A stretch of 64,000 nt of DNA from Paramacrobiotus metropolitanus (Eukaryota; Tardigrada; Eutardigrada; Parachela; Macrobiotidae). This document shows, one piece after another, positions 1 to 64,000 of this stretch. The stretch is taken from the NCBI RefSeq assembly GCF_019649055.1, contig NW_026570247.1:620001-684000 (forward strand), read 5' to 3'. Each line of letters opens with the position of its first letter. Within the stretch, counting starts at the first letter, position 1. A program made the position numbers and the translations under genes. Below the pieces are notes generated by a model. The model did no database searches. It was not told where the DNA came from and saw only the letters and a list, made by a program, of their open reading frames with translations.

Positions 1-2170
1 ATGCACAAGCCGTCCGATCGATGATCTTAGCGCTCGTGTTCGTTATTGAGTGTAATGTCAATGTTTTCCTCTCCTTCGGCTTAGATGATTACTTGGCCTG
101 ACTGTCGTTGGAATCAAATTACGCAAGACAGGGAGATCAGCGTTTCCTTAACCACGCACAGGAAATTAATTTTCTAATTTACAGGATTTCCAATATCAGA
201 AAAATTGCACTGGGAAAGGCTGTTTAAAATTAGCCGGCACACGATTTCAATGTAAAATTAAGAAAATGGAAATCGGCCAGTCGGTCCGCGGCTCAGCTGA
301 ATAATAAAATCAACAAACGTGCAACAAGAATACAATCATTCAATGCGTATAATCGCCAGCATTGGGTTCGAACAGAAAAACATTTTTTTACGCTTTTACG
401 CTTATGCAGCTTAGCGGCAAAGCTAAGTGTAATTCTGCCGAACAACAAGAAAGCGGAAAGGTATCCTTGCAGATGTGGACGGGATGCTAAACTTACAGCA
501 AAAATTATGAATATATTTCTAAGTCCTTATGACAGCTTTTTGCTTACCTGTTAACTTTTCTTCCGAAGTCCGAAGATGGGAATAAAGCGTCGAGCAAACT
601 CGGGTTTTTTTAAGACAGGAAAAGCAAATATAGGGAAAATACGAGAATGTTTAGACAAGCGGTTAACAGTCTTTAGCGTCCGAGCGCCGTGTCAGCGCTC
701 AGCTGGCGAAGAGACTAGTGGTCGCTGCCGACTACCCACTCATTTCTCCAGGGATCCATTGGCAAGCAGCCGGGGTCGGGGCCTGGTGTGGCCCACAGCA
801 ATCGGCGTAATGGGCGCCTCTACGTGCCCACATGTACGATGCATATACAGGCAAGTGCCCGTTCCCCAATCTCACCCAGGATATTACACCGACCGTCGCT
901 CCGCACAAAAACACTCAACAAAGAAACGACTCCCTTCCTTCCGGCCTACTTTCCCACTCAGCTGGATCCTGTGCAGCTGACGCATGCACCACTTCATCGC
1001 GGAGGAAACTATAGCCTGTATAGAGACGCTGTAATAGTATACAGTGGCCACTATTGATTGCCCGCTTCCCGCGTCTTCCGGGGAGGACGGTATGGTGTGC
1101 ACAGCGTTAGAGAGGGAATGTGTACATGCTGGCTGAAAATGGAGTGACCAGCTGCTCGCTTCACCCGTACGACAATAATTATAACAAGCGCTACTTTCCT
1201 TTATTAAAATCGATACTTGTATGACTTGGGACGCAAACGCCCACTACACAAATTTTTCCGCATTGGTCCACACAAATTTTTTTTTAAAACTGCATAGTTA
1301 AATATAGTATTCCCGGAACAAGAAAATTTACTGTGTAAAAATTCTATAGTATACAAAATTTTATACTGAACTTTTATATGTATAAAAAATTTTCTTAGCA
1401 ATGTTAGTTTTCAAACAACGTTTTATTTTACTATATTTAATAATAGAAAAATAAAAGGGTGCTTGAAAATAACCGTATAATTATTTGTAAACCATAAAAA
1501 ATGTACGAGTAAGTACGTCATAAAAGGTTGCCCGTATTTTATTTGTTTTGGACGGGATTTTTTGGAGAACCAATCAGTTTTGTGGCCAGAAGAAAAACTC
1601 AAAAATCTGGTATAACTTTCCACACCTTTCAAAATCAATCTCATCATGCTGCCGCACCGGGGTGGTTGGGATTTCCGTACTCGCCGGAGTCGCGGGTTTG
1701 TTATTTTAATAACACAGTTGGCTTTTATAATATTAATCACTTTTCACACATTTTTAAATTATATTTCCCATAGAACTATGGCAATTCAAATGTGGCATTC
1801 GGGGAATTATTACTGTTCACTCCTTTTCCGACCGGACTGTACAGATACACACACTTTCCTTGCGTAGCGCTGTGCCAGCGGCTTGCGGGAAGACGCAGCT
1901 GTACAGTGAAGCGGAGAATAGCAAAGTGGTCGCGCGGGGATCAATAGCTTCCTTTTATTGACCGGTTCACGCCTGACCGGGCTGGTCAGCCGCATATATT
2001 GTACAGAGAGCGAGAAATCACATCCGCTAATCCGCATGCACTACCATGTACACAAACACTGCCAGGCCATCAATAATCCCGCATAATAGCCGCGGACACA
2101 AGCCGATAATCATAAATAATATCGCTTTAAACTGACATACACAGCGGTGATTACTTAATGGATTTCCCGT
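1..2170. other. Intergenic region, no gene supported
   Basis: AT-rich DNA with some mixed-composition patches (about 570-1060 and 1850-2040). The short open frames there show no domain, signal peptide or paired splice sites that I can support. One copy of the dispersed tRNA-like repeat lies at about 264-385. The 3' end of the Gr-like gene begins at 2171. Confidence 0.6.
264..385 (+). repeat. Dispersed tRNA-like (SINE-like) repeat, copy 1
   Basis: Shares an ordered set of blocks with three other copies in the window (about 2361-2500, 2551-2712, and 35215-35340 in reverse): GGAAATCGGCC, GTCGGTCCGCGG, CTGAATAATAAAATCAACAA, then GCCAGCA and GGGTTCGAACAGA. The GTTCGAA block resembles a tRNA B box, hence the guess that this is a SINE. 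This copy is degraded after the B-box-like block. Confidence 0.6.
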
Positions 2171-4100
2171 TTACACCGGGAAGGGTGACAGGCGGTCGGA
2201 GCGGTTGCAGTGCGCGTTGAGGACGGCGATGAGGGCCGCCGTGTCGTCCGTGGTCAGCTCGCGGGCGATCAGCCAAATTGATACCGTCAAGGTGAACGTC
2301 TGTGCGGAGAAAAACGCTAATTAATGCAAAGGTCACGGCGCACACTGCTGGATTTCGAAAACGGGAATCGGCCGGTCGGTCCGCGGTACAGAAATTGAAT
2401 AATAAAATCAACAAACAGTGCGCAACAGGAACGTGTTCAGTGCACATAAATCGCCAGCACTAGGCTCGAGCACGGAAGCGCTTGATTGCGCAGTACGCGT
2501 TAAAATAATCACCTTTTTTATCATACGCTCTTTGAGGTTAAATTGAAAAAGTGGAAATCGGCTAGCCGGTTCGCGGTTCAAAAACTGAATAATAAAATCA
2601 CCAAACAGTGCAACAGAAACAAGTTCGGTACGTACAAATTGCCAGCACTGGGTTCGAACAGAGAAGCATGTGGTTGCGTTGCGTTTAAACGAGGTACGCG
2701 TTAAAACGAGGCATCTACCCTTGGTTTTAAGGATGTATCGTACCTTGAGCACAAGGGCGCTGCTTAGCGCCACCACACCGCTGAGATGGAAGTACAGTTT
2801 GCGTTTCTTGCAGGCGGTCATCAGGACGTTCATCAGCGCCTGCATTTGAAGTCCCTGAAATTAGCTAATAGTAATAAAGATTGATTATAATTTACGCTGT
2901 ATTTGAACGTTGTATGTTTTACTTGCGGCAGCTCGGTTAAGCGCGACGTTCTCGTCATGAGCGAGCAGACAGTGACCGGAAGTTCCGCCGCCTGCAAAAT
3001 ATGTCGGGAACTGGTTAAAAATGATCCCTAGAATAGTATAATATAACAATAGTGTTTTTTACCAATTTGTGGATTTTCAAATACGGTAAAATGAAGACAA
3101 CCACGAGGAACCCATAGAACACAGATCCGATAAGACTCTCAACAAAACTGCTGATATTGAAGGTCTTGTTGTGCTCCTGCAGCTGCATCACATGACTGAA
3201 CATATTCAGCAAATCCAGGCAGAACGCCGCGGTACACGCCGGACTAAACGTGGCGTTCAACGCTTTCGCCAAACCATACAGTTTTTCATGGTAATCCAGG
3301 AACGCGTACGTCGCCGCGTTCACATCCTGAACCGTCAGAGTTTTCTCCGATTTCTCCCCGAGCGATGACACCGTCGTCGCCGTGGACCCCGAACGCTCCT
3401 CCTCCCGGAAACCGGTTTTCATACTCTCCTGGAAGAAATCCGTGGCTTCCCGCATGACACATCCCAGGGACATTTGGAGGACGTTGACGAGAAGGGATAA
3501 GTAGTACGGGACGACCCCGCACACCAGCCACACAATATGCGCCCGGTTCTTACTAATATCCAGGCCCAACGCCCGAAAGGTCAAGCTGGGTTCGTCCATC
3601 TTGCCGGTGATGTAGCGCTCCGTGTAGGTCCATATGGCGTCCCATGTCAGCAGCGCCAACGCCAGCAGGACCACCGCCCAGCGCGCCTGGCGGCGCCACA
3701 CCCCGGGGCGGTGGCCACGGTCCCCCAGGAGCGTCCCCCGCGGGAGACGGGCGGACAGGAGGAGCGCGGTGTGGCGGTGGACGGTCGGGAGGTGGTTTCG
3801 ACCCACCAGGAATAAAGTGAGGACCAGGTAGCCGCGCAGAATGGTGCCCAGCTGCCCGATGTTCTTGCCCATCCGGAAGAAGTCCAGGCCGGGATCGGCG
3901 GGGTCCTTCTGGAGTTTCTGGAGGAAGGAGAGGACGTAGCCGAGGGACTGGAAGGTCAGGTAGGATAAACCGGTCAGCGGGATGATGACGGCGGCGAGCT
4001 TCGCGCGGCTGAAACAGCGGGGAGGGGATGCGTGCGGGATGATGCCGAAAAAGGTCAAGATGTCTACAGCCTCACTGGCCACATGCATGGCGCGGTTCAT
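2171..4100 (-). CDS. Gustatory-receptor-like seven-transmembrane protein (4 exons)
   Basis: Exons on the minus strand are 4100-3063, 2991-2923, 2854-2744 and 2299-2171, all joined in phase 0, giving 448 residues, a usual size for invertebrate gustatory receptors. The first exon carries most of the hydrophobic segments (for example LVLTLFLVG, WAVVLLALALLTWDAIW, IVWLVCGVVPYYLSLLVNVL and FYGFLVVVFILPYL). The third exon holds LYFHLSGVVALSSALVL and the last exon TFTLTVSIWL. Several short phase-0 C-terminal exons carrying the last membrane segments are a known feature of the arthropod Gr family. The usual TYhhhhhQF signature is not intact (TFTLTVSIW instead), so the family call rests on architecture. 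Expected role: ligand-gated cation channel or chemoreceptor in sensory cell membranes. Intron 3 carries two SINE-like copies; a minisatellite abuts the start. Confidence 0.7.
2361..2500 (+). repeat. Dispersed tRNA-like repeat, copy 2 (in Gr intron 3)
   Basis: Same block order as the copy at 264: GGGAATCGGCCGGTCGGTCC, TGAATAATAAAATCAACAAA, CGCCAGCACTAGGCTCGAGC, then GCGCAGTACGCGTTAAAA. The B-box-like core is mutated here (GCTCGAG). Confidence 0.65.
2551..2712 (+). repeat. Dispersed tRNA-like repeat, copy 3 (in Gr intron 3)
   Basis: Follows copy 2 by about 50 bp in the same orientation. It has TGGAAATCGGC, TGAATAATAAAATCACCAAA, GCCAGCACTGGGTTCGAACA and a tail ending GTACGCGTTAAAACG. It retains the cleanest B-box-like core of the plus-strand copies. 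Confidence 0.65.
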
Positions 4101-4122
4101 CCTGCTTTTTGTCTAACTGAAA

Positions 4123-4312
4123 CGTCCGGATACGGAAATACACTCAGGCTAAAACGTCCGGTTACGATTTTACGCCCTGGCAGAAGCGTCCAAATACGAA
4201 TTTACGCTCCGGTAGCAACGTCTGGATACAAATTTACAGTCAAGCAGAAACGTCCAGATACGAATTTACAGTCAGGCGGAAGCGTCTGGATACGAATTTA
4301 CGGTCTAAAAAT
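4123..4312. repeat. 32-bp minisatellite, 6 copies, upstream of the Gr-like gene
   Basis: Units begin at 4123, 4155, 4187, 4219, 4251 and 4283, a period of exactly 32 bp. The consensus is roughly CGTCYGGATACGAATTTAC followed by a GC-containing spacer. Units differ by several substitutions but no indels. The array begins only 22 bp upstream of the Gr-like start codon (4100, minus strand), so it occupies the 5' UTR or core-promoter position. Confidence 0.9.
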
Positions 4313-5510
4313 CTTGTTATAACAGTTACTGTTCTAATTTCTAGAGTGCAGTGGCACAATTTTCTAATATTCTCCACGATACGTACGGGATAAAAATGTC
4401 CTCTTTTCCGAGTTGCCGTAAAACGACGGATTCGGTGAGAACTGCATTATCAGCTGTTTACTATACAATATCATGGTAGGGTTCCTGATTAGCCTTTATA
4501 CAGTGTGTTTTATCCACGTTGCCGACGTCGGCTAAACTGTGCCCGCGGAATAAGCCCTTGGGAATCTTACTTTCGTGCATCGTCATCGCTACAGTTGCGG
4601 TCGTACTGGACATGACTGGATGTCGCGCTGGGGCGACATGTATTCGACCTTGCGGCACTGGATACGTAGTATTCATAGGTTTCCCGCGAGGGTTGATTCA
4701 CCAGGATGTTGATGGAAGGCGATCCTACCCGATTATGCCGGCTCCGCAAGTGACTCATGTTGTGACGTAGTTTTGTTACGGTTATCGTAACCAGGTTTAT
4801 TACTCTAAGCAGGGCGCTATCCACTGGAAACCGAGAAACGACCGAAAAATGCACCGATGGGGGAGTCGAACCCCGGCTACGTCGTTAGATCCGCATAGGT
4901 AGTACCACTGCACAACGGCGCAATACGTTAAAATCCTTTGAAAGATTTTGTCGCTGTACGTGAGTCGCTTACGATAAACCAGTTCCGTACGTAGCCTTTT
5001 GACTGGATTTTACTGATTAATATTTGTTCGTTAACGTACGTGAATCGAACTTGGAACGCTGACATACGCTTCCCAAGCTCACCAACAACGATTTTGTTGT
5101 TTGCTAATATTAGCATTCGAATCATTCGTAATGAGTGTCGCCTGTCCACTAGCGCGGGAATTTTCGTACTTCTATTGATTATTGTTGAAAAAAGATAGGT
5201 GGACTTGGAATGCTCCCCGTGGCATGTCCCGGTGGTTCGTATGAATCTAAGCACATACTCTGTTGTGTGGATTTACTTTTGCTGAATGCAGAACTAACGG
5301 CAAGGAAGCACTGAATAAGCTTCTCGCAGCAAAGATGGTTGTATAGGGTGCCAACCTACGTATTATTCGAAAAAGGTCAACAAGTTCCTAGTGTTTTTCC
5401 AGGTATGCCTTGAGCGCTGCGCCAGTATGTTTTTCTTATACGACAGCACTCGCTACAGCCTTTACTACTCTCGTCCTGGTCCAACGGGAGGAGGACAGAC
5501 CAAAACCCGA
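4313..5510. other. Intergenic region
   Basis: Holds the tRNA-like sequence at 4850-4921 and short open frames without support. One plus-strand frame (4519-4770) has a hydrophobic stretch but no splice or homology support. Confidence 0.5.
4850..4921 (-). tRNA. tRNA-like sequence or degenerate tRNA (tRNA-Gly-like), probably a pseudogene
   Basis: Read on the minus strand this 72-nt stretch has an A-box-like TGTGCAGTGGTA, a B box GGGTTCGACTCCCC forming a T arm, and 5' and 3' ends pairing as an acceptor stem (GCGCCGT with TCGGTGC, 6 of 7 including one G-U) followed by A. The D arm is one base short, the T stem has an extra base, and no clean seven-base anticodon loop forms. Boxes, length and ends resemble tRNA-Gly. 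A decayed gene or SINE head is more likely than a working tRNA. tRNAscan-SE would decide. Confidence 0.4.
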
Positions 5511-7136
5511 TTAGCCCGGCCAGGGTGGATTGGTATGGGGTGTGGTTCGCGGTGGCGTTGCTGCAAAACAATACGATGTGCACAGACTTATTGCGGCAAA
5601 AGGTGCGAAGCGCGTGATGTACCTGGTATTCCCACGGGGTTGTGGATGGTAAAGACATAGGGGTTGGCGGTCGCCTGGGTGCCGGGGGCGCGTGTCTTGC
5701 CGCGGATGGGGGTGGTCGTGGTGGTTTGCGTGGCGGTGAGCGGCGGCCGACGGGTCGTGGTGGGCGGCGCCGGAGGCGGGGGCGGTGGCGGTGGTGGGAT
5801 GTAAGCGGTGGTGCGGCGGGTGGTGGTGGGCGTGGTCGTGGTGGTGGTGGTGGTGGGCGTAGTCGTGGTGGTGGTTGTTCTGGTTGTGGTGGTAGTCGGG
5901 GTCGTTGTCGTGGGTCGTGTTGTTGTCGTGGTCGGTGTTGTGGTGGACGTGGTAGTGGTAGTCGGAGGCGTCGTTGTTGTTCTGGTGGTCGTGGTCGGCG
6001 TGGTGGTTGTCGTTGTGGGCGTGGTCGTCGTCGTCGGTGTGGTGGTGGTGGTAGTCGGGGTCGTCGTTGTTGTTCTGGTGGTCGTCGTCGGTGTGGTGGT
6101 GGTCGGCGTAGTGGTTGACGTCGATGATGGCGTAGTTGTCGTTGTGGTAGTGGTCGCCGTGGTGGTGGTCGTTGACTTGGTCGGCCTGGGTGCCGTCGTA
6201 ACGGACGTTGTCGGCGTCGTTGACGTAGTTGTCGTGGTGGTGGTGGACGTTGTGGGAGGTGCTGTGCTGGTGGTGGGTGTCGTCGCGGTTGTCGTCGACG
6301 TCGTGGTGGTGGGCGTGGACGTCGTTTCCGGTGTGGCCGTGGTACCCGTTATGGTCGTCGAGGTGGTACCCGTTGCTGTGTACGGCGTCGGCGGTACTGT
6401 CGACGGCGTACTAACGAAAGAGGTGTCCGTAGCGCTGGAAGTGGGAGGTGACCACGGCGTCGCCTCCAAGGTTGTGCTGGGTGGCACGGCGCTTCCATCC
6501 GCTGAAACCCCACCGAAATGGGTCGAAGAGACATCTGTCTGGAAGGGCCCGGTCGAGCTGGCTCCAAATTCCCCGGAATTATCACCCAGCCCCGTCGGAG
6601 TCGCCGTGAGCGGGTTCCCTGTCCCAGCATTAATAGTCGTGGGAAACGATGCGCCACTGGTCGCCCCGCCGTCCGACGACGTGCCACTCGCTGCGGGAGT
6701 CGACGCCGTACCGGGAGTGGTCGACGCCGTCGGAGGCTTTGTTAGCAGCGTCGTCAACTTGGACACGATCTCCTCGGAGGACATTAGCTGCGTTACGAGA
6801 CTGGAGAGGAAGCTTGGTGGTCCCTTTACCGTTCTCATCCTCGTCCTCGTCGTCCTGGACCCAGTTGAGGACGCCGTTGTTCCCGTTAAACAATAACTGG
6901 ATGGTGGGGAGACTGTCTGATGGGTGGCTGGGCAGATGGGGAACCCAGGAGGACCCCGGGAGGACGGAGAGGACCGCCGCGGCGCTCCCACCCGCCATGC
7001 CCGGGCGGAAGATGGGGCGACGGTCTAATTCCACGGACTGGCAGACCAGAACGCGGACGCCATCCACGATAACAGGGATACAGAGCAGCACTAAGAGCAA
7101 GGCATCCCTGTGAGGGTGGGAAGAGGATTTGTGCAT
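5511..7136 (-). CDS. Secreted Thr-rich mucin-like protein
   Basis: Exons are 7136-5623 and 5560-5511; the 62-bp intron joins in phase 1. About 520 residues after correcting one frame change. The N-terminus has a signal peptide (hydrophobic ALLLVLLCIPVIV). An acidic stretch (DDEDEDE) and a Ser/Thr/Ala-rich segment follow, then about 200 residues of nearly pure Thr with Pro (TTTTTPTTTT-like units), a typical heavily O-glycosylated mucin core, and a Pro-rich tail. The reading frame shifts by +1 near 6821-6827 beside an AAA/GGG run. Dropping one base restores both the frame and the splice phase, so an assembly indel is the likely cause. Likely role: extracellular mucus or a protective coat. The plus-strand open frames of poly-Val or Arg/Gly over this region are shadows of the Thr repeats. 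Confidence 0.7.
5690..6340. repeat. Low-complexity GGT/GTC-rich coding repeat (mucin core)
   Basis: About 650 bp of degenerate GTGGTG/GTCGTG units on the plus strand, that is, ACC/ACG/ACA Thr codons on the minus strand. Such tracts expand and contract readily, so the copy number in this assembly should be treated with caution. Confidence 0.85.
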
Positions 7137-8047
7137 GAGTAATGAGTATGACTGGATTATAGTCTCAGATGCGCTAGAATAAATTAGATTGACCTCCTGA
7201 GTATTTCAATCGAAGATGGTATTGGCTATTAAACTATGGTGGAGTCAGTTATTCTGGTCATCTACAGCGTTGAATATGACGAAGTCGAAAAACATCAAAA
7301 TTAAAAGTACATTAACTACATTTATTGACTTCATTAATAATTGTTTATTTACATACTAATGTACAACCAGGCTCAACCAGATGATACGAACTCTTATTGT
7401 ACGCATACGTAAGCCATTGGATTTTATCATGTAAGTACCACTGTACCATAACGTACGTGTATGCAGCGTACTTGCCAACGTTGCCCGTCCTCTGCACTTT
7501 ACCATTAGTTATGTAGATTAAAGGTTTATTTCTTTTACCTAATTGTTTATTGATAATATTGATCTCTGTTACAGTATTCTTCACCAATTGTACGTGGAGA
7601 TATGCAGTACTTACCTGCATACCCAAATTTTATGGATAATAAGCTATCTTTTGCACAGTCCCTTCCCATGTTAATTGGGACAAATTCTTCCTTTGATTGT
7701 TATTGTTGAGCGAAGCTCGCTTTGTACATATTGAAAAACAAATAATACAGTAAGTTATCTTATCAATCACTGGATTCACAGGGAAGCTATTGACATATTC
7801 GGTAAAGTTTTGCTAAAATGCACATTAGGTGCTAGTTCTCCCAAAAATGAAATTTTTTCCTTGGATTTGTACGGCAACACTTCAAACTGGTCCTGTCAAA
7901 AAGAGCCCGGAACCCCGATACTTCCTTAATATTCTACAACTTAACATAACAACCCTCACTTCCTCAATATTCCCAACTACAAGTATTACCCAAACCCACA
8001 AACTGATGGATCGACAGGATACATTCTTCACCACGTAAACGCTTTAA
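7137..8047. other. Intergenic spacer, nothing recognised
   Basis: AT-rich, with no convincing coding stretch between the mucin start (7136) and the 3' end of the CUB/crystallin gene (8048). No repeat structure was noticed. Confidence 0.5.
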
Positions 8048-9790
8048 TTAAGAACATATACAGGACGCCGAGCGCGGCCAGCTGACGTGCAGCGGCCCCA
8101 TCGCCCTATTGGTCTTGAAGAACAGATGGCAGGTCCCCTCAAAATTCTCCTCACTGCACACCATCAACTTGCATCCCTCCGTCACCTGGATGCTGGTAAA
8201 GACGTTGTCATTATTAAACGCCGACGGGACGACGGCCGCCTCGTAGAACTCCTCCAGAATCGTCGAGGAGCCCTGGAAGTCCGCCAGCTGGAACAGTACG
8301 GCGCAGGTGTGGAAGATGCTGAAGCTGATGTTGAAGCCGCGCTGGGTGGTGGAGCGGTCGCTGATTAGTGACATAATCTATGCACGTAACAGCGGGATTA
8401 CACTCGATGCGGTAACAGTTCGCGGTACAATGTAGGTTAATCGTGCGCGGTATTGTGCGGGTTACGGTAAGCGGATTAGCCGGCGGATGCCGTAATAGTC
8501 TTACCAAGTTGTTGTCCTTGAAGACGAGATCCATCGGCCCGTTGGCCCCGCAGAAACGGTCAACCTGCAGCCGGTTGACCGTCCACACCGAGGGATTCCC
8601 GTTTTCTACACAAACGCAGTTGTTTCTTATGTTTTCTTAGGTTTTCTTAATGTCTTACTCCAGAAAAACTGGACGTAATCGTTCTTGCAGCCGTCGGAGC
8701 TTTCCATGGCGAAATCCATGGAATTAATCTGTGATAGAGACACACGCAGAGTTACAACCGAAGTCATACAGAAAGGGAACAGCGGTCGTGGTACCTTCAG
8801 TTGTGTGCCGAACGCGGCCGAAATCTTCCACTCGCAATACGTATTATTCGGGTAATCGGCCGGGTAGTTGGGCGAAATGACGAATTTGGGACTGGCGGTC
8901 TGTAGAAGGACACTACCACCGCATAACATCGCTGCAACAAGCAACAGTCATACTTTGCGAAGGCTTTATTCGGCATGTTGTTTCGAAAAGTCTCGGTTAT
9001 GTAACACGATACATGATACCAACTCCGTGTACAATACAAGCACGAGAAGTTGATGCAAGAATTGAAGATCGGTTCATAATGAGACTTTTGGTGTACGATC
9101 GCAGGTACGTATTTAAACCTGCCATAAATTCCCGACTAGATACAGCGCGCACGAACCGGTTTTACGCCAGTGTATACCAATGTCATAAAACAATGCAAAA
9201 AAATGTATGGGAGCGCGTGAAAGCGAACGCTCCCGTGCATGCATGTACACGAATGTGGTACCATGTATCCGGCTGATTTTCCTTAGGATACCCAGCAATT
9301 CATTAATCAGCTGGCACACAACTAAATTCTTACTGCGGTTGGGAATTAGGAACCCACTGAATTTTGACTTACTGACAGGTATCTCCGTGGGGATGGTCGG
9401 CGTCGGCCGGCCGGCCTCATGCCCCGTCCCCGGCTTGGGTTTGACCTGCACAAACGTGGTCTCCGGGGCCGCGTCGGCAATGGACACCGGCCGGCTCCCG
9501 GGATTAGCGCGCTGGCTCTTGCCCGGCGGGCTCTTCATCCCCGGGCCCGCAGTATTCAGAGAACCTGCACCTGGGCCCGACTGGTACGCCGCCTCTTGCA
9601 ACCGCAACGTCGGACTACTGCCCGGGTTGTCGCGGCTGGATTTGGGGCGGGTCTGGCGGGATTCCGGGGTCAGGGAGGTGGAAAGCGTCATCACGGGCTG
9701 GTACAGACCGGCGGAGAGCAGATCAGCAAGGCACAACATCCCGACCACCGCGGCGACAAGTGAAAAGGGGGAACGGGTGTGAATTGCCAT
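8048..9790 (-). CDS. Secreted CUB domain plus beta/gamma-crystallin-like protein (5 exons)
   Basis: Minus-strand exons are 9790-9373, 8931-8795, 8728-8659, 8605-8505 and 8377-8048, with all splice phases matching (1,0,1,0), giving 351 residues. Residues about 10-30 form a signal peptide core (SLVAAVVGMLCLADLLSA). A Pro/Ser-rich disordered linker runs to about 140. A complete CUB domain follows: CGGS, SPNYPADYPNNTYCEW, DGCKNDYVQF, FCG and a closing RGFNISF, with the four canonical cysteines. The last 85 residues resemble two beta/gamma-crystallin Greek keys: LADFQGSSTILEEF and, more clearly, CSEENFEGTCHLFF followed by SWPRSASCIC. CUB domains bind protein or carbohydrate ligands extracellularly, and crystallin-type domains are beta-sandwiches that often bind calcium. 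The combination suggests a secreted matrix, lectin-like or immune protein; that function is an inference. Confidence 0.75.
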
Positions 9791-10537
9791 GGAGGTCCAT
9801 GCTATACTTGAGCGGGATAGCGGTTTACTGTCGGCAACGCTCGAGCATCGTGTAGTGTTTCACTGAGAGTCTACTTGGCTAAATGCTTGCGGCGACCAGC
9901 AGCGGCACTCAACTTGGTTAATCTGTTGACCAACACGATGTACATGGTCGGCTTGCGACGTGTACGCACTAAATCTTTTTTAATGCGCTTAGCGTCCGCC
10001 TAACCTGTGTCTCTGACCATTAGCACTCGGGAGAAGAGGCATTAGTACAATGTTAGTGCTTCGTTTAACGAGCACCAGCGCGAATACGTACGTATTTTGA
10101 AGTTTACATACTGTTACCGTTGCTTTACTATAGAAGACAGTAATAATAATTTAACTTTTAATAATAATACTTTTTTTAGTAACTGAAGCAGGAATATACT
10201 TAGAAAGTACGAATATACTTAGAAAGTACGAATATGGTGAATTATTCATTTTTAGTTGTTGCTGTGCCTAACGGCAGACGCTTATTCCTCTTGCCGCGAA
10301 CACAAAATGGCGGTTAAACGCCCATGAATCTTCTCTCGCTCATGTGCGACCTTCATAATCAGTCTATCGCTTTTCCAGAATACGGCTATCTGCTCAGTAG
10401 CTGTACAGTTTTGGATGGACTCCGCTCGTATCTGTTGTTTAATCGTCATTGTATCACACTCATAATCACAGAGTATTGCACCATGCAGTCTTTTCACGCC
10501 AACACCATTCATGCAACCGAACAGGGAAACTCCCGAC
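9791..10537. other. Intergenic spacer
   Basis: Nothing coding recognised. A 19-bp unit beginning GAATATACTTAGAAAG is repeated about 2.4 times near 10192-10237. Confidence 0.5.
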
Positions 10538-11589
10538 TTAAGGCGGTCCAGGCAGCGGTCTGACGGTGCTGGCTCCCCCGGCCGGTACCCCGGGTGTGGA
10601 GTAGCCGCCGAACATGGGCGGGTCGGTGCGGATGTAGGGCTTCAGGCCGAAGATAAACTCGTTGTCGTTGATCAGCGTCTTCCGCACACCCGGTCCGCCG
10701 CCCATGGCCAGCTGGCCGTAATTGCTGGCGTCCTGGTGCTGCGTGTCGTACATGGCGGCCTCGTCGTCCGGACTCGTTTCACCCGCTTCCTAATCAATAA
10801 ACCGACTAATAATGACGTGTTGGCTATTAACAATAAATGTGACCTTTATTCGTTTGTGATGACTGAAATAAAATTAAAGAAATTACATTAGTGACCTTTA
10901 CCTTTCCCAGTAGCTACTCAGAAAACTTAATGTATCATCGCCAAAATTAAGAGATTATGGGGACCTTCCTAGCAAAACGGCATCATTAACTTTCGAAGGA
11001 GCCGCACCGACACCGCTTACACCGCTTACGTCTAAAAGTATCTCTTAATTGCACTGTAATATAATCAAAACCGTAAGCGTGACCTTTACCTTTCCCAAGT
11101 CATAAAAAAATCAATCCAAATCGCAAGCATGACCTTTATCTCTTGCGATTTTTTTAATAAAAATGTTTAGAAATCAAACACTGGTCTGCGCTTTTTTGGC
11201 GATAGTCCGCAAACCGTTTCTCTTGCATTGATAACATAATTTACATTAACCTTTAAAAGTCGACCATTATACGGAAAAGAGCAAAACCGTACCTGACGGA
11301 GGTACCGCTCCGCAGCATCGCCCGAAGGCAGCAACTGCGCTTCCGCCACCTGGTAGATGGGTTGATCGTCCATCTGGCGGGCCATCTGCAGCTGATAGTG
11401 GGGGTCCTCCCAGAAATGCCACTCCGGCTGGTACATCTGACGTGCGGGCATTAAGGGCGCCGCCGCGAAAGCCCCGGTGTCTTTGTAGAATTTACGCCAG
11501 GGATTGGGGTCCTTGAAAGTCGCGCTCGTGCAGCCTATAATCAGCGCCACACTGAGGGAAAAGAGTAAAGCGCCTGTTGGCTGTCTCAT
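10538..11589 (-). CDS. Small secreted protein, unrecognised (2 exons)
   Basis: Exons are 11589-11293 and 10789-10538, joined in phase 0, giving 182 residues. The N-terminus is a clear signal peptide (LLFSLSVALIIGCTSA). The mature part begins with aromatic residues (WRKFY, EWHFWEDPHYQ), then an acidic linker and a Gly/Pro-rich tail (MFGGYSTPGVPAGG). There are no cysteines in the mature chain and no family that I recognise; a disordered secreted or cuticle-type protein, or a peptide precursor, is possible. Intron 1 is notable: it holds four TGACCTTT octamers (10840, 10892, 11080, 11130), two of them extended to TGACCTTTACCTTTCCCA. Confidence 0.6.
10840..11137. promoter_or_regulatory. Intronic cluster of four TGACCTTT octamers
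   Basis: Within the single intron of the small secreted protein gene the octamer occurs at 10840, 10892, 11080 and 11130, all in one orientation. The copies at 10892 and 11080 share 18 bases (TGACCTTTACCTTTCCCA). AAAGGTCA is the monomeric nuclear-receptor site called NBRE (NR4A/HR38 family). Regulatory function here is inferred from clustering only. Confidence 0.4.
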
Positions 11590-13194
11590 TCTGGTTATTA
11601 GAGGCCGACGCGTTTGGATGAATAGAGAAGAATAAGAATCAGGAGGGGTTTCTAGTTCCTACGAACTAGGCGTGTCAATAGTATAATGTGGTTGGTTTAG
11701 TATACGATTTTGCTGTATGATAGGTACTTGACTGATCTAAGCTACATTACTTAATTTATCAGTTTTGTTTCCCATCTTTTGCATCTATGGAAACGAAACT
11801 ATTTCCGTGATTTTCGTATACGGTCATCTAAAGTTTTAGTACTGAGCTACATTAGCACGAGTATTTCACGAAGAACTTATTGATTACGAATGTGTATTTT
11901 TGATTAGCGCGACGCCTTTTAATGCAGTCTGAGAAAGGTAACAAACTGTGGCCGAACTATACTGTGCAAGTGACAAGAATAAAATATTAATTTATGTTGT
12001 AAATAGTGAGTAAAATATTATTTTCGCTTTTACAGTATCTTTACTAGCCATCAAAATGCGCACACATTGGACCGCCAATTAAGCACGGCTATAATCAAAT
12101 ATTTGCGCTGCTATTTATCCACCCGCTTTGAACCCACACCATTGTCGTAAACACGGCATTTATTTTGGGGGCTTTTATTGTCTCGGCATCCGTCACTGTT
12201 TACCTTTTGGTCATTGCGCTGTAACCGTAAAGAAATGTGCAGGTTCATTTCAATATAATTAGCAGCCCAATGCGTCTTTAAGAATCCATAACGGCGATTT
12301 ACAGCTACGCTCGTATCCTGCATTGATACACATGCTCTGACAGGTCGTTTATATATCGCGCAGCGAAAATTAATACAACAAATACTCGTATTCCTTGGAA
12401 AGCGATACGTCCAATGACAACACCGTCTGCTGTGTTTTAAAATAAGCATAAACGCCGGGATCAGCGTTTACCTGGGGCGCAGTCACGTATCGTGTAATGC
12501 GATACAAAAATATACGGCATGTGTTTGTTTACAAGTTGTAAAAGGAGTCGGCGATAAGAGCGACACATCGACCGTGATGCGATAGTGCCACTCACGGCAA
12601 CATTTATTAGCACAGCTGGAACAACCACACAATTAACGCTATCAATTAAAGGCACCTGTGCGATATGATAACACACAGCAGGCGCCGTATGCTGATTGGC
12701 TGGATCCCATCGATTTCTCGTAAGATTTTTCACAGCAGCGTGGTGCTCGTACGAGTGATCAGCCGTGCAGCGCCGGGCGAACCTTGCCAACGCTAATGAG
12801 GCATTGTCGAGCAGCGGTGCGTACATTTCGACTGTCTTTACACTCGGTGATTAGCATAGACAGGCAAATCTTAAAGCCGGTTCGTACAAGTTGTACGACA
12901 GCTCTACTCTTCACTCTCTCTCCGCTCTCTCTCACTTTGCATTCAGCTGGGTCGAGGTCACATCTTGGTTGATGGTGAGAGAATGGCCGAGTCAGAAAGC
13001 CAAAAACAGACGAGATCACATTAATGCTGAGAGAGACCCAGCTCTCGCCTGAATATATCCTTCAGCAGACGTTTGAATAAACACGCCAGCCTTGCTTGAC
13101 GAGTTTTCCGCAACTGGCAATGGCCGCCGTGTATCCACCAGGAAACGCCATACAGGATATTTAAAATTAATATTAATTCCTCCAATTTTCTATC
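11590..13194. other. Intergenic region between divergent genes
   Basis: About 1.6 kb separating the small secreted protein (minus) from the taperin-like gene (plus). It presumably contains both promoters. I see no coding stretch or repeat that I can support. Confidence 0.5.
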
Positions 13195-16100
13195 ATGTTA
13201 TCGGAATCTCCTGCGGCGACGGCGGCCGATCATCTGCGCTTCCGCTCCGCTGACCGCCGGCCGCCGGCGCTGCGCCCCGCGGGCGGGGGCGCGGGCGGCG
13301 CCCACTCCAACACCATGCCGGGGATTAAAGCGGCGGCCGATAAGTACGAGCGCTTCCTGGATGATATGGAGCTGGAGTTCGGGCCGGGGATTGTCGACCG
13401 GCTGAAGAGCAAGTTTGTGGCGGGGGCCACGGGGGCTGCCGTGCCCGTCGGCGCGTCCTACCTGCAGCATGTCGCAGGTACGGTTGGCAACTTGGCAGTC
13501 ATCATACAGCAGCATGTCTGACCAGTCAAAATAAACAGTCGCTGTCGCATCGATATTGCATCCAACAGGTCGTTGTATTATTGTTATTGTATGGTGCAAT
13601 GTCCATCGTTATTGTGTTGGGGCCAGGCAGATGCATTCATTGTAGTATCATTTTCACAGAGAAAATAACGGTGACAGTGAAAACTTCAGTGTCATAGTTT
13701 TTTTTTGTGCTGCAGCTTATTTCACGCTGATTTTCAAAGCAAGCATTTTTTTCAATAATAAATTTCTTAGTGTCATTTTTAAATTTTCCTCTGGTGACTA
13801 TTTGAATTCGATATTATTGCCTGTGAAAAATCTGTTCAAGAATTTTATTTTATTTTATTTTAGATTTCTTCATCTGAGTTATTTATCTGTGAACATTTTG
13901 CTCCGATAATATTGATTTTACTTTGTCCGTTTTTGTCGGCCGATATATTTTTGGTGTTTTGATTTTTATCGATTCTTATTTCCATTTTCAATGGCGGAAT
14001 TATTTATCGCTTTTTATTATTGTATGACAAAATTAATGTGATATTATTGATTTTATTTTGCGCATCTTTATCCGCCGGTTTATTGTTGCTGTTTTGATTT
14101 TTATTAATTTTTGTTTCCAATTTTTAATGACGGATTTATCATTTTATTTATCTGTTATTATTATTGTCCGATAAATGCGATAATATTGATTTTATTTGCC
14201 AAACATTTATCGGCCGATCCATAATTATTTTTGTTTTGATTTCTGGGTCGCGTCTATGTCAGCCGTCAATCGCTTATAAATTATTTTATTCATTTCTCAC
14301 CACATATCGACAAAACGATACAGACATGCTGCGCTGTTAATTTATCCGGCACACAATCTCCTCGCTGGCAATTAACGTGGCCAAATGCACGTGCACGCCG
14401 CAGCTGACAAATGACAAAATAACCGCTACCATTATTGATAACCACTTGTCATTTCTCCCGTGATTCCCCATGCACATCGCATTGTACCATTCGGAAACCG
14501 CATATTTAGGTAACAAATGTACAGTATTCGACGCGTTGGCAATTTTTCCTGATGCTACACGTAACGCCGTGATTACGGCAGCTGCGTCGTGCGAACCTGC
14601 CTTCCGGCTGGCGATTTCAGCACAGCAGTGGATGAAGAGTTTTTGTTGTTAATAAAATATGTGCGTATTGTTGGGGGATATGTAAGCAAGATATATGAAT
14701 ATTTATTGTTCGGTTAGCGCAACGCTGAAAAGGCCGAAACCGGTTCTCTGTTCGCTTCGATTGCACCGAACATAAATGCAATGTCCGATAAAAAATCAGC
14801 TCTACCCAGAAAGAAAACACAACGAACGAAGCGGTCGGTACAGCCCGGCGTAGCGTGGCGAACACAGCGTCAGAGGGGAAATTGTCCCCTGAGAATTTTC
14901 GCAATTAATCAGCGTTTTGGAAAAAAACAGAAAGTTTGAAAATATTATTATGTTTCTTGACAACTTGGTTGTTTTCCTTGTTGTCAAGTGTTTGACTGCT
15001 TGAATTACCCGCGGCAGAGGCGAGCAACGTGGGAACGACGCGTTACCCGAGAAGAGACTCGTTACGCTGCTGGCTCAAAGCGACTGTCTGGTCTGCATTT
15101 CAATGGCACTCAGCTGCGTGTTGTGCAGAAAATATTCAGAGTGGTTTTATTTTGCTGCGATTGCGCTCTCTTTTGTGGGTTGATGGTGGTTGTTGCGAGA
15201 GATGGAAGTGGAGCGAAGGAAATGTTCTCATTCTTGACCACAATAAACCCCAACAAGCGTTCGTTACAGTTTCTGCTCCGAATCTGCAGAGAGAAAGAAT
15301 CTCGTCGCATGTAATTTTCACCTGACCAGTCTATCATTAGTATTAGCGTGTTGATTGCCTCTCTGTCTGCCCCGTGTCGATGACTCTCTCTGGCCTGTAG
15401 CTCATGCCTCTGTCTGCACTGTGTCATTACTCTGTCTGCGCTGTGCTGATTGGACAGCGAAGCAGGCTAAGCCGATAACGTTGGCCGTGTTTCGCATGGT
15501 TGTAGGTCGCAGTGGTGGTGATCCAATGCGGCGTGATTCGCGCGACACCAGAATGATCACATCCAGTGTGTTAACGCAGAAGCTCCTCGCCAACGACAAC
15601 CTGGTGATAATCGAACGCACCACAACCGCCGCGTCACATCCCCGTCCCCCCCAGACCGCCAGCCAACTGGCCGTCCAACTGGTCCACAACAGTGAGTGCA
15701 TCGAGGGATTGGTGTCGCAGTACAAGGCCATGTTCGAGAAGGACGACCACGCCGTGCCCGTGGGGCGCCGCAAACGCGGGGCCAAGGAACAGGAGACCCC
15801 CTCGCCGCCCCTGGTGATGGCGGCCCCCCGCGGGCCACCGCCCCCGCTGCCCTTGAGGATGCAGCCCCCCACCCCTCCGCCGCGACCGCTGAGGAAGGCG
15901 CTGCTGGAGAGCGCCAAGAAGCCCAGTGGGGAGGGCTTCCCGAATCCGCTCCCGGGGGTGGTGGAGGGGAGTAGCGTGGAGAAGAAGGAGGATGTGGTGG
16001 ATGCGGTGACTAATGGAGGGCGACCGCATGCAACGCTGCCAGTGTTGAATGCTCAGGATGGGCCCGGGAAGAAGCCTGTTGGGGAATCTGTGCAAGTAAG

Positions 16101-19100
16101 TGTTGCGCACGTTGGGAAATTATTTTTTTCCGATTAAAAAGCAGCTAATTATTGTGTTGTTGATTTTTTATTGATTTTGTTTCCGTAGTAACAATTTTCT
16201 GTAAATAATTTATTAATAAATTCTCCATAATTTTCGGTGCGATTCAATTTAGGATTTAAATTCGTATTTACTGTAATTTGCTGTTGTTAATTTATTAATT
16301 ACTTATTTCTCATATTTATTCGGGCTTTAACTGAGTGAAAGAATTATTGGATTTGTAATTAATTTTCAGGTTATTTATGAATTAATTTTCTAGTTTTCGT
16401 TAATTTCCGGTTGGATTTGCGTTTGAGTTTGAATTCGTAATTAATTTGTTGTTGTTAATTTGCTGATTAATTCTCATTCATTTCCGGTTCATTGAGGGAA
16501 GGATTATTCGTTAATTTCGGAATTAATTTTCTGTAAGGCATTTATTAGTTAATTCTTATTAATTTCCGGGTTTAACTGCCTCAAGGATTCTGAGATTTCA
16601 GGCTGCAATTTTTTAAAAATTTTTTAAAAATAATTTTGAGAAGTGTATATTTATCTTATTATTGCAGCGAAATTCTGGCTTTTTTTCGGATTAATAAGTA
16701 AGTAATTGATTATTAAAAATTTACCGAAAATTTATTTTATTCGCGGGGAAAATTCGGAGCGTTTTTCGTGGAGTTTTAATTGAACAACAGCGCTAATTTC
16801 CATTTGGCTTATTTTTATTTTGAAGTGGGAGAGTTATTTGTTAGGAAATTGCATGTATTCGATTTCCGCGCGTAATCAAGTTAACTGGAATGACTGGTTT
16901 GTGAAAGCACGATAACTTCGCTGAATTTGGTGTGCCACTGGAGGAATTTTGTCAGATGAATCAGATAAAATATTGATTAAGGAACGCGTACTCCATCTGA
17001 TTACAACTTGAATCAGTTGAATGCCAGTATATTAAACCGATGCGTGTGTCGTGGCTATCTGTACGAGCAGGCATCTCACCAGTGGATATGCATGTGATAT
17101 CGTACACCCTTGGGAAATGTTGTTCGTTGCAGTTGTCGAACATATGCCAGCAAATAATTCTCCAAATTGAACGTATTAATAATTTAACGTATACTGTATT
17201 TTAATTTTCGCAGTTTTTATTAATGCATCCCGAATTCTTTAGAATTTATTAAATATGCGCACGTGCCCGTATATTTTTATTTGAAAAATTCCAGTATTTA
17301 TGGTTTTTGAATCGCGTCTGCCGTTTCCGAATTTTTCTTATGTTTCCAGTTGAAAGTATGTTAAGAAAATAAGGACGTTTTTTGCAGATTTTTATATTAT
17401 GAAAAATCCAAATATTTTTGCTATTGGAAATTGTCAAATAATTGTCAAAAATTTTGATGTTTCCATTAGCAAACATTCGAAGAAAATAAGAACTTTCTGG
17501 CATATTTTTATATAAAAAAGGAAGGTCGTTAGGAGTTCGGCTCGATAAAATAATTTCCAAAATTCGTCTTATTCTTCTTGAAAAACAATTGAAGAAAATT
17601 GAATATTTAGCGCTGTTTTTCTTATTTATTTATGCCCTGCTCGGTAATTTGAATTTTGCAAAGTATTTGTTTTAAAGAAATTTTCCCTGTTTTTCGGAAC
17701 AATACCGTAATTTTAATAATTTTTCATTGATTATTTTATTGTTCTCAGCAGGGGCATAGAGTAGGTTACAGAATACACAGCCGGAATGTTAAACGGTAGA
17801 AATGCGCCAATAAACGAGTTCCTCATGTCGGCATTTGCAATGCAAATGCTCGTCGCGCTGCTGTGGGTCAGCGCGGACTTCCAGGTGCAGTAATTGCACA
17901 GAAAATGCATACCTTTACACGACAATTATGCGGAACCGCGTAGTGCCCATGTTGACACTTGTCTTGCAAGGAATTGACTCGTTGCCGGTGGTGGTCAAGT
18001 GGAACTCTTGTTTCCATCCTAACATTAAAAATTTTATAGCCTAGTATTTTATGGGCAGAATTTCCTGTTGACGTTGTGTTTTATCAATGTCACCTTGTCA
18101 ACAAAATCCGATAAATACCGGACAACAAATAAATTCATAATAATATTTTATTTTTTATTTGTTAGGCGCAACGAAACAAATGAAATAAAAATAATGTCAC
18201 AAAATTATTAAAAATAAAATCGAAAACAGCTTTATAAAAATAATTAGATCAAAATATATTTGAAAATCTGATGATATAAAATACATAAAAATAATAATGA
18301 GTTAAATAAATAAATAAATAAATAAATAGAGAAAAATAAAAACAACAACAACAAAATAAAAAATAATATAAAAATAAGAAAATATGGTCGCCTGTTTCCA
18401 GATTCGCCCCGCCCCGCCGGTGGCGCCCCGCCCCCTGCAGTTAAAATCCCCCTTCGTCCCGTCGCCGCCGCAACTGGCCCCCGCCACCGAACCGGCCAAA
18501 TCACCGCAACCAAAGCCGGTAACGACGCTGAACCGTCCCATCAGTCCGCTGCGCAAACTGGACAAACTGGACACCCTCCCGCCGCCCTTGCCGCTCACCA
18601 CGCCCCCGAAACTCCCCGCGGAACTGCCCAAACCCCTTTCCTCCCCGCCCAAACCCGTCGCCGACCCGGTGGTGCCGCTCAAACCACTCCCGGACCCTCC
18701 GACACCCCCGAAAGTCCTGCCTCCGGGATCCCCGCCGAAATCGAGTCCCGCGGAGCCGATGGCGCCGCTCCGAGCGTTCCCGGATCTTCCGACGGTGCAA
18801 AACAATGTATCTTCGGGTTCCCCGCCGAAATCGAGTCCCGCGGAGCCGGTGGTACCGCTTCGAGCGTTTGTGGAACCTCCAGCGGTGCAGAAGACCATCG
18901 TGCCGGGTTCCCCGCCGAAATCGAGCCCTGCGGAGTCGGTCCGAGTGTTCCCGGACGCGTCGACGACCTCGAAGACGATTTCCCCGGGGTCCTCGCCGAA
19001 ATCGAGCCCTCCGGAGCCGGTGGCGCCGGTCCGACCATTCCCGGACGCAAAAGCTCAATCGCTGAGCTCCGCACCGAAACCGTCCGCCTCGGTGCCCCTC

Positions 19101-21897
19101 CGCCCCTCTTGGGACCCCCCGGCACCCGTCAAACCGCTGTTGCCAGCCTCCCCGCCCAAGACGGCCGTCACCGAGCCCCTGAAACCCTCCAACGAGGCCA
19201 AACGCAGCCTGCACGACTCCCCGGAGGCCGGCCGCGCCCTGGACGCCCCCCGCACGGACGCCCGGCCCCCCGAGAAGGTGGCCAAGGTGGAGAAGGGGCG
19301 CGGAGAGGCGGAGAAGGAGAACGTGACCCCGCCGGCGCTGAATCTGCGGCTGGGGTTGAAGAAGACGGCCAACTACGGCATGACGACCATCATCGACACC
19401 CGATCGCGGCCCATCGAGCCGGTACAATCGGCGCTGAAGATTGATGATCCGTCCTTGTTGACATCGCTCAAGGATTTAGGTTAGTCGCGCGCGGCGTTTT
19501 ATACAGTTAGGGTAGACATGCTGAAACCGGTTTTCTGCTCTTATTCCGCCTGGATGCACAGTGTGAAAGACGCAGCGTTGGGTAGAGAAAAAATGCCCCG
19601 TCTCAATCGTTACGGTTTTTTTTCGCTGTAATTATTTCTTTAATGATTTTTCGCATTAGCGTGCACGCATTGGAAAGTCGAGTCGTCTCGTTTAAACGAT
19701 CAAAAAATAAAAGAAAAATTATGTTTTTTAAAGAAAATTCGGAAATTTTTGTCCAGATTGTGGACCTATAAAAGACTGAGATTTTTCTGTCGAGCAACAA
19801 ATTACATCTTTGATTAAAATTTTTAAATTAATACGGAAATGTCGGGGTGACGGATGAATTTCTGTAAAAATAGCTCAGTTCGAAAATTGTAGTATACGAA
19901 TACCGAAAAGAAATGCCGTTTTAAATAAAATTTCGAAATGATTTTCTACAAATTTTCCTTAGTCATTTATCGGTGCTACAGAGATGAAAAAATGCGTTCT
20001 GTTTTCTAAACATTTTTGATAATTTTGATACCGATAATTTTGATTATTTTATTTTCGTTATTGTTCTTTCCTCCAAGAAATAAACGCCTTTCTAAAAATC
20101 CTTGTACTGTTTTTGATGATATTTTGTTAATAATCCTTTTTTTTACTTGGCCGATTTATTTAATATCTATTTTATTTATTTGTTTGTCGATTTATTAATT
20201 TTATTGCCGCACCGATTTGTCCCATAAAATTTCACTGAATTTCGGATTTTTCTGCTGGATTATTTTTGTTAATTTCGTTTAGATGTTAATTTCGAATTTT
20301 TGTGCTGGATTATTTTGTTAGTTTTCGTTTAAATGTTAATTTCGGATTTTTGTGCTGGATTAGTTTGTTAATTTTCGTTTAAATGTGAATTTCGGATTTT
20401 TGTGCTGGATTATTTTGTTAATTTTCGTTTAAATGTTAATTTCGGATTTTTGTGCTGGATTATTTTTTTTCGTGTAAATGTTTTTATGAAATAAAAAAAA
20501 ATAATCCATTATAGGTTCCCCCGGGCGCAGTCTGTCCAGCCGCGGGGACACCGGCAGCGGTGACCTTTCCTACGAGTTAGAAATGGAGACGGTGCGCATG
20601 ATCGTCATCGGGCACAACGTCCCCACGGGGAGCAAGAGCAGTCTGCGGACGAGCAGCACAGCGCGCTCCGTCAAGCATCTGCGCATCACCTTCAACGACC
20701 AGGCCACCACCACGCACGAGTACCCCTCGGAGCGCTCCCTCGACCGGCTGACCATTGACAGCTATTCCAGCAGCCAGTGCGTCATCAGTCTGGACAGCGC
20801 TGACGACGCGGAGGACGGCCGAGAGACCGACACGGACGCCGTGGAGGACAACGGGGACGAGGAGGAGCAGCGCCGCATGGAGGCCCAGGTGCCCACCCGC
20901 GAGGGCGATCTCCTGCGCAAAGCCAAGGCGCTGGCCAATTACAAGGTGGGTGGTTTTGATTTATTTAATAATTATTGTATTTTCCTGTATTATTTTTTTA
21001 ATGTATTTTCTAAGCGTAATTTACTATTTTTTTATTGTATTTCGTACTGTATTTTGTTGTATTTTCTTTCCGATATCCAAGTTAAATGGAGAAATTTGTG
21101 AACAGAAATGATTTCAAATGGATATTAAATTAAAAATCAAATTAATGATAGAAATGATTTGAAATAGATATTAAATTAAAAATCAGTTAAGTTGAATACA
21201 GTTGATTAATTTTCGTTTATATTTTACTATTTGTAAAATCCTTAGCACGTGAAACAGGTTAGATAAAACTCTTAAATTTGCTCCAAGATTGGCACAACTG
21301 CAGGAATACTTTGATTTCGTGATTGCCAAATTTACTTGCGTTACGTACTCGTACAAGTACGTACTCAATGTAATTCCGTATGTTGAATTTATTTGCGATA
21401 TTTCCCTGTGCAATGCTGTACATTAAATTTAGATATCGCCCAATTTATTTGCGATATTTCCCTGTGCAATGCTGTACATTAAATTTAGATATCGCCCAAT
21501 TTATTTGCGATATTTCCCTATGTAATGCTGTACAATAAATCTAAATATCGTCCAGCTTATTTGCGATATTCCCAGCGAATCTGTACGTTAAACGTTATTA
21601 ATGGCAAATTTATTTGCAATATTCCCTGTAATTTAGTACCTTAAATTTAATTGCTGACGGATGAATTTGCGGTATTCCTTAATAAATCCGGTATTAATTT
21701 GTGTCGCAGGTGGGAGCGGAGAAATCCTTCGCCCTGGGCGTCGAACGGCCCTCCTTCGCTGACGTCCCCGTCGCCGGCCCCGCCACCACCCCGCGGAGCC
21801 CCGCGCCCCGCCCAAAGCCCCGCAGTGGTGCTTCCAGACCGCCGACGACGGCAGTTTCTCGCACACCACCTCCGACGCCGACGACCTCCTCTTCTAA
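13195..21897 (+). CDS. Pro-rich protein resembling taperin/phostensin (PP1-binding) (5 exons)
   Basis: Exons are 13195-13477, 15506-16095, 18402-19479, 20515-20945 and 21710-21897; phases 1,0,1,0 all match. About 856 residues if one missing base near 21763-21790 is assumed, ending SHTTSDADDLLF. Without the correction the frame runs Pro-rich to 22015. Exon 1 has YERFLDDMELEFGPGIVDRL, exon 2 a long Pro/Arg segment, exon 3 a Pro/Lys/Ser segment with a 30-residue tandem repeat. Exon 4 has KHLRITF followed by THEYPSERSL: an RVxF-like protein phosphatase 1 docking site followed by a segment that recalls the taperin/phostensin proteins. Those vertebrate proteins target PP1 to actin-rich structures. 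The family call rests on these short motifs, so it is tentative. The start could instead be the ATG at 13315. Confidence 0.55.
13906..14250. repeat. Degenerate tandem repeat, about 137-bp unit, 2.5 copies (intron 1)
   Basis: Units start near 13906, 14041 and 14180 with ATAATATTGATTTTATTT-like sequence. Each contains a TATCSGCCG block, a TTTTGATTTTTAT block and an AATGRCGGA block in the same order. Confidence 0.6.
18726..19040 (+). repeat. 90-bp tandem coding repeat in exon 3 of the taperin-like gene
   Basis: Units begin at 18726, 18816 and 18906, with a shortened fourth at 18987. Each encodes GSPPKSSPAEP followed by PLRAFPD-like sequence. The period is 90 bp (30 residues) for the first two steps and 81 bp (27 residues) for the third, so the reading frame is always kept. 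Ser/Pro/Lys repeats of this type suggest a disordered linker with SH3-type or phosphorylation sites. Confidence 0.85.
20241..20475. repeat. 50-bp minisatellite, 5 copies (intron 3 of the taperin-like gene)
   Basis: TTCGGATTTTTGTGCTGGAT recurs at 20241, 20291, 20341, 20391 and 20441 with an exact 50-bp period. The array ends about 40 bp before the exon 4 acceptor at 20514. Confidence 0.9.
21386..21640. repeat. 56-bp minisatellite, about 5 copies (intron 4 of the taperin-like gene)
   Basis: ATTTGCGATATTTCCC recurs at 21391, 21447, 21503 and 21559 with a 56-bp period, and a diverged fifth copy at 21612. The first three copies are nearly identical, including AATGCTGTACATTAAATTTA, while later ones are diverged, suggesting recent expansion at the 5' side. 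Confidence 0.9.
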
Positions 21898-23534
21898 CCC
21901 CCCCACCCCTAAAATCAGCGTTTTTGTTACAGTAATTACGAGGTTGTGTTTTAATTACCGCCGCGATGGAGAGCCGTGTGGCCGGCTTTCCGCTTTCACT
22001 CGGCTACTCAGTTAAAATGGGACGCTGCTGGTTTATGTGATGGACGAGGGAACGCGGATGACTGGTTCCCAGTGGTTGTTGGGTTTGTTTTTTGATACCG
22101 TGCTGCTAGTTTTTTTCAGACTGTGTGTCTGGCCTCTTTTGTTTTTCCTTCCTCTCGCACTCTGACCGGGATATCTTTTGTCGCCGTGTTTTTTTTGTAG
22201 CCTGTATATTTTTCCGGCAATTATCGTGACCGCTCAGCCGCGTTTTTTTTTATTAATTCGCGTTACGAATAAAACTATCCAGTATATTTCATGGACTCAA
22301 TGCGCAATAATAAACGTAATGAACAAAACCAATTTTTAACAGCAAAACGGCTTTTTTTATTATCATGGATTTTTTTATACAACTCGTCAAATAATACTGT
22401 ACTGTGAATAAGTAATCATATACGAGTGTTATACAGCCTGCAAAACTCTATTAAGCCATCTAAGCTAAATTAATAATTAATTAATTTGTTGTAGTTGGTG
22501 TGTCTTTTCTAATAATTGTGTACCGCATTAATTAATTAATTAATTAATTAAGCAAAATCAATATCAATAAAATTGTTAGTTTATTATTAATAAACTGAAT
22601 ATACAAAAATATTAATGAAATTAATTAGTTTATCATTTATGTTGAAATTTATTAGACTAATTAATAAAGGTCACTTCTATGCGCCCGGAAATTGATAAAA
22701 TATTTACGTGTCTACCAACAAGACATTAACAACCACCTGCCATTTTTTTTATTATTAATATAAAGTATTACACTTTTTTATTCGAAACATATTTTTCAAT
22801 ACGCATAAATAAAAACCATATATGAATTAAATTAAATAACAACAGTTGTACTATTTAGCAGGTTAACAAAAAGATCTTCCCTTAATTTATTTCACCGATA
22901 AATAACTATATGATAAATACATTTGTTTGAATAGAAAGCTTTAATTAAGAAGCCCATTTAGCACCAGATTTTATTGAATAATTTGTCAACCAGGAAAAAT
23001 AATTTGACTTAATGAATTTGGTTGTTTAATTCCGACTGCAGCAGACGTTATACGAGTACGTTGTACTAACATGGTCTAAAAAATTATTATCACTTATTGA
23101 AAAGTAACAACCATATCGATCTATGCAGCCAATTTGCTTAATTGCAAAAAACCAGCCCTTGGCAGTGAAACGTTTTTTTCAATAAAATGCCGGCTATAAA
23201 AAATTGCATAATTGTTACGGGTAAATAATGACTGGAAGGCGGTCTGTTCACTTGGTTATTGTGAATTGCTAATGAATTACGTTGATGCCGGTGTTTACTG
23301 TTTTCCGCTATACAGGACAGCGCGTGAGAATTTTAATTATGTACGATACACCTGTATGTATGCGTATCTCACCCGGAACTCTCAGCCGTCTGCTGCATCA
23401 TGCTCGCTATTATTTTTTTCACAATTACATAAACATAAATATGTTGTCGTGAAAAAAATTTCCCCGCAAGATTGCACTAGTGAGCAAAATCAGCTGCGCG
23501 CGGTGTTTGCGGCATTTTTCTGCGTTATGACATC
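21898..23534. other. AT-rich intergenic region
   Basis: No gene seen. It contains a short TTAA repeat near 22527-22551 and one AAAGGTCAC at 22676. If the uncorrected frame of the previous gene is used, its stop falls at 22015. Confidence 0.55.
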
Positions 23535-24591
23535 ATGACACTGTGGACATTCCTGGTGATATTTACCGTCGTAATTTGTCTGGAAAAAGGTAAAATTAGT
23601 TGCGGCATTAATAAAAATATTATTCTTGCTATTAAATTTACAACATTGTACAACTATTTTATATACACAACACACATGCACTAGCGTGGATAAAAAGTAG
23701 ATAAAATTACGGTATTTTCTGTAGATACACAGCTTCGCTTCCTGTGCTTGATAACTTATTTAAGCTGGATAATAAATCAGTGATAAAAAATGTATTAGGA
23801 TGTACGTATATACAGAGAAAAAGAAATTTTATTCATATCGGCCATTTATTAGCGTTAGATATATTTATAATTCTATATAATTAAAAAAGCCTTTATCTGG
23901 TTTGCCTGATGATTAATATAAATAATTATTTACGCCGAATATTTCCAGTTAATAAATAATTCAGAAATAAATCTACATCCTTATTCTATACAGGTGATTC
24001 GCAGAACGTGCGTATCCAACCAGGCAGCGCCGTTTTCCAAGATACCTCCCGTGGCGGGGGCCTTAGCGACCCCGGCCAAAGCGCCAACCTCCTCACCCGG
24101 CCCAGCGCCCCCTCAACCCCCCTCCGGCCCCGGCCCCGCCCAGCCCCCCGGTGGTGGCGCCCAAAGTGCGGCCGTCCAACGACGCGCCACTGTTCAACCG
24201 GCCGCCGGGCGTCGGCGATGGACCGCCCGTCAACCGGCCGTCGGGATTTGCCCCCTCCGGATCCGGCGACGACATGTCGTCCGTCCATCGACCGTCGGGA
24301 TTCCGTCCCGGCGACCATCTGACGCCGCGGCCGCTGAAATCCGAGACGCCGCTGAAGGACCTGGCCGACGCGGATCTCCCGTCGCCGCCCAAAACCGCGC
24401 CGGTGTTGTTGCGCAACAGTGCGGCGCTGCTGCGCGATCCCTGTCTGCCGGCCAATATCCCCATCACCTACGGGGTGCGGCGCTGCGCCAACGATGGGGA
24501 CTGTCCGCCGGGGTTTTTCTGTCGGGTTAGCGAGTATAAGTGCGGGAGTCACTGGTGCGGATCGTTTTTCAGCGATGCCGGCGGATTCTGA
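23535..24591 (+). CDS. Secreted Pro-rich protein with a Cys-rich C-terminal module (2 exons)
   Basis: Exon 1 is 23535-23589, exon 2 is 23994-24591, joined in phase 1; about 217 residues. Exon 1 encodes a signal peptide (MTLWTFLVIFTVVICLEK). Exon 2 opens as GDSQNVRIQPGSAVFQDTS, continues into a Pro/Arg-rich region, then a NRPSG/HRPSG repeat-like linker, and ends in a compact cysteine module: DPC, RRCANDGDCPPGFFC, YKCGSHWCG (7 cysteines). The module recalls WAP or EB-type small disulfide domains, but I cannot assign it. The first and last parts lie in different frames; one missing base near the C-run at 24143-24149 reconciles them and gives a whole number of codons to the stop. Confidence 0.6.
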
Positions 24592-26386
24592 TCGATTATA
24601 AGGGAGCTTCGGGGCGGGGGTTGTTATTTTGTTGTATGCTGATCGAGATTAACGGTTTACGGGGTGTTATGTGGTTAATTCCAGTTGTCTTGTATCAAGA
24701 TGGGAGGGCAGTTAGTTACTTCTGGTAAGACTGGAGGCGAGCGTTTTATGCTGCCGGTAAAATAACTACGTGTATGAATGTATTATAGTGTGCTTTAAAA
24801 GCTTATAAGCGGACAATCCAGGCATCGTGCCTGGTTAAACCGATAAAGATAATATAATTTTGCTGCAACGGCTATCAAAATTCAAATACCAATCATCTGC
24901 AAACAAACAATGAAACAATCATTCTCCACAGATACACCTCAATCACAAAAGCACACCAGTTAGCCGAAAGGGGAAAGTTATCGAAGCACCGCTGGCTGAT
25001 GCCACGATACAATTTCGCTGCGGCGGCGTTCGAGATTCACGGTCCGTGCAGCGGTGGCACTAAGAAACTTGTGGACAAGGTTGGAAGCTGCCTAATTTCT
25101 GCCGCTGGTCAGAAACGCGCCAAAGAGTTTTTTCGGCAGCGCTTGTCTATACAGAATCACAGACACAGCGTGGGAATGCGATATGCGTAATGGGCACGAT
25201 TCCCGAGCAAGACAGCTAGTATAGAGGAAGTTTTCTTGTTAGTACATTGAAATGATTGAAGTACGTAGTCAAAAATACAAATTTATTGAGCTGCTGTATA
25301 CGTACAATAACGCCACCGTATAATTATACTATATATATATCTATCTGTATAGATATATAAATATACTTTATGTTTTGTAAATTGTGATTGTACCCAAATG
25401 AAACCGTTTTAAACGTATGTATATTGTATAGCCAGCTGAAGCCTTGCATTGCAACTTTAACCGCGGAACCAGGAACTCTTAATCTGGACACCGGAAGCAC
25501 AAGGCGGTTCCATAATGCACTATCGTTACAAGTATGTTCGAATGGATACCTGCTGTACTGCATGTATGTACCGGTACATACGATCGGTAATGTCCATGTT
25601 GTTGTACCAGTACGTACTTGAACAGCATCGATATCGGATTATCGGTACAACGTTACGGTAAGGATAATAATACAGTACAGTACAGTACAGTACTGTACTG
25701 TAATCATTTTATGAATATAAGTATCATTTTGTTACTAAGTCCTAATAAAGTGACGTATTATAAGTACCGGGTACATCCAGAAAATTAGCGAGATCGTGTG
25801 CATGCTGGCGTATTAATTACGGGAAGCACACGTACATGTAGTTAATCCCTTTAGTTAGGCCATTAATTTCCCTTAGCAACGAAACGCTACCAAAAGTCGT
25901 GGGCGATAATTTTAACGAAGCATCATGATGCCTGATTTCTCATAAAAAAAATATATGAATAACAATTTGAATTATGCCAAATGCAAGCAACGATCGATCG
26001 AGCGCACTAAAACAGAAAATTACATATATTACTAATTTCAATTAATCAACCAAAATATTAACATTATTTTACAAACAGAGTACATGCCTATTTCTGTCGT
26101 AGTACATGCGTATTTCTTTAAGTGCAGTTTTTAAAACACATCTTAATAGAAATCGTTACAGTAATAAGGAAACAATAATACTAGTTAACTGGCATGTGGC
26201 TTGTCTCGGGCTCCTGACAAGCCCGAGCCAAGGTGATATTTTATTGGTATTTTCTGCGGAGTGCTGTCAGAGATTCCTTCAGTATGAAAATTAATATTCC
26301 CACTGCCGCATATGAGTCCTACTTCGTAATAAAATCCAGCTATCTTCAGGTTTGCACGGTTATTGTGTGCCTCATAGCACGGTGCA
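24592..26386. other. Intergenic region
   Basis: No coding region I can support. Includes a CAGTA-type simple palindromic repeat near 25673-25700 and AT-rich stretches. Confidence 0.5.
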
Positions 26387-28444
26387 ATGCGGGTGCTCTC
26401 CGATGAGATGGCGCACTATCTGCGCAACATGGAAGTACGTAGAAGCCAAAAGTCAAAACTATGATCCCCATTATTATGCGCTTCATTGCCCTACATAAGT
26501 CGTACAGATATAAGTCGTACGTCGTACCTATATAAGTCATTGCCCTATATAAGTCCGTATAATGCTGGGCGAGTGTCTGTTAATCGTCTGGTTGTGACAC
26601 TTGCAGAACCAACCGGCGGCCGTTGAGATCCTGGCCGAGCTCCTGGACTTCCCGGACATCCGTCTGGACCCTGCCGCTCCCCCAAGGCCTCCTCCAGGTA
26701 CCCCATAAATAAATCAATCAACAGCCTAATCTTAACTAAGCGACGCCAGTTAGCTCAGACGTTTGACGTTAAAATCGATCTACCACAAGTTTCTTATTCC
26801 AGGAGACCGCCATGTCTCCGTCCAGCACCGCCTCCACCTCCACGCCCTCCTTATCCGCCTCCTGGACCTCCTGGACTACCTCCTGGAGCGCGGCTGCCTG
26901 TGCCGCGACGCCTGCCGTCTCTTAGTCCCCGGCGCTCGCATCTTCCGCGCCCTGGCGTTGAGCATTCACATGTACACACTGAGTACTTCCTGTGACCTTT
27001 AAATACCCGCTCCATTGCGATTTCTACACATATTTACGACGAACCTTACCTTCGACAGAAATGGAACACGATCGACTCATCCGCATCGCGTGCCTGGAGA
27101 TGCATCTGGCAAAACTCAGTAAAGGTCTCCACGTTAGTGACTTCGCGCAACGCGCCTTCGTCGAGTACTTCGCCACGTTCGAGTTTGACCGCTTCGCCAC
27201 CCTTCATGATCATATCTTTCAAGCGAATTGGCAACGTGATACGGTGGTTGTTAGTCCGGATTCGTTGAACGTCGCACAGCCGTTGCATCCCGAATTTGAC
27301 CGGTTGATGTCGGTGGATAAAATGGAGGATAACCTGGCGCATTATCACGCAGCGTGCGGGGCATTAGCGCTGCAGCGCCAACTGCGCGGGGAGCTGTTAG
27401 ATGAGGAGTTGGAGGAAGGGTGGCGAAAGGTCATCCGCGAGGATACGTCCTTGTTGAATTTGTCGCAGGATGTGGAATTAAGTGCGCTACAAGGAAATGC
27501 CGTTGTGCCGGTTGTAGTGGCGAAGAAAGGCGAGAAAGCCGGGAAGAAAGACAAGAAAACGGCTCCGGTACTGTATTGAAATGACTATCGGGTATCTAAA
27601 TAAATTTCGGGAAATTTTTACATAGTTATTAAAATAAATATTAACTTATTGACCTTTCAACAATCTTCCAATGGTCAAATTACTAAATACTAAAAAGAAA
27701 GAAACTGAAAAAATTAAATAGCTAAATATTAATAATTATTAACTTACCACAACAAAACCAAACGAAATAATTAAAATAAACCAATAAAATAAATTCAAAC
27801 AATAAAGAACTAAAATATCCAAGCAAAATATTTTGGTTGAATTACTGGTAATAAATTTTTTTTAAATAGTTTCAAAGCAGTTTAATTCTCAATATTCTTT
27901 GAGTTAATTCTTCTAGTAATTTTTGTTGTGATACTAACTATTTTCCAAGTACATATTATTCCGTCGCTCGAAAAGCGAATATGCGTTTTGCCAAAAATTT
28001 CGTTGGTTGTTTTTGATATTTCCTTAAAGGAACGGCATCAATTTCAACGCGATCTTCCAAGTACAAGTTTTAATATATTTTGGTGACATAAATCGCAGAA
28101 TTTGTATTTGACAGGACACGCCCATAACTGTCCCCCCGTTCCGTCAGTTAATCGTTCCGCTAGTCCGCAATGAAACCCACAGCCACGCCCTCTCTTTACT
28201 ACAGTCCACCGGCGCTTTCAGCAGTCGCATGAATTTCCTCAACGGTGTGTTGCGCGAAGACTGCACCCTAGCGGCGCTACAGCACCAGCCCAACCCCCTG
28301 CAGGCGGCGGTCCAGGCGGCGGAGGAGGCCGAACGGGAGCGGCTGCGCGCCATCCAGCCAATGCCGGTGTATGCGTCGCTGCTGGCGGCGGCGGCGGAAC
28401 CGGCGTCGAAAGCGGATGTTAAAGAAAAATCCAAGAATAAATAA
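26387..28444 (+). CDS. Unrecognised helical protein (5 exons)
   Basis: Exons are 26387-26434, 26607-26697, 26803-26982, 27059-27567 and 28115-28444, with matching phases 0,1,1,0; 385 residues. No signal peptide. The first two thirds are rich in amphipathic helices (AVEILAELLDF, HALLIRLLDLLDYLLERG, HDRLIRIACLEMHLAKL). A Lys/Gly-rich hinge (KKGEKAGKKDKK) precedes the last exon, which ends in an Ala/Glu-rich helix and KSKNK. If the last intron is retained, a stop at 27577-27579 gives a 279-residue alternative. I do not recognise the family. The stop lies 10 bp from the stop of the convergent RIIa gene. The start codon is the first ATG in an open exon; upstream exons cannot be excluded. Confidence 0.6.
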
Positions 28445-28454
28445 GAACTTTTTA

Positions 28455-29701
28455 CTAATTAACGGGCGGCGCTAGCGACTGATGCTGCGACACAGAGGAA
28501 CGCCGGCCGGCGCCTTTGGGCGGCTGATGTTGCATACGCTGCCATTTGCGCTGGTCATCGCGGCGGATTTCCCGCACTTCTACACGATCCCGCACGCCTG
28601 TAAATTTAAAAAAGATATAAATAATCTGAAAAACAAACGTAAATAAAATAATATTGAAAATAACAGAAGATACATAAAATTTATTGATGATAAATTAGCG
28701 AATTAAATAATAATTAATTAAGTGGTTCTGAAATTATAAAGTACATTAGGAAACTGCGTAAATCATTATTTGGAACATCCACCTTACATATTATAATGCA
28801 ACGTTACATACATGCTACATACGTATATGTAATTTGAAGAATAAAATTAATAAGAAATATACCGCGAGTGGCTGCATTCATCGTGGTGACGGCTTCCTTA
28901 GCCACTTCCTCGAAGGCCGTGGTGCTGGGACAGACCAGATCGTGCAGGGACGTCTGTTCGATGTAGAATTTGGGCCGCTTGTTGGGTGCACTCAGATTAT
29001 CCTTCGCCAGGAAATTCTTATCCAACAAACCTACAGCAAACACAAAGGTCATTCGTAAAGGTCACGCAGAAGATTTCACAACTTGCCGCACAACACTTTA
29101 GGATTAAGAGCTTTAAAGGCCATCTTAAAGTGGCACGAAATGGCAGAAATTACTAACCTATAGCTAAAAGGTCACCTTAAGATAGTAGTGGATAATGAGA
29201 CATTTTAACGGTAAAGGTCACTTTAATATTTTTTTGTTGTTATGGATTAATGGCAGAGTCAAAGACAGAATTTGCTAATAAAAAAATTAGGTCGAAACGG
29301 TCAAACAGCAAAGAAAAATGTATACCTTTCTGGCGCTCGTCGAGTTTGACGGCGAGATAGTCCTGGACGAAGACATAAGGATCCGGCGGCCTAGCAGCAA
29401 AGAGCTCGTGGCTGAGATGCTGCAGGAGCGCCTGGAAGCCCGGCGGGACGTGGAAGAGGCTGGCCGGGCGCTGGTGGGGATCGCGGACGGCGCAGACGGC
29501 GGCCGAGAGCGCGGAGGGAGACCTGGAGGTAGTTGCGGATGCGCGCGCTGCCATGCCCGTCGAGGAAGACCCCCGCGCCCCCGGTGGTTGCAGGTTCGGC
29601 GGTAATAGGATCGCTGCGCCACTGGCACTGGCTCCCAGTGCCACGGATGCAGGTTGGCTCGTCTGCGAGACGCGACTCCCGCTCGGCCGAGGGGCGCTCA
29701 T
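28455..29701 (-). CDS. RIIa (PKA-RII-like dimerisation/docking) domain protein (3 exons)
   Basis: Exons are 29701-29326, 29030-28863 and 28597-28455, phases 1 and 1; 228 residues. After an Ala/Ser-rich N-terminus, residues about 86-123 read PPGFQALLQHLSHELF, then PPDPYVFVQDYLAVKL and DERQ. This matches the RIIa pattern (PxGFxxLLxxLxxEhLxxxPxD..xFhxxYhxxhhxxR) found in PKA regulatory subunits and in sperm or ciliary proteins such as ropporin, CABYR and SP17. Such domains dimerise and bind amphipathic helices of anchoring proteins. The rest (KRPKFYIEQTSLHDLV, a charged VRDRVEVREIRRDDQRKW segment) has no cyclic-nucleotide domain, so it is not a PKA subunit. A role in the axoneme or fibrous sheath is likely but inferred. 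Intron 1 carries four AAAGGTCA octamers. Confidence 0.7.
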
Positions 29702-31242
29702 GTTCCGCACAGTTCTGCAACATCGGAAAGCGAATTATAACGGCGCGGATCAGGAACCTAGGATCTTTTCAGTACGACCCAGAGAAGGTTCGCCAACTGA
29801 AATCTGATCGACAATTTTACAGGAACGCGATGAAGACCGAAAGGTCACCTTGACAACTGATACACAAATCCTGCGATTCGCCTTGGATGTGGCCGTATTG
29901 CGCTCGTTTCGCTCGGCAGAGTTGATTTCTTGCACTAAACTGGAAATTTTCAAAAGGAGCTAACGGTCACCATAATAACTTCTAAAAATACAGCGTTTCG
30001 ACTGGGTTTTTTCTGTTTGGCGCTCGCTTCGCTCGGTGGAGCCAGTGCTGTACGTCCATTTCGAAATTCTCGATAAGAAGGTAAAGGTCACACTTTTCAC
30101 ATTGGATTACGAATTTTTGCGTTCGTTTCGCTCGATAGAGCAATTGTTTTCGTCCGTGTCTTAAGCAGAGCTAAAGGTTACGCGTTTCGCGTTGGATTTT
30201 GCATTGCTGCGCTTACATGTTTTTCGTCGGTTTCGAAACCGAGCTAAAGGTCACCGTAAAAGCTTCCCGAGTTCACGAAATTTTGTCTTGGATTTTGCGG
30301 TATTTTAGCAATTGCTTCGCTCGGCGGAAAAGGATAAAATGAGTAGGCAGTTGGTTTTGCCGATTTGTCGCATCGTTACCGGTGTGAAAGCGGCTGCAAC
30401 AGTCACGCACAACTGGACAATTCCGTTCCACCTGAACGGTCCGCATTGGCCTTGTTTAGCGGCTCGTGCGTGCGTGAATGTATATACTGGCGCTGCTGCT
30501 GACAAGGCCACGCATTCCACTGGTCAGTGCCGGCAAAAAGCCCCCTGCGCGGCGCTGAATGCGCGTTAGTCTTCTTGTTTACCGGCTGTGGCGTGCTGCT
30601 GGCAGGTCGGTTATACGGGCGACATGCAAAATGACTGTACAGTATGGACAGCTGACACTGCAGAGCACAACGCAGTGCCAGTGCGTGCGATGCTTAATTA
30701 CACACCGGTCTCATTATGGCTTGATGATGATGTGATCGATTTCTGCGGTCTGATTTCCTGCTATGCGGAAATTGTTAACAGCGGAAAATGGTGCCGGCCT
30801 TCTGGAAATATCGCAGGTAATGCCCCTCACCCGCTGCAAATACAGCTTTCCATTTTTCGAAAAATCATAAGTCTTTTTAATTAATTTTCGAATTTTTTAA
30901 AAATTTATTTGCTGTATAAATTACTGTAGCCATACATTATTAGCATATTTATTTTGTATCGAATTTTTGGTTCATCGGGTCTGCATCTAATTTTCTTTAG
31001 TTGTGATTTTATGTTAGCCAGCAATTCCTGATTTTCTGCAGTTTAACATTCACTAGGAAGGATTAAACTGGAATTTATTAATTAAATAATTAATTATGAC
31101 TCGTAAGTCAGTTTTCTGTAATTACACTTTCTTATTTCAGCTAGATTTAATTAAATCCCGTTCAATTGGATTAATTTTATTTCGATATTTATTTATTTCG
31201 ATTTATTTCTAATATAAGTTTTTTTTAATGTAGAAAGCCTCC
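29702..31242. other. Intergenic region between divergent genes
   Basis: The proximal 600 bp is the boxed repeat array described separately. From about 30340 to 31200 the DNA becomes AT-rich, with no supported gene. Confidence 0.5.
29840..30335. repeat. Degenerate tandem array with AAAGGTCAC and TTCGCTCGG boxes, upstream of the RIIa gene
   Basis: Two boxes alternate about every 75-125 bp. Box 1 is AAAGGTCAC-like at 29840, 29964 (ACGGTCACC), 30083, 30173 (AAAGGTTAC) and 30246. Box 2 is GCGCTCGTTTCGCTCGGC-like near 29897, 30021, 30120 and 30307. TTGGATT blocks recur between them. It lies 140 bp and more upstream of the RIIa start codon, in promoter position. Confidence 0.6.
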
Positions 31243-33240
31243 ATGGTGGCGCTAACGATCGCGGCCTTCTGCACCAGCCACCTGCTGGTCCGCAGCCAGG
31301 GTCCCGACGACGATGGCGGCCCGGACGGTCCCTATCCCGACGGCCCCGGCGGTGGGCCCATAGCCATGCCCTTTAACGAGTTTATCGGAGCGGTTCTGCC
31401 CGCCGACGACGGCAACCCGCCCTACGACGCTATGGATATGACGGCCGCCGGGTCCATGTCACCACCGGGATATAATAACGGCTACGACAGCAAGGTCTTC
31501 GGAAAATTCCCCAACCGGCTAAACATTTATGGATTATACGATTACCGGCAACCGGGATTTTATAATCGGCCTTATGCGGGACTATACGCCAAGTATGGAA
31601 TGTACAGAAAAAAATGTAAAAAAAAAAGATTGTAAAAAAATTTATATATTTAAAGGAAAAAAATTTAGTATATAATTTTATATTAGAAAATAAATTTTTT
31701 AACTATTAAATACTGAGGTAAGCTAAGTGTAGTGAACGCATTGCCTACTACGCGTTAACAAAGGATATTACTGAACAAAGGATATTACTGTCCTTGATCA
31801 AAACTGGTTTCCACGTACCAGTTATTAAGAAGTAGAATTATCAGAAACTTAGCACCGATGACCGCTCTCCGGTTATTGGTGGTGCTACTAACTATTTTGT
31901 TTCAGGTAAAACGAACCGATCAGCTATAATTACATGTATAATGCTGTTTCCTGATTAAAGCAAGTTTACTGAAGCTACGAACAGCGCCTAATCATACAAT
32001 GTAAAAATATACACACAAACCAGGCTTCAAAATAAATGCACAAGAATTATTTTTCAAGGAATTAACTGTAGACCACAAGAGCATCTGAGGCGAAGCCGAA
32101 GATGACTCTTGTAATTTTATATTAGAAAATAAATTTTTTAACTATTAAATACTGAGGTAAGCTAAGTGTAGTGAACGCATTGCCTACTACGCGTTAATTT
32201 GTGTTTTTATGTCAAACTGGGTTAATTAATTACTGTGAATTATGTTTATGAATTGTGAGATTATTGATACGAGCTTCTTAATAGGACGAATAATTATCCG
32301 CCGCGACCGATGAACTACAGACCGGCCAGTTATCGCCAACCCGATCGCCAATATCCGGGCAGGCCTTATGGAAAGCCCGGGGGAAATTATCCCATGCAGT
32401 TACGTGCCGCACGATTTATTACCAAGCACTGCTTTAATAATATTGCACGTGCAAGTATTTCCGGGCGGTTGTATCGCTTAAACGCTATTTTAAGCAAATT
32501 AATTAATTCGACGAAAAATGAGAGAGCATTTTAGTTTAAAATAAATCGGTGTCCACGCTGCCACACAGGCACTGATATCCATTTATAAGCGGCTTTAAAT
32601 TAAGTAGGGATAATCCAATCAAAAAATTTATTTATAAAAATAATGCTGCATTTATTTTATTGTTCTGCCGTTGCGGTTTTCAGTTGAAGCCTTAACAACT
32701 TGAAAGAATTTAATTACTTTTTCTTGAAGTACTTATTTATATTGATAATTTGTATAAATTCAGTATTCGGTATTTTCCTGTTTTTCTATTTAATCTTCGT
32801 CTTATTTCGATCCTGTTTTATATCTTGTTTCGCGGTTCGTCGTCTGTCTTCATTAGATGAAATTTTATTGATAAATACTTCCATAACAATTTTACTAATT
32901 TTTTTTATTTTTCTACAGAAAAAGTCTGCCGATAACATTCGACCGAAGCGACGGCCCGCGCAACAATTACCCGAATTACCGGCCGCCGGCGCCGCGCTAC
33001 ACCCGCAACGACGAATATCACCGACCACCGCCGCCGCCCGCGTACGGTCCGGCGCTGCGGCAGCCCAAAGACTACGACACCCGCCCGGCATACGGTGGCT
33101 CCGCCTACTCCCCGGATTTCTACCGGCTGGCCGAAGAGCCGCCCGCCTCCGGGCCGCCGCCCGGCTACCTGCACATGCTGGAGCAGCGGCGGCGCACGCA
33201 TAATCTCCTGCTTCTCTATTTGCTCACGCACCACCGATAA
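31243..33240 (+). CDS. Secreted Tyr/Pro/Gly-rich protein (3 exons)
   Basis: Proposed exons are 31243-31592, 32285-32398 and 32919-33240, both introns in phase 2; 261 residues. The start has a signal-like segment (MVALTIAAFCTSHLLVRSQG). The mature chain is acidic and Gly/Pro/Asp-rich at first (PDDDGGPDGPYPDGPGGGP), then Tyr/Pro/Arg-rich (YNRPYAGLYAK, NYRPASYRQPDRQYPGRPY, NNYPNYRPPAPRY), and ends in a basic and Leu-rich tail (LLLLYLLTHHR). Both donors are weak (GTATGG and GTTACG); the model rests on phase agreement and on continuous composition. If intron 1 is retained the first exon alone ends at 31635. Composition resembles cuticle, eggshell or adhesive proteins; no family is assigned. A separate open stretch at 31858-31905 (MTALRLLVVLLTILFQ) inside intron 1 could be an alternative signal-peptide exon but its phase does not fit. 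Confidence 0.5.
31673..31758. repeat. 86-bp perfect direct repeat, copy 1
   Basis: Identical over 86 bases to 32112-32197. It starts TAATTTTATATTAGAAAATA and ends TGCCTACTACGCGTTAA. It lies just past the stop of the exon-1-only reading frame and contains an AATAAA. Confidence 0.9.
32112..32197. repeat. 86-bp perfect direct repeat, copy 2
   Basis: Second identical copy, 439 bp downstream of the first and about 87 bp before the exon 2 acceptor of the Tyr/Pro-rich gene. Flanks differ, so the duplication boundaries are sharp. Confidence 0.9.
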
Positions 33241-33437
33241 AATAATAATAAAAATCGTGCAAAAAAGCGCAAGCGGTGCACATAGAAATTCAACGCCGGT
33301 TTTGACCGGAAGTGTTTGCGGTGTCATCACAAATTGAATAAAAATGTAAAAAGAGCGAAAGCATGCGAGGATCGTCGGTTAGCGGCGCGAATCGGCCGAT
33401 GAGGACGACGTGGTGGACCAGCCGCGGGCGCGCCGTT

Positions 33438-36255
33438 TCAGGGGGCGCCACCGGCGACGGAGCTGCCGGACGGGCTGCGGGAGGATGCCGACGGGGAGAC
33501 GCTGCTGCTGCTGCTGCCGGCGCGCTGCTTCCGGATCGGCACCGGCTTCTTCCTTGAGCTGCAATTATTTACATTTACATATGATTTTTTTTATTTAAAA
33601 TGAATAATTAATTCGCCTCTACCGTAATTTATTTACATATTTATTTTTTTCTGCTGACCTTTTATGCTTTTCAAAATCCGGACGAAAAACAACTTCATTA
33701 AATTTTCTTGTAAACAAAACAACATTCACAATTAAATTACACTTATGTAAATTTATTATTATAATAAATTTATTTTTAGACACGGATGCGCTTTATTAAT
33801 TTAAAATTGGAAATAGAAAAAGTTATCATTTTGTTTCAAGCAAATAAATAAGTTTCAATTAAACTAAAACTTATGCGTCTTGATGGACATTGACGTACTA
33901 GTTTAATTTAATTTTTCATCTTATGTTTAGTTGCAATTTTTCTCTAAGTTGAGTTAAAAATAAGTTCCAGAAGTGTTTTGGTACCTGGTTATTCGTCGAC
34001 GGTTGCGAAAATCCGGGCTGGACTCGCCCGAGTGGCTGCGGCCGCGTTTGGACCGCTGACCGGAGCGCTGCTGCTCGCTGCTGGTGCTGGAATGCCGCTG
34101 GGATGAGGACGGGCGGAGCGGCGAGGCCGCCTCGCTGCTGGGACTGCGGCTCATCGAGGCTGACCTTTCGCGCTGTCGCGACACTTCGCTATCACTAAAA
34201 AATACATTAGCATTACGGCGGTTGCTGGGAAATGCATTTCAAAATGCCAGTCTTACGCGTCATCGTCGCTGTTCCAACGTGACCTTTGCTGCTCCCCATC
34301 ATCTTTTCCTTTTCTATAGTACAGTAAAAAATTATTTATTTTATTAATTTATTTATTAGGTTAACATTTCAGCAAAAATTATACAAAACTGTTCAATAAA
34401 AACTGAAAGTGCCGAAATGAAATAATCATTTATATTAATAAAAACTGCGAAATGCCCCAGTTAAAATGCGTCGTTGTTAAATTAATTTCCGGCAGCGCGA
34501 AATTATTAGAATTATAAATAAATACCCAAAAGCAATTTTCGCAGACAGAAATATAATTATTTCATATAAAAATGCTATATAAAAATTGGTGTCGATTTAT
34601 CTGTAACAATTAATAAAAAATGGACATGAAAGTTATATAAATAAGGATAAAAATCTAATTGGCTTATTCCTGAAAGAAGCGCTGAATGTACCTGTTAGCG
34701 GGATGAAATCCACTGGGTATGACATCCGGTAGTCGTCCCGCGCGTCTCCTACACACAACAGCATACAGCGATATATGAGATAATATTATAAGAAGCGGGT
34801 GAAATTGGATTAGCCGCAGCGGAAATTGCAATGACTACGGGAATAAAAGGCAAATGGCAACACGCCGTAACACGATATCGATCCTGAGCAGGCTATATAC
34901 GGGTAATATTTGTCTAGCTGCCGGGGCCATGTCTATATACGCACGGGGGCGTTGCGGCATTATAGACCGTTGGCAGTGCTTGTCGATGGATTGTGCTAGA
35001 TGGGGCTATGAATAATCGAGTGTTTACACGGCGCCAACACCGCCGCTATAAGAGCGGCACAGGACGCGGCACAATGCGCCGGGATAACAGGTAAATAATT
35101 TATATTGGGACGCCCACAGCGAATAATTGGGATATTAATAATGCTCGGCTGAGTATGTGTGTCACACGCGGCCGGAGAAAATTCAGGACGTTTGTATGAC
35201 GAGTAAAAAATTAATTGCTTCGTTTTAACGCATACTGCGCTAACCAGCGTTTCTCTGTTCGAACCTGGTGCTGGCAATTTTTGTACAATGTTTGTTGATT
35301 TTATTATTCAGTTTTTTAACTGTGGACCGACTGCTTAGTTAAAGGTCACGCATAAATTACCTGTATATTAAAGCTTTAGTGATATATAGGTAATATTCGT
35401 GACCTTTAATTTGTTAAAACTACTATCGTATATTATTTTTTTATGTTATTTTATTTGCAGTTTTAATATTGTTTTTATAAAATTTACCGGCGCGTGCTGG
35501 AGTTGCTGGTGGAGTTGGAGGAGGAGCTGGAGGTGGAGCTGGAGGAGTGCGAGGAGGAGGAGGAGCTGCGCGAGGGATGCCGGCGTTTGGTGCCGGCCGG
35601 CGGCGGCGGTGCGGCGGCCGCATTAGCGGCATCCACAGCGGCGGCCGCCGCAGCCGCGGCGCTGAAGAGCGGATGCAGGACGGCGGCGGAGCTGGAGCTG
35701 GGCCCCGGTGCGGAGCCGGGACGGGAGTCGGGTTCGGATCGGCGCATATTGAAGCTAATTCTGTATAACATGAAACATACAGTATACAGCGCAGTCACGG
35801 CGAAATAACGATCGATGATTAAGTAATTAACTTTTACATCATTATATTATCCCGTTACGCAAACAGGGAATTCGAACCACAGAGCGTGCAGTAATTTTAC
35901 TATCAAGTTTTATTGCTTTAGGTACTTATTTAAATCTGACATTCAGGGCAGGGCAGTAAAATGGCAGGGCAGTAATACACAGGGCAGGGCAGGGCAGTAA
36001 AATATACAGGGCAGTAAAATGGTTTTCTAATCCTTTTTGATAAGCCGACCGGACTCGCATTGCAAGCATACACTTGCCTATTAAATGAAACAAATTGTCT
36101 CAGTTAACATGAGACGGCACGTAAATTTTGTTCGTAGGATATTTATATTTTTCATTAAGAAAATATATTTAAAATATTGCTGAATTAACAGAATTTTATT
36201 TTCCAACGTACCGTCCAAAAGCAGTGGATATGGCGGCCTGACGAGCTGTCGTCAT
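33438..36255 (-). CDS. Arg/Ser-rich (SR-like) protein (5 exons)
   Basis: Minus-strand exons are 36255-36212 (possible first exon), 35760-35488, 34748-34692, 34194-33985 and 33558-33438. Every junction is phase 2, giving 234 residues. Starting at the ATG at 35747 instead gives 215. The chain has an Ala tract (FSAAAAAAAAVDAANAAAA), long Ser runs (HPSRSSSSSSHSSSSTSSSS), RS-type segments (SRQRERSASMSRSPSSEA, RSKRGRSHSGESSPDFRNRR) and a basic, Ser-rich end (SRKKPVPIRKQRAGSS). No RRM is seen. Serine-arginine segments suggest a nuclear, splicing- or RNA-associated protein phosphorylated by SR kinases; this is inferred from composition only. One TGACCTTT (34161) falls in exon 4, encoding AGG TCA on the gene strand. 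Confidence 0.55.
35215..35340 (-). repeat. Dispersed tRNA-like repeat, copy 4 (in an intron of the SR-like gene)
   Basis: Reverse orientation on the plus strand. On the minus strand it reads GCAGTCGGTCC, ACTGAATAATAAAATCAACA, TTGCCAGCACCAGGTTCGAA, CAGAGAAACGCTGG, GTTAGCGCAGTATGCGTTAA. TTAGCGCAGTATGCG resembles a tRNA A box and GGTTCGAA a B box, though in this reading B precedes A. GTTCGAAC is self-complementary, so the true element orientation is unresolved. Confidence 0.65.
35944..36022. repeat. CAGGGCAGTAAAA simple repeat
   Basis: Runs of CAGGG and CAGTAAAATGG units repeated about six times with irregular spacing, upstream of the second exon of the SR-like gene. Confidence 0.8.
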
Positions 36256-39200
36256 GGCCGTCCGTCGTCGTCTCCTTTTGCACGGAAGACCGGCAAACTG
36301 ACGTCTACAATGCAGAATAAATATTATCAACGTCCGCTGGTCAAAATCTTCTCGAGCTTTTTCACCGAATTACGATATTTACATCACAAGCGTTTTAGCG
36401 GTATTTGGTCGCAAAACTTAATACCCAAAATTAGTACAGCTAAATTCCGCCGCCAGTGTATTTATTTATAGAATAAAAATGTACCGAATCACAGTGCTGC
36501 AGAAATGAAGGTAATTAACCGGGTAGCATGGTAGCCTGTTTGTCAGGACATCCGGTGCACTGTACACATACGGTACCGTAGCCTGGGCTTTCCCGGCGCA
36601 TTTCCTCAGGGAAGCCTTAACTATAGCAATCGGCCTACTGAACCGCATCAATACACACACTCATATCTCCTGTATGCAGCCCCTAAAGTGCTCCATGATT
36701 TATGAGAAATCAATGGGCAGAATATACGCGCAGCCAGTTAGTGCTCGCGTGGCCACAATGGGCAATTTCTTCAGCAATTTGTCTAAAGGGGAAACACAGC
36801 TCCGACCGCGCATACGTCAAAACAGACCTAGATTTTCTGCTAAAGTCCATCCCCAGCATCGCAAGCAGTCCAATATATGCAAATGGAAAATTAATTGAAT
36901 CACCGTGGGGTGGATATGCAGTGCGGGGCTACTGCCGGTCAGTGGGACGGCCGTATCGACCCATTTTCCGCTCAACCGCACACGGGAGGCGTGTCCAATA
37001 CAAGATTCAAAAAGAGAACGCCTACGATGACCTTTAGATGGCCCTAACGGGCGGCCACAAAATTCCGTAAAGGTCAGGATTAATTAAGCCGTTATTTAAC
37101 GGTAAACTGCCCACATTAAAGGTCACCAATAATAAAATTTTATATATAAAAGAATTTATATTAAACGGCCGATATATATAAAAATCATATAAATGTACTG
37201 ATATATTAGAAATTATATAAAGCGAACAGCACTTAATTATGTAAAAATGATATATAGTGCGCGATACATGTATACGAAAAGTTCTTCAAATCGTCCGGTA
37301 TGAAAAGATTATATAGGACGGGCGATATATAAAAAAACATATGAACATCCGATATATAAAGAAATTATATAAACCGGCCGATATATATAATGTCTGATGC
37401 GCGCACGAAAAAAATATCAAGCGGTCGATATATAAAAAAATTATATAACACGGCCGGTGTATAAAATTTCAACACGACGCCGCCAGTTGATTATCGGGAT
37501 TAATCTGGCGGCTGAGTGATTACGGCTGCGCCCCGATTATAATCTCCGTTAGCTGTGTTGACGGTCTAAGAGCTCCCCGAGCGCCCGGCCAACACGCTCA
37601 TCCCGTATCCTCGTATCCGCCAAGAGATCAAGCGGGGGAATAACGCGCCTGGCAGCGGCGCAACGCTTAGCCCATACACGCCGTAACGGGCATTGATCCG
37701 TTTATCTACACTGCACACTGTCTCTTACATATCTCGGGATTTATATATATGTATGCGGCTGGCCATTTGCCTGATTGCCTAGGTTGCCTCGTCAAGTCAA
37801 TCGCCGCGGCTGGATGCGCCATCCGCCCGGGCTCAGCCGGGATTTACTTAATTTGTTCCTCGCACAACGAGGCGCAGCATTACTTGCTCCTTTGATAATT
37901 GTCCCGTTTTCCGGGAGCGCGCGTGTACAAGCAGCTGAATTGCGCCGTGAAGGGGGATGTTTTCCGGGATGGACATTCAGTTAGAGTGGACAGTGTGTGC
38001 TCAAGTACACCGCCGGTTAAAAAGACGGCCGGTCGTTGTTTAATTAAACCGGCAAAGAAAATCCCTGTAATTGTGCCTTGTTTTGAAAGTTATCACGCGT
38101 ACCGCTATTTATTGTACCGTTTCTTCGAAAAATACCGGTCTGATGGGTGGTTAAAGTTAACGGCGGACAAAAGCTGCTGACATCAGCGGAACACATGATC
38201 CAGAAAACTCTTACAATAACGAGCAATTACGGAGTATATTACGTAAAACCTGTGCACGTAATTGCTGGTAAAAATCGAGGCAAAGTTGTTTCCAATTCAG
38301 TTAAGTGTTTATTAAGCCGTTAGGTCATGTGACCACCGTTAGCCATGTTTTCTTAATACAAAGCACGCCACTTACCCGATTTAAACGATGAGACTTCCTT
38401 CGCCGCCAGCGAATCACGAGATATCCCAATAAAACGGTAAAACGGCGGAAAAAGACGGATTTAGAAGCGATTTAAATCCTTGCTGATTTTTCTACCTTAT
38501 TCTTGTGTTATCCACGCACAGCACTATCAGCACAAAACTGTCTTTCTTACCAAACGGGTTGCTCAATCGTATAATAAGGAATCCGGGAAGAAAGGAAGGA
38601 TAACGTGGTACGCTATATCCATATAACGGATATATATGGCAGCGTTAAGAAACACTGAAACACTGCGCCGGAATCCCGTTGCAAGCAGACGAACGGTGAT
38701 TCTGTCAGTGCAGGGAGAGAGGAAGAGGAACAGCTGGCTAGTGTAGGGGAGAACGCGTACATCCAGATTGCCGGCGCGGCGGAAGAGGGAGGGGCACAAT
38801 CTGGACGGCATCGCGCAGCCGGCCGTTACTGTATATGGTGTAGATATGCGCCGGCACGGAGCGATCGATAAAGTAGCGCGCGCTGGTCGCTGCTATCGAT
38901 CGGCTGCGCATGTAAATAACCATTACGCTGTGCCATGTTTACTAGTGTCGGTACGTTAACGGGAACAAGGGATGCGGTTAACAGAACGCTAACCACAACG
39001 GGCGGCAGCGCTTAGTCAAAATCCAGACAATTAACTGTACAGTATGCTGCCGTTAAAAATTGCCGGGAAGACACCATGGTAAAAGCGTTGATTATCCGTA
39101 TACGAATTTCACAGAAAGGTCAACCTTGAAATTTTTTTAACAACTCGGGTTTACGCATAACTCATCGGCAGCTTATGAAGAACGTTATTTCCGCGTTGAA

Positions 39201-39561
39201 GATGCACTATTGGAGACTGCTCAATTAAAAAAGACGGCGATCAGACGGATGTTGTTGCTAAGAAACGTTCGACGTTAGACTGATTTACGACCGTCATTTT
39301 ACAGGAAATTAAGGACACCTGCTGCTTCTATACAGAGTACAAGTTCGCAGTATTTTAAAATCAAAATTAAGTATTTATTATCATGAATTTTCTTTTTGGT
39401 GATGTCAGAACCTAATACACATTCACATACAAACGGATGACACAGCATCAGCGCTTGTAATTCAGGTTTTTAGCGGTTTTTGGGATTATGTCGACACGTT
39501 GGTTGGGTGTGGTCGCGCGGACTAATTAAGCCCGACATACTCGCGTGGACCGCGTTAAGGA
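36256..39561. other. Intergenic region, 3.3 kb
   Basis: No gene supported. It contains three AAAGGTCA/TGACCTTT octamers at 37028, 37069 and 37118 (within 100 bp) and one at 39115, plus the AT-rich repeat at 37137-37472. Confidence 0.5.
37137..37472. repeat. Degenerate tandem repeat with CGGCCGATATATAAA units
   Basis: Blocks of CGGCCGATATATA or variants followed by AAAAATTATATAA recur about eight times over 330 bp (near 37165, 37313, 37351, 37376, 37424, 37451). It is AT-rich and hairpin-prone (ATATAT, CGGCCG). Confidence 0.65.
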
Positions 39562-42212
39562 ATGGTCCTCCTGATTGACTTCCTCAACGAGGACACCCTG
39601 GACCTGATAATGCGCTGGCCCATCGCCCTGGCCCTGGACACCGTCCTCGGGCCCGCCTGGGACACCGCCACCGCCCCGACCCCGCCTCCGCCCAACACCA
39701 CCGCCTCGGCCCTCGACCCCCGCTACTCCGGCGTTCCGGCGCAGCTCCTGGCCGAGATGACCGCCACCGTGATCTCCCTGGCTGGCCTCCTGCACAGCTA
39801 CTGGTACAACCGCTTGACCTTATCCCTAGGTACAGTCCCGCCTCCTTCCCGCATCCCCACGCTCAACCATCCCGCCTTGCCGTTGCAGTGGCCGGCCTCC
39901 TCTGGATGCTCCTCAAATTCCTCCCCGCACGCAGCTGCTCCTCTTCGCCATCCTCCTGGAGAACACCGCCCTCTTCCTGGGGATGTTCCTGCTGGTGCTG
40001 CTGACGCCGGCGGTGGTGTGGAGCGCCGGGGTCTTCCTGTTTATCATCACGGAGGTCCTGCACGCGCAGTACATCAGCAACCTCCGGCATCTGCGCTTCT
40101 TCGAGCTAATGGGCGCGCCAGGATTGGCGGGGACCGGCGGGCGGACGTCCTTTATCGCGCGGAGCGGCTGGTTGACGGTATGGCCGACCCTGCCCTTTAT
40201 CGCCGTGGTCTACCGCTCCCTGGAGGCGGCGGGACAAATTTCCACCGACACCGTGGACCGGCTCTCCCGAATCTACGTCTTGGGCGCCGTCTTCCTTTCC
40301 CTCCCGGCGTTGTACCACCTCCTGGACGCGGTCCGCTGGAGATTCGCCGCCGCCAGCCTGAACTTGGCGGCCCGCCAGCGCCCCGGGATCCGGGTGACGG
40401 TGGTGGGGTCGTACTACTTCTGCATCGACAACCTCAACTGGCCGTCGCTCGGCGAGGAAAAGGTCAACCGCGCCTACGCCCTCGTCTGGATCTCCAAGCT
40501 CCTCTGGGCCACCGGGAGCGTCGGCCTCCGCGACGGACCGCGGGCGGCGTTGTCGGCCCTCCCGGCGTCGGTGGTGGCGGTCTCCCTCTCGTCGTATGTC
40601 AGCGTCTTCGGGCTGTGCTGGATCTTCGCGTACGCCTACAGCGCCGTGTTCACGCGCTGGCTGCACTCCCTGGATGTTGTCCTGACGCCGGGTCAAGCGC
40701 AGATGCAGGAGATGCAGAAGTATGACCTTTCCGGACACCTCCTGGTGTTTATCTTCCAGAGCCGGATCCTGGCGGCGCTGCCGGTGAAGGGCGACTGGAC
40801 GCCGTTGCTGCGGCTCATCGGGTTTTTGGTGTTGTTCCGACTGCCGAAATTGGTAGAGTACACGAGGAATTTTACCAATGTCCAGTCCTTGGACGCCACC
40901 GGCACCTGGCGGTAATTAATCGTTAACTTAGAAAACGTAAATGCAATACCAAAATAAAAATTCAAATATAAAAATAAATTTATAAAGAAACTGCATATAA
41001 AACATTTTGGAAAAAATAAAATGTTTTTCGTATTTGTTTAGTGCGATATTAAATAATAGTTATATTAAAAAAAATAAAATAAAATACGAAAATAAAATTT
41101 CTCATTTGCGAAAATAATAAAATAAAAATATCCATTTTCAAAACGATGTCTAAGTTATTTGTTTAAGGATTTTATAGGAATTTTTATAAGGCTAATTTTG
41201 TACAGATTATTTTATATTTCACTATTTTTTTAAATGATTAAATTTTTACGGTATAGGGTAGTTAGTAAGAAAACGCGTGTGTACACTTTGTTTTATTTGG
41301 ATGGGTTTTGCCTATTAAAGAATTAAAATTGCAGATCCACCAATACCTTATAATTTATATTAAGTTTCGAATTTATATGTTTGGCATATTGTTTTTTTAA
41401 TTAGGTACTACCTGCAAGCGGTCTTCCAGGGCACCATCGCCCCGCTGGGCCTGGGCGTGGCCCTCTTCACCCGCAGCTGGCGCGCGCCCCTCCACCTCCG
41501 CCGCCTCGCCTCCCTCGTCTGGGAACAGACCCTCCCCATCCAGTTCGCCGTCGAATTCGAACTCTGGCTCCACACGGAGGTGGTCCTCCTCCTCGGCGAC
41601 CTCCTCCTGGAAGCCGCCACCGCCCTCCTCAGCCTCCCGGGCTACGCCGCCCACCTCTACTCCACCGCCTCCCCGCACTTCTGGCACCGCTACCTCGCCA
41701 CCCTCGACACCGGCCTCAAAATCTGGACCCAGACCGTCCGCGAGCTCCTGACCATCTTCGTCCACTTCCTCATCATGTCCTACATGTTCGAGCGCCTGTG
41801 GCACACCTCCAAGAACGGCGGTCCCCTGGACTCGGGGGTGGTGGAGGCCGTGACCTTTCTGGTGTACTTCAGCCGGTACGCCGACGCCACGGTGCGCTTC
41901 TCGCACGTGACGCAGGCTGGGTTGGATAGCGATGTCGTCTGTTCGTACCGGTGTGTTATACGGGAGTTGGCGGCCCCCGCGGAAGGGCGGTTCCGGGAGT
42001 GGGAGGATGTGTGCGCCATCTGTCAGGGGAAGGAGGAGGATCGGCTGCAGTTGTGTGAGTTGCCGTGTGCGCATTTCTTTCATCGGGGGTGCATGGAGGA
42101 GTGGCTGAAGGTGCGGATGGTGTGCCCCATGTGTATGCGCCGGGTGTGGCTGGCCCAGGGGCGCGTGCAGATGGACAATGTGGAGATGGCGCTTAATGCC
42201 GAATTGCCGTAG
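39562..42212 (+). CDS. Multi-pass membrane RING-H2 E3 ubiquitin ligase, TRC8/RNF145-like (3 exons)
   Basis: Exons are 39562-39829, 39889-40911 and 41405-42212; about 699 residues. The first 550 residues have many hydrophobic segments (VAGLLWMLLKF, LLLFAILLENTALFLGMFLLVLL, WSAGVFLFII, FGLCWIFAYAYS, LIGFLVLF, ALFTR and others). Near residues 630-675 is a RING-H2 finger: CAIC, then C-x-H-x2-H-x2-C in PCAHFFHRGC, then CPMC. Such proteins (RNF139/TRC8, RNF145, gp78) sit in the ER membrane and ubiquitinate membrane or sterol-pathway proteins. RNF139/145-like is my best guess from architecture; RNFT1/2 is an alternative. A frame change in exon 2 beside the CCCC at 39923-39926 is solved by one missing C, which also restores the phase-2 junction to exon 3. 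Additional 5' exons are possible. Confidence 0.7.
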
Positions 42213-43043
42213 TGTTAATCAGCGTCACCTTGATGGCAGCCTATATAGGCGTTATTTTTTACGTTCTTATTGGAGGCATAATTTTTCTTATTATTTCTTT
42301 GTGTGATTGCGGTGTTAACGATGAAAGGTCACAGCAGCCGGTTGTGGAGCTTGGATTTTACGTACTGCCTGCATAGAGCAGTCGCAATCCGGCATAAACA
42401 AAACATAATTCTGGCGACAGAAGAGCATTCTGGTCCACTATGCCAAGTGCAGTTACTGCTTATTTTCTATATTCAAGGACACGAAGAAAGATCAAATTTT
42501 AGGATTTCTGTTAAAAATATTTAAGTACTGTAATATAAATTATAAAGCAGCCGTTGCTAGGGCAACCTGCCACACACACACACACACAACTGATCCTCGA
42601 CTGGAAACACGCTCAATCTGAGATTCAATGTTTCGGCCCTGAATTTAGTAGCTTTATTATGGAGCGAAAATTATTATAAACAGCAGCAAGAAATAAATGC
42701 TGACTGCCGAGCAAACTGTATACAAAAACTCCAAGCATGATGCCAGCACAAAAAATTAAATCACGTTAATGAAGATATCACTACTTGATATTCTGCAAAA
42801 GTGCACATAGTGTAAGCACATAACAGTGCATAAATTTCTATGACGCTAATATATGGATAAACCGCAAAAGAACAACTGCGTGAAAATACCAAAAATCAGT
42901 CATTTGAAATACCAAAAAATTTCCATTTGACTTTCCTGGCTAAATTTCCATTTAAATCTCCTGAATCAGCCGAAGGCCCGGACATGAAAAATCCAAATTT
43001 AAAAAAATCCTGATAAAACTCGGAATGTTCTCCATCTGATGCC
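42213..43043. other. Intergenic spacer between the RING gene and HYDIN
   Basis: AT-rich with a short CA run near 42575 and one AAAGGTCAC at 42323. It probably contains the HYDIN promoter; no element is identified with confidence. Confidence 0.5.
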
Positions 43044-46000
43044 ATGATGCGACGCACACTGCCGCGCAAGCGGAAGAGCCCGCAACAACTACCACCCGCA
43101 GCGAAAAAGGCGCGTCCCGCCCCCTGCGTCACGGGATGCCCGCTCCAGAAGTCCCAGTCCTTCCCTGACCTTTTGGGATTATACTCCATCACCCCGCTTC
43201 CCGCGGTCCCCTTACCCCCGGAAGATACGCCCCCGGGTCCAACGCCCTGGGGCTTCACCCAGCCCAACATGTTCTTCGACCCCTCCTCCTACACCGCGCC
43301 TCCCGAGGAGCGTCCCTTCGACCCTGTATCCCAGTTGCAGCGGACGCTGTTCCAGGAGCGTCTTCGCGACCCGCCGGAAGTTGAACCGGACGTCCGGATG
43401 AAGCCGGCGTCCGTAACGGTACCGTCGACCGTCAACTTTGGGAGCTGTTTGTACGACGTCATCCAGACGGCGACGATCACCATCACTAGCGCATCGGGAA
43501 CGGCCATGGGGTTCTCCATCCAGGGCGCGGGGCCAGGAATCCGGATACTTCCGTGTCAGGTGTATGTGGATCCAGCGGAGGGTATCGCCGCGGTCGGGGA
43601 GACACCTCTCCAGGTGACCTTTCTCCCGGGACGTCCGGGGTGGTTCCAGCGGACCTTCCGCGTGTGTTTCCATAACGACGTGGACGCGGTGGTCAGCGTC
43701 CTCGGGAACGCGGTGTTCAAGCACGTCCTGGTGGATCTTCCCAGGGGAAAACACAGCTCGTTGTTGACGTATACAGATACCTTGAAAATGGACGACCAGG
43801 CTGTGCGGAAATGGGCCCGAGCCGCTGTGAAAAAAGTACGCGCCGAACACCGCCTGTAAGCTGCAATTTTCTAAATAAAATATATTTCTTCGCAAACCCT
43901 CGGTCTACAAATTCCGGTTGCAGATCCAGAAAGGTCACCCGCGCCCCGATGTCCAGAAATCCGCGGACCCGACGCGACCCTACCAGGGCGTTCTGAGCCA
44001 TGCGCTGCTCCCGCCGTACATTTTGGATTTTGGTGTCCTGTCGAAATACGACGCGGACGCCAGCCGGAGCGTCCGGGTGACCAATCCCACCGCCTATGAG
44101 GTGCAGTTCCGTCTCCAGCAGACCAACGATCCCCTCCGGACAACCATCCACGTCAACTACAACCGGCACGTGGTGTTGGCCCCGGGACAGACGACTACCT
44201 TTACGTATTCCGTCTCCGTGAAGGAGCATCCCGTCGGACCGACCCAGTGCCCGATTCCCATCCTGGTTCCCGACGGACCGACGATCACCGTGGTCGTAAA
44301 GACAGATATCCGGGTTCCCAGTATCGGCGTCCGTTTCGGCTGCCAGGAAGTTGTATGCCACGTCGCCGACCAAAAAATGCCGGAGCTGGATTTCCGCGTG
44401 GTCCGGTGCGGGTGCGCCAGCGTCCTGTCGGTGCAACTGGTTAACCACTCCCACGTGGCGGTGGCGTGGACGGCCACAGGGAGGGATGTGGATTTCCCCG
44501 CACTGTCTAAAGGCATGGATCCCAAACAGCGGGCGATGCTGCGCGCCAGCCGGGATCAGCGTCCCATCTTCCTCCTGCATCCCGGGAAGGGAATCCTGGA
44601 GCAGCGGGAGTGTGCCAACCTCCGGGTGCAGTTCCGTCCCGTGGATTCCCGGCGGTGCAGCTACGCCTGGGCCATCGAGGTGCCGTACTCCGCCCACCGA
44701 ATCATCCTACGCGCCACGGGAACCGGAGAGATCCCGCGCCTGCAGATTTCGCCTACCGCTGTGACCTTTGGATCGATCCTCCCGTTCTCCGCCGGGCAGG
44801 AGCGGAACATTACCGTGCGGAACCCGTGTCCGTTTCCTATTGAGTTTTTTTGCGTGGAACTAGACCAACAGTTCGTTGCCGAGTGCCAGTTGTTGATGCA
44901 AGTGGAGGAATTCTCCCGGGAGAACGCCGTGCTCTTCCCGGTGCGCCCGCTCGGCGGTGGCCTGCCGACGGAGCTGTGGGAAGCGTACATGAAAGCATCG
45001 GGTGAAGAGAGCAGTTTAAACCCCGTGACCTTTCCGGAGCATCTCCGGGATCATCTTCCCCGTCGGATCAGCGGCAGTGTCTTATCCCGACAGTATTCCA
45101 CAAAACGGGAGATGTACCGGGATCTGCAGCAGGTGGTCAAAACCCCGCTTGACCACGCCCTCGACAAATACACCGCAATTAACGACACTGTCGACGCGAG
45201 GAAGGAGCAGTTAAAAAGAGGGATCATCTTCCTTATCCACGGTCCGCCATCCTGTGGGAAGTCCACCCTGGCAAAATCCCTTGCCAAATACTACCGCATT
45301 CCGGTTTTATCCATCGACAAGATTATCCTTTCCGCGCTGGAGGACCCGACGGACCCGGTGCGTCATAAAATCCTGACCTTTGTCACCAACCCGGCCATCT
45401 CCGCCCAGCATTCCCAGGCGGCGATGGGTATGCAGACCCCGCCGGGATCCGGGGTCGGGAAGCCGCGGGAACCCGGGAAGCTGAAAGCCCCGCCCACGGC
45501 CAAACCCCAGAAAGCCCCCAAACCGGCGCCACCGCATGCCAAACCCCCGTTGCTGGGGGTCGACCCCAACGTCTCCCGGGATCGCTCCGACCCGGACCTG
45601 GCGTTCCAGTCCAAGGTCCTCCGCTACAAGAACTACCTGACCGACGAACCGACAGAAATCACCACTTGCGTCCTCCCCGATGACCTTTTGATCCAGCTGC
45701 TGAGCTGGAGGTTGTACCAAGCCGACTGCCGCCGCGGGGCGGTCTTCGACGGGATGACCAGCGACTTCCTGGACTCCTCCGCGACCCTCCTGAAAACGGT
45801 GCTCACCGCGGTGGAAGCGCGGCGACAGATCCAGGCGTTCACCATCTGCGACAGTTTCCGGGATTACTGCGTCCGGCTGCAACGCCTCCAAAGGTCATCC
45901 CGCAAGAACGGGGAGTACGCGACGGTGATGCGGGAGATGGCGGGAATCCGCGGGATGCCGGAGGCGGAGTACCGCGCCCTGCCGGTGCAGCGCCGGCGCG

Positions 46001-49000
46001 CCGTGGACCGGACGGTGGCGGAGTATGCGCGGATGATGCGGGAAGTCAAGAGCGGGAAGCGGTGCGGTTGAAGGCGCTGGCGGAGGTTATCCCGCCCGAG
46101 GCGCCGAAGGAGGCGGCGCTGTCAGCCAAAGTGCCGCACAAGGGCGGCGGGTCCTCGCATAAACTGCCGGCGATTGTGGAGGACCTGTCGGATCATAAGT
46201 CCATGGCCAGCCGGTCCAATCCGGAGGCGGTTAATCAGGGCAGCGCCGTCAAGTCTAATAATCGCGGACAGACGGCGAAACATTCGGTGTTGAAGCTCAA
46301 AGGTAATTGCATACTTTCTTATGATTGATTTCAGCAGCATTTACAGTATTACGCGATCTGCAATTACTAATATCGGTAGGTTCGTACAAACCTTCAAGTG
46401 GGTTATCAGCGTAAATTTTTTACATCTACAAAATAAAAATAATATTTTATTGAAAACCGATAATGTCATATTTTTCGTTTATTCGATGTAGATATACTCG
46501 TATATTTTCAGAATATAATACTGTAATATTCTCAATTAATTGTCTACTTGTTGACTGAAGCGCAGTTTCCTCTAAGTTCAGGGAAACAGGAATTTGTATC
46601 CATCAAGTCAATTACGTCGGTCGAAAACCAATGACCTTTTACAACACATGCATGAAAAATTCATTTTACAAAGTAGTAGGCAATAGTTGTCGAAAATGGG
46701 AACGGTACCAGCGCGGCCACAACACTTCCTGCACAGAAAATACACTAAAAAAGCAGCCAGCCAACATCTGTGTCTTTTGATGGGTTAAAAAGGATCGTAC
46801 TTAACCATTGAATGAACACATACGTATTATTTCCCTTAATAACAACCCGCTGGCTAAGCGAAGAAGTAGAACCTCTCGAAAAAATCTGGAAAATTTTATT
46901 AAAGGTCGGTACAGTATCTTGAAAACTGAACGACAATAATTATGCTAGTAAAAGAAACAAGTTGTTTAAAACAAATGAAAAAATTGATGAATAATTTAAT
47001 ATCGTAATGAATATTGTGCTCATATTCACTTTTTAACTCATATTTACGTTTTGTGGAATTATTGTTTGGTGATTTTATTGTTGAAAATTATTAGTCCGTG
47101 GCCGGTATGACCGGCTTGGCCGCTCCCGTTCCAGAGCCTAAATGACTTTTGCTTCACTTCGGTCGAAAATTACTGGTACATTATAATTTTGACATCATGG
47201 GTCGTCGATTACAAGTACGAGTACAATTCGAACTAATCGTTTCTAACAAAACTTCTACTTACTTCTATTTACATGTGTTCAGATAATTCCGTTAGTTACT
47301 TACAATATTTGTATTTGAATAATTTGCGTAGTATTTCAATCAATATTATTTCAAGCAGTCTATTGGGTTATTCTTCAACTTCCAGGAAAGCCCGGCCTTT
47401 CAGCGAAGGATCGCGAACGGGACGCCGTCTCCGAGCGCCTGCCCCGCGATTCGTGGAGGATGTCACTGAAAGGTCAACTAGAAGGTCAACCTCCCAAAAT
47501 CGCCCAGTCCGAGGCGTACCGCGCCCATAAAGCCTTCTTTGCCACCCTGAAAGACTACGTCAGTATCGCGACCAAATGGACCAGCGCCGGGAAACCCGAG
47601 ACCCTCCGGAAACCCCAGCGCCTGGACGGCACGAAGGACTCCCAATCGGCCGCCGGGAAGAAGCGCAACACTAAACTACGCGACCTTAAAGCCAAACCGC
47701 GGGAGCGCACGGAGACCGAACGAGCCGAGCGCGACCGCGCCGCCATCGAGCGGGTCCAAGCGCGGTGCCGGCGGAAACGGGCCTTCGGGGTGAAGCACCA
47801 CCTGATCCTGCGAAAGAACACTGCGCCCGGGGACGACAGTCTGATTGATTTCCACATTGACCGATGGCGTTTCCTACCGTTGTACGAAAAGGTCAACAGC
47901 ATCACTTCCGCCGTCCTGGACCTCCCCAAACCGGCGGTCTACGCCGTCCGGGAGCTTCCAAAGGTCATCCCGACGGTCTCCGACCCCGGGGGACTGCCGT
48001 TCCAGTTCGCGACGGCCCTCACCGAGATGCCGCCGGTGTCCGTAGTCACCTCCGTGGCCCCGCCCATCCAGACCTCCAGGCAAGTTAGCAAGGACGACGC
48101 GCCGAGCCCGGACCGGGTCACCTCCGGCGGGAAGGACACCAGCAGTGTGGAGAGTCGCGGGAGCAAGCTGGCCACGGCGCTCAAACCCGACCGGGCCAAG
48201 ATCGCCAAATCCGCTAAACCGCGGACTGTCGGGTCGGCGCAACCGCGGGAGGGTCCGTCCAGCGAGAAGGAGGCGAAGTCGGTGACCCCGACGGACCCGT
48301 CGCTCCTCTACCCGGCGTTCCTCAAAGCGAGGGTCTTCAGTGAACCGAAAAGCCGGCCCATCCACCACTTCCGGTGGATGCTCCCGGCGTTCGGGGAGAC
48401 CGTCCTCCGGGTGCTTCTCCGCTCGGACCAGGAGAACGTCTTCCGGAGCACCTTCACCTTCAAGATTGTCGACTACCCGGAAGCTGAGTACCCAGTGCTG
48501 TTGAAGGGACGCTGCAGGTATTTCGATCTGTTTCGCGATCTGACGAAATTCTTCCCGAAAGAAATGTGGGTCGAAGCGGTCACCGATGAAGCCCGCGCGC
48601 CGGTTTATGCGGAAACGGAAAGAAAGCTGTATTTCGGACCGTTGATCTACGGAAAGAAGAAACCGGATGTGATTGCCGGGAAGTGCCTACCACAACACGT
48701 TTTCCAGTTCACCCTGCGCAATCCATATAAACGCCCGCTTTTCACGCATTTCGCATTGCCGAAACGCACCGTCGCCAACGCTAAGGAAAAGGTCACCTCA
48801 CCGGATTTTACGGTCATCCCGGATCAGTGCCTGTTGGCCGCCAAGGAAGAGAAAATCATCCAGATTTTTGCGCATCCTTCAGTTCAGGGAAAGTGTGAGG
48901 ATACTTTATACGCTTTCACCGAATTCAACCCGGCGCCGACACAAATCGTCCTCTCCTGTTTATCGGTGAAGCCCCAGGCGGAAGTCCTGACCAAATCCCT

Positions 49001-52000
49001 GGTGATCGAGAAGGTCCCGATTCGGGAGACCGGAGTCGGGAACATCGAGGTCCGCAACAAAACGGTCCTCCTCCCCATCAAATGGCGCCTGTTGGGCACG
49101 GACGCCCTGCCTCCCGAATTCGTCCTGGAGCACCGTGACGGCGTCCTGAAACCCACCGCCGACATCCAGATGATCCCGGTGAAGTTCGTCAGCACCATCG
49201 ACAAGCCCGTGGTCCACGCCAAAAACCACTACGCCTGGAGTTCAGCGCCGAGGACCCGGACGTCGGAATCCTGGGGACGGAGGCCGTCCTGGTGTCGGGC
49301 GAGAGCTACGACCTCATGCTGGACATCCAGTTCCCCAAGGTCCAGGAGTCCGTCCTGGATTTCGGGGTGTGCCGGGTGGGGGACGAGGTCACCCGTCAGA
49401 TCACCGTCAAGAACCGGACGAAGAACGACTGCGGCTACCACTTCTTCGCGGTGTTCGAGGAGCTGGCCAAGCGACTTCCGGTGGAGGCGTTGAAGACGTT
49501 GATCGAGTTCCAGCCGGCCAACGGGCTCCTGACGGCGGCCGACCGCCCGGTGACGGTCAGCATCACGTGCCGGCCGCGTTTCGAGGTGGAGCTGAAGCTG
49601 GAGAAGGTGGTGCGGTGTCAGGTGCTGGATCCGGCGCGGGCCTACCAGCGGGTGGCGGAGATCCCCATTCGGACGTCGCTGGTGGCGGCGTACACGAAGT
49701 TTGTCCTGGCGCCGGCGGTGGGGGATCTGCGGTTCCCCTGCAGTCTGCCGCTGCAGAAACGAACCCGGGTCATCACGCTGCAGAATGTCGGCGTGCATGA
49801 CGTTAGCTACACGTTCCGGAAGGTGTCGGCAGTGCCGCTGCAGCAGCCTTCTACACAGTAAGATCCAAACAAAACTTCTAATTAATAATGTAAAATAAAT
49901 AAATAATATAAAATAAATAATTTAATAAGCTTAATAAAATTTATTATGCTTGGATCAAGCATTTATTAATTTATTAACCCAGGAAAACCGGGTACTAGAA
50001 GGCATGGGACTACAGTTTTGAAAATTGGCAGTCTGGAACAGAAAAATTCAATTAAGAAAATCATAATTTTTTCGAAATTTTAGCGACCATAGGTCAAGCA
50101 GGAGATGACCATGTCGGCCTAACACGCATGGTAACAATGTTGCGCCGACATGTTATTCATTGCCGCTTATAAAAACTGATAAAAAAATCGCATAGATTAG
50201 GTCAATAGCTCAATCGATAGATCTCAACGAGTACTTCATTACAAGTGCATTGTGATGGTAATCGGGATGACCAGTGGTCAAGAAAAATTTTAAAACTAAA
50301 AATCACTAAAATGCACCATTACATAAGTGCTAATTGGATATTTCGCAACAGTTGGTCACTTCTGCTTATGTTTTGGACAACTGGTCATCGACCTTAATGT
50401 GGATCACGGCTTGAGTAACATGTGCAGTGGAAGTAATGCTACATCCGGCTAAACAGCTGAACGGGATAGTAGAGCTAAAAAGCCGGGCTGGTTCCGGAGA
50501 ATGATCACCATCATCAATATACCGGTGGTCAATTCTTCAAAGTGTTTTACAAGTGGCCAATTGTTTAGAAATACGGAATTTAGCACATCAAGGCCAGTAA
50601 AATTCTGCCAAGCCGGCTATATATACTTGCGTCAGCACATGTACAAAACAACAAATTTTGGTATTTAGAAAAGAAGACCGGACTTCTAAGTCACTTCAAA
50701 TCAGCGTTATATACTCGTATATATTCTCAGCTTTGCACAGATTGATTTCTACAAGTTACAAGGCATGCCGCATGAGCGCTCAAAGACCGGAAGGTCAAAA
50801 TGTGGGCTGATGCAAGAGCACAAGCGTCGCTAGCAGAGGATTAACGCGAGATAAATAACTTTTACAGGACTTCTCACTCATTGCTACAGTTTATTTCAGA
50901 TAAAATTTGCAAAGAATATACGAATTGTTCAATGAACAATGGAGTAGCCAGCTCGAATGGCAAGGAACGATGCCAATAATAGCACTCCGCACACAAGCAA
51001 ATGCACTGTACAGCCGATATAGCCGATCTGTACGGCCGATATAGCCGAAACAGCCGTTCACGCAACTATTCCGGTCCGACGTTCAGTCGTTTATGCGGTT
51101 ATATTGTAGTTAGTACGGGTCATAGCCATTTCGAAGACACGGACAGCAGTCATTACAAGACTGTTTTGCATTTTTTACATTTATTTTAATGGCGCTTAGT
51201 CGAAAATTACATTTTTCGGGTTTCCGGCCTGTGCTGACCAGTGGTCACTTCGCTGACCATTATGTTCCAGTCAGTTAATACAACAATTTATGGGCTTTCT
51301 TCTGTGATGCTTCTGTTCCGTGTCCAACATGGCAAGGGCGTTAACGGAGCTATACGTTATAAACTGTAGCCTGACCTCTGTTCTTTGCAATAAAACCATT
51401 AAAATCAACATATGACCATAATTACGAATAAGAGAGAAGAAGTCCTCCACCATGTCGGTCTAACACGCATAGTGTGGAACGGGTTAAGCACAATAAAATC
51501 TAATATCTATTTATTAAGCGTATTATAATTTTATAGTAAAAATGATAATACAAAAAACCCATAATTAATAAATAAGCTGAATAAACTTGATTAATAATAA
51601 AAATAATAATACAAAAAATTTACAATTGCCAAAAAGGTATGATTTTTAAATCTGGAACATCGAGGAAAATTCTATAAGTAATCAAGTTAGGTGATTTAAA
51701 AATTGAAAGAACAACCAAAATATACAGATGCATACAATCTGACTAAATGAGGAGGCTACGGTCTATGTTAAAAAGCCAGCGAACAGCCTTTTTTGCCCGC
51801 TGAGGCTGGTTGATCAATGCAGCCTCTCTGTTGTGACTATAAATAGACCGAAGACAGCGCATTCCAGTGCTGCCAAAAAGCGCAAGCGGAGTGCTGCCTT
51901 GCTGTATCGATCGATCGGCACATGTCTGTGTGAGTGGGTAAATCCGCTCGCATTCACTTACACACGTATGAGTGTGGCTGTCTGTGCGCGTACTAGCTGT

Positions 52001-55000
52001 ACAAACCGGTTTTCGCTGTCTTCGCTACAACGCATACCCTAAACCCGTAGCTTCCTTTCTTGCTCGCATTGTAGATCAAGCAGTGGCAAGAAATTAAAAA
52101 AAAAAATAATTTCATTAGTAAAACAACACTGGTTGGCTGAACAAATTGTCGGTCTCATCTTTGGTCGGTTTCTCATAAACCGCTTGCTGCACCGTAATCC
52201 GCTTATACGTACTCATTCGATAGACAATTTCATTAGCTACAGGAAACCATAGAACGTTTTCGAAAAAAGTAAGGCATTCACAATGAGAATTGCGTCGTTG
52301 GAAATTCTGTAAAAATTTGTTCTGTCCAGTACAAGTACAAGATGAGCTATGCAATCAATGCGCTTTGTGAGTTTACGAAAAAAGATGCCGGTTGTTTTTA
52401 TTTGCTTTTTTAAGCGCCTTCAGTTGCAGTTTTCAATTACGCTTCAGGCGATAGACTGCCACAAAAAATTCGCATTCAGCTGACCCTTCAGAAACTGGTT
52501 TGAACCAGATGCGTTGCTGAAAAATTTGCTCCCGAAAAGTCTGTAGATAAATTTCACGAGAAGAAAATGTGCGAGGTGTGTGATCCTCCCGTTTCTGAGC
52601 TTAACGGGATCAGCTAAAGGTCACAAGTTTTTACAAGCATCCCTCTACCCGAAATACTGACTTGACATTCCGCAACCTACTTCCTTGGGTAACTGCAATT
52701 TTTTATTTAAAAATGAGAAAATTCAAGTTTCTGTCCAGGACATGCTGCAATTTTGCCCATTTTTTCAAAACAAATGTTGTGCTATAAACAACGCTCTTTT
52801 GAATGAATCTAACATGACATCAATCAAGCGCTGGGTGACGCAGGGCATCGTGGTAAAGCCGACCGGCATTTTGTTCAGTCACCCAGTAAATACCATACAC
52901 CGAAGATCACTGCATTTCAGATTATCTTTTCTATAGGCCTTCAGCGACGTATTCCAAATCGAAAGCCCTGGAGGCGCCCAACACCAGGAGCCCCCTTGAA
53001 CGCCAAACCCTCGACGACCAGCACCCACTCTACCAAGAAGCAGGACGCGGCCGCCCTGGCCGCGCTGCAAGCCGGTCCCTTCGCCATCAAACCGCTGCAG
53101 GGCGTGGTCAAGCCCAACGACACCGCCACCATCACCGTCGACTTCTGGTCGGACGTCATCGGCGCCCACGCCGACGAGTACATCCTGGACATCCCCGACC
53201 GGGACGCCGTCCGCCATCCGCAGGACCTGGTGTACCGTGTCTCCGGCGACATCGCCCTGCCCACTATCGACGCCAAGGACACCGAGACCATCTTCCTGGA
53301 GCACCTGCTTCTCCCGGCGGAGACTGCTACCCTCCCGGAGGCGGCGGTAATGGAGCAGTACCTCATCGGCCGCTCGGTGTACTTCCCCAAAAAACGGCAG
53401 TTCTTCGTCCAGCACACGTTTGTTGGGACGAAACGCCGGCTGAATTTCCGGTTCGTCAACCCCACCAAAGTCCAGTGCACGACGTACTTTGTGCTGAAAG
53501 GTCAGCGGAAGAACGCGAACGACGGGTTCTCCCTATTCCCGACGACCCCGGTGACCATCGAGCCGCACCAATCCATCCTGGCGACGGTGACTTATTCCCC
53601 GAGCATCTCCGGGAAGTCCCAGGTCGGGCTGGAGGTCCTCACGGAGTCCGCGTTCATGCAACCGACCAAGACCGTGGCGTTTGTGTTCGATATAATCGCC
53701 GAGGCGGTCCTCCCAAACATCCGCATCCTGGAGCCGACCTTCCGGGACCGGCGGAAGCAGCTCAGCCTGGTTTTCCCGAAGCAATTCGTTGGGGGCATGT
53801 TTTCCTTGCCTGTTGTGTTATTCAACGACACCCCGCTTCCGGTCAACGTGGCAGTCCGGGTGCGCAGCAGCGACGACGTGTTCCGGGTGACGCCTCCCGA
53901 ATCCGGGTCGGGAGACGCCTCGAATCTCCTACTTCCGGCCAGGAGCGAAAGATCCGTGACGGTGCAGTTCATCCCGACCTCGCCGGGACGTTACCGACGT
54001 TATTTGGACATCACCTGCGTGGACAACATCTGTCCGGACATGGGTGTGCTCCTGAAAGGCGAAGCGACGACCTCCGACGTCCGTTTCGACGGTCTCCAGC
54101 CAGTCGATTATAAATGGCGAATGCGCCTACTTGTAGCGATGGGTCCGCAGTACGAGGACGTCCTCATGGAACCCTACCACATCTCCGCCGGTGACTGCCT
54201 CCCGAACCAGACGACCAAGACGACGTTCCGTATTCTCAACGTAACGTCCGACTGGATTCGCTACGAATGGGTTAAACTCGGGGAACTGGTCGAGCTGACA
54301 CCGCGAGCGGGACACCTCCGCCCACAATCGGCCTTCATTTTGACCGTGACCTTTCGCATAGAAGAATCAAAGACCTACGTTCTCCCGTTAAACTGCGTGA
54401 TTACCGGGATCCAGATTCCGGATAACTACGATGTTGAGGCTCCCTGGAATTCTGACCGAACGACGGTGCAGATCGTCTCCGACCGGCGTCCGCGTCCCGA
54501 CAGCGGCGCCCTCCTGACCTCGTCTCTAGATCGCCTGACCAGCGAGGAAGGCGACGACCACAGTAAGGAGAAAAAAGGAACATAAGAAACCGCCCGCAGC
54601 CACCACCGCCAAGAAGACCAACAAGGATCGGAAATCGAAAAAAGAGTCGGTGCACCGCAAAGGCACTGTGGACGCCGCGGACCCGGGGAAGCGACGGGAG
54701 TCGGATCAGAAGAAACTCCCAGTTCATAGTAAAACGGAAGAACCGAAGAAAGCGGTGAAAGAACCGGCTTCCCGTTTAACTGAGCACAAGGACGATCCGG
54801 ACGCCGCCCAGCAAACCGTTACCATCCCGGCGCCGGAGCCGGTCTGCGCCCCGGTTCCCAGTTCCTCGCGAAATCTGATGCTGATCCTGTCGGCCATCGC
54901 CGGCTACCCGAAGTACGAATGCGATCAAGTGGAACTTTTATTTAAGGAGACGTTTGTACTGGAAAAGCGTAAGGTGACCTTTACAATAAAAAACACCGGG

Positions 55001-58000
55001 AATGTGTTGATCGCCTACAAAGCGGCCTTCGCGTCGTCCGCCGAAGACTGCGCCCGGCATATGGAGCGCGTGGTGGAAAGGAAGTTGTCACAGCCAAAAG
55101 GCGCCACGCTAGCTGAAGAGCCGGTGCAGAGTTTGACGCCTTCGCTGATTGGACGCGGCGAGAAAGGCCGGCATGCGTCGCCGCGTGGTCTCACCGCCGT
55201 CTCCACCACCGACACAACCGCCGCCAAGGAACCGCCGCCCAGTGGGTCTAAAAAGAAACGTCGCGTCTCCAAAGACACTGCGTCTAGCGATGCGACGAAA
55301 GCGCCGGACACCGCACCCCCGTCGGGGACGTCCGGGAGCTCCGGGAAGCCCTCCGTCACCGTCCGGAAGATCGACGCGCTCATGTTCCGCAACCTCGGGA
55401 AAGGTCAAACCGCGGATTTGACCTCAGCGTTCCTGGTGAATCCTGGGCAGGGACAGATTCTCCCCGGAAACACGGAGACCTTCGAGGTGGATATCATCCC
55501 GGAGGATGCAATGGAGTACCTCGGGTGTTTAGTGATCGACATGGACAATCAGGATCCGAATACTCCGCCGTTGATTCTCCCGACATACGGCGTAGGACGA
55601 CTCCCGGTCGTCCACTTCAGCACCACCGGCGAACCTCCCATAAAGGTCACGGAGGTTAATGGTGCCGAGTACAAATCCCTGGAGTTCCTCGGCATTGGAA
55701 CCAACAGTGCAGTGAAGCGTCAACTGGTCCTGACGAACCCGACCGACACATCCTACGAGGTCAAAGTCTCTTGTCTCGATCCCAACGACGGGGACCGCCC
55801 CGCGTTCGAATTCAGCCGAGAAGTGTTCACCGTTGCTGCCGGGAAGCGGACTCCCGTCGATATCACATTCTTACCACGTTCCCTCGGCCGCAGTGATTCC
55901 AAATGGAACGTTGACATTCCCACCGCCGCGGTCAACGTCCCGTTTCTCCTAACCGCCGTGGTCCGCGATGCAACGGTGACCCTGTCCCCACCAGTGCTGT
56001 CCTTCCGCCCGATGCTCCCCCGCATGAAACGGGGGAGCTAAAATTCGCCCTGGAGAACACAGAGACGATTCCCTTGATGTTCGGCGTGAACATGGCGCAT
56101 TTTAAGGGATTCAGTGAAGCCACGTGGACCGTTGCTCCGATCAGCGGCGTGATTCCCGGACGATCCACAACGGGTTTGTCGATTGTCTTCCAGTCGACAA
56201 AGGAGTTCCGGATGGAGGCGCCGTTGCTGGTGAACGTCGAACGGAGGAAACGGCCGCTGCAGTGCATCCTGGATCACGAGGTCATCGCGCCTTCCGTTGA
56301 AGTGGTATTTATCAACGAAGGTCATCGAACCACGGTCTCCGCGGCGACGGAAACCGTCGCGGATTTCGGGGACAACGATCTACACAGTACGTACAAGCGG
56401 AGCATCCAGATTTCAAACGTCGGACCGATCAACGCCGAATACACAATCAGATTATTCGGAAAAGACCGCAGCAAACCCATTTATCTGCCCTTTTTATCCA
56501 TTTCCCCGCTCAGCGGCATCGTCGCTCAGAACACCACCACCACCGTTTCATTGGTCTACGCTCCGAAAACGATGAAGGACACACTCGGTGACCTTTACCT
56601 CATCGTCGACATCGAATTCGGAGGGCGGTTCGTCCTGGCGCTGCAGAATCACCTGCATTCCTTAGACGTGGATTTCAGCTTCGACGAGTGTGATTTTGGC
56701 CCAGTGTTGATCAGTCGCGACTGTCCGGGAACCGGCTCCACGGTGCCACTGGTCATCGCCAATCAGACCAGCAAGACGGTATCCGTTGACCTATTGAACT
56801 ACGACCTCCCGGCCTGTCTAGCCTTCGAATTCGAGACGCTGAGCCTGAAATCCGGGCACAGCACGCTGCACACGGTGATGTTCCTGCCGGTGGACGTCGG
56901 GATGTTCGGTGGGTCGTTGACCTTTCTCATCAACGCCTCAGTGACGAAGACGCTTGCCCTCCGCGGCGAAGGGGTCCCGCTAATTCTGGAGGTCCCTGCC
57001 GAGATGCGGCAGCTGACGTTTACAAAGGTGACGGTTGGGATACCGACGACGTTGCCGTTAAAGGTCATCAACCGGTCGAAGACGGAGATCACCGGGAGCG
57101 TCCACTTCTCGGTCAATTCCGCCGTCCAAGATCTGATTAGTCAACAAATGCTGGTCATTGCCCCGGCCACGCCCATCACGATCCTCCCGTCCAAATCAGC
57201 GGTAGTCAATGTTACGCTGTCGCCGAATAAACGCATCCCGCCATTCCAAACCAAACTGCTCTTCACCACGGAACACAAGGTAACGCGGGAGCTGGCCACC
57301 GTCAGCGGGAGTTGTCCAGGGATCGACGTGACGCTCGACGAGACCATGGTGGATTTCGCCAGCTTGGTCCTATCGGGCTCCTTAACCCGTAACGTCGTCA
57401 TGAAGAACGCCGGCGAACTGGGCGCCCACTTCACCTGGGAGACCGAGCGTCTGGAGCCGCACTTCTCCATCAAACCCAGACAAGGATACATCTCCGCAAA
57501 AGGGGATACGGTCCTGGAGGTGAACTTCGCCCCGAAGAATCTAAACCCCGATATCCGCATCATGGACATCCTCTGCGGTATCCCGGGGAACCGCGCCCCG
57601 CTGAAACTGTCGCTGATCGGCGCCTGCGTCGCGCTGCCTCCAGCCAAGGAAACCGTGACCTTTGAGTGTCCGGTCCGGCAGACCGACAGCCGGATGCTCT
57701 CCCTCGGCAACCCAACCTTGGTTCTCTGGGATCTCCGACCACAGCTGCATGGGGCGGAGGACCAATGGATGATCCCCTGGAGCCTAACCGTCAAACCCAA
57801 CACCACCGAGAACTTCGAGGTCATCTTCCGGCCGTTGCGGATGGCGGTCACCGGGAGTCACCAGGCCAGTGTTTCCATCGTCCTACCGACAGGGCAGGCC
57901 GTGGTGTACGGTCTAGTCGGGAAGACGCTCCCTCCCAAACCCAACGGGAGGATAAGCCGGGATGTTCCGTGTCGCACCGAATACCGGGAGAAACTCACTG

Positions 58001-59310
58001 TGGCGAACTGGCTGCCGAAGACGCAGTCCTTCCGCGTGATCTTCGAGTACGTCAAACCGGACAAACCGGATCCTGGGGTAGAGTTCACCGGGAAGGATAT
58101 CGTGCATCTTCCCGGGATGGCGCAAACCGAGTACGAATTAAAGTTCCGGGCGCTGCGGGATAAAGATGTTAACCAGGTTTGTTTCTAGTAATTTTGGCCA
58201 GTTGTTCCGATAAAGTATTGAAATACGGCACTGTAGGTTTACACGTACCGGGTGGTCTTCCGATGCGATGACGGGGAGTTCCAGCATTTCGACATCCAGT
58301 ACCGGATCGTCAAGGGTCCGCCGTACGAGCCCAAAACCTTAACTGCCACGGTGCGCAGTCTGAAGAGGGAATCCGTAAAGATCCGTAATCCGCTGGAGAC
58401 CCCGATAACAGTCACCTGTGCGGTTTCCGGAGCGCCGGCCGATCTGGTCATCGACCCGGTGAGCGCGGTGACGATTGGCGGGAAGAAGGAGCTGGAGGTG
58501 TTCATGGAATATTTCCCACTGAAACCCGGAAGCGTTCAAGTACGAAACTTATTTTCGAAGAAAGTTTTTATTTTAACATTTGTGACCTTTCAGATGCGCC
58601 TGGATGGCGGAAGTATGGAGCTCGGAATGTTCTCCATGGACATCACCCTCCAAGCCCTCCCCGCCCCACCCGAACCACCGATCCTCTGCGAAACAGCGCT
58701 GGGCAGCACCTCCACCCACACCTGCAAGATCCTCAACTATTCGCGCAACCGCGCTGACTTCACCATCAAACTGGTGGAAGGCGGCATGGACTTCCAGTTA
58801 TCCGGGGATAAAACCGTCGTCTCCCTTCTCCCGGGTTCCTCCACCGCCCCCACGGAGCAACTCATCGAGGTGACCTTTGACCCGTCCCAACTGGGCGACA
58901 CCCGCGGCCGGCTGACCGCCTCATCCCCTTCGGCCGGGGAGTTCATCTTCCCCTTGGTCGGGCGCTGCACCCGCCCCAAACCCCGGGGACCCTTCACCGT
59001 CACCGGCAGCGAGACGGTGCCGGTCCTGGAGTTCCGCAATCCTTTTAACCGGACGTGCAGTTTCACGGTGAGCCTGAGCAACCGGCTGTTCCAGTGCCGG
59101 GAGAGTCTGGAGGGTGTCAAGGCGAAGAAGAGCGTGGTGGTGCCGGTGACCTTTAATGCCGGGGCCTTGGATGGGGGACTGGTGGAGGCCGTGCACGGCG
59201 GCGGTGGGACGGTGTCGGCGCAGTTGACCATCGTGGTGAAGGCTGAGGGTGGCGGGCCTGCGGTGGAGGAGGGGTGTTCGTGGGTGTACTATCTGCAGGC
59301 GGAAGTGTAG
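43044..59310 (+). CDS. HYDIN: HYDIN-like central-pair protein with ASH/MSP repeats and a P-loop kinase-like domain (6 exons)
   Basis: Exons are 43044-43835, 43924-46302, 47386-49857, 52945-58176, 58237-58539 and 58594-59310. After five one-base corrections the phases agree throughout, giving about 3,965 residues (human HYDIN is about 5,100). The chain is a string of immunoglobulin-like ASH/MSP modules, seen as repeated TVNFG, ILDFGVLSKYD, VTFGSI, VLDFGVCRVGDEV, and VTF or LTF strands closing each module. Near residue 700 is a P-loop, IHGPPSCGKSTLAKSLAKYY, with a downstream SIDKII, as in the adenylate-kinase-like insertion of HYDIN. HYDIN is a C2b projection component of the central pair in motile cilia and flagella, needed for normal beating. 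Introns range from 54 bp to 3.1 kb. The chain is unusually dense in TGACCTTT/AAAGGTCA (at least 23 in exons). The five frame changes (46061, 49234, 52977, 54571, 56031) all sit at base runs and look like assembly indels, not decay. Confidence 0.85.
45229..45330 (+). other. P-loop (Walker A) region of the HYDIN kinase-like domain
   Basis: Encodes GIIFLIHGPPSCGKSTLAKS, a canonical GxxxxGKST Walker A (GPPSCGKST), followed by the start of the nucleoside-kinase-like fold. Intact in sequence, so nucleotide binding is plausible. The region after it is followed by a Pro/Lys-rich linker (PPTAKPQKAPKPAPPHAKPP). Confidence 0.75.
49858..52944 (+). other. HYDIN intron 3 (3.1 kb), repeat-containing
   Basis: The largest intron of HYDIN. 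Two places share CCATGTCGG-CTAACACGCAT (50109 and 51450) and two share the palindrome TGACCAGTGGTCA (50268 and 51236), suggesting remnants of a repeated element. No internal gene is supported. Confidence 0.5.
58540..58593 (+). other. 54-bp in-frame intron of HYDIN
   Basis: GTACGA at the 5' end and TGTGACCTTTCAG at the 3' end. The intron is 54 bp, a multiple of three, and has no stop, so retention would add 18 residues. Its interior is AT-rich, unlike the exons, and its 3' splice region includes a TGACCTTT. Confidence 0.7.
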
Positions 59311-59701
59311 TCGGTTGTGGGGAAATATTTGCGTGATTAATACGATTATTTATCGCTTGTCCTTGTTAATAAACTATAACGTCATCTAATTCTTTAGCGG
59401 TGTTATACGTATAATTTTATTGCGATGATTTGCCGGATGATCGAAAAAATGGCGGTCTGTTGTCTGTAGATCCATCCAATGTTCGAACAATTAACTGTAG
59501 CACGGAAAAAAGCAGTGCTAGTGCAGTTTTTTTATTTTTTCGCAGTCGCTTTGGTTTTAATAAATTATGCGATTATCGGGGAACCTGTCGCTTAGGAACA
59601 CAATCTTCTTTTGCAATTACTACACATTTAAAAAAAAAACAGTGAAAATGCAGGAGAATATATACGAAATTATACAGTACATAGCATTAATGATTTAATC
59701 T
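59311..59701. other. Short intergenic spacer
   Basis: No coding or repeat feature seen between the HYDIN stop and the start of the Ig-domain gene. Confidence 0.5.
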
Positions 59702-62518
59702 ATGAAAAAAAGCCGCAGTACTGGAGTAACTTGGATACGCCTGGTGATCATGATTGAAGCTACAGCAGTAGCAGCAGCGTGCGGACCCGTGGTGCGGATA
59801 GGCCACAACAGCAACGACACACAGACCAGCACCACACGTAAGTCCGTACGATGGAGAAGATTTGCTATCGGCACACTGGTTTAGTTTTTGGAAAGCCTTA
59901 CGTGTGTCACGGCGTGCTGTACGACTTTGCAGCTAATCGCAATCCATTGACGACACTCAGCCTGGTGTTGTGTAAACGGCTCAAAGAGTGGATTTATCTG
60001 ATCGACGCGCTTAATGGTTCTGGTTGATCAAATCACCTTGGTACAGCGTCCACGGGAGACGTTTCTATTGACATTTGTCACCAGCAGTACGGCCGAGTTG
60101 CCTACCACTGCAAGGGCACACCGATGGTTTGCTGACCCTGTCTTGCTGATCGACAACTTTCTGACGACATTGTGCTGAGTGAACTGAGTTCAGGGTGAGC
60201 GCAATGTAGTCAGCTCGGCCTTGCACAAACTTTCAGCGAGTGACAGAAGCGTTACCGTAGGAAACTGGTCATCTATTTCTAAAAGCTTTCGTTGTCAATA
60301 AGATTTTACGAAGGTCTAGCCAACCGACAAACTGAAACATTCTATTGGAGTTTGTTGCGAAGAGAAATGAATAAAAATGTCCAGGTACTTCAGAAACCCT
60401 AATTTTAAATTCTACAGATAATAACGAATTCCAACAAAACAGGTTTCTGTTGTCCTTTTTTAGCGTATAAGATGCACTAAATAAAAGCGAAAAGGGAAAA
60501 ATTAATGGGAATATTATTAAAAATAAGTACAAACTTAACCACCAGATCTCAGCCATATCTGTACACTCATAATTCGTGCACTCATCGAGTGCTCACTTCC
60601 GTTGTCGATGCTCGGTGAGAATAAAACTGCCCCACGACCACCCACCTAACCAGGGCAGCGTCACCGACCCTCTCAGAAAAATCTATTTTTTTGCAGGATG
60701 ACAGAGTAACCATAGAGTATAATACCTAAAAAAATAGTATCATCTGCCATGGTCAGTAGGGTGCAGCCAAAACAAAATTTAAAAGTTAAATATTTGCTAT
60801 GTTATAGCCTATGGCCAATGCATTGCTTCGTACTTTAAGCACATTTACGATTTAATACAAACCACTTGAATGCGCTATCGTACGAGGCCTGTGTGTGTTC
60901 AATATTCTCCGTTAACCGTTTTCGTTTCTGAAGCGGGCCTGTAGGAGGTAATTAACAATATTTTGTAAGAGCTAGATTAGCGGGCGTAAATACTTCCATT
61001 TCGATTCGCGCTATCAGTTTTTATCACATACTGCTAGCACGAAAACCGAGGTAATAAAGAGGACCTACAGATCATCTCTAAAATTAAATAATTAACTGTC
61101 ATCTCTAGCCCGTTTCAGAAACGGGAAGCCGAGAATACTCAGCGTACATAATCCTCGTACGATACCACATGAAGTGGTTTGTGTCAAATCGTAAAAGTGC
61201 TTGAAGTACGAAGCAATGCCCGCAATGGGCCCAGACTCAAACTCTGACTCTGACTGCTCAAAGTCTGACTCTGACCGCTCAAAGTCTGACTCTGATTCTG
61301 AAGGTTTCTTAGGTTTCTTAATAGGGTTCTTAGGGTTAGGTTTCTTACGTTTCTTAGGTCTCTTAGTTGTCTTAGGTTTCTTAGGTTCCTAGGTTTCTTA
61401 GGTTTTTTAGGTTTCTTAGGTTTCTTAGGTTTCTTAGTTGTCTTAGGTTATTCTTAGGTTATTCAGTCAGAGTCAGAGTTCTGACAGTCAGAGTCAGACT
61501 TTGAGTAGTCAGAGTTTGAGCGGCCAGAGTCAGAGTTTGAGCGGTCAGAGTCTGAGTCAGAGCTTGAGCGCGGGCCGAAGCGAAGCAATGCATTGGCCAT
61601 AGGCTATAACATAGCAAATTTTTAACTTCTAAATTCTGTTTGGCCACGCCCTATTGACCATGGCAGATGAAACTATTTTTTTAAGCATATCCCAGTATTA
61701 CTCTGCAATCCTGCAAAAAATGAAATTTTTAGGAGAGGGGGGCCGGTGACGCTACCCTGGTAAATCGTACAATTCTGCATAGCTGAGTTAGTTACCAACC
61801 TTATGATGTTTAGTACCACCTTCTTAATTTTCCCTTCACTCCACTTTGTTATGCCGGCAGAGTTTGAACTGGACAAGAGCGTTACTCGTCGTGAAGTAGA
61901 CAAGAAAGAAAACGAAGAGAGCCTTCCTCTGGTGTCAGTAATACAAGCCAGTCTAGGAGAGGATATTGGAATGTATTGCACCTACTACGGTGATAAAGGC
62001 CGGTGTCACTGCAGTCCGGCGTCGAACCTGGTGTGGCGCTATCAAGACCGCCTGCTCGATAAAGACACTGCGGCGGTGCTGGGGCATGTCTCCGTGAAAA
62101 ATCTTAGGAGCTGGAGCTATTTCACTATTCACAATGTTACTAGTACGTCTTACGGAAAAGTCGAATGTCTGCGCCTCTGTGGTATCGACAGATATTGTTT
62201 GGTCCAGAGATTTCTTATTAGAGCACCAAGTTAGTTCCTACATTCCTAGCGTACTGCCCATATTATATTTCGACAACATAACTTTTTTAAAACTACCTTG
62301 TGCGAGAATTATTACAACAGCGATTAAACCTAGCGGGAGCTGAAGGGACTGCAGCAGCCGTTTTGCTAGAAATTTACGGGAAATGGCTTCCAGTCATTCT
62401 TGAAAATTTCATTGCGCAGTCTACTGGATTATCAGCGCGCTGTGTTCTTGCGGGGCTGCTGCCATGCTTATCATCCTTGAGGAAAAATTTCCACCTCGGT
62501 TGGAGTGAAGCAGTTTAA
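59702..62518 (+). CDS. Secreted Ig-like-domain protein (3 exons)
   Basis: Exons are 59702-59837, 61861-62229 and 62355-62518, phases 1 and 1; 222 residues. Exon 1 encodes a signal peptide (WIRLVIMIEATAVAAACG) and ends at a strong donor (GTAAGT). Exon 2 has an acidic stalk and one Ig-like domain: IGMYCTYY (B strand), LVWRYQDRLL (C strand with the core Trp), WSYFTIHNVTSTSYGKVEC (E and F strands with the second Cys). Additional cysteines (CHC, LRLC) are unusual. Exon 3 gives a partly hydrophobic end (LSARCVLAGLLPCLSSL). Secreted or surface-bound adhesion or immune recognition is plausible from the fold. Exon 3 is the least certain part: an upstream acceptor would instead give a short tail IKPSGS. 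The first intron hosts a nested fold-back element. Confidence 0.55.
61217..61573. mobile_element. Fold-back element nested in the first, with tandem-repeat arms
   Basis: Flanked by the direct repeat CGAAGCAATGC (about 61206-61216 and 61574-61584), which is single in the intact left arm, so it looks like an 11-bp target duplication. The two ends are inverted copies of 22-bp units like CTCAAAGTCTGACTCTGAC (left 61231-61302, right 61467-61565). The centre is a TTAGGTTTC-type repeat. No coding capacity. Confidence 0.65.
61297..61460. repeat. TTAGGTTTC-type tandem repeat
   Basis: Imperfect 9-bp and 10-bp units (TTAGGTTTC, TTAGTTGTC) repeated about 16 times in the centre of the nested fold-back element. 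Confidence 0.85.
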
Positions 62519-64000
62519 AGATCGCTGCAGAAAATTTAAAGCACTTAAACTTTCTGCAACGATCTTTTCTCATTCATATTTTGATTTGTCATATCGTACG
62601 GTGAGGATAGTGAGCGGTATCCACCGAAGCCAAAAGTAACCAGGTACATACGATGGGATGCTGTGATTACTGCAATCAATTGCTCTTCCCCATTTATTAC
62701 GCTAATTTCTATAATTATGTCGTATCCTGTGGTATATGTACGACCTTCCCGGTCGCGTGTATTGCTGGGTTATAACCTTGCTTATTCCTGACTTATACCT
62801 GGTTACCGATATGACTTGTGCTGTTACCACGTACAAGTGCACGTAGCAGTCACTAGTCAGTACGAGTACTGCGCAGTGCGCACTATCAGTAGACAGTAGG
62901 CCTACGTACTCGGCATCCTTATTGTGTTCGCTTTGTTTCGTATCCCTCACATATCCCGTCTAATTTCTTAGGAGGCGGCAATTGGGGTAATTTGCCAGTT
63001 GTCCATCATTTCGTAGCTCTCGCTAGGCAGTCAGTCGTCGGAGGCGGCCGAATGGTGGGAACGATGAGTACGGCACACTCGCTTGTCATAGCCGCGTACT
63101 CCACCCGGCCTTGCCATCGGTCGGAAGCGAAATGGTCCGTCGTCTTCGTCCCGCAATGCCGCGGAGAGAGAACTATTACGGGTATCCACAGGTACCCAGC
63201 TGTCCCAGTAGAACGGCAGCGGTCAGACGCGCCCCATGTACCGGTGTACCCGTCGGGGCGTGGCCTTTTTGGCGTCAAAGTAGACGAAAGCCCGCTCACC
63301 GGCCTACACACCGAGTACACAGTAACCGAACTGTGACCATCATATTCGAACCGTGGTACGAAAATAAGAAATGGATACTTAAAAAGTAATTCTCCTGATC
63401 GCGGAATACGGATATAAAACAGCCAACCAACTGATTGCGTGCATTGGCTTAAAAATAAAATCCGCTTGTGCGCGCAAAACTCAGTTAAGTTTAAAAACTA
63501 CAAGATTTCAAAACTGCAAACGCAAACAAGAATACTTGTAAGCTGTACAGTGTACATATGTACCAAACGGTTTCCTATGGACCGATCTTTCGTCGAACGC
63601 AGTATGCTGATAGATTAACACTAACTAAGAATTTTCCAGCTTTTTCCCAAATTTTTAAATGGCTTTCAGGAGTACTTTTAATATAATACTCAAAACCCCG
63701 AACGGTATGAGAGTGGTCTTCATAGTTATTTGCGTTTATGTGTGCGAAATCTCAAGGAGATCGGTCAATAATGAGGCGTTTGGTACCTCCGTTTGGGTCT
63801 TAACTGGTTGAGATCTTATTTCACCCATAACTCCGCAACCACATGTTGCTTGCATCAATAGTTTTCAGGTCAATTTATACTAATCATTTGGCTGGATAAT
63901 GTATAAAAAATATTAGTGCAAAAACATGTCGGATGCGGGCGAAGCGAAAGATCCCGTGCATGCAAAATGCATGGCATAAAGCTCGCTGATGATAGTGAGT
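62519..64000. other. Terminal intergenic region
   Basis: AT-rich, except for a GC-richer patch near 63010-63330 described separately. No other gene is supported, and no AAAGGTCA occurs here. Confidence 0.5.
63031..63303 (-). pseudogene. Coding-like stretch interrupted by one TGA
   Basis: One minus-strand frame preceded by an acceptor-like TGTGTAG reads AGERAFVYFDAKKATPRR and on to YMGRV, meets TGA (63223-63225), and continues in the same frame as PLPFYWDSWVPVDTR to a stop at 63031. The composition is coding-like against AT-rich flanks. It could be a decayed exon, two exons with a splice I cannot place, or chance. Confidence 0.25.

Follow-up and report, generated by a model that had tools for sequence, protein, structure and literature searches.

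HIP1 and Chi are exact short words in huge excess, genes included, that occur in many unrelated contexts; like DNA uptake sequences, they are bacterial and spread through the genome. The pairing-centre motifs of C. elegans are short words as well, repeated within a single region of each chromosome, and we know of no saturation of exons by them. Known NBREs are, to our knowledge, regulatory sites and do not saturate coding exons, and the choice of codons in animals is usually attributed to translation, mutation bias and splicing. VANDALs are DNA transposons. In the available part of one report (PMC5735166), VANC anti-silencing proteins are described with a 9-base word, tied to one protein and enriched in one mobile-element group; its arrays act by density, arose fast via tandem repeats, reach high density uniquely at VANDAL21 loci of Arabidopsis, and lie mainly in noncoding DNA in one orientation.

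In the Paramacrobiotus metropolitanus window analysed here, the whole stretch of 64,000 bases, the octamer AAAGGTCA/TGACCTTT occurs in 59 exact copies on both strands (30 plus, 29 minus; 2328..59154). Markov models of orders 1–3 predict 2.1–2.2, and an octamer count ranked it as the most frequent octamer of the window, with the highest z. Extension to AAAGGTCAC was found in 33 of the 59, bearing out a preliminary description that had claimed over-representation and extension of more than half the copies. Close relatives are few, as it also stated (GAAGGTCA, n = 4; TAAGGTCA, n = 1; CAAGGTCA, n = 0), and one-mismatch variants of AAAGGTCA lie at background (39 versus 33). Comparison of the flanks of all 59 copies showed them to be nearly random; when the common flanks of a repeat family were sought among the window copies, only the neighbours 10892 and 11080 had a short one. 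Given these flanks and the background level of one-mismatch variants, the window copies are not repeat debris, which also answers for the window the question of a single repeat family. As described earlier, the word is found in either orientation, within exons as well as in noncoding DNA; long coding frames hold 27 of the 59, about 2 per kb, and the flank analysis classed 31 as coding and 28 as outside coding frames. The word-free tracts were likewise confirmed: the largest gap, 9.4 kb at 11,138–20,560, has a chance of about 0.005 for 59 random points and is therefore taken as real, and the right end (59155..64000) carries no copy.

Four plus-strand copies (2328, 3576, 4050 and 5372; 2328..5379) stand at the left, two of them (3576 and 4050) within a minus-strand 365-aa ORF (3015–4112, GC3 0.76) without a Pfam match. 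A minus-strand cluster of four (10840, 10892, 11080 and 11130; 10840..11137) lies outside long frames. Ten copies (26993, 27426, 27650, 29044, 29057, 29167, 29213, 29840, 30083 and 30246; 26993..30253) lie within or close to two short ORFs, of which one gave a weak RIIa match (E 0.0011, under the Pfam cut-off), and eight more (33655, 34161, 34280, 35341, 35400, 37028, 37069 and 37118; 33655..37125) fall in no listed long frame. On the plus strand, a membrane-protein-like ORF, so judged by eye and without a Pfam match, precedes a RING-finger ORF (39830..42212, GC3 0.86–0.87), and words 40459, 40723 and 41851 lie within their coding frames. The Hydin locus, also on the plus strand, comprises coding stretches with 8 words (43017..46071), among them the frame with PapD-like and Hydin adenylate-kinase-like domains (43879–46071); an adjoining coding stretch without a Pfam match of its own (47319..49493; words 47469, 47888, 47960 and 48788); DNA outside frames with one word, 52616 (49862..52812; G+C 0.386 versus coding 0.605); and coding stretches with ASH/PapD-like domains and 12 words (52813..59310, GC3 0.70–0.77).

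Saturation at the codon level is an addition to the first reading, as is the retroelement link. Nine Hydin and RING coding stretches carry 27 words versus 1.8 expected after within-exon synonymous shuffling (z 16.6); the next unrelated octamer in the same stretches reached z 5.2. The exact word occupies 27 of 39 protein-compatible sites in Hydin and RING, 56 of 69 in Ty3-type ORFs and 1 of 11 in the longest open frames of the dynein and TCP1 loci. All compatible sites of the Hydin frame 43879–46071 (6/6) and all K-G-[HQ] sites (4/4) hold it, and in a GC3-rich codon context GTGACCTTT was counted 200 times in the genome versus 99 for four GC-ending spellings. Codons have apparently been chosen so as to retain AAAGGTCA. 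In Hydin coding sequence a DNA word appears to override the usual codon choice, and Ty3-type frames are saturated by the same word.

Three Ty3-type loci contain 125 words in 23 kb and no reversed word. Their identification comes from a protease match in L010 and a reverse-transcriptase match in L011, with L009 related to L010 by DNA comparison; the region of the protease is separated from that of the reverse transcriptase by a 577-aa ORF, which gave no Pfam match. Among 1,201 aligned columns of L010 and L011, 9 of 78 word columns differ, as do 75 of 1,123 others. Special conservation of the words, sought in this one pair, was not found, so inserted copies seem to decay. The strong enrichment in mobile elements is like that of VANC/VANDAL in the available text (PMC5735166), but the elements here are Ty3-type and their coding frames are filled in both orientations: the ORFs tested hold 63 words, 48 sense and 15 antisense, rather than mainly noncoding words in one orientation. 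Host genes are saturated too, unlike the density described as confined to VANDAL21. HNF4alpha sites in Alu repeats, on the portion available (PMC3252374), similarly are nuclear-receptor sites spread by a retroelement; those come with one repeat sequence, whereas nearly every window copy of AAAGGTCA has its own flanks.

Across the genome, AAAGGTCA numbers 42,584 copies and the reversed word 15,540, so the genome-wide level is not background, the point on which the earlier description had proposed a count. Density is 5.4 per kb in the three Ty3-type loci, and about 0.9 (0.92) in the window, but nine 4-kb stretches chosen arbitrarily on other contigs have 0.08, no more than the reversed-word level; TCP1 and random loci are also at background. 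The word-dense classes are Ty3-type retroelements, some minisatellites and some GC3-rich genes, and at least 22 of 53 sampled AAAGGTCAC copies outside the window lie in repeated contexts. The likening to a HIP1-type genome word therefore stands for excess but fails for evenness, density being very uneven. Like Neisseria DNA uptake sequences in the text available (PMC2397512), AAAGGTCA is an exact short word in huge genome-wide excess, genes included, in many unrelated contexts; unlike these, HIP1 and Chi, it is strongly patchy and carried by retroelements. It shares with pairing-centre motifs its shortness and repetition in particular regions, but it saturates exons, which those motifs are not known to do.

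Downstream flank preference is similar across the three copy classes: C stands at +9 in 15 of 31 coding, 18 of 28 noncoding and 75 of 125 Ty3 copies, and C or G at +10 in 26 of 31, 18 of 28 and 90 of 125, respectively. The preceding base varies by class (T in 15/28 noncoding; G in 13/31 coding and 49/125 Ty3). Together with this softer preference for C and then C or G, AAAGGTCA may be the recognition word of one sequence-specific protein, for which the leading candidate would be the genome's own NR4A/HR38 nuclear receptor, whose known site is the exact word. An A at position 1 separates the NBRE from ERR/FTZ-F1 sites, and since CAAGGTCA, of the ERR/FTZ-F1 type, is absent from the window, the specificity is NR4A-like; the C after AAAGGTCA fits published NR4A2 matrices. 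The genome encodes an NR4A-like receptor (second zinc finger at L078; best PDB match NGFI-B, E 4e-21). The NBRE identity proposed earlier holds for the word and the encoded receptor, with binding putative from sequence; the NBRE, monomer site of NR4A/HR38 (see PMC7901948), is the identical octamer.

Our preferred reading, held tentatively and with less than even confidence, is that dense AAAGGTCA is the word of one DNA-binding protein, favoured in retroelements and in some, perhaps male-germline, gene neighbourhoods. Dense arrays would be favoured in Ty3-type retrotransposons and in certain gene neighbourhoods of high GC3, the Hydin locus among them. Words would accumulate by point substitution, steering the choice of codons and perhaps also of amino acids, until most sites open to the word were filled. 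The likeliest benefit would be that dense binding holds DNA open for transcription in one tissue; the male germline, in which retrotransposons and sperm genes are both active, is the most plausible. A more speculative version, which we regard as doubtful, is a self-accumulating animal DNA word: one protein would favour any allele gaining AAAGGTCA, rewriting whole gene neighbourhoods and retrotransposons synonymously and perhaps non-synonymously until it occupied most of the sites allowed. Such a word would be a eukaryotic counterpart of uptake words, a germline-expression licence or drive signal, adopted by retrotransposons to pass as licensed DNA. The dense word points to a DNA-reading system new for an animal; a literature search for such a word in an animal found none among the matches listed, a part of the total. 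Should a protein read the word, host genes and retrotransposons of an animal would have a dense DNA licence in common, and one could test how such DNA escapes silencing or how a word spreads by drive.

In favour of a male-germline placement, the male-biased genes of P. metropolitanus, about 2,000 in the part of the published work available, cluster at 29 loci where sperm genes are plentiful. Against it, a published male-biased bin lies on scaffold 5, probably contig C5, on which no GC3-rich word appears among the listed places; GC3-rich word genes include receptors, not sperm genes alone. Genes around the 20 sampled unique copies were diverse, as judged by eye, and word-bearing frames at these loci have GC3 0.36–0.67, so high GC3 is not needed. 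Many of the 100 listed GC3-rich matches are, by eye, related gene-family members and so not independent. A mark of axoneme genes was rejected as unsupported: word and reversed word number 6 and 5 in 20.4 kb of dynein loci, and 4 each in 12 kb from another two axonemal stretches. An ASH-domain gene on C39 has 3 versus 3 in 6 kb.

An unlikely alternative to a protein-read word of this kind is a word that promotes itself in genome maintenance. Comparable to uptake words or Chi, it would signal recombination, repair or replication, DNA carrying it would win gene conversion, and copies would gather where conversion is frequent. This would fit the exact 8-mer with nearly random flanks on both strands in coding and noncoding DNA, which saturates permitted sites and leaves no decay trail in the window; GC3 of 0.60–0.87 in word-bearing window frames, versus 0.40–0.59 in dynein and TCP1 frames, would suit it too. 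However, DNA between the Hydin-region frames is AT-rich (G+C 0.369 versus coding 0.605), which shows no sign of regional GC-biased conversion, and that mechanism was rejected. Coding frames there also have the higher word density (27 in 14.0 kb, versus 3 in the 5.6 kb that separates them), and Ty3-type ORFs are saturated despite GC3 of 0.45–0.52 in the four frames measured.

Ordinary enhancer clusters of NBREs for HR38/NR4A are improbable. The word is the NBRE, the receptor is encoded, and some clusters lie outside long frames (10.8–11.1 kb and 29.0–29.2 kb), but nearly half of the window copies sit in long coding frames whose codons follow the word, and the Ty3-type loci carry it densely, ORFs included. 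As the preliminary description held, the density is far above that of a normal transcription-factor element, and the word behaves as a genome word.

We give similarly little credence to a chromosome-wide mark, of the kind used in dosage compensation or meiotic pairing, C27 being part of the chromosome so marked. The eight C27 stretches sampled first gave 25 words and 4 reversed in 40 kb, an excess that was partly minisatellite (L004 and L006, the two C27 minisatellites carrying the word). An even sample of twenty 1-kb stretches gave 4 versus 2 reversed, and this reading was therefore dropped as the main one and is doubtful. GC3-rich words do concentrate on C27, C24, C43 and C7 among the 100 of 200 places listed, which reach C53. 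But an uneven distribution over contigs is shared by the TTC spelling (p 0.004, in a test covering C1–C51 with some contig sizes interpolated), and label permutation of word against TTC spelling gave only p 0.04; unique-only tests kept 68 of 89 word sites and 36 of 43 TTC sites after rows in repeated contexts were dropped. Moreover, 31 unique copies are spread over 28 contigs, and the available text on P. metropolitanus argues against sex chromosomes.

Action at the RNA level, for instance as a signal for exonic splicing or for stability, has only a very slim chance: higher coding than between-frame density in the Hydin region and the prevalence of sense words in Ty3-type ORFs would agree with it, but window orientation is even, 28 window copies lie outside coding frames, and the sense word fits three reading frames and the antisense two. 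It is scarcely credible that the copies are remnants of old insertions of retrotransposons or minisatellites. The word does occur in Ty3-type elements and in two minisatellites of C27, and old Ty3 copies do leave near-variants (55 versus 29), but the window evidence largely contradicts this reading, with nearly random flanks, no one-mismatch trail, words inside Hydin exons in five frames and a Hydin stretch that, used as query, has a single match in the genome.

The window has 47.7% G+C. A COX1 search gave no match. Among 21 copy positions quoted in the preliminary description, two were off by 10 (3586 for 3576 and 22676 for 22666). Two candidate second words, CTAAGAAA and ACTCTGAC, proved to be mostly local arrays at 61.2–61.6 kb.

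The octamer AAAGGTCA (the word), which the preliminary description had put at about 59 copies against about 2 expected, was counted on both strands and found 59 times, 30 on the plus and 29 on the minus strand, where Markov models of orders 1 to 3 predict 2.1-2.2 copies; the height of this peak is biased upward because a reader picked the window for word density. The window is a local peak of that density, and the word is its most frequent octamer and the top outlier, both over the whole window and in each of the two parts analysed (0-39.8 and 39.8-59.3 kb). The next base is C in 33 of the 59 copies. A repeat family, whose members would share flanking sequence, was rejected as the source: the 25-base flanks on each side hold little further information, a short common flank being found only between the neighbours at 10892 and 11080, and all 24 one-mismatch variants sum to 39 against 33 expected, so that no series of decaying copies is seen. 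The word-free right end contains minisatellite-like arrays at 61230-61560, with units around CTAAGAAAC, and ACTCTGAC, and a 478-aa open frame, Thr-rich and mucin-like, lies on the minus strand at 5588-7024.

The word was then followed in coding DNA. The Hydin gene of the window has Hydin adenylate-kinase-like, PapD-like and ASH domains, with Hydin as its top PDB matches, and upstream of it lie a RING-finger ORF and an ORF resembling, by eye, a membrane protein. Nine open stretches of this region (39830-59310) contain 27 words, in all five possible frames. Synonymous codon shuffling inside each stretch (13,065 non-overlapping bases) left 1.8 words (z 16.6), with the next unrelated octamer at z 5.2, and a pooled shuffle gave 1.59, with a maximum of 6 in 500. 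Within these stretches the exact word occupies 27 of 39 protein-permitted sites (expected 1.5), 12 of 14 [LVM]-T-F sites and 4 of 4 K-G-[HQ] sites; since every K-G-[HQ] site is a word, these few sites hint that the word may sometimes have brought amino acids along.

Across the 169.8-Mb genome, in which the window is C27:620001-684000, the word occurs 42,584 times and its reversed-letter control 15,540 times, AAAGGTCAC 19,418 times versus 3,468 reversed, and triplets spaced 10-40 bases 1,550 times versus 0 (overlapping matches included). Thinned sampling of AAAGGTCAC yielded 53 places, against 2 for the reversed form; by context, 31 of the 53 are unique and the other 22 fall into eight repeated groups. 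The 3 kb around each of 20 of the 31 unique places held 25 further words versus 10 reversed, 11 of the 25 in two loci: L050, which matches a Ty3-type locus, and L062, repeat-like by eye only. No excess was seen in nine 4-kb stretches on other contigs (36 kb; 3 words, 3 reversed), TCP1 loci (25.0 kb; 1 and 1), dynein heavy-chain loci (20.4 kb; 6 and 5) or a second ASH-domain gene with a further dynein stretch (12 kb; 4 and 4); thus neither this housekeeping family nor the sampled axonemal genes are enriched. Sampling C27 along its length in twenty 1-kb pieces gave 4 words versus 2 reversed, so this contig carries no strong mark over its full extent.

All three word-cluster regions opened on C1 are Ty3-type retroelements, as judged from protein-domain and DNA matches: L010 has a protease match, L011 a reverse-transcriptase match, and L009 is related to L010 by DNA. 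Integrase-like sequence was seen by eye downstream of the reverse transcriptase. These loci (23 kb) contain 125 words versus 0 reversed, their ORFs exceed synonymous shuffles (18 vs 1.5, 40 vs 3.9 and 5 vs 0.5), and one-mismatch variants are mildly in excess (55 vs 29). L010 also has a 577-aa open frame (7079-8812) lying between its protease and reverse-transcriptase regions; it shows a cysteine-containing patch by eye, has no Pfam match and is a candidate element-encoded DNA-binding protein.

GC3 of measured open frames is 0.55-0.87 in the window versus 0.40-0.59 at dynein/TCP1 loci. Coding frames at 39830-59310 have G+C 0.605 and GC3 0.70-0.87 and are separated by DNA of G+C 0.37; compared with this genome's dynein and TCP1 frames, GC3 this high, with introns that are not GC-rich, is unusual. 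Word-bearing frames elsewhere have GC3 of 0.36-0.67, so high GC3 is not required. For V-T-F in GC3-rich codon context genome-wide, the word form GTGACCTTT was found at 200 places (reversed, 27), 100 of them listed and many of these by eye related receptor-like sequences, hence not independent events; the four GC-ending spellings, GT[GC]AC[GC]TTC, together gave 99 places (reversed pattern, 194). In this context we would have expected the word form to be the rarer, and it is the commoner. It is uneven over C1-C51 (chi-square 179, maximum 113 in 20,000 simulations), as is the TTC form (p 0.004), and label permutation between the two over contigs gave only p 0.04. Four 940-bp pieces around word sites (C24, C52, C7, C27) held 9 words, 5 being the sites used for fetching, and four around TTC sites (C28, C40, C5, C6) held 0. 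The word-bearing seven-transmembrane receptor-like loci are L106 and L107 by Pfam and L001 by eye. Receptor-like sequences at G000:C7:1866696-1956416, C17:780926 and C24:368407 have a common A-V-T-F-A-S context, and each was listed as carrying the word among GC3-rich codons.

Downstream of the word, all three classes of copies (coding, noncoding, Ty3-type) have a similar preference, for C at +9 and for C or G at +10, and, despite a preceding base that differs between these classes, this on balance argues for one reader. An exact A at position 1 sets the NR4A-type site apart from the ERR and FTZ-F1 type, and the ERR/FTZ-F1-type CAAGGTCA has 0 copies in the window. A zinc-finger search of the genome gave 63 exon-level matches on many contigs, by our own count about 45 separate nuclear-receptor places, of which, on inspection by eye, two are ERR-like, one is FTZ-F1-like and one HR39-like; 18 of 20 fetched pieces (L063-L082) were readable by pattern, and L078 is NR4A-like. 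The available portion of a C4 zinc-finger study of four tardigrades, including P. metropolitanus, does not contain the names NR4A/HR38 (PMC12941274).

From the observed pattern and exactness of the word we infer a reader, tissue and benefit: one protein, probably specific for the NBRE (the NR4A/HR38 binding site), would benefit DNA bearing dense words, and retrotransposons and some gene neighbourhoods would have been driven to word saturation. The benefit would plausibly be expression in the male germline; against this, the places listed include no GC3-rich word on C5, which probably corresponds to scaffold 5, where a male-biased bin lies. The closest known system is that of the Arabidopsis VANC anti-silencing proteins and VANDAL transposons, similar in motif density; VANDAL words are mainly noncoding and same-oriented, unlike the AAAGGTCA copies here (PMC5735166).

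Two unrelated minisatellites on C27 carry the word in several units (L004, ~1620-2320; L006, ~1990-2160; units about 21 bp and 27 bp by eye). At 630-650 of L008, two words in opposite orientation, with starts 13 bases apart, lie within a near-perfect inverted repeat.
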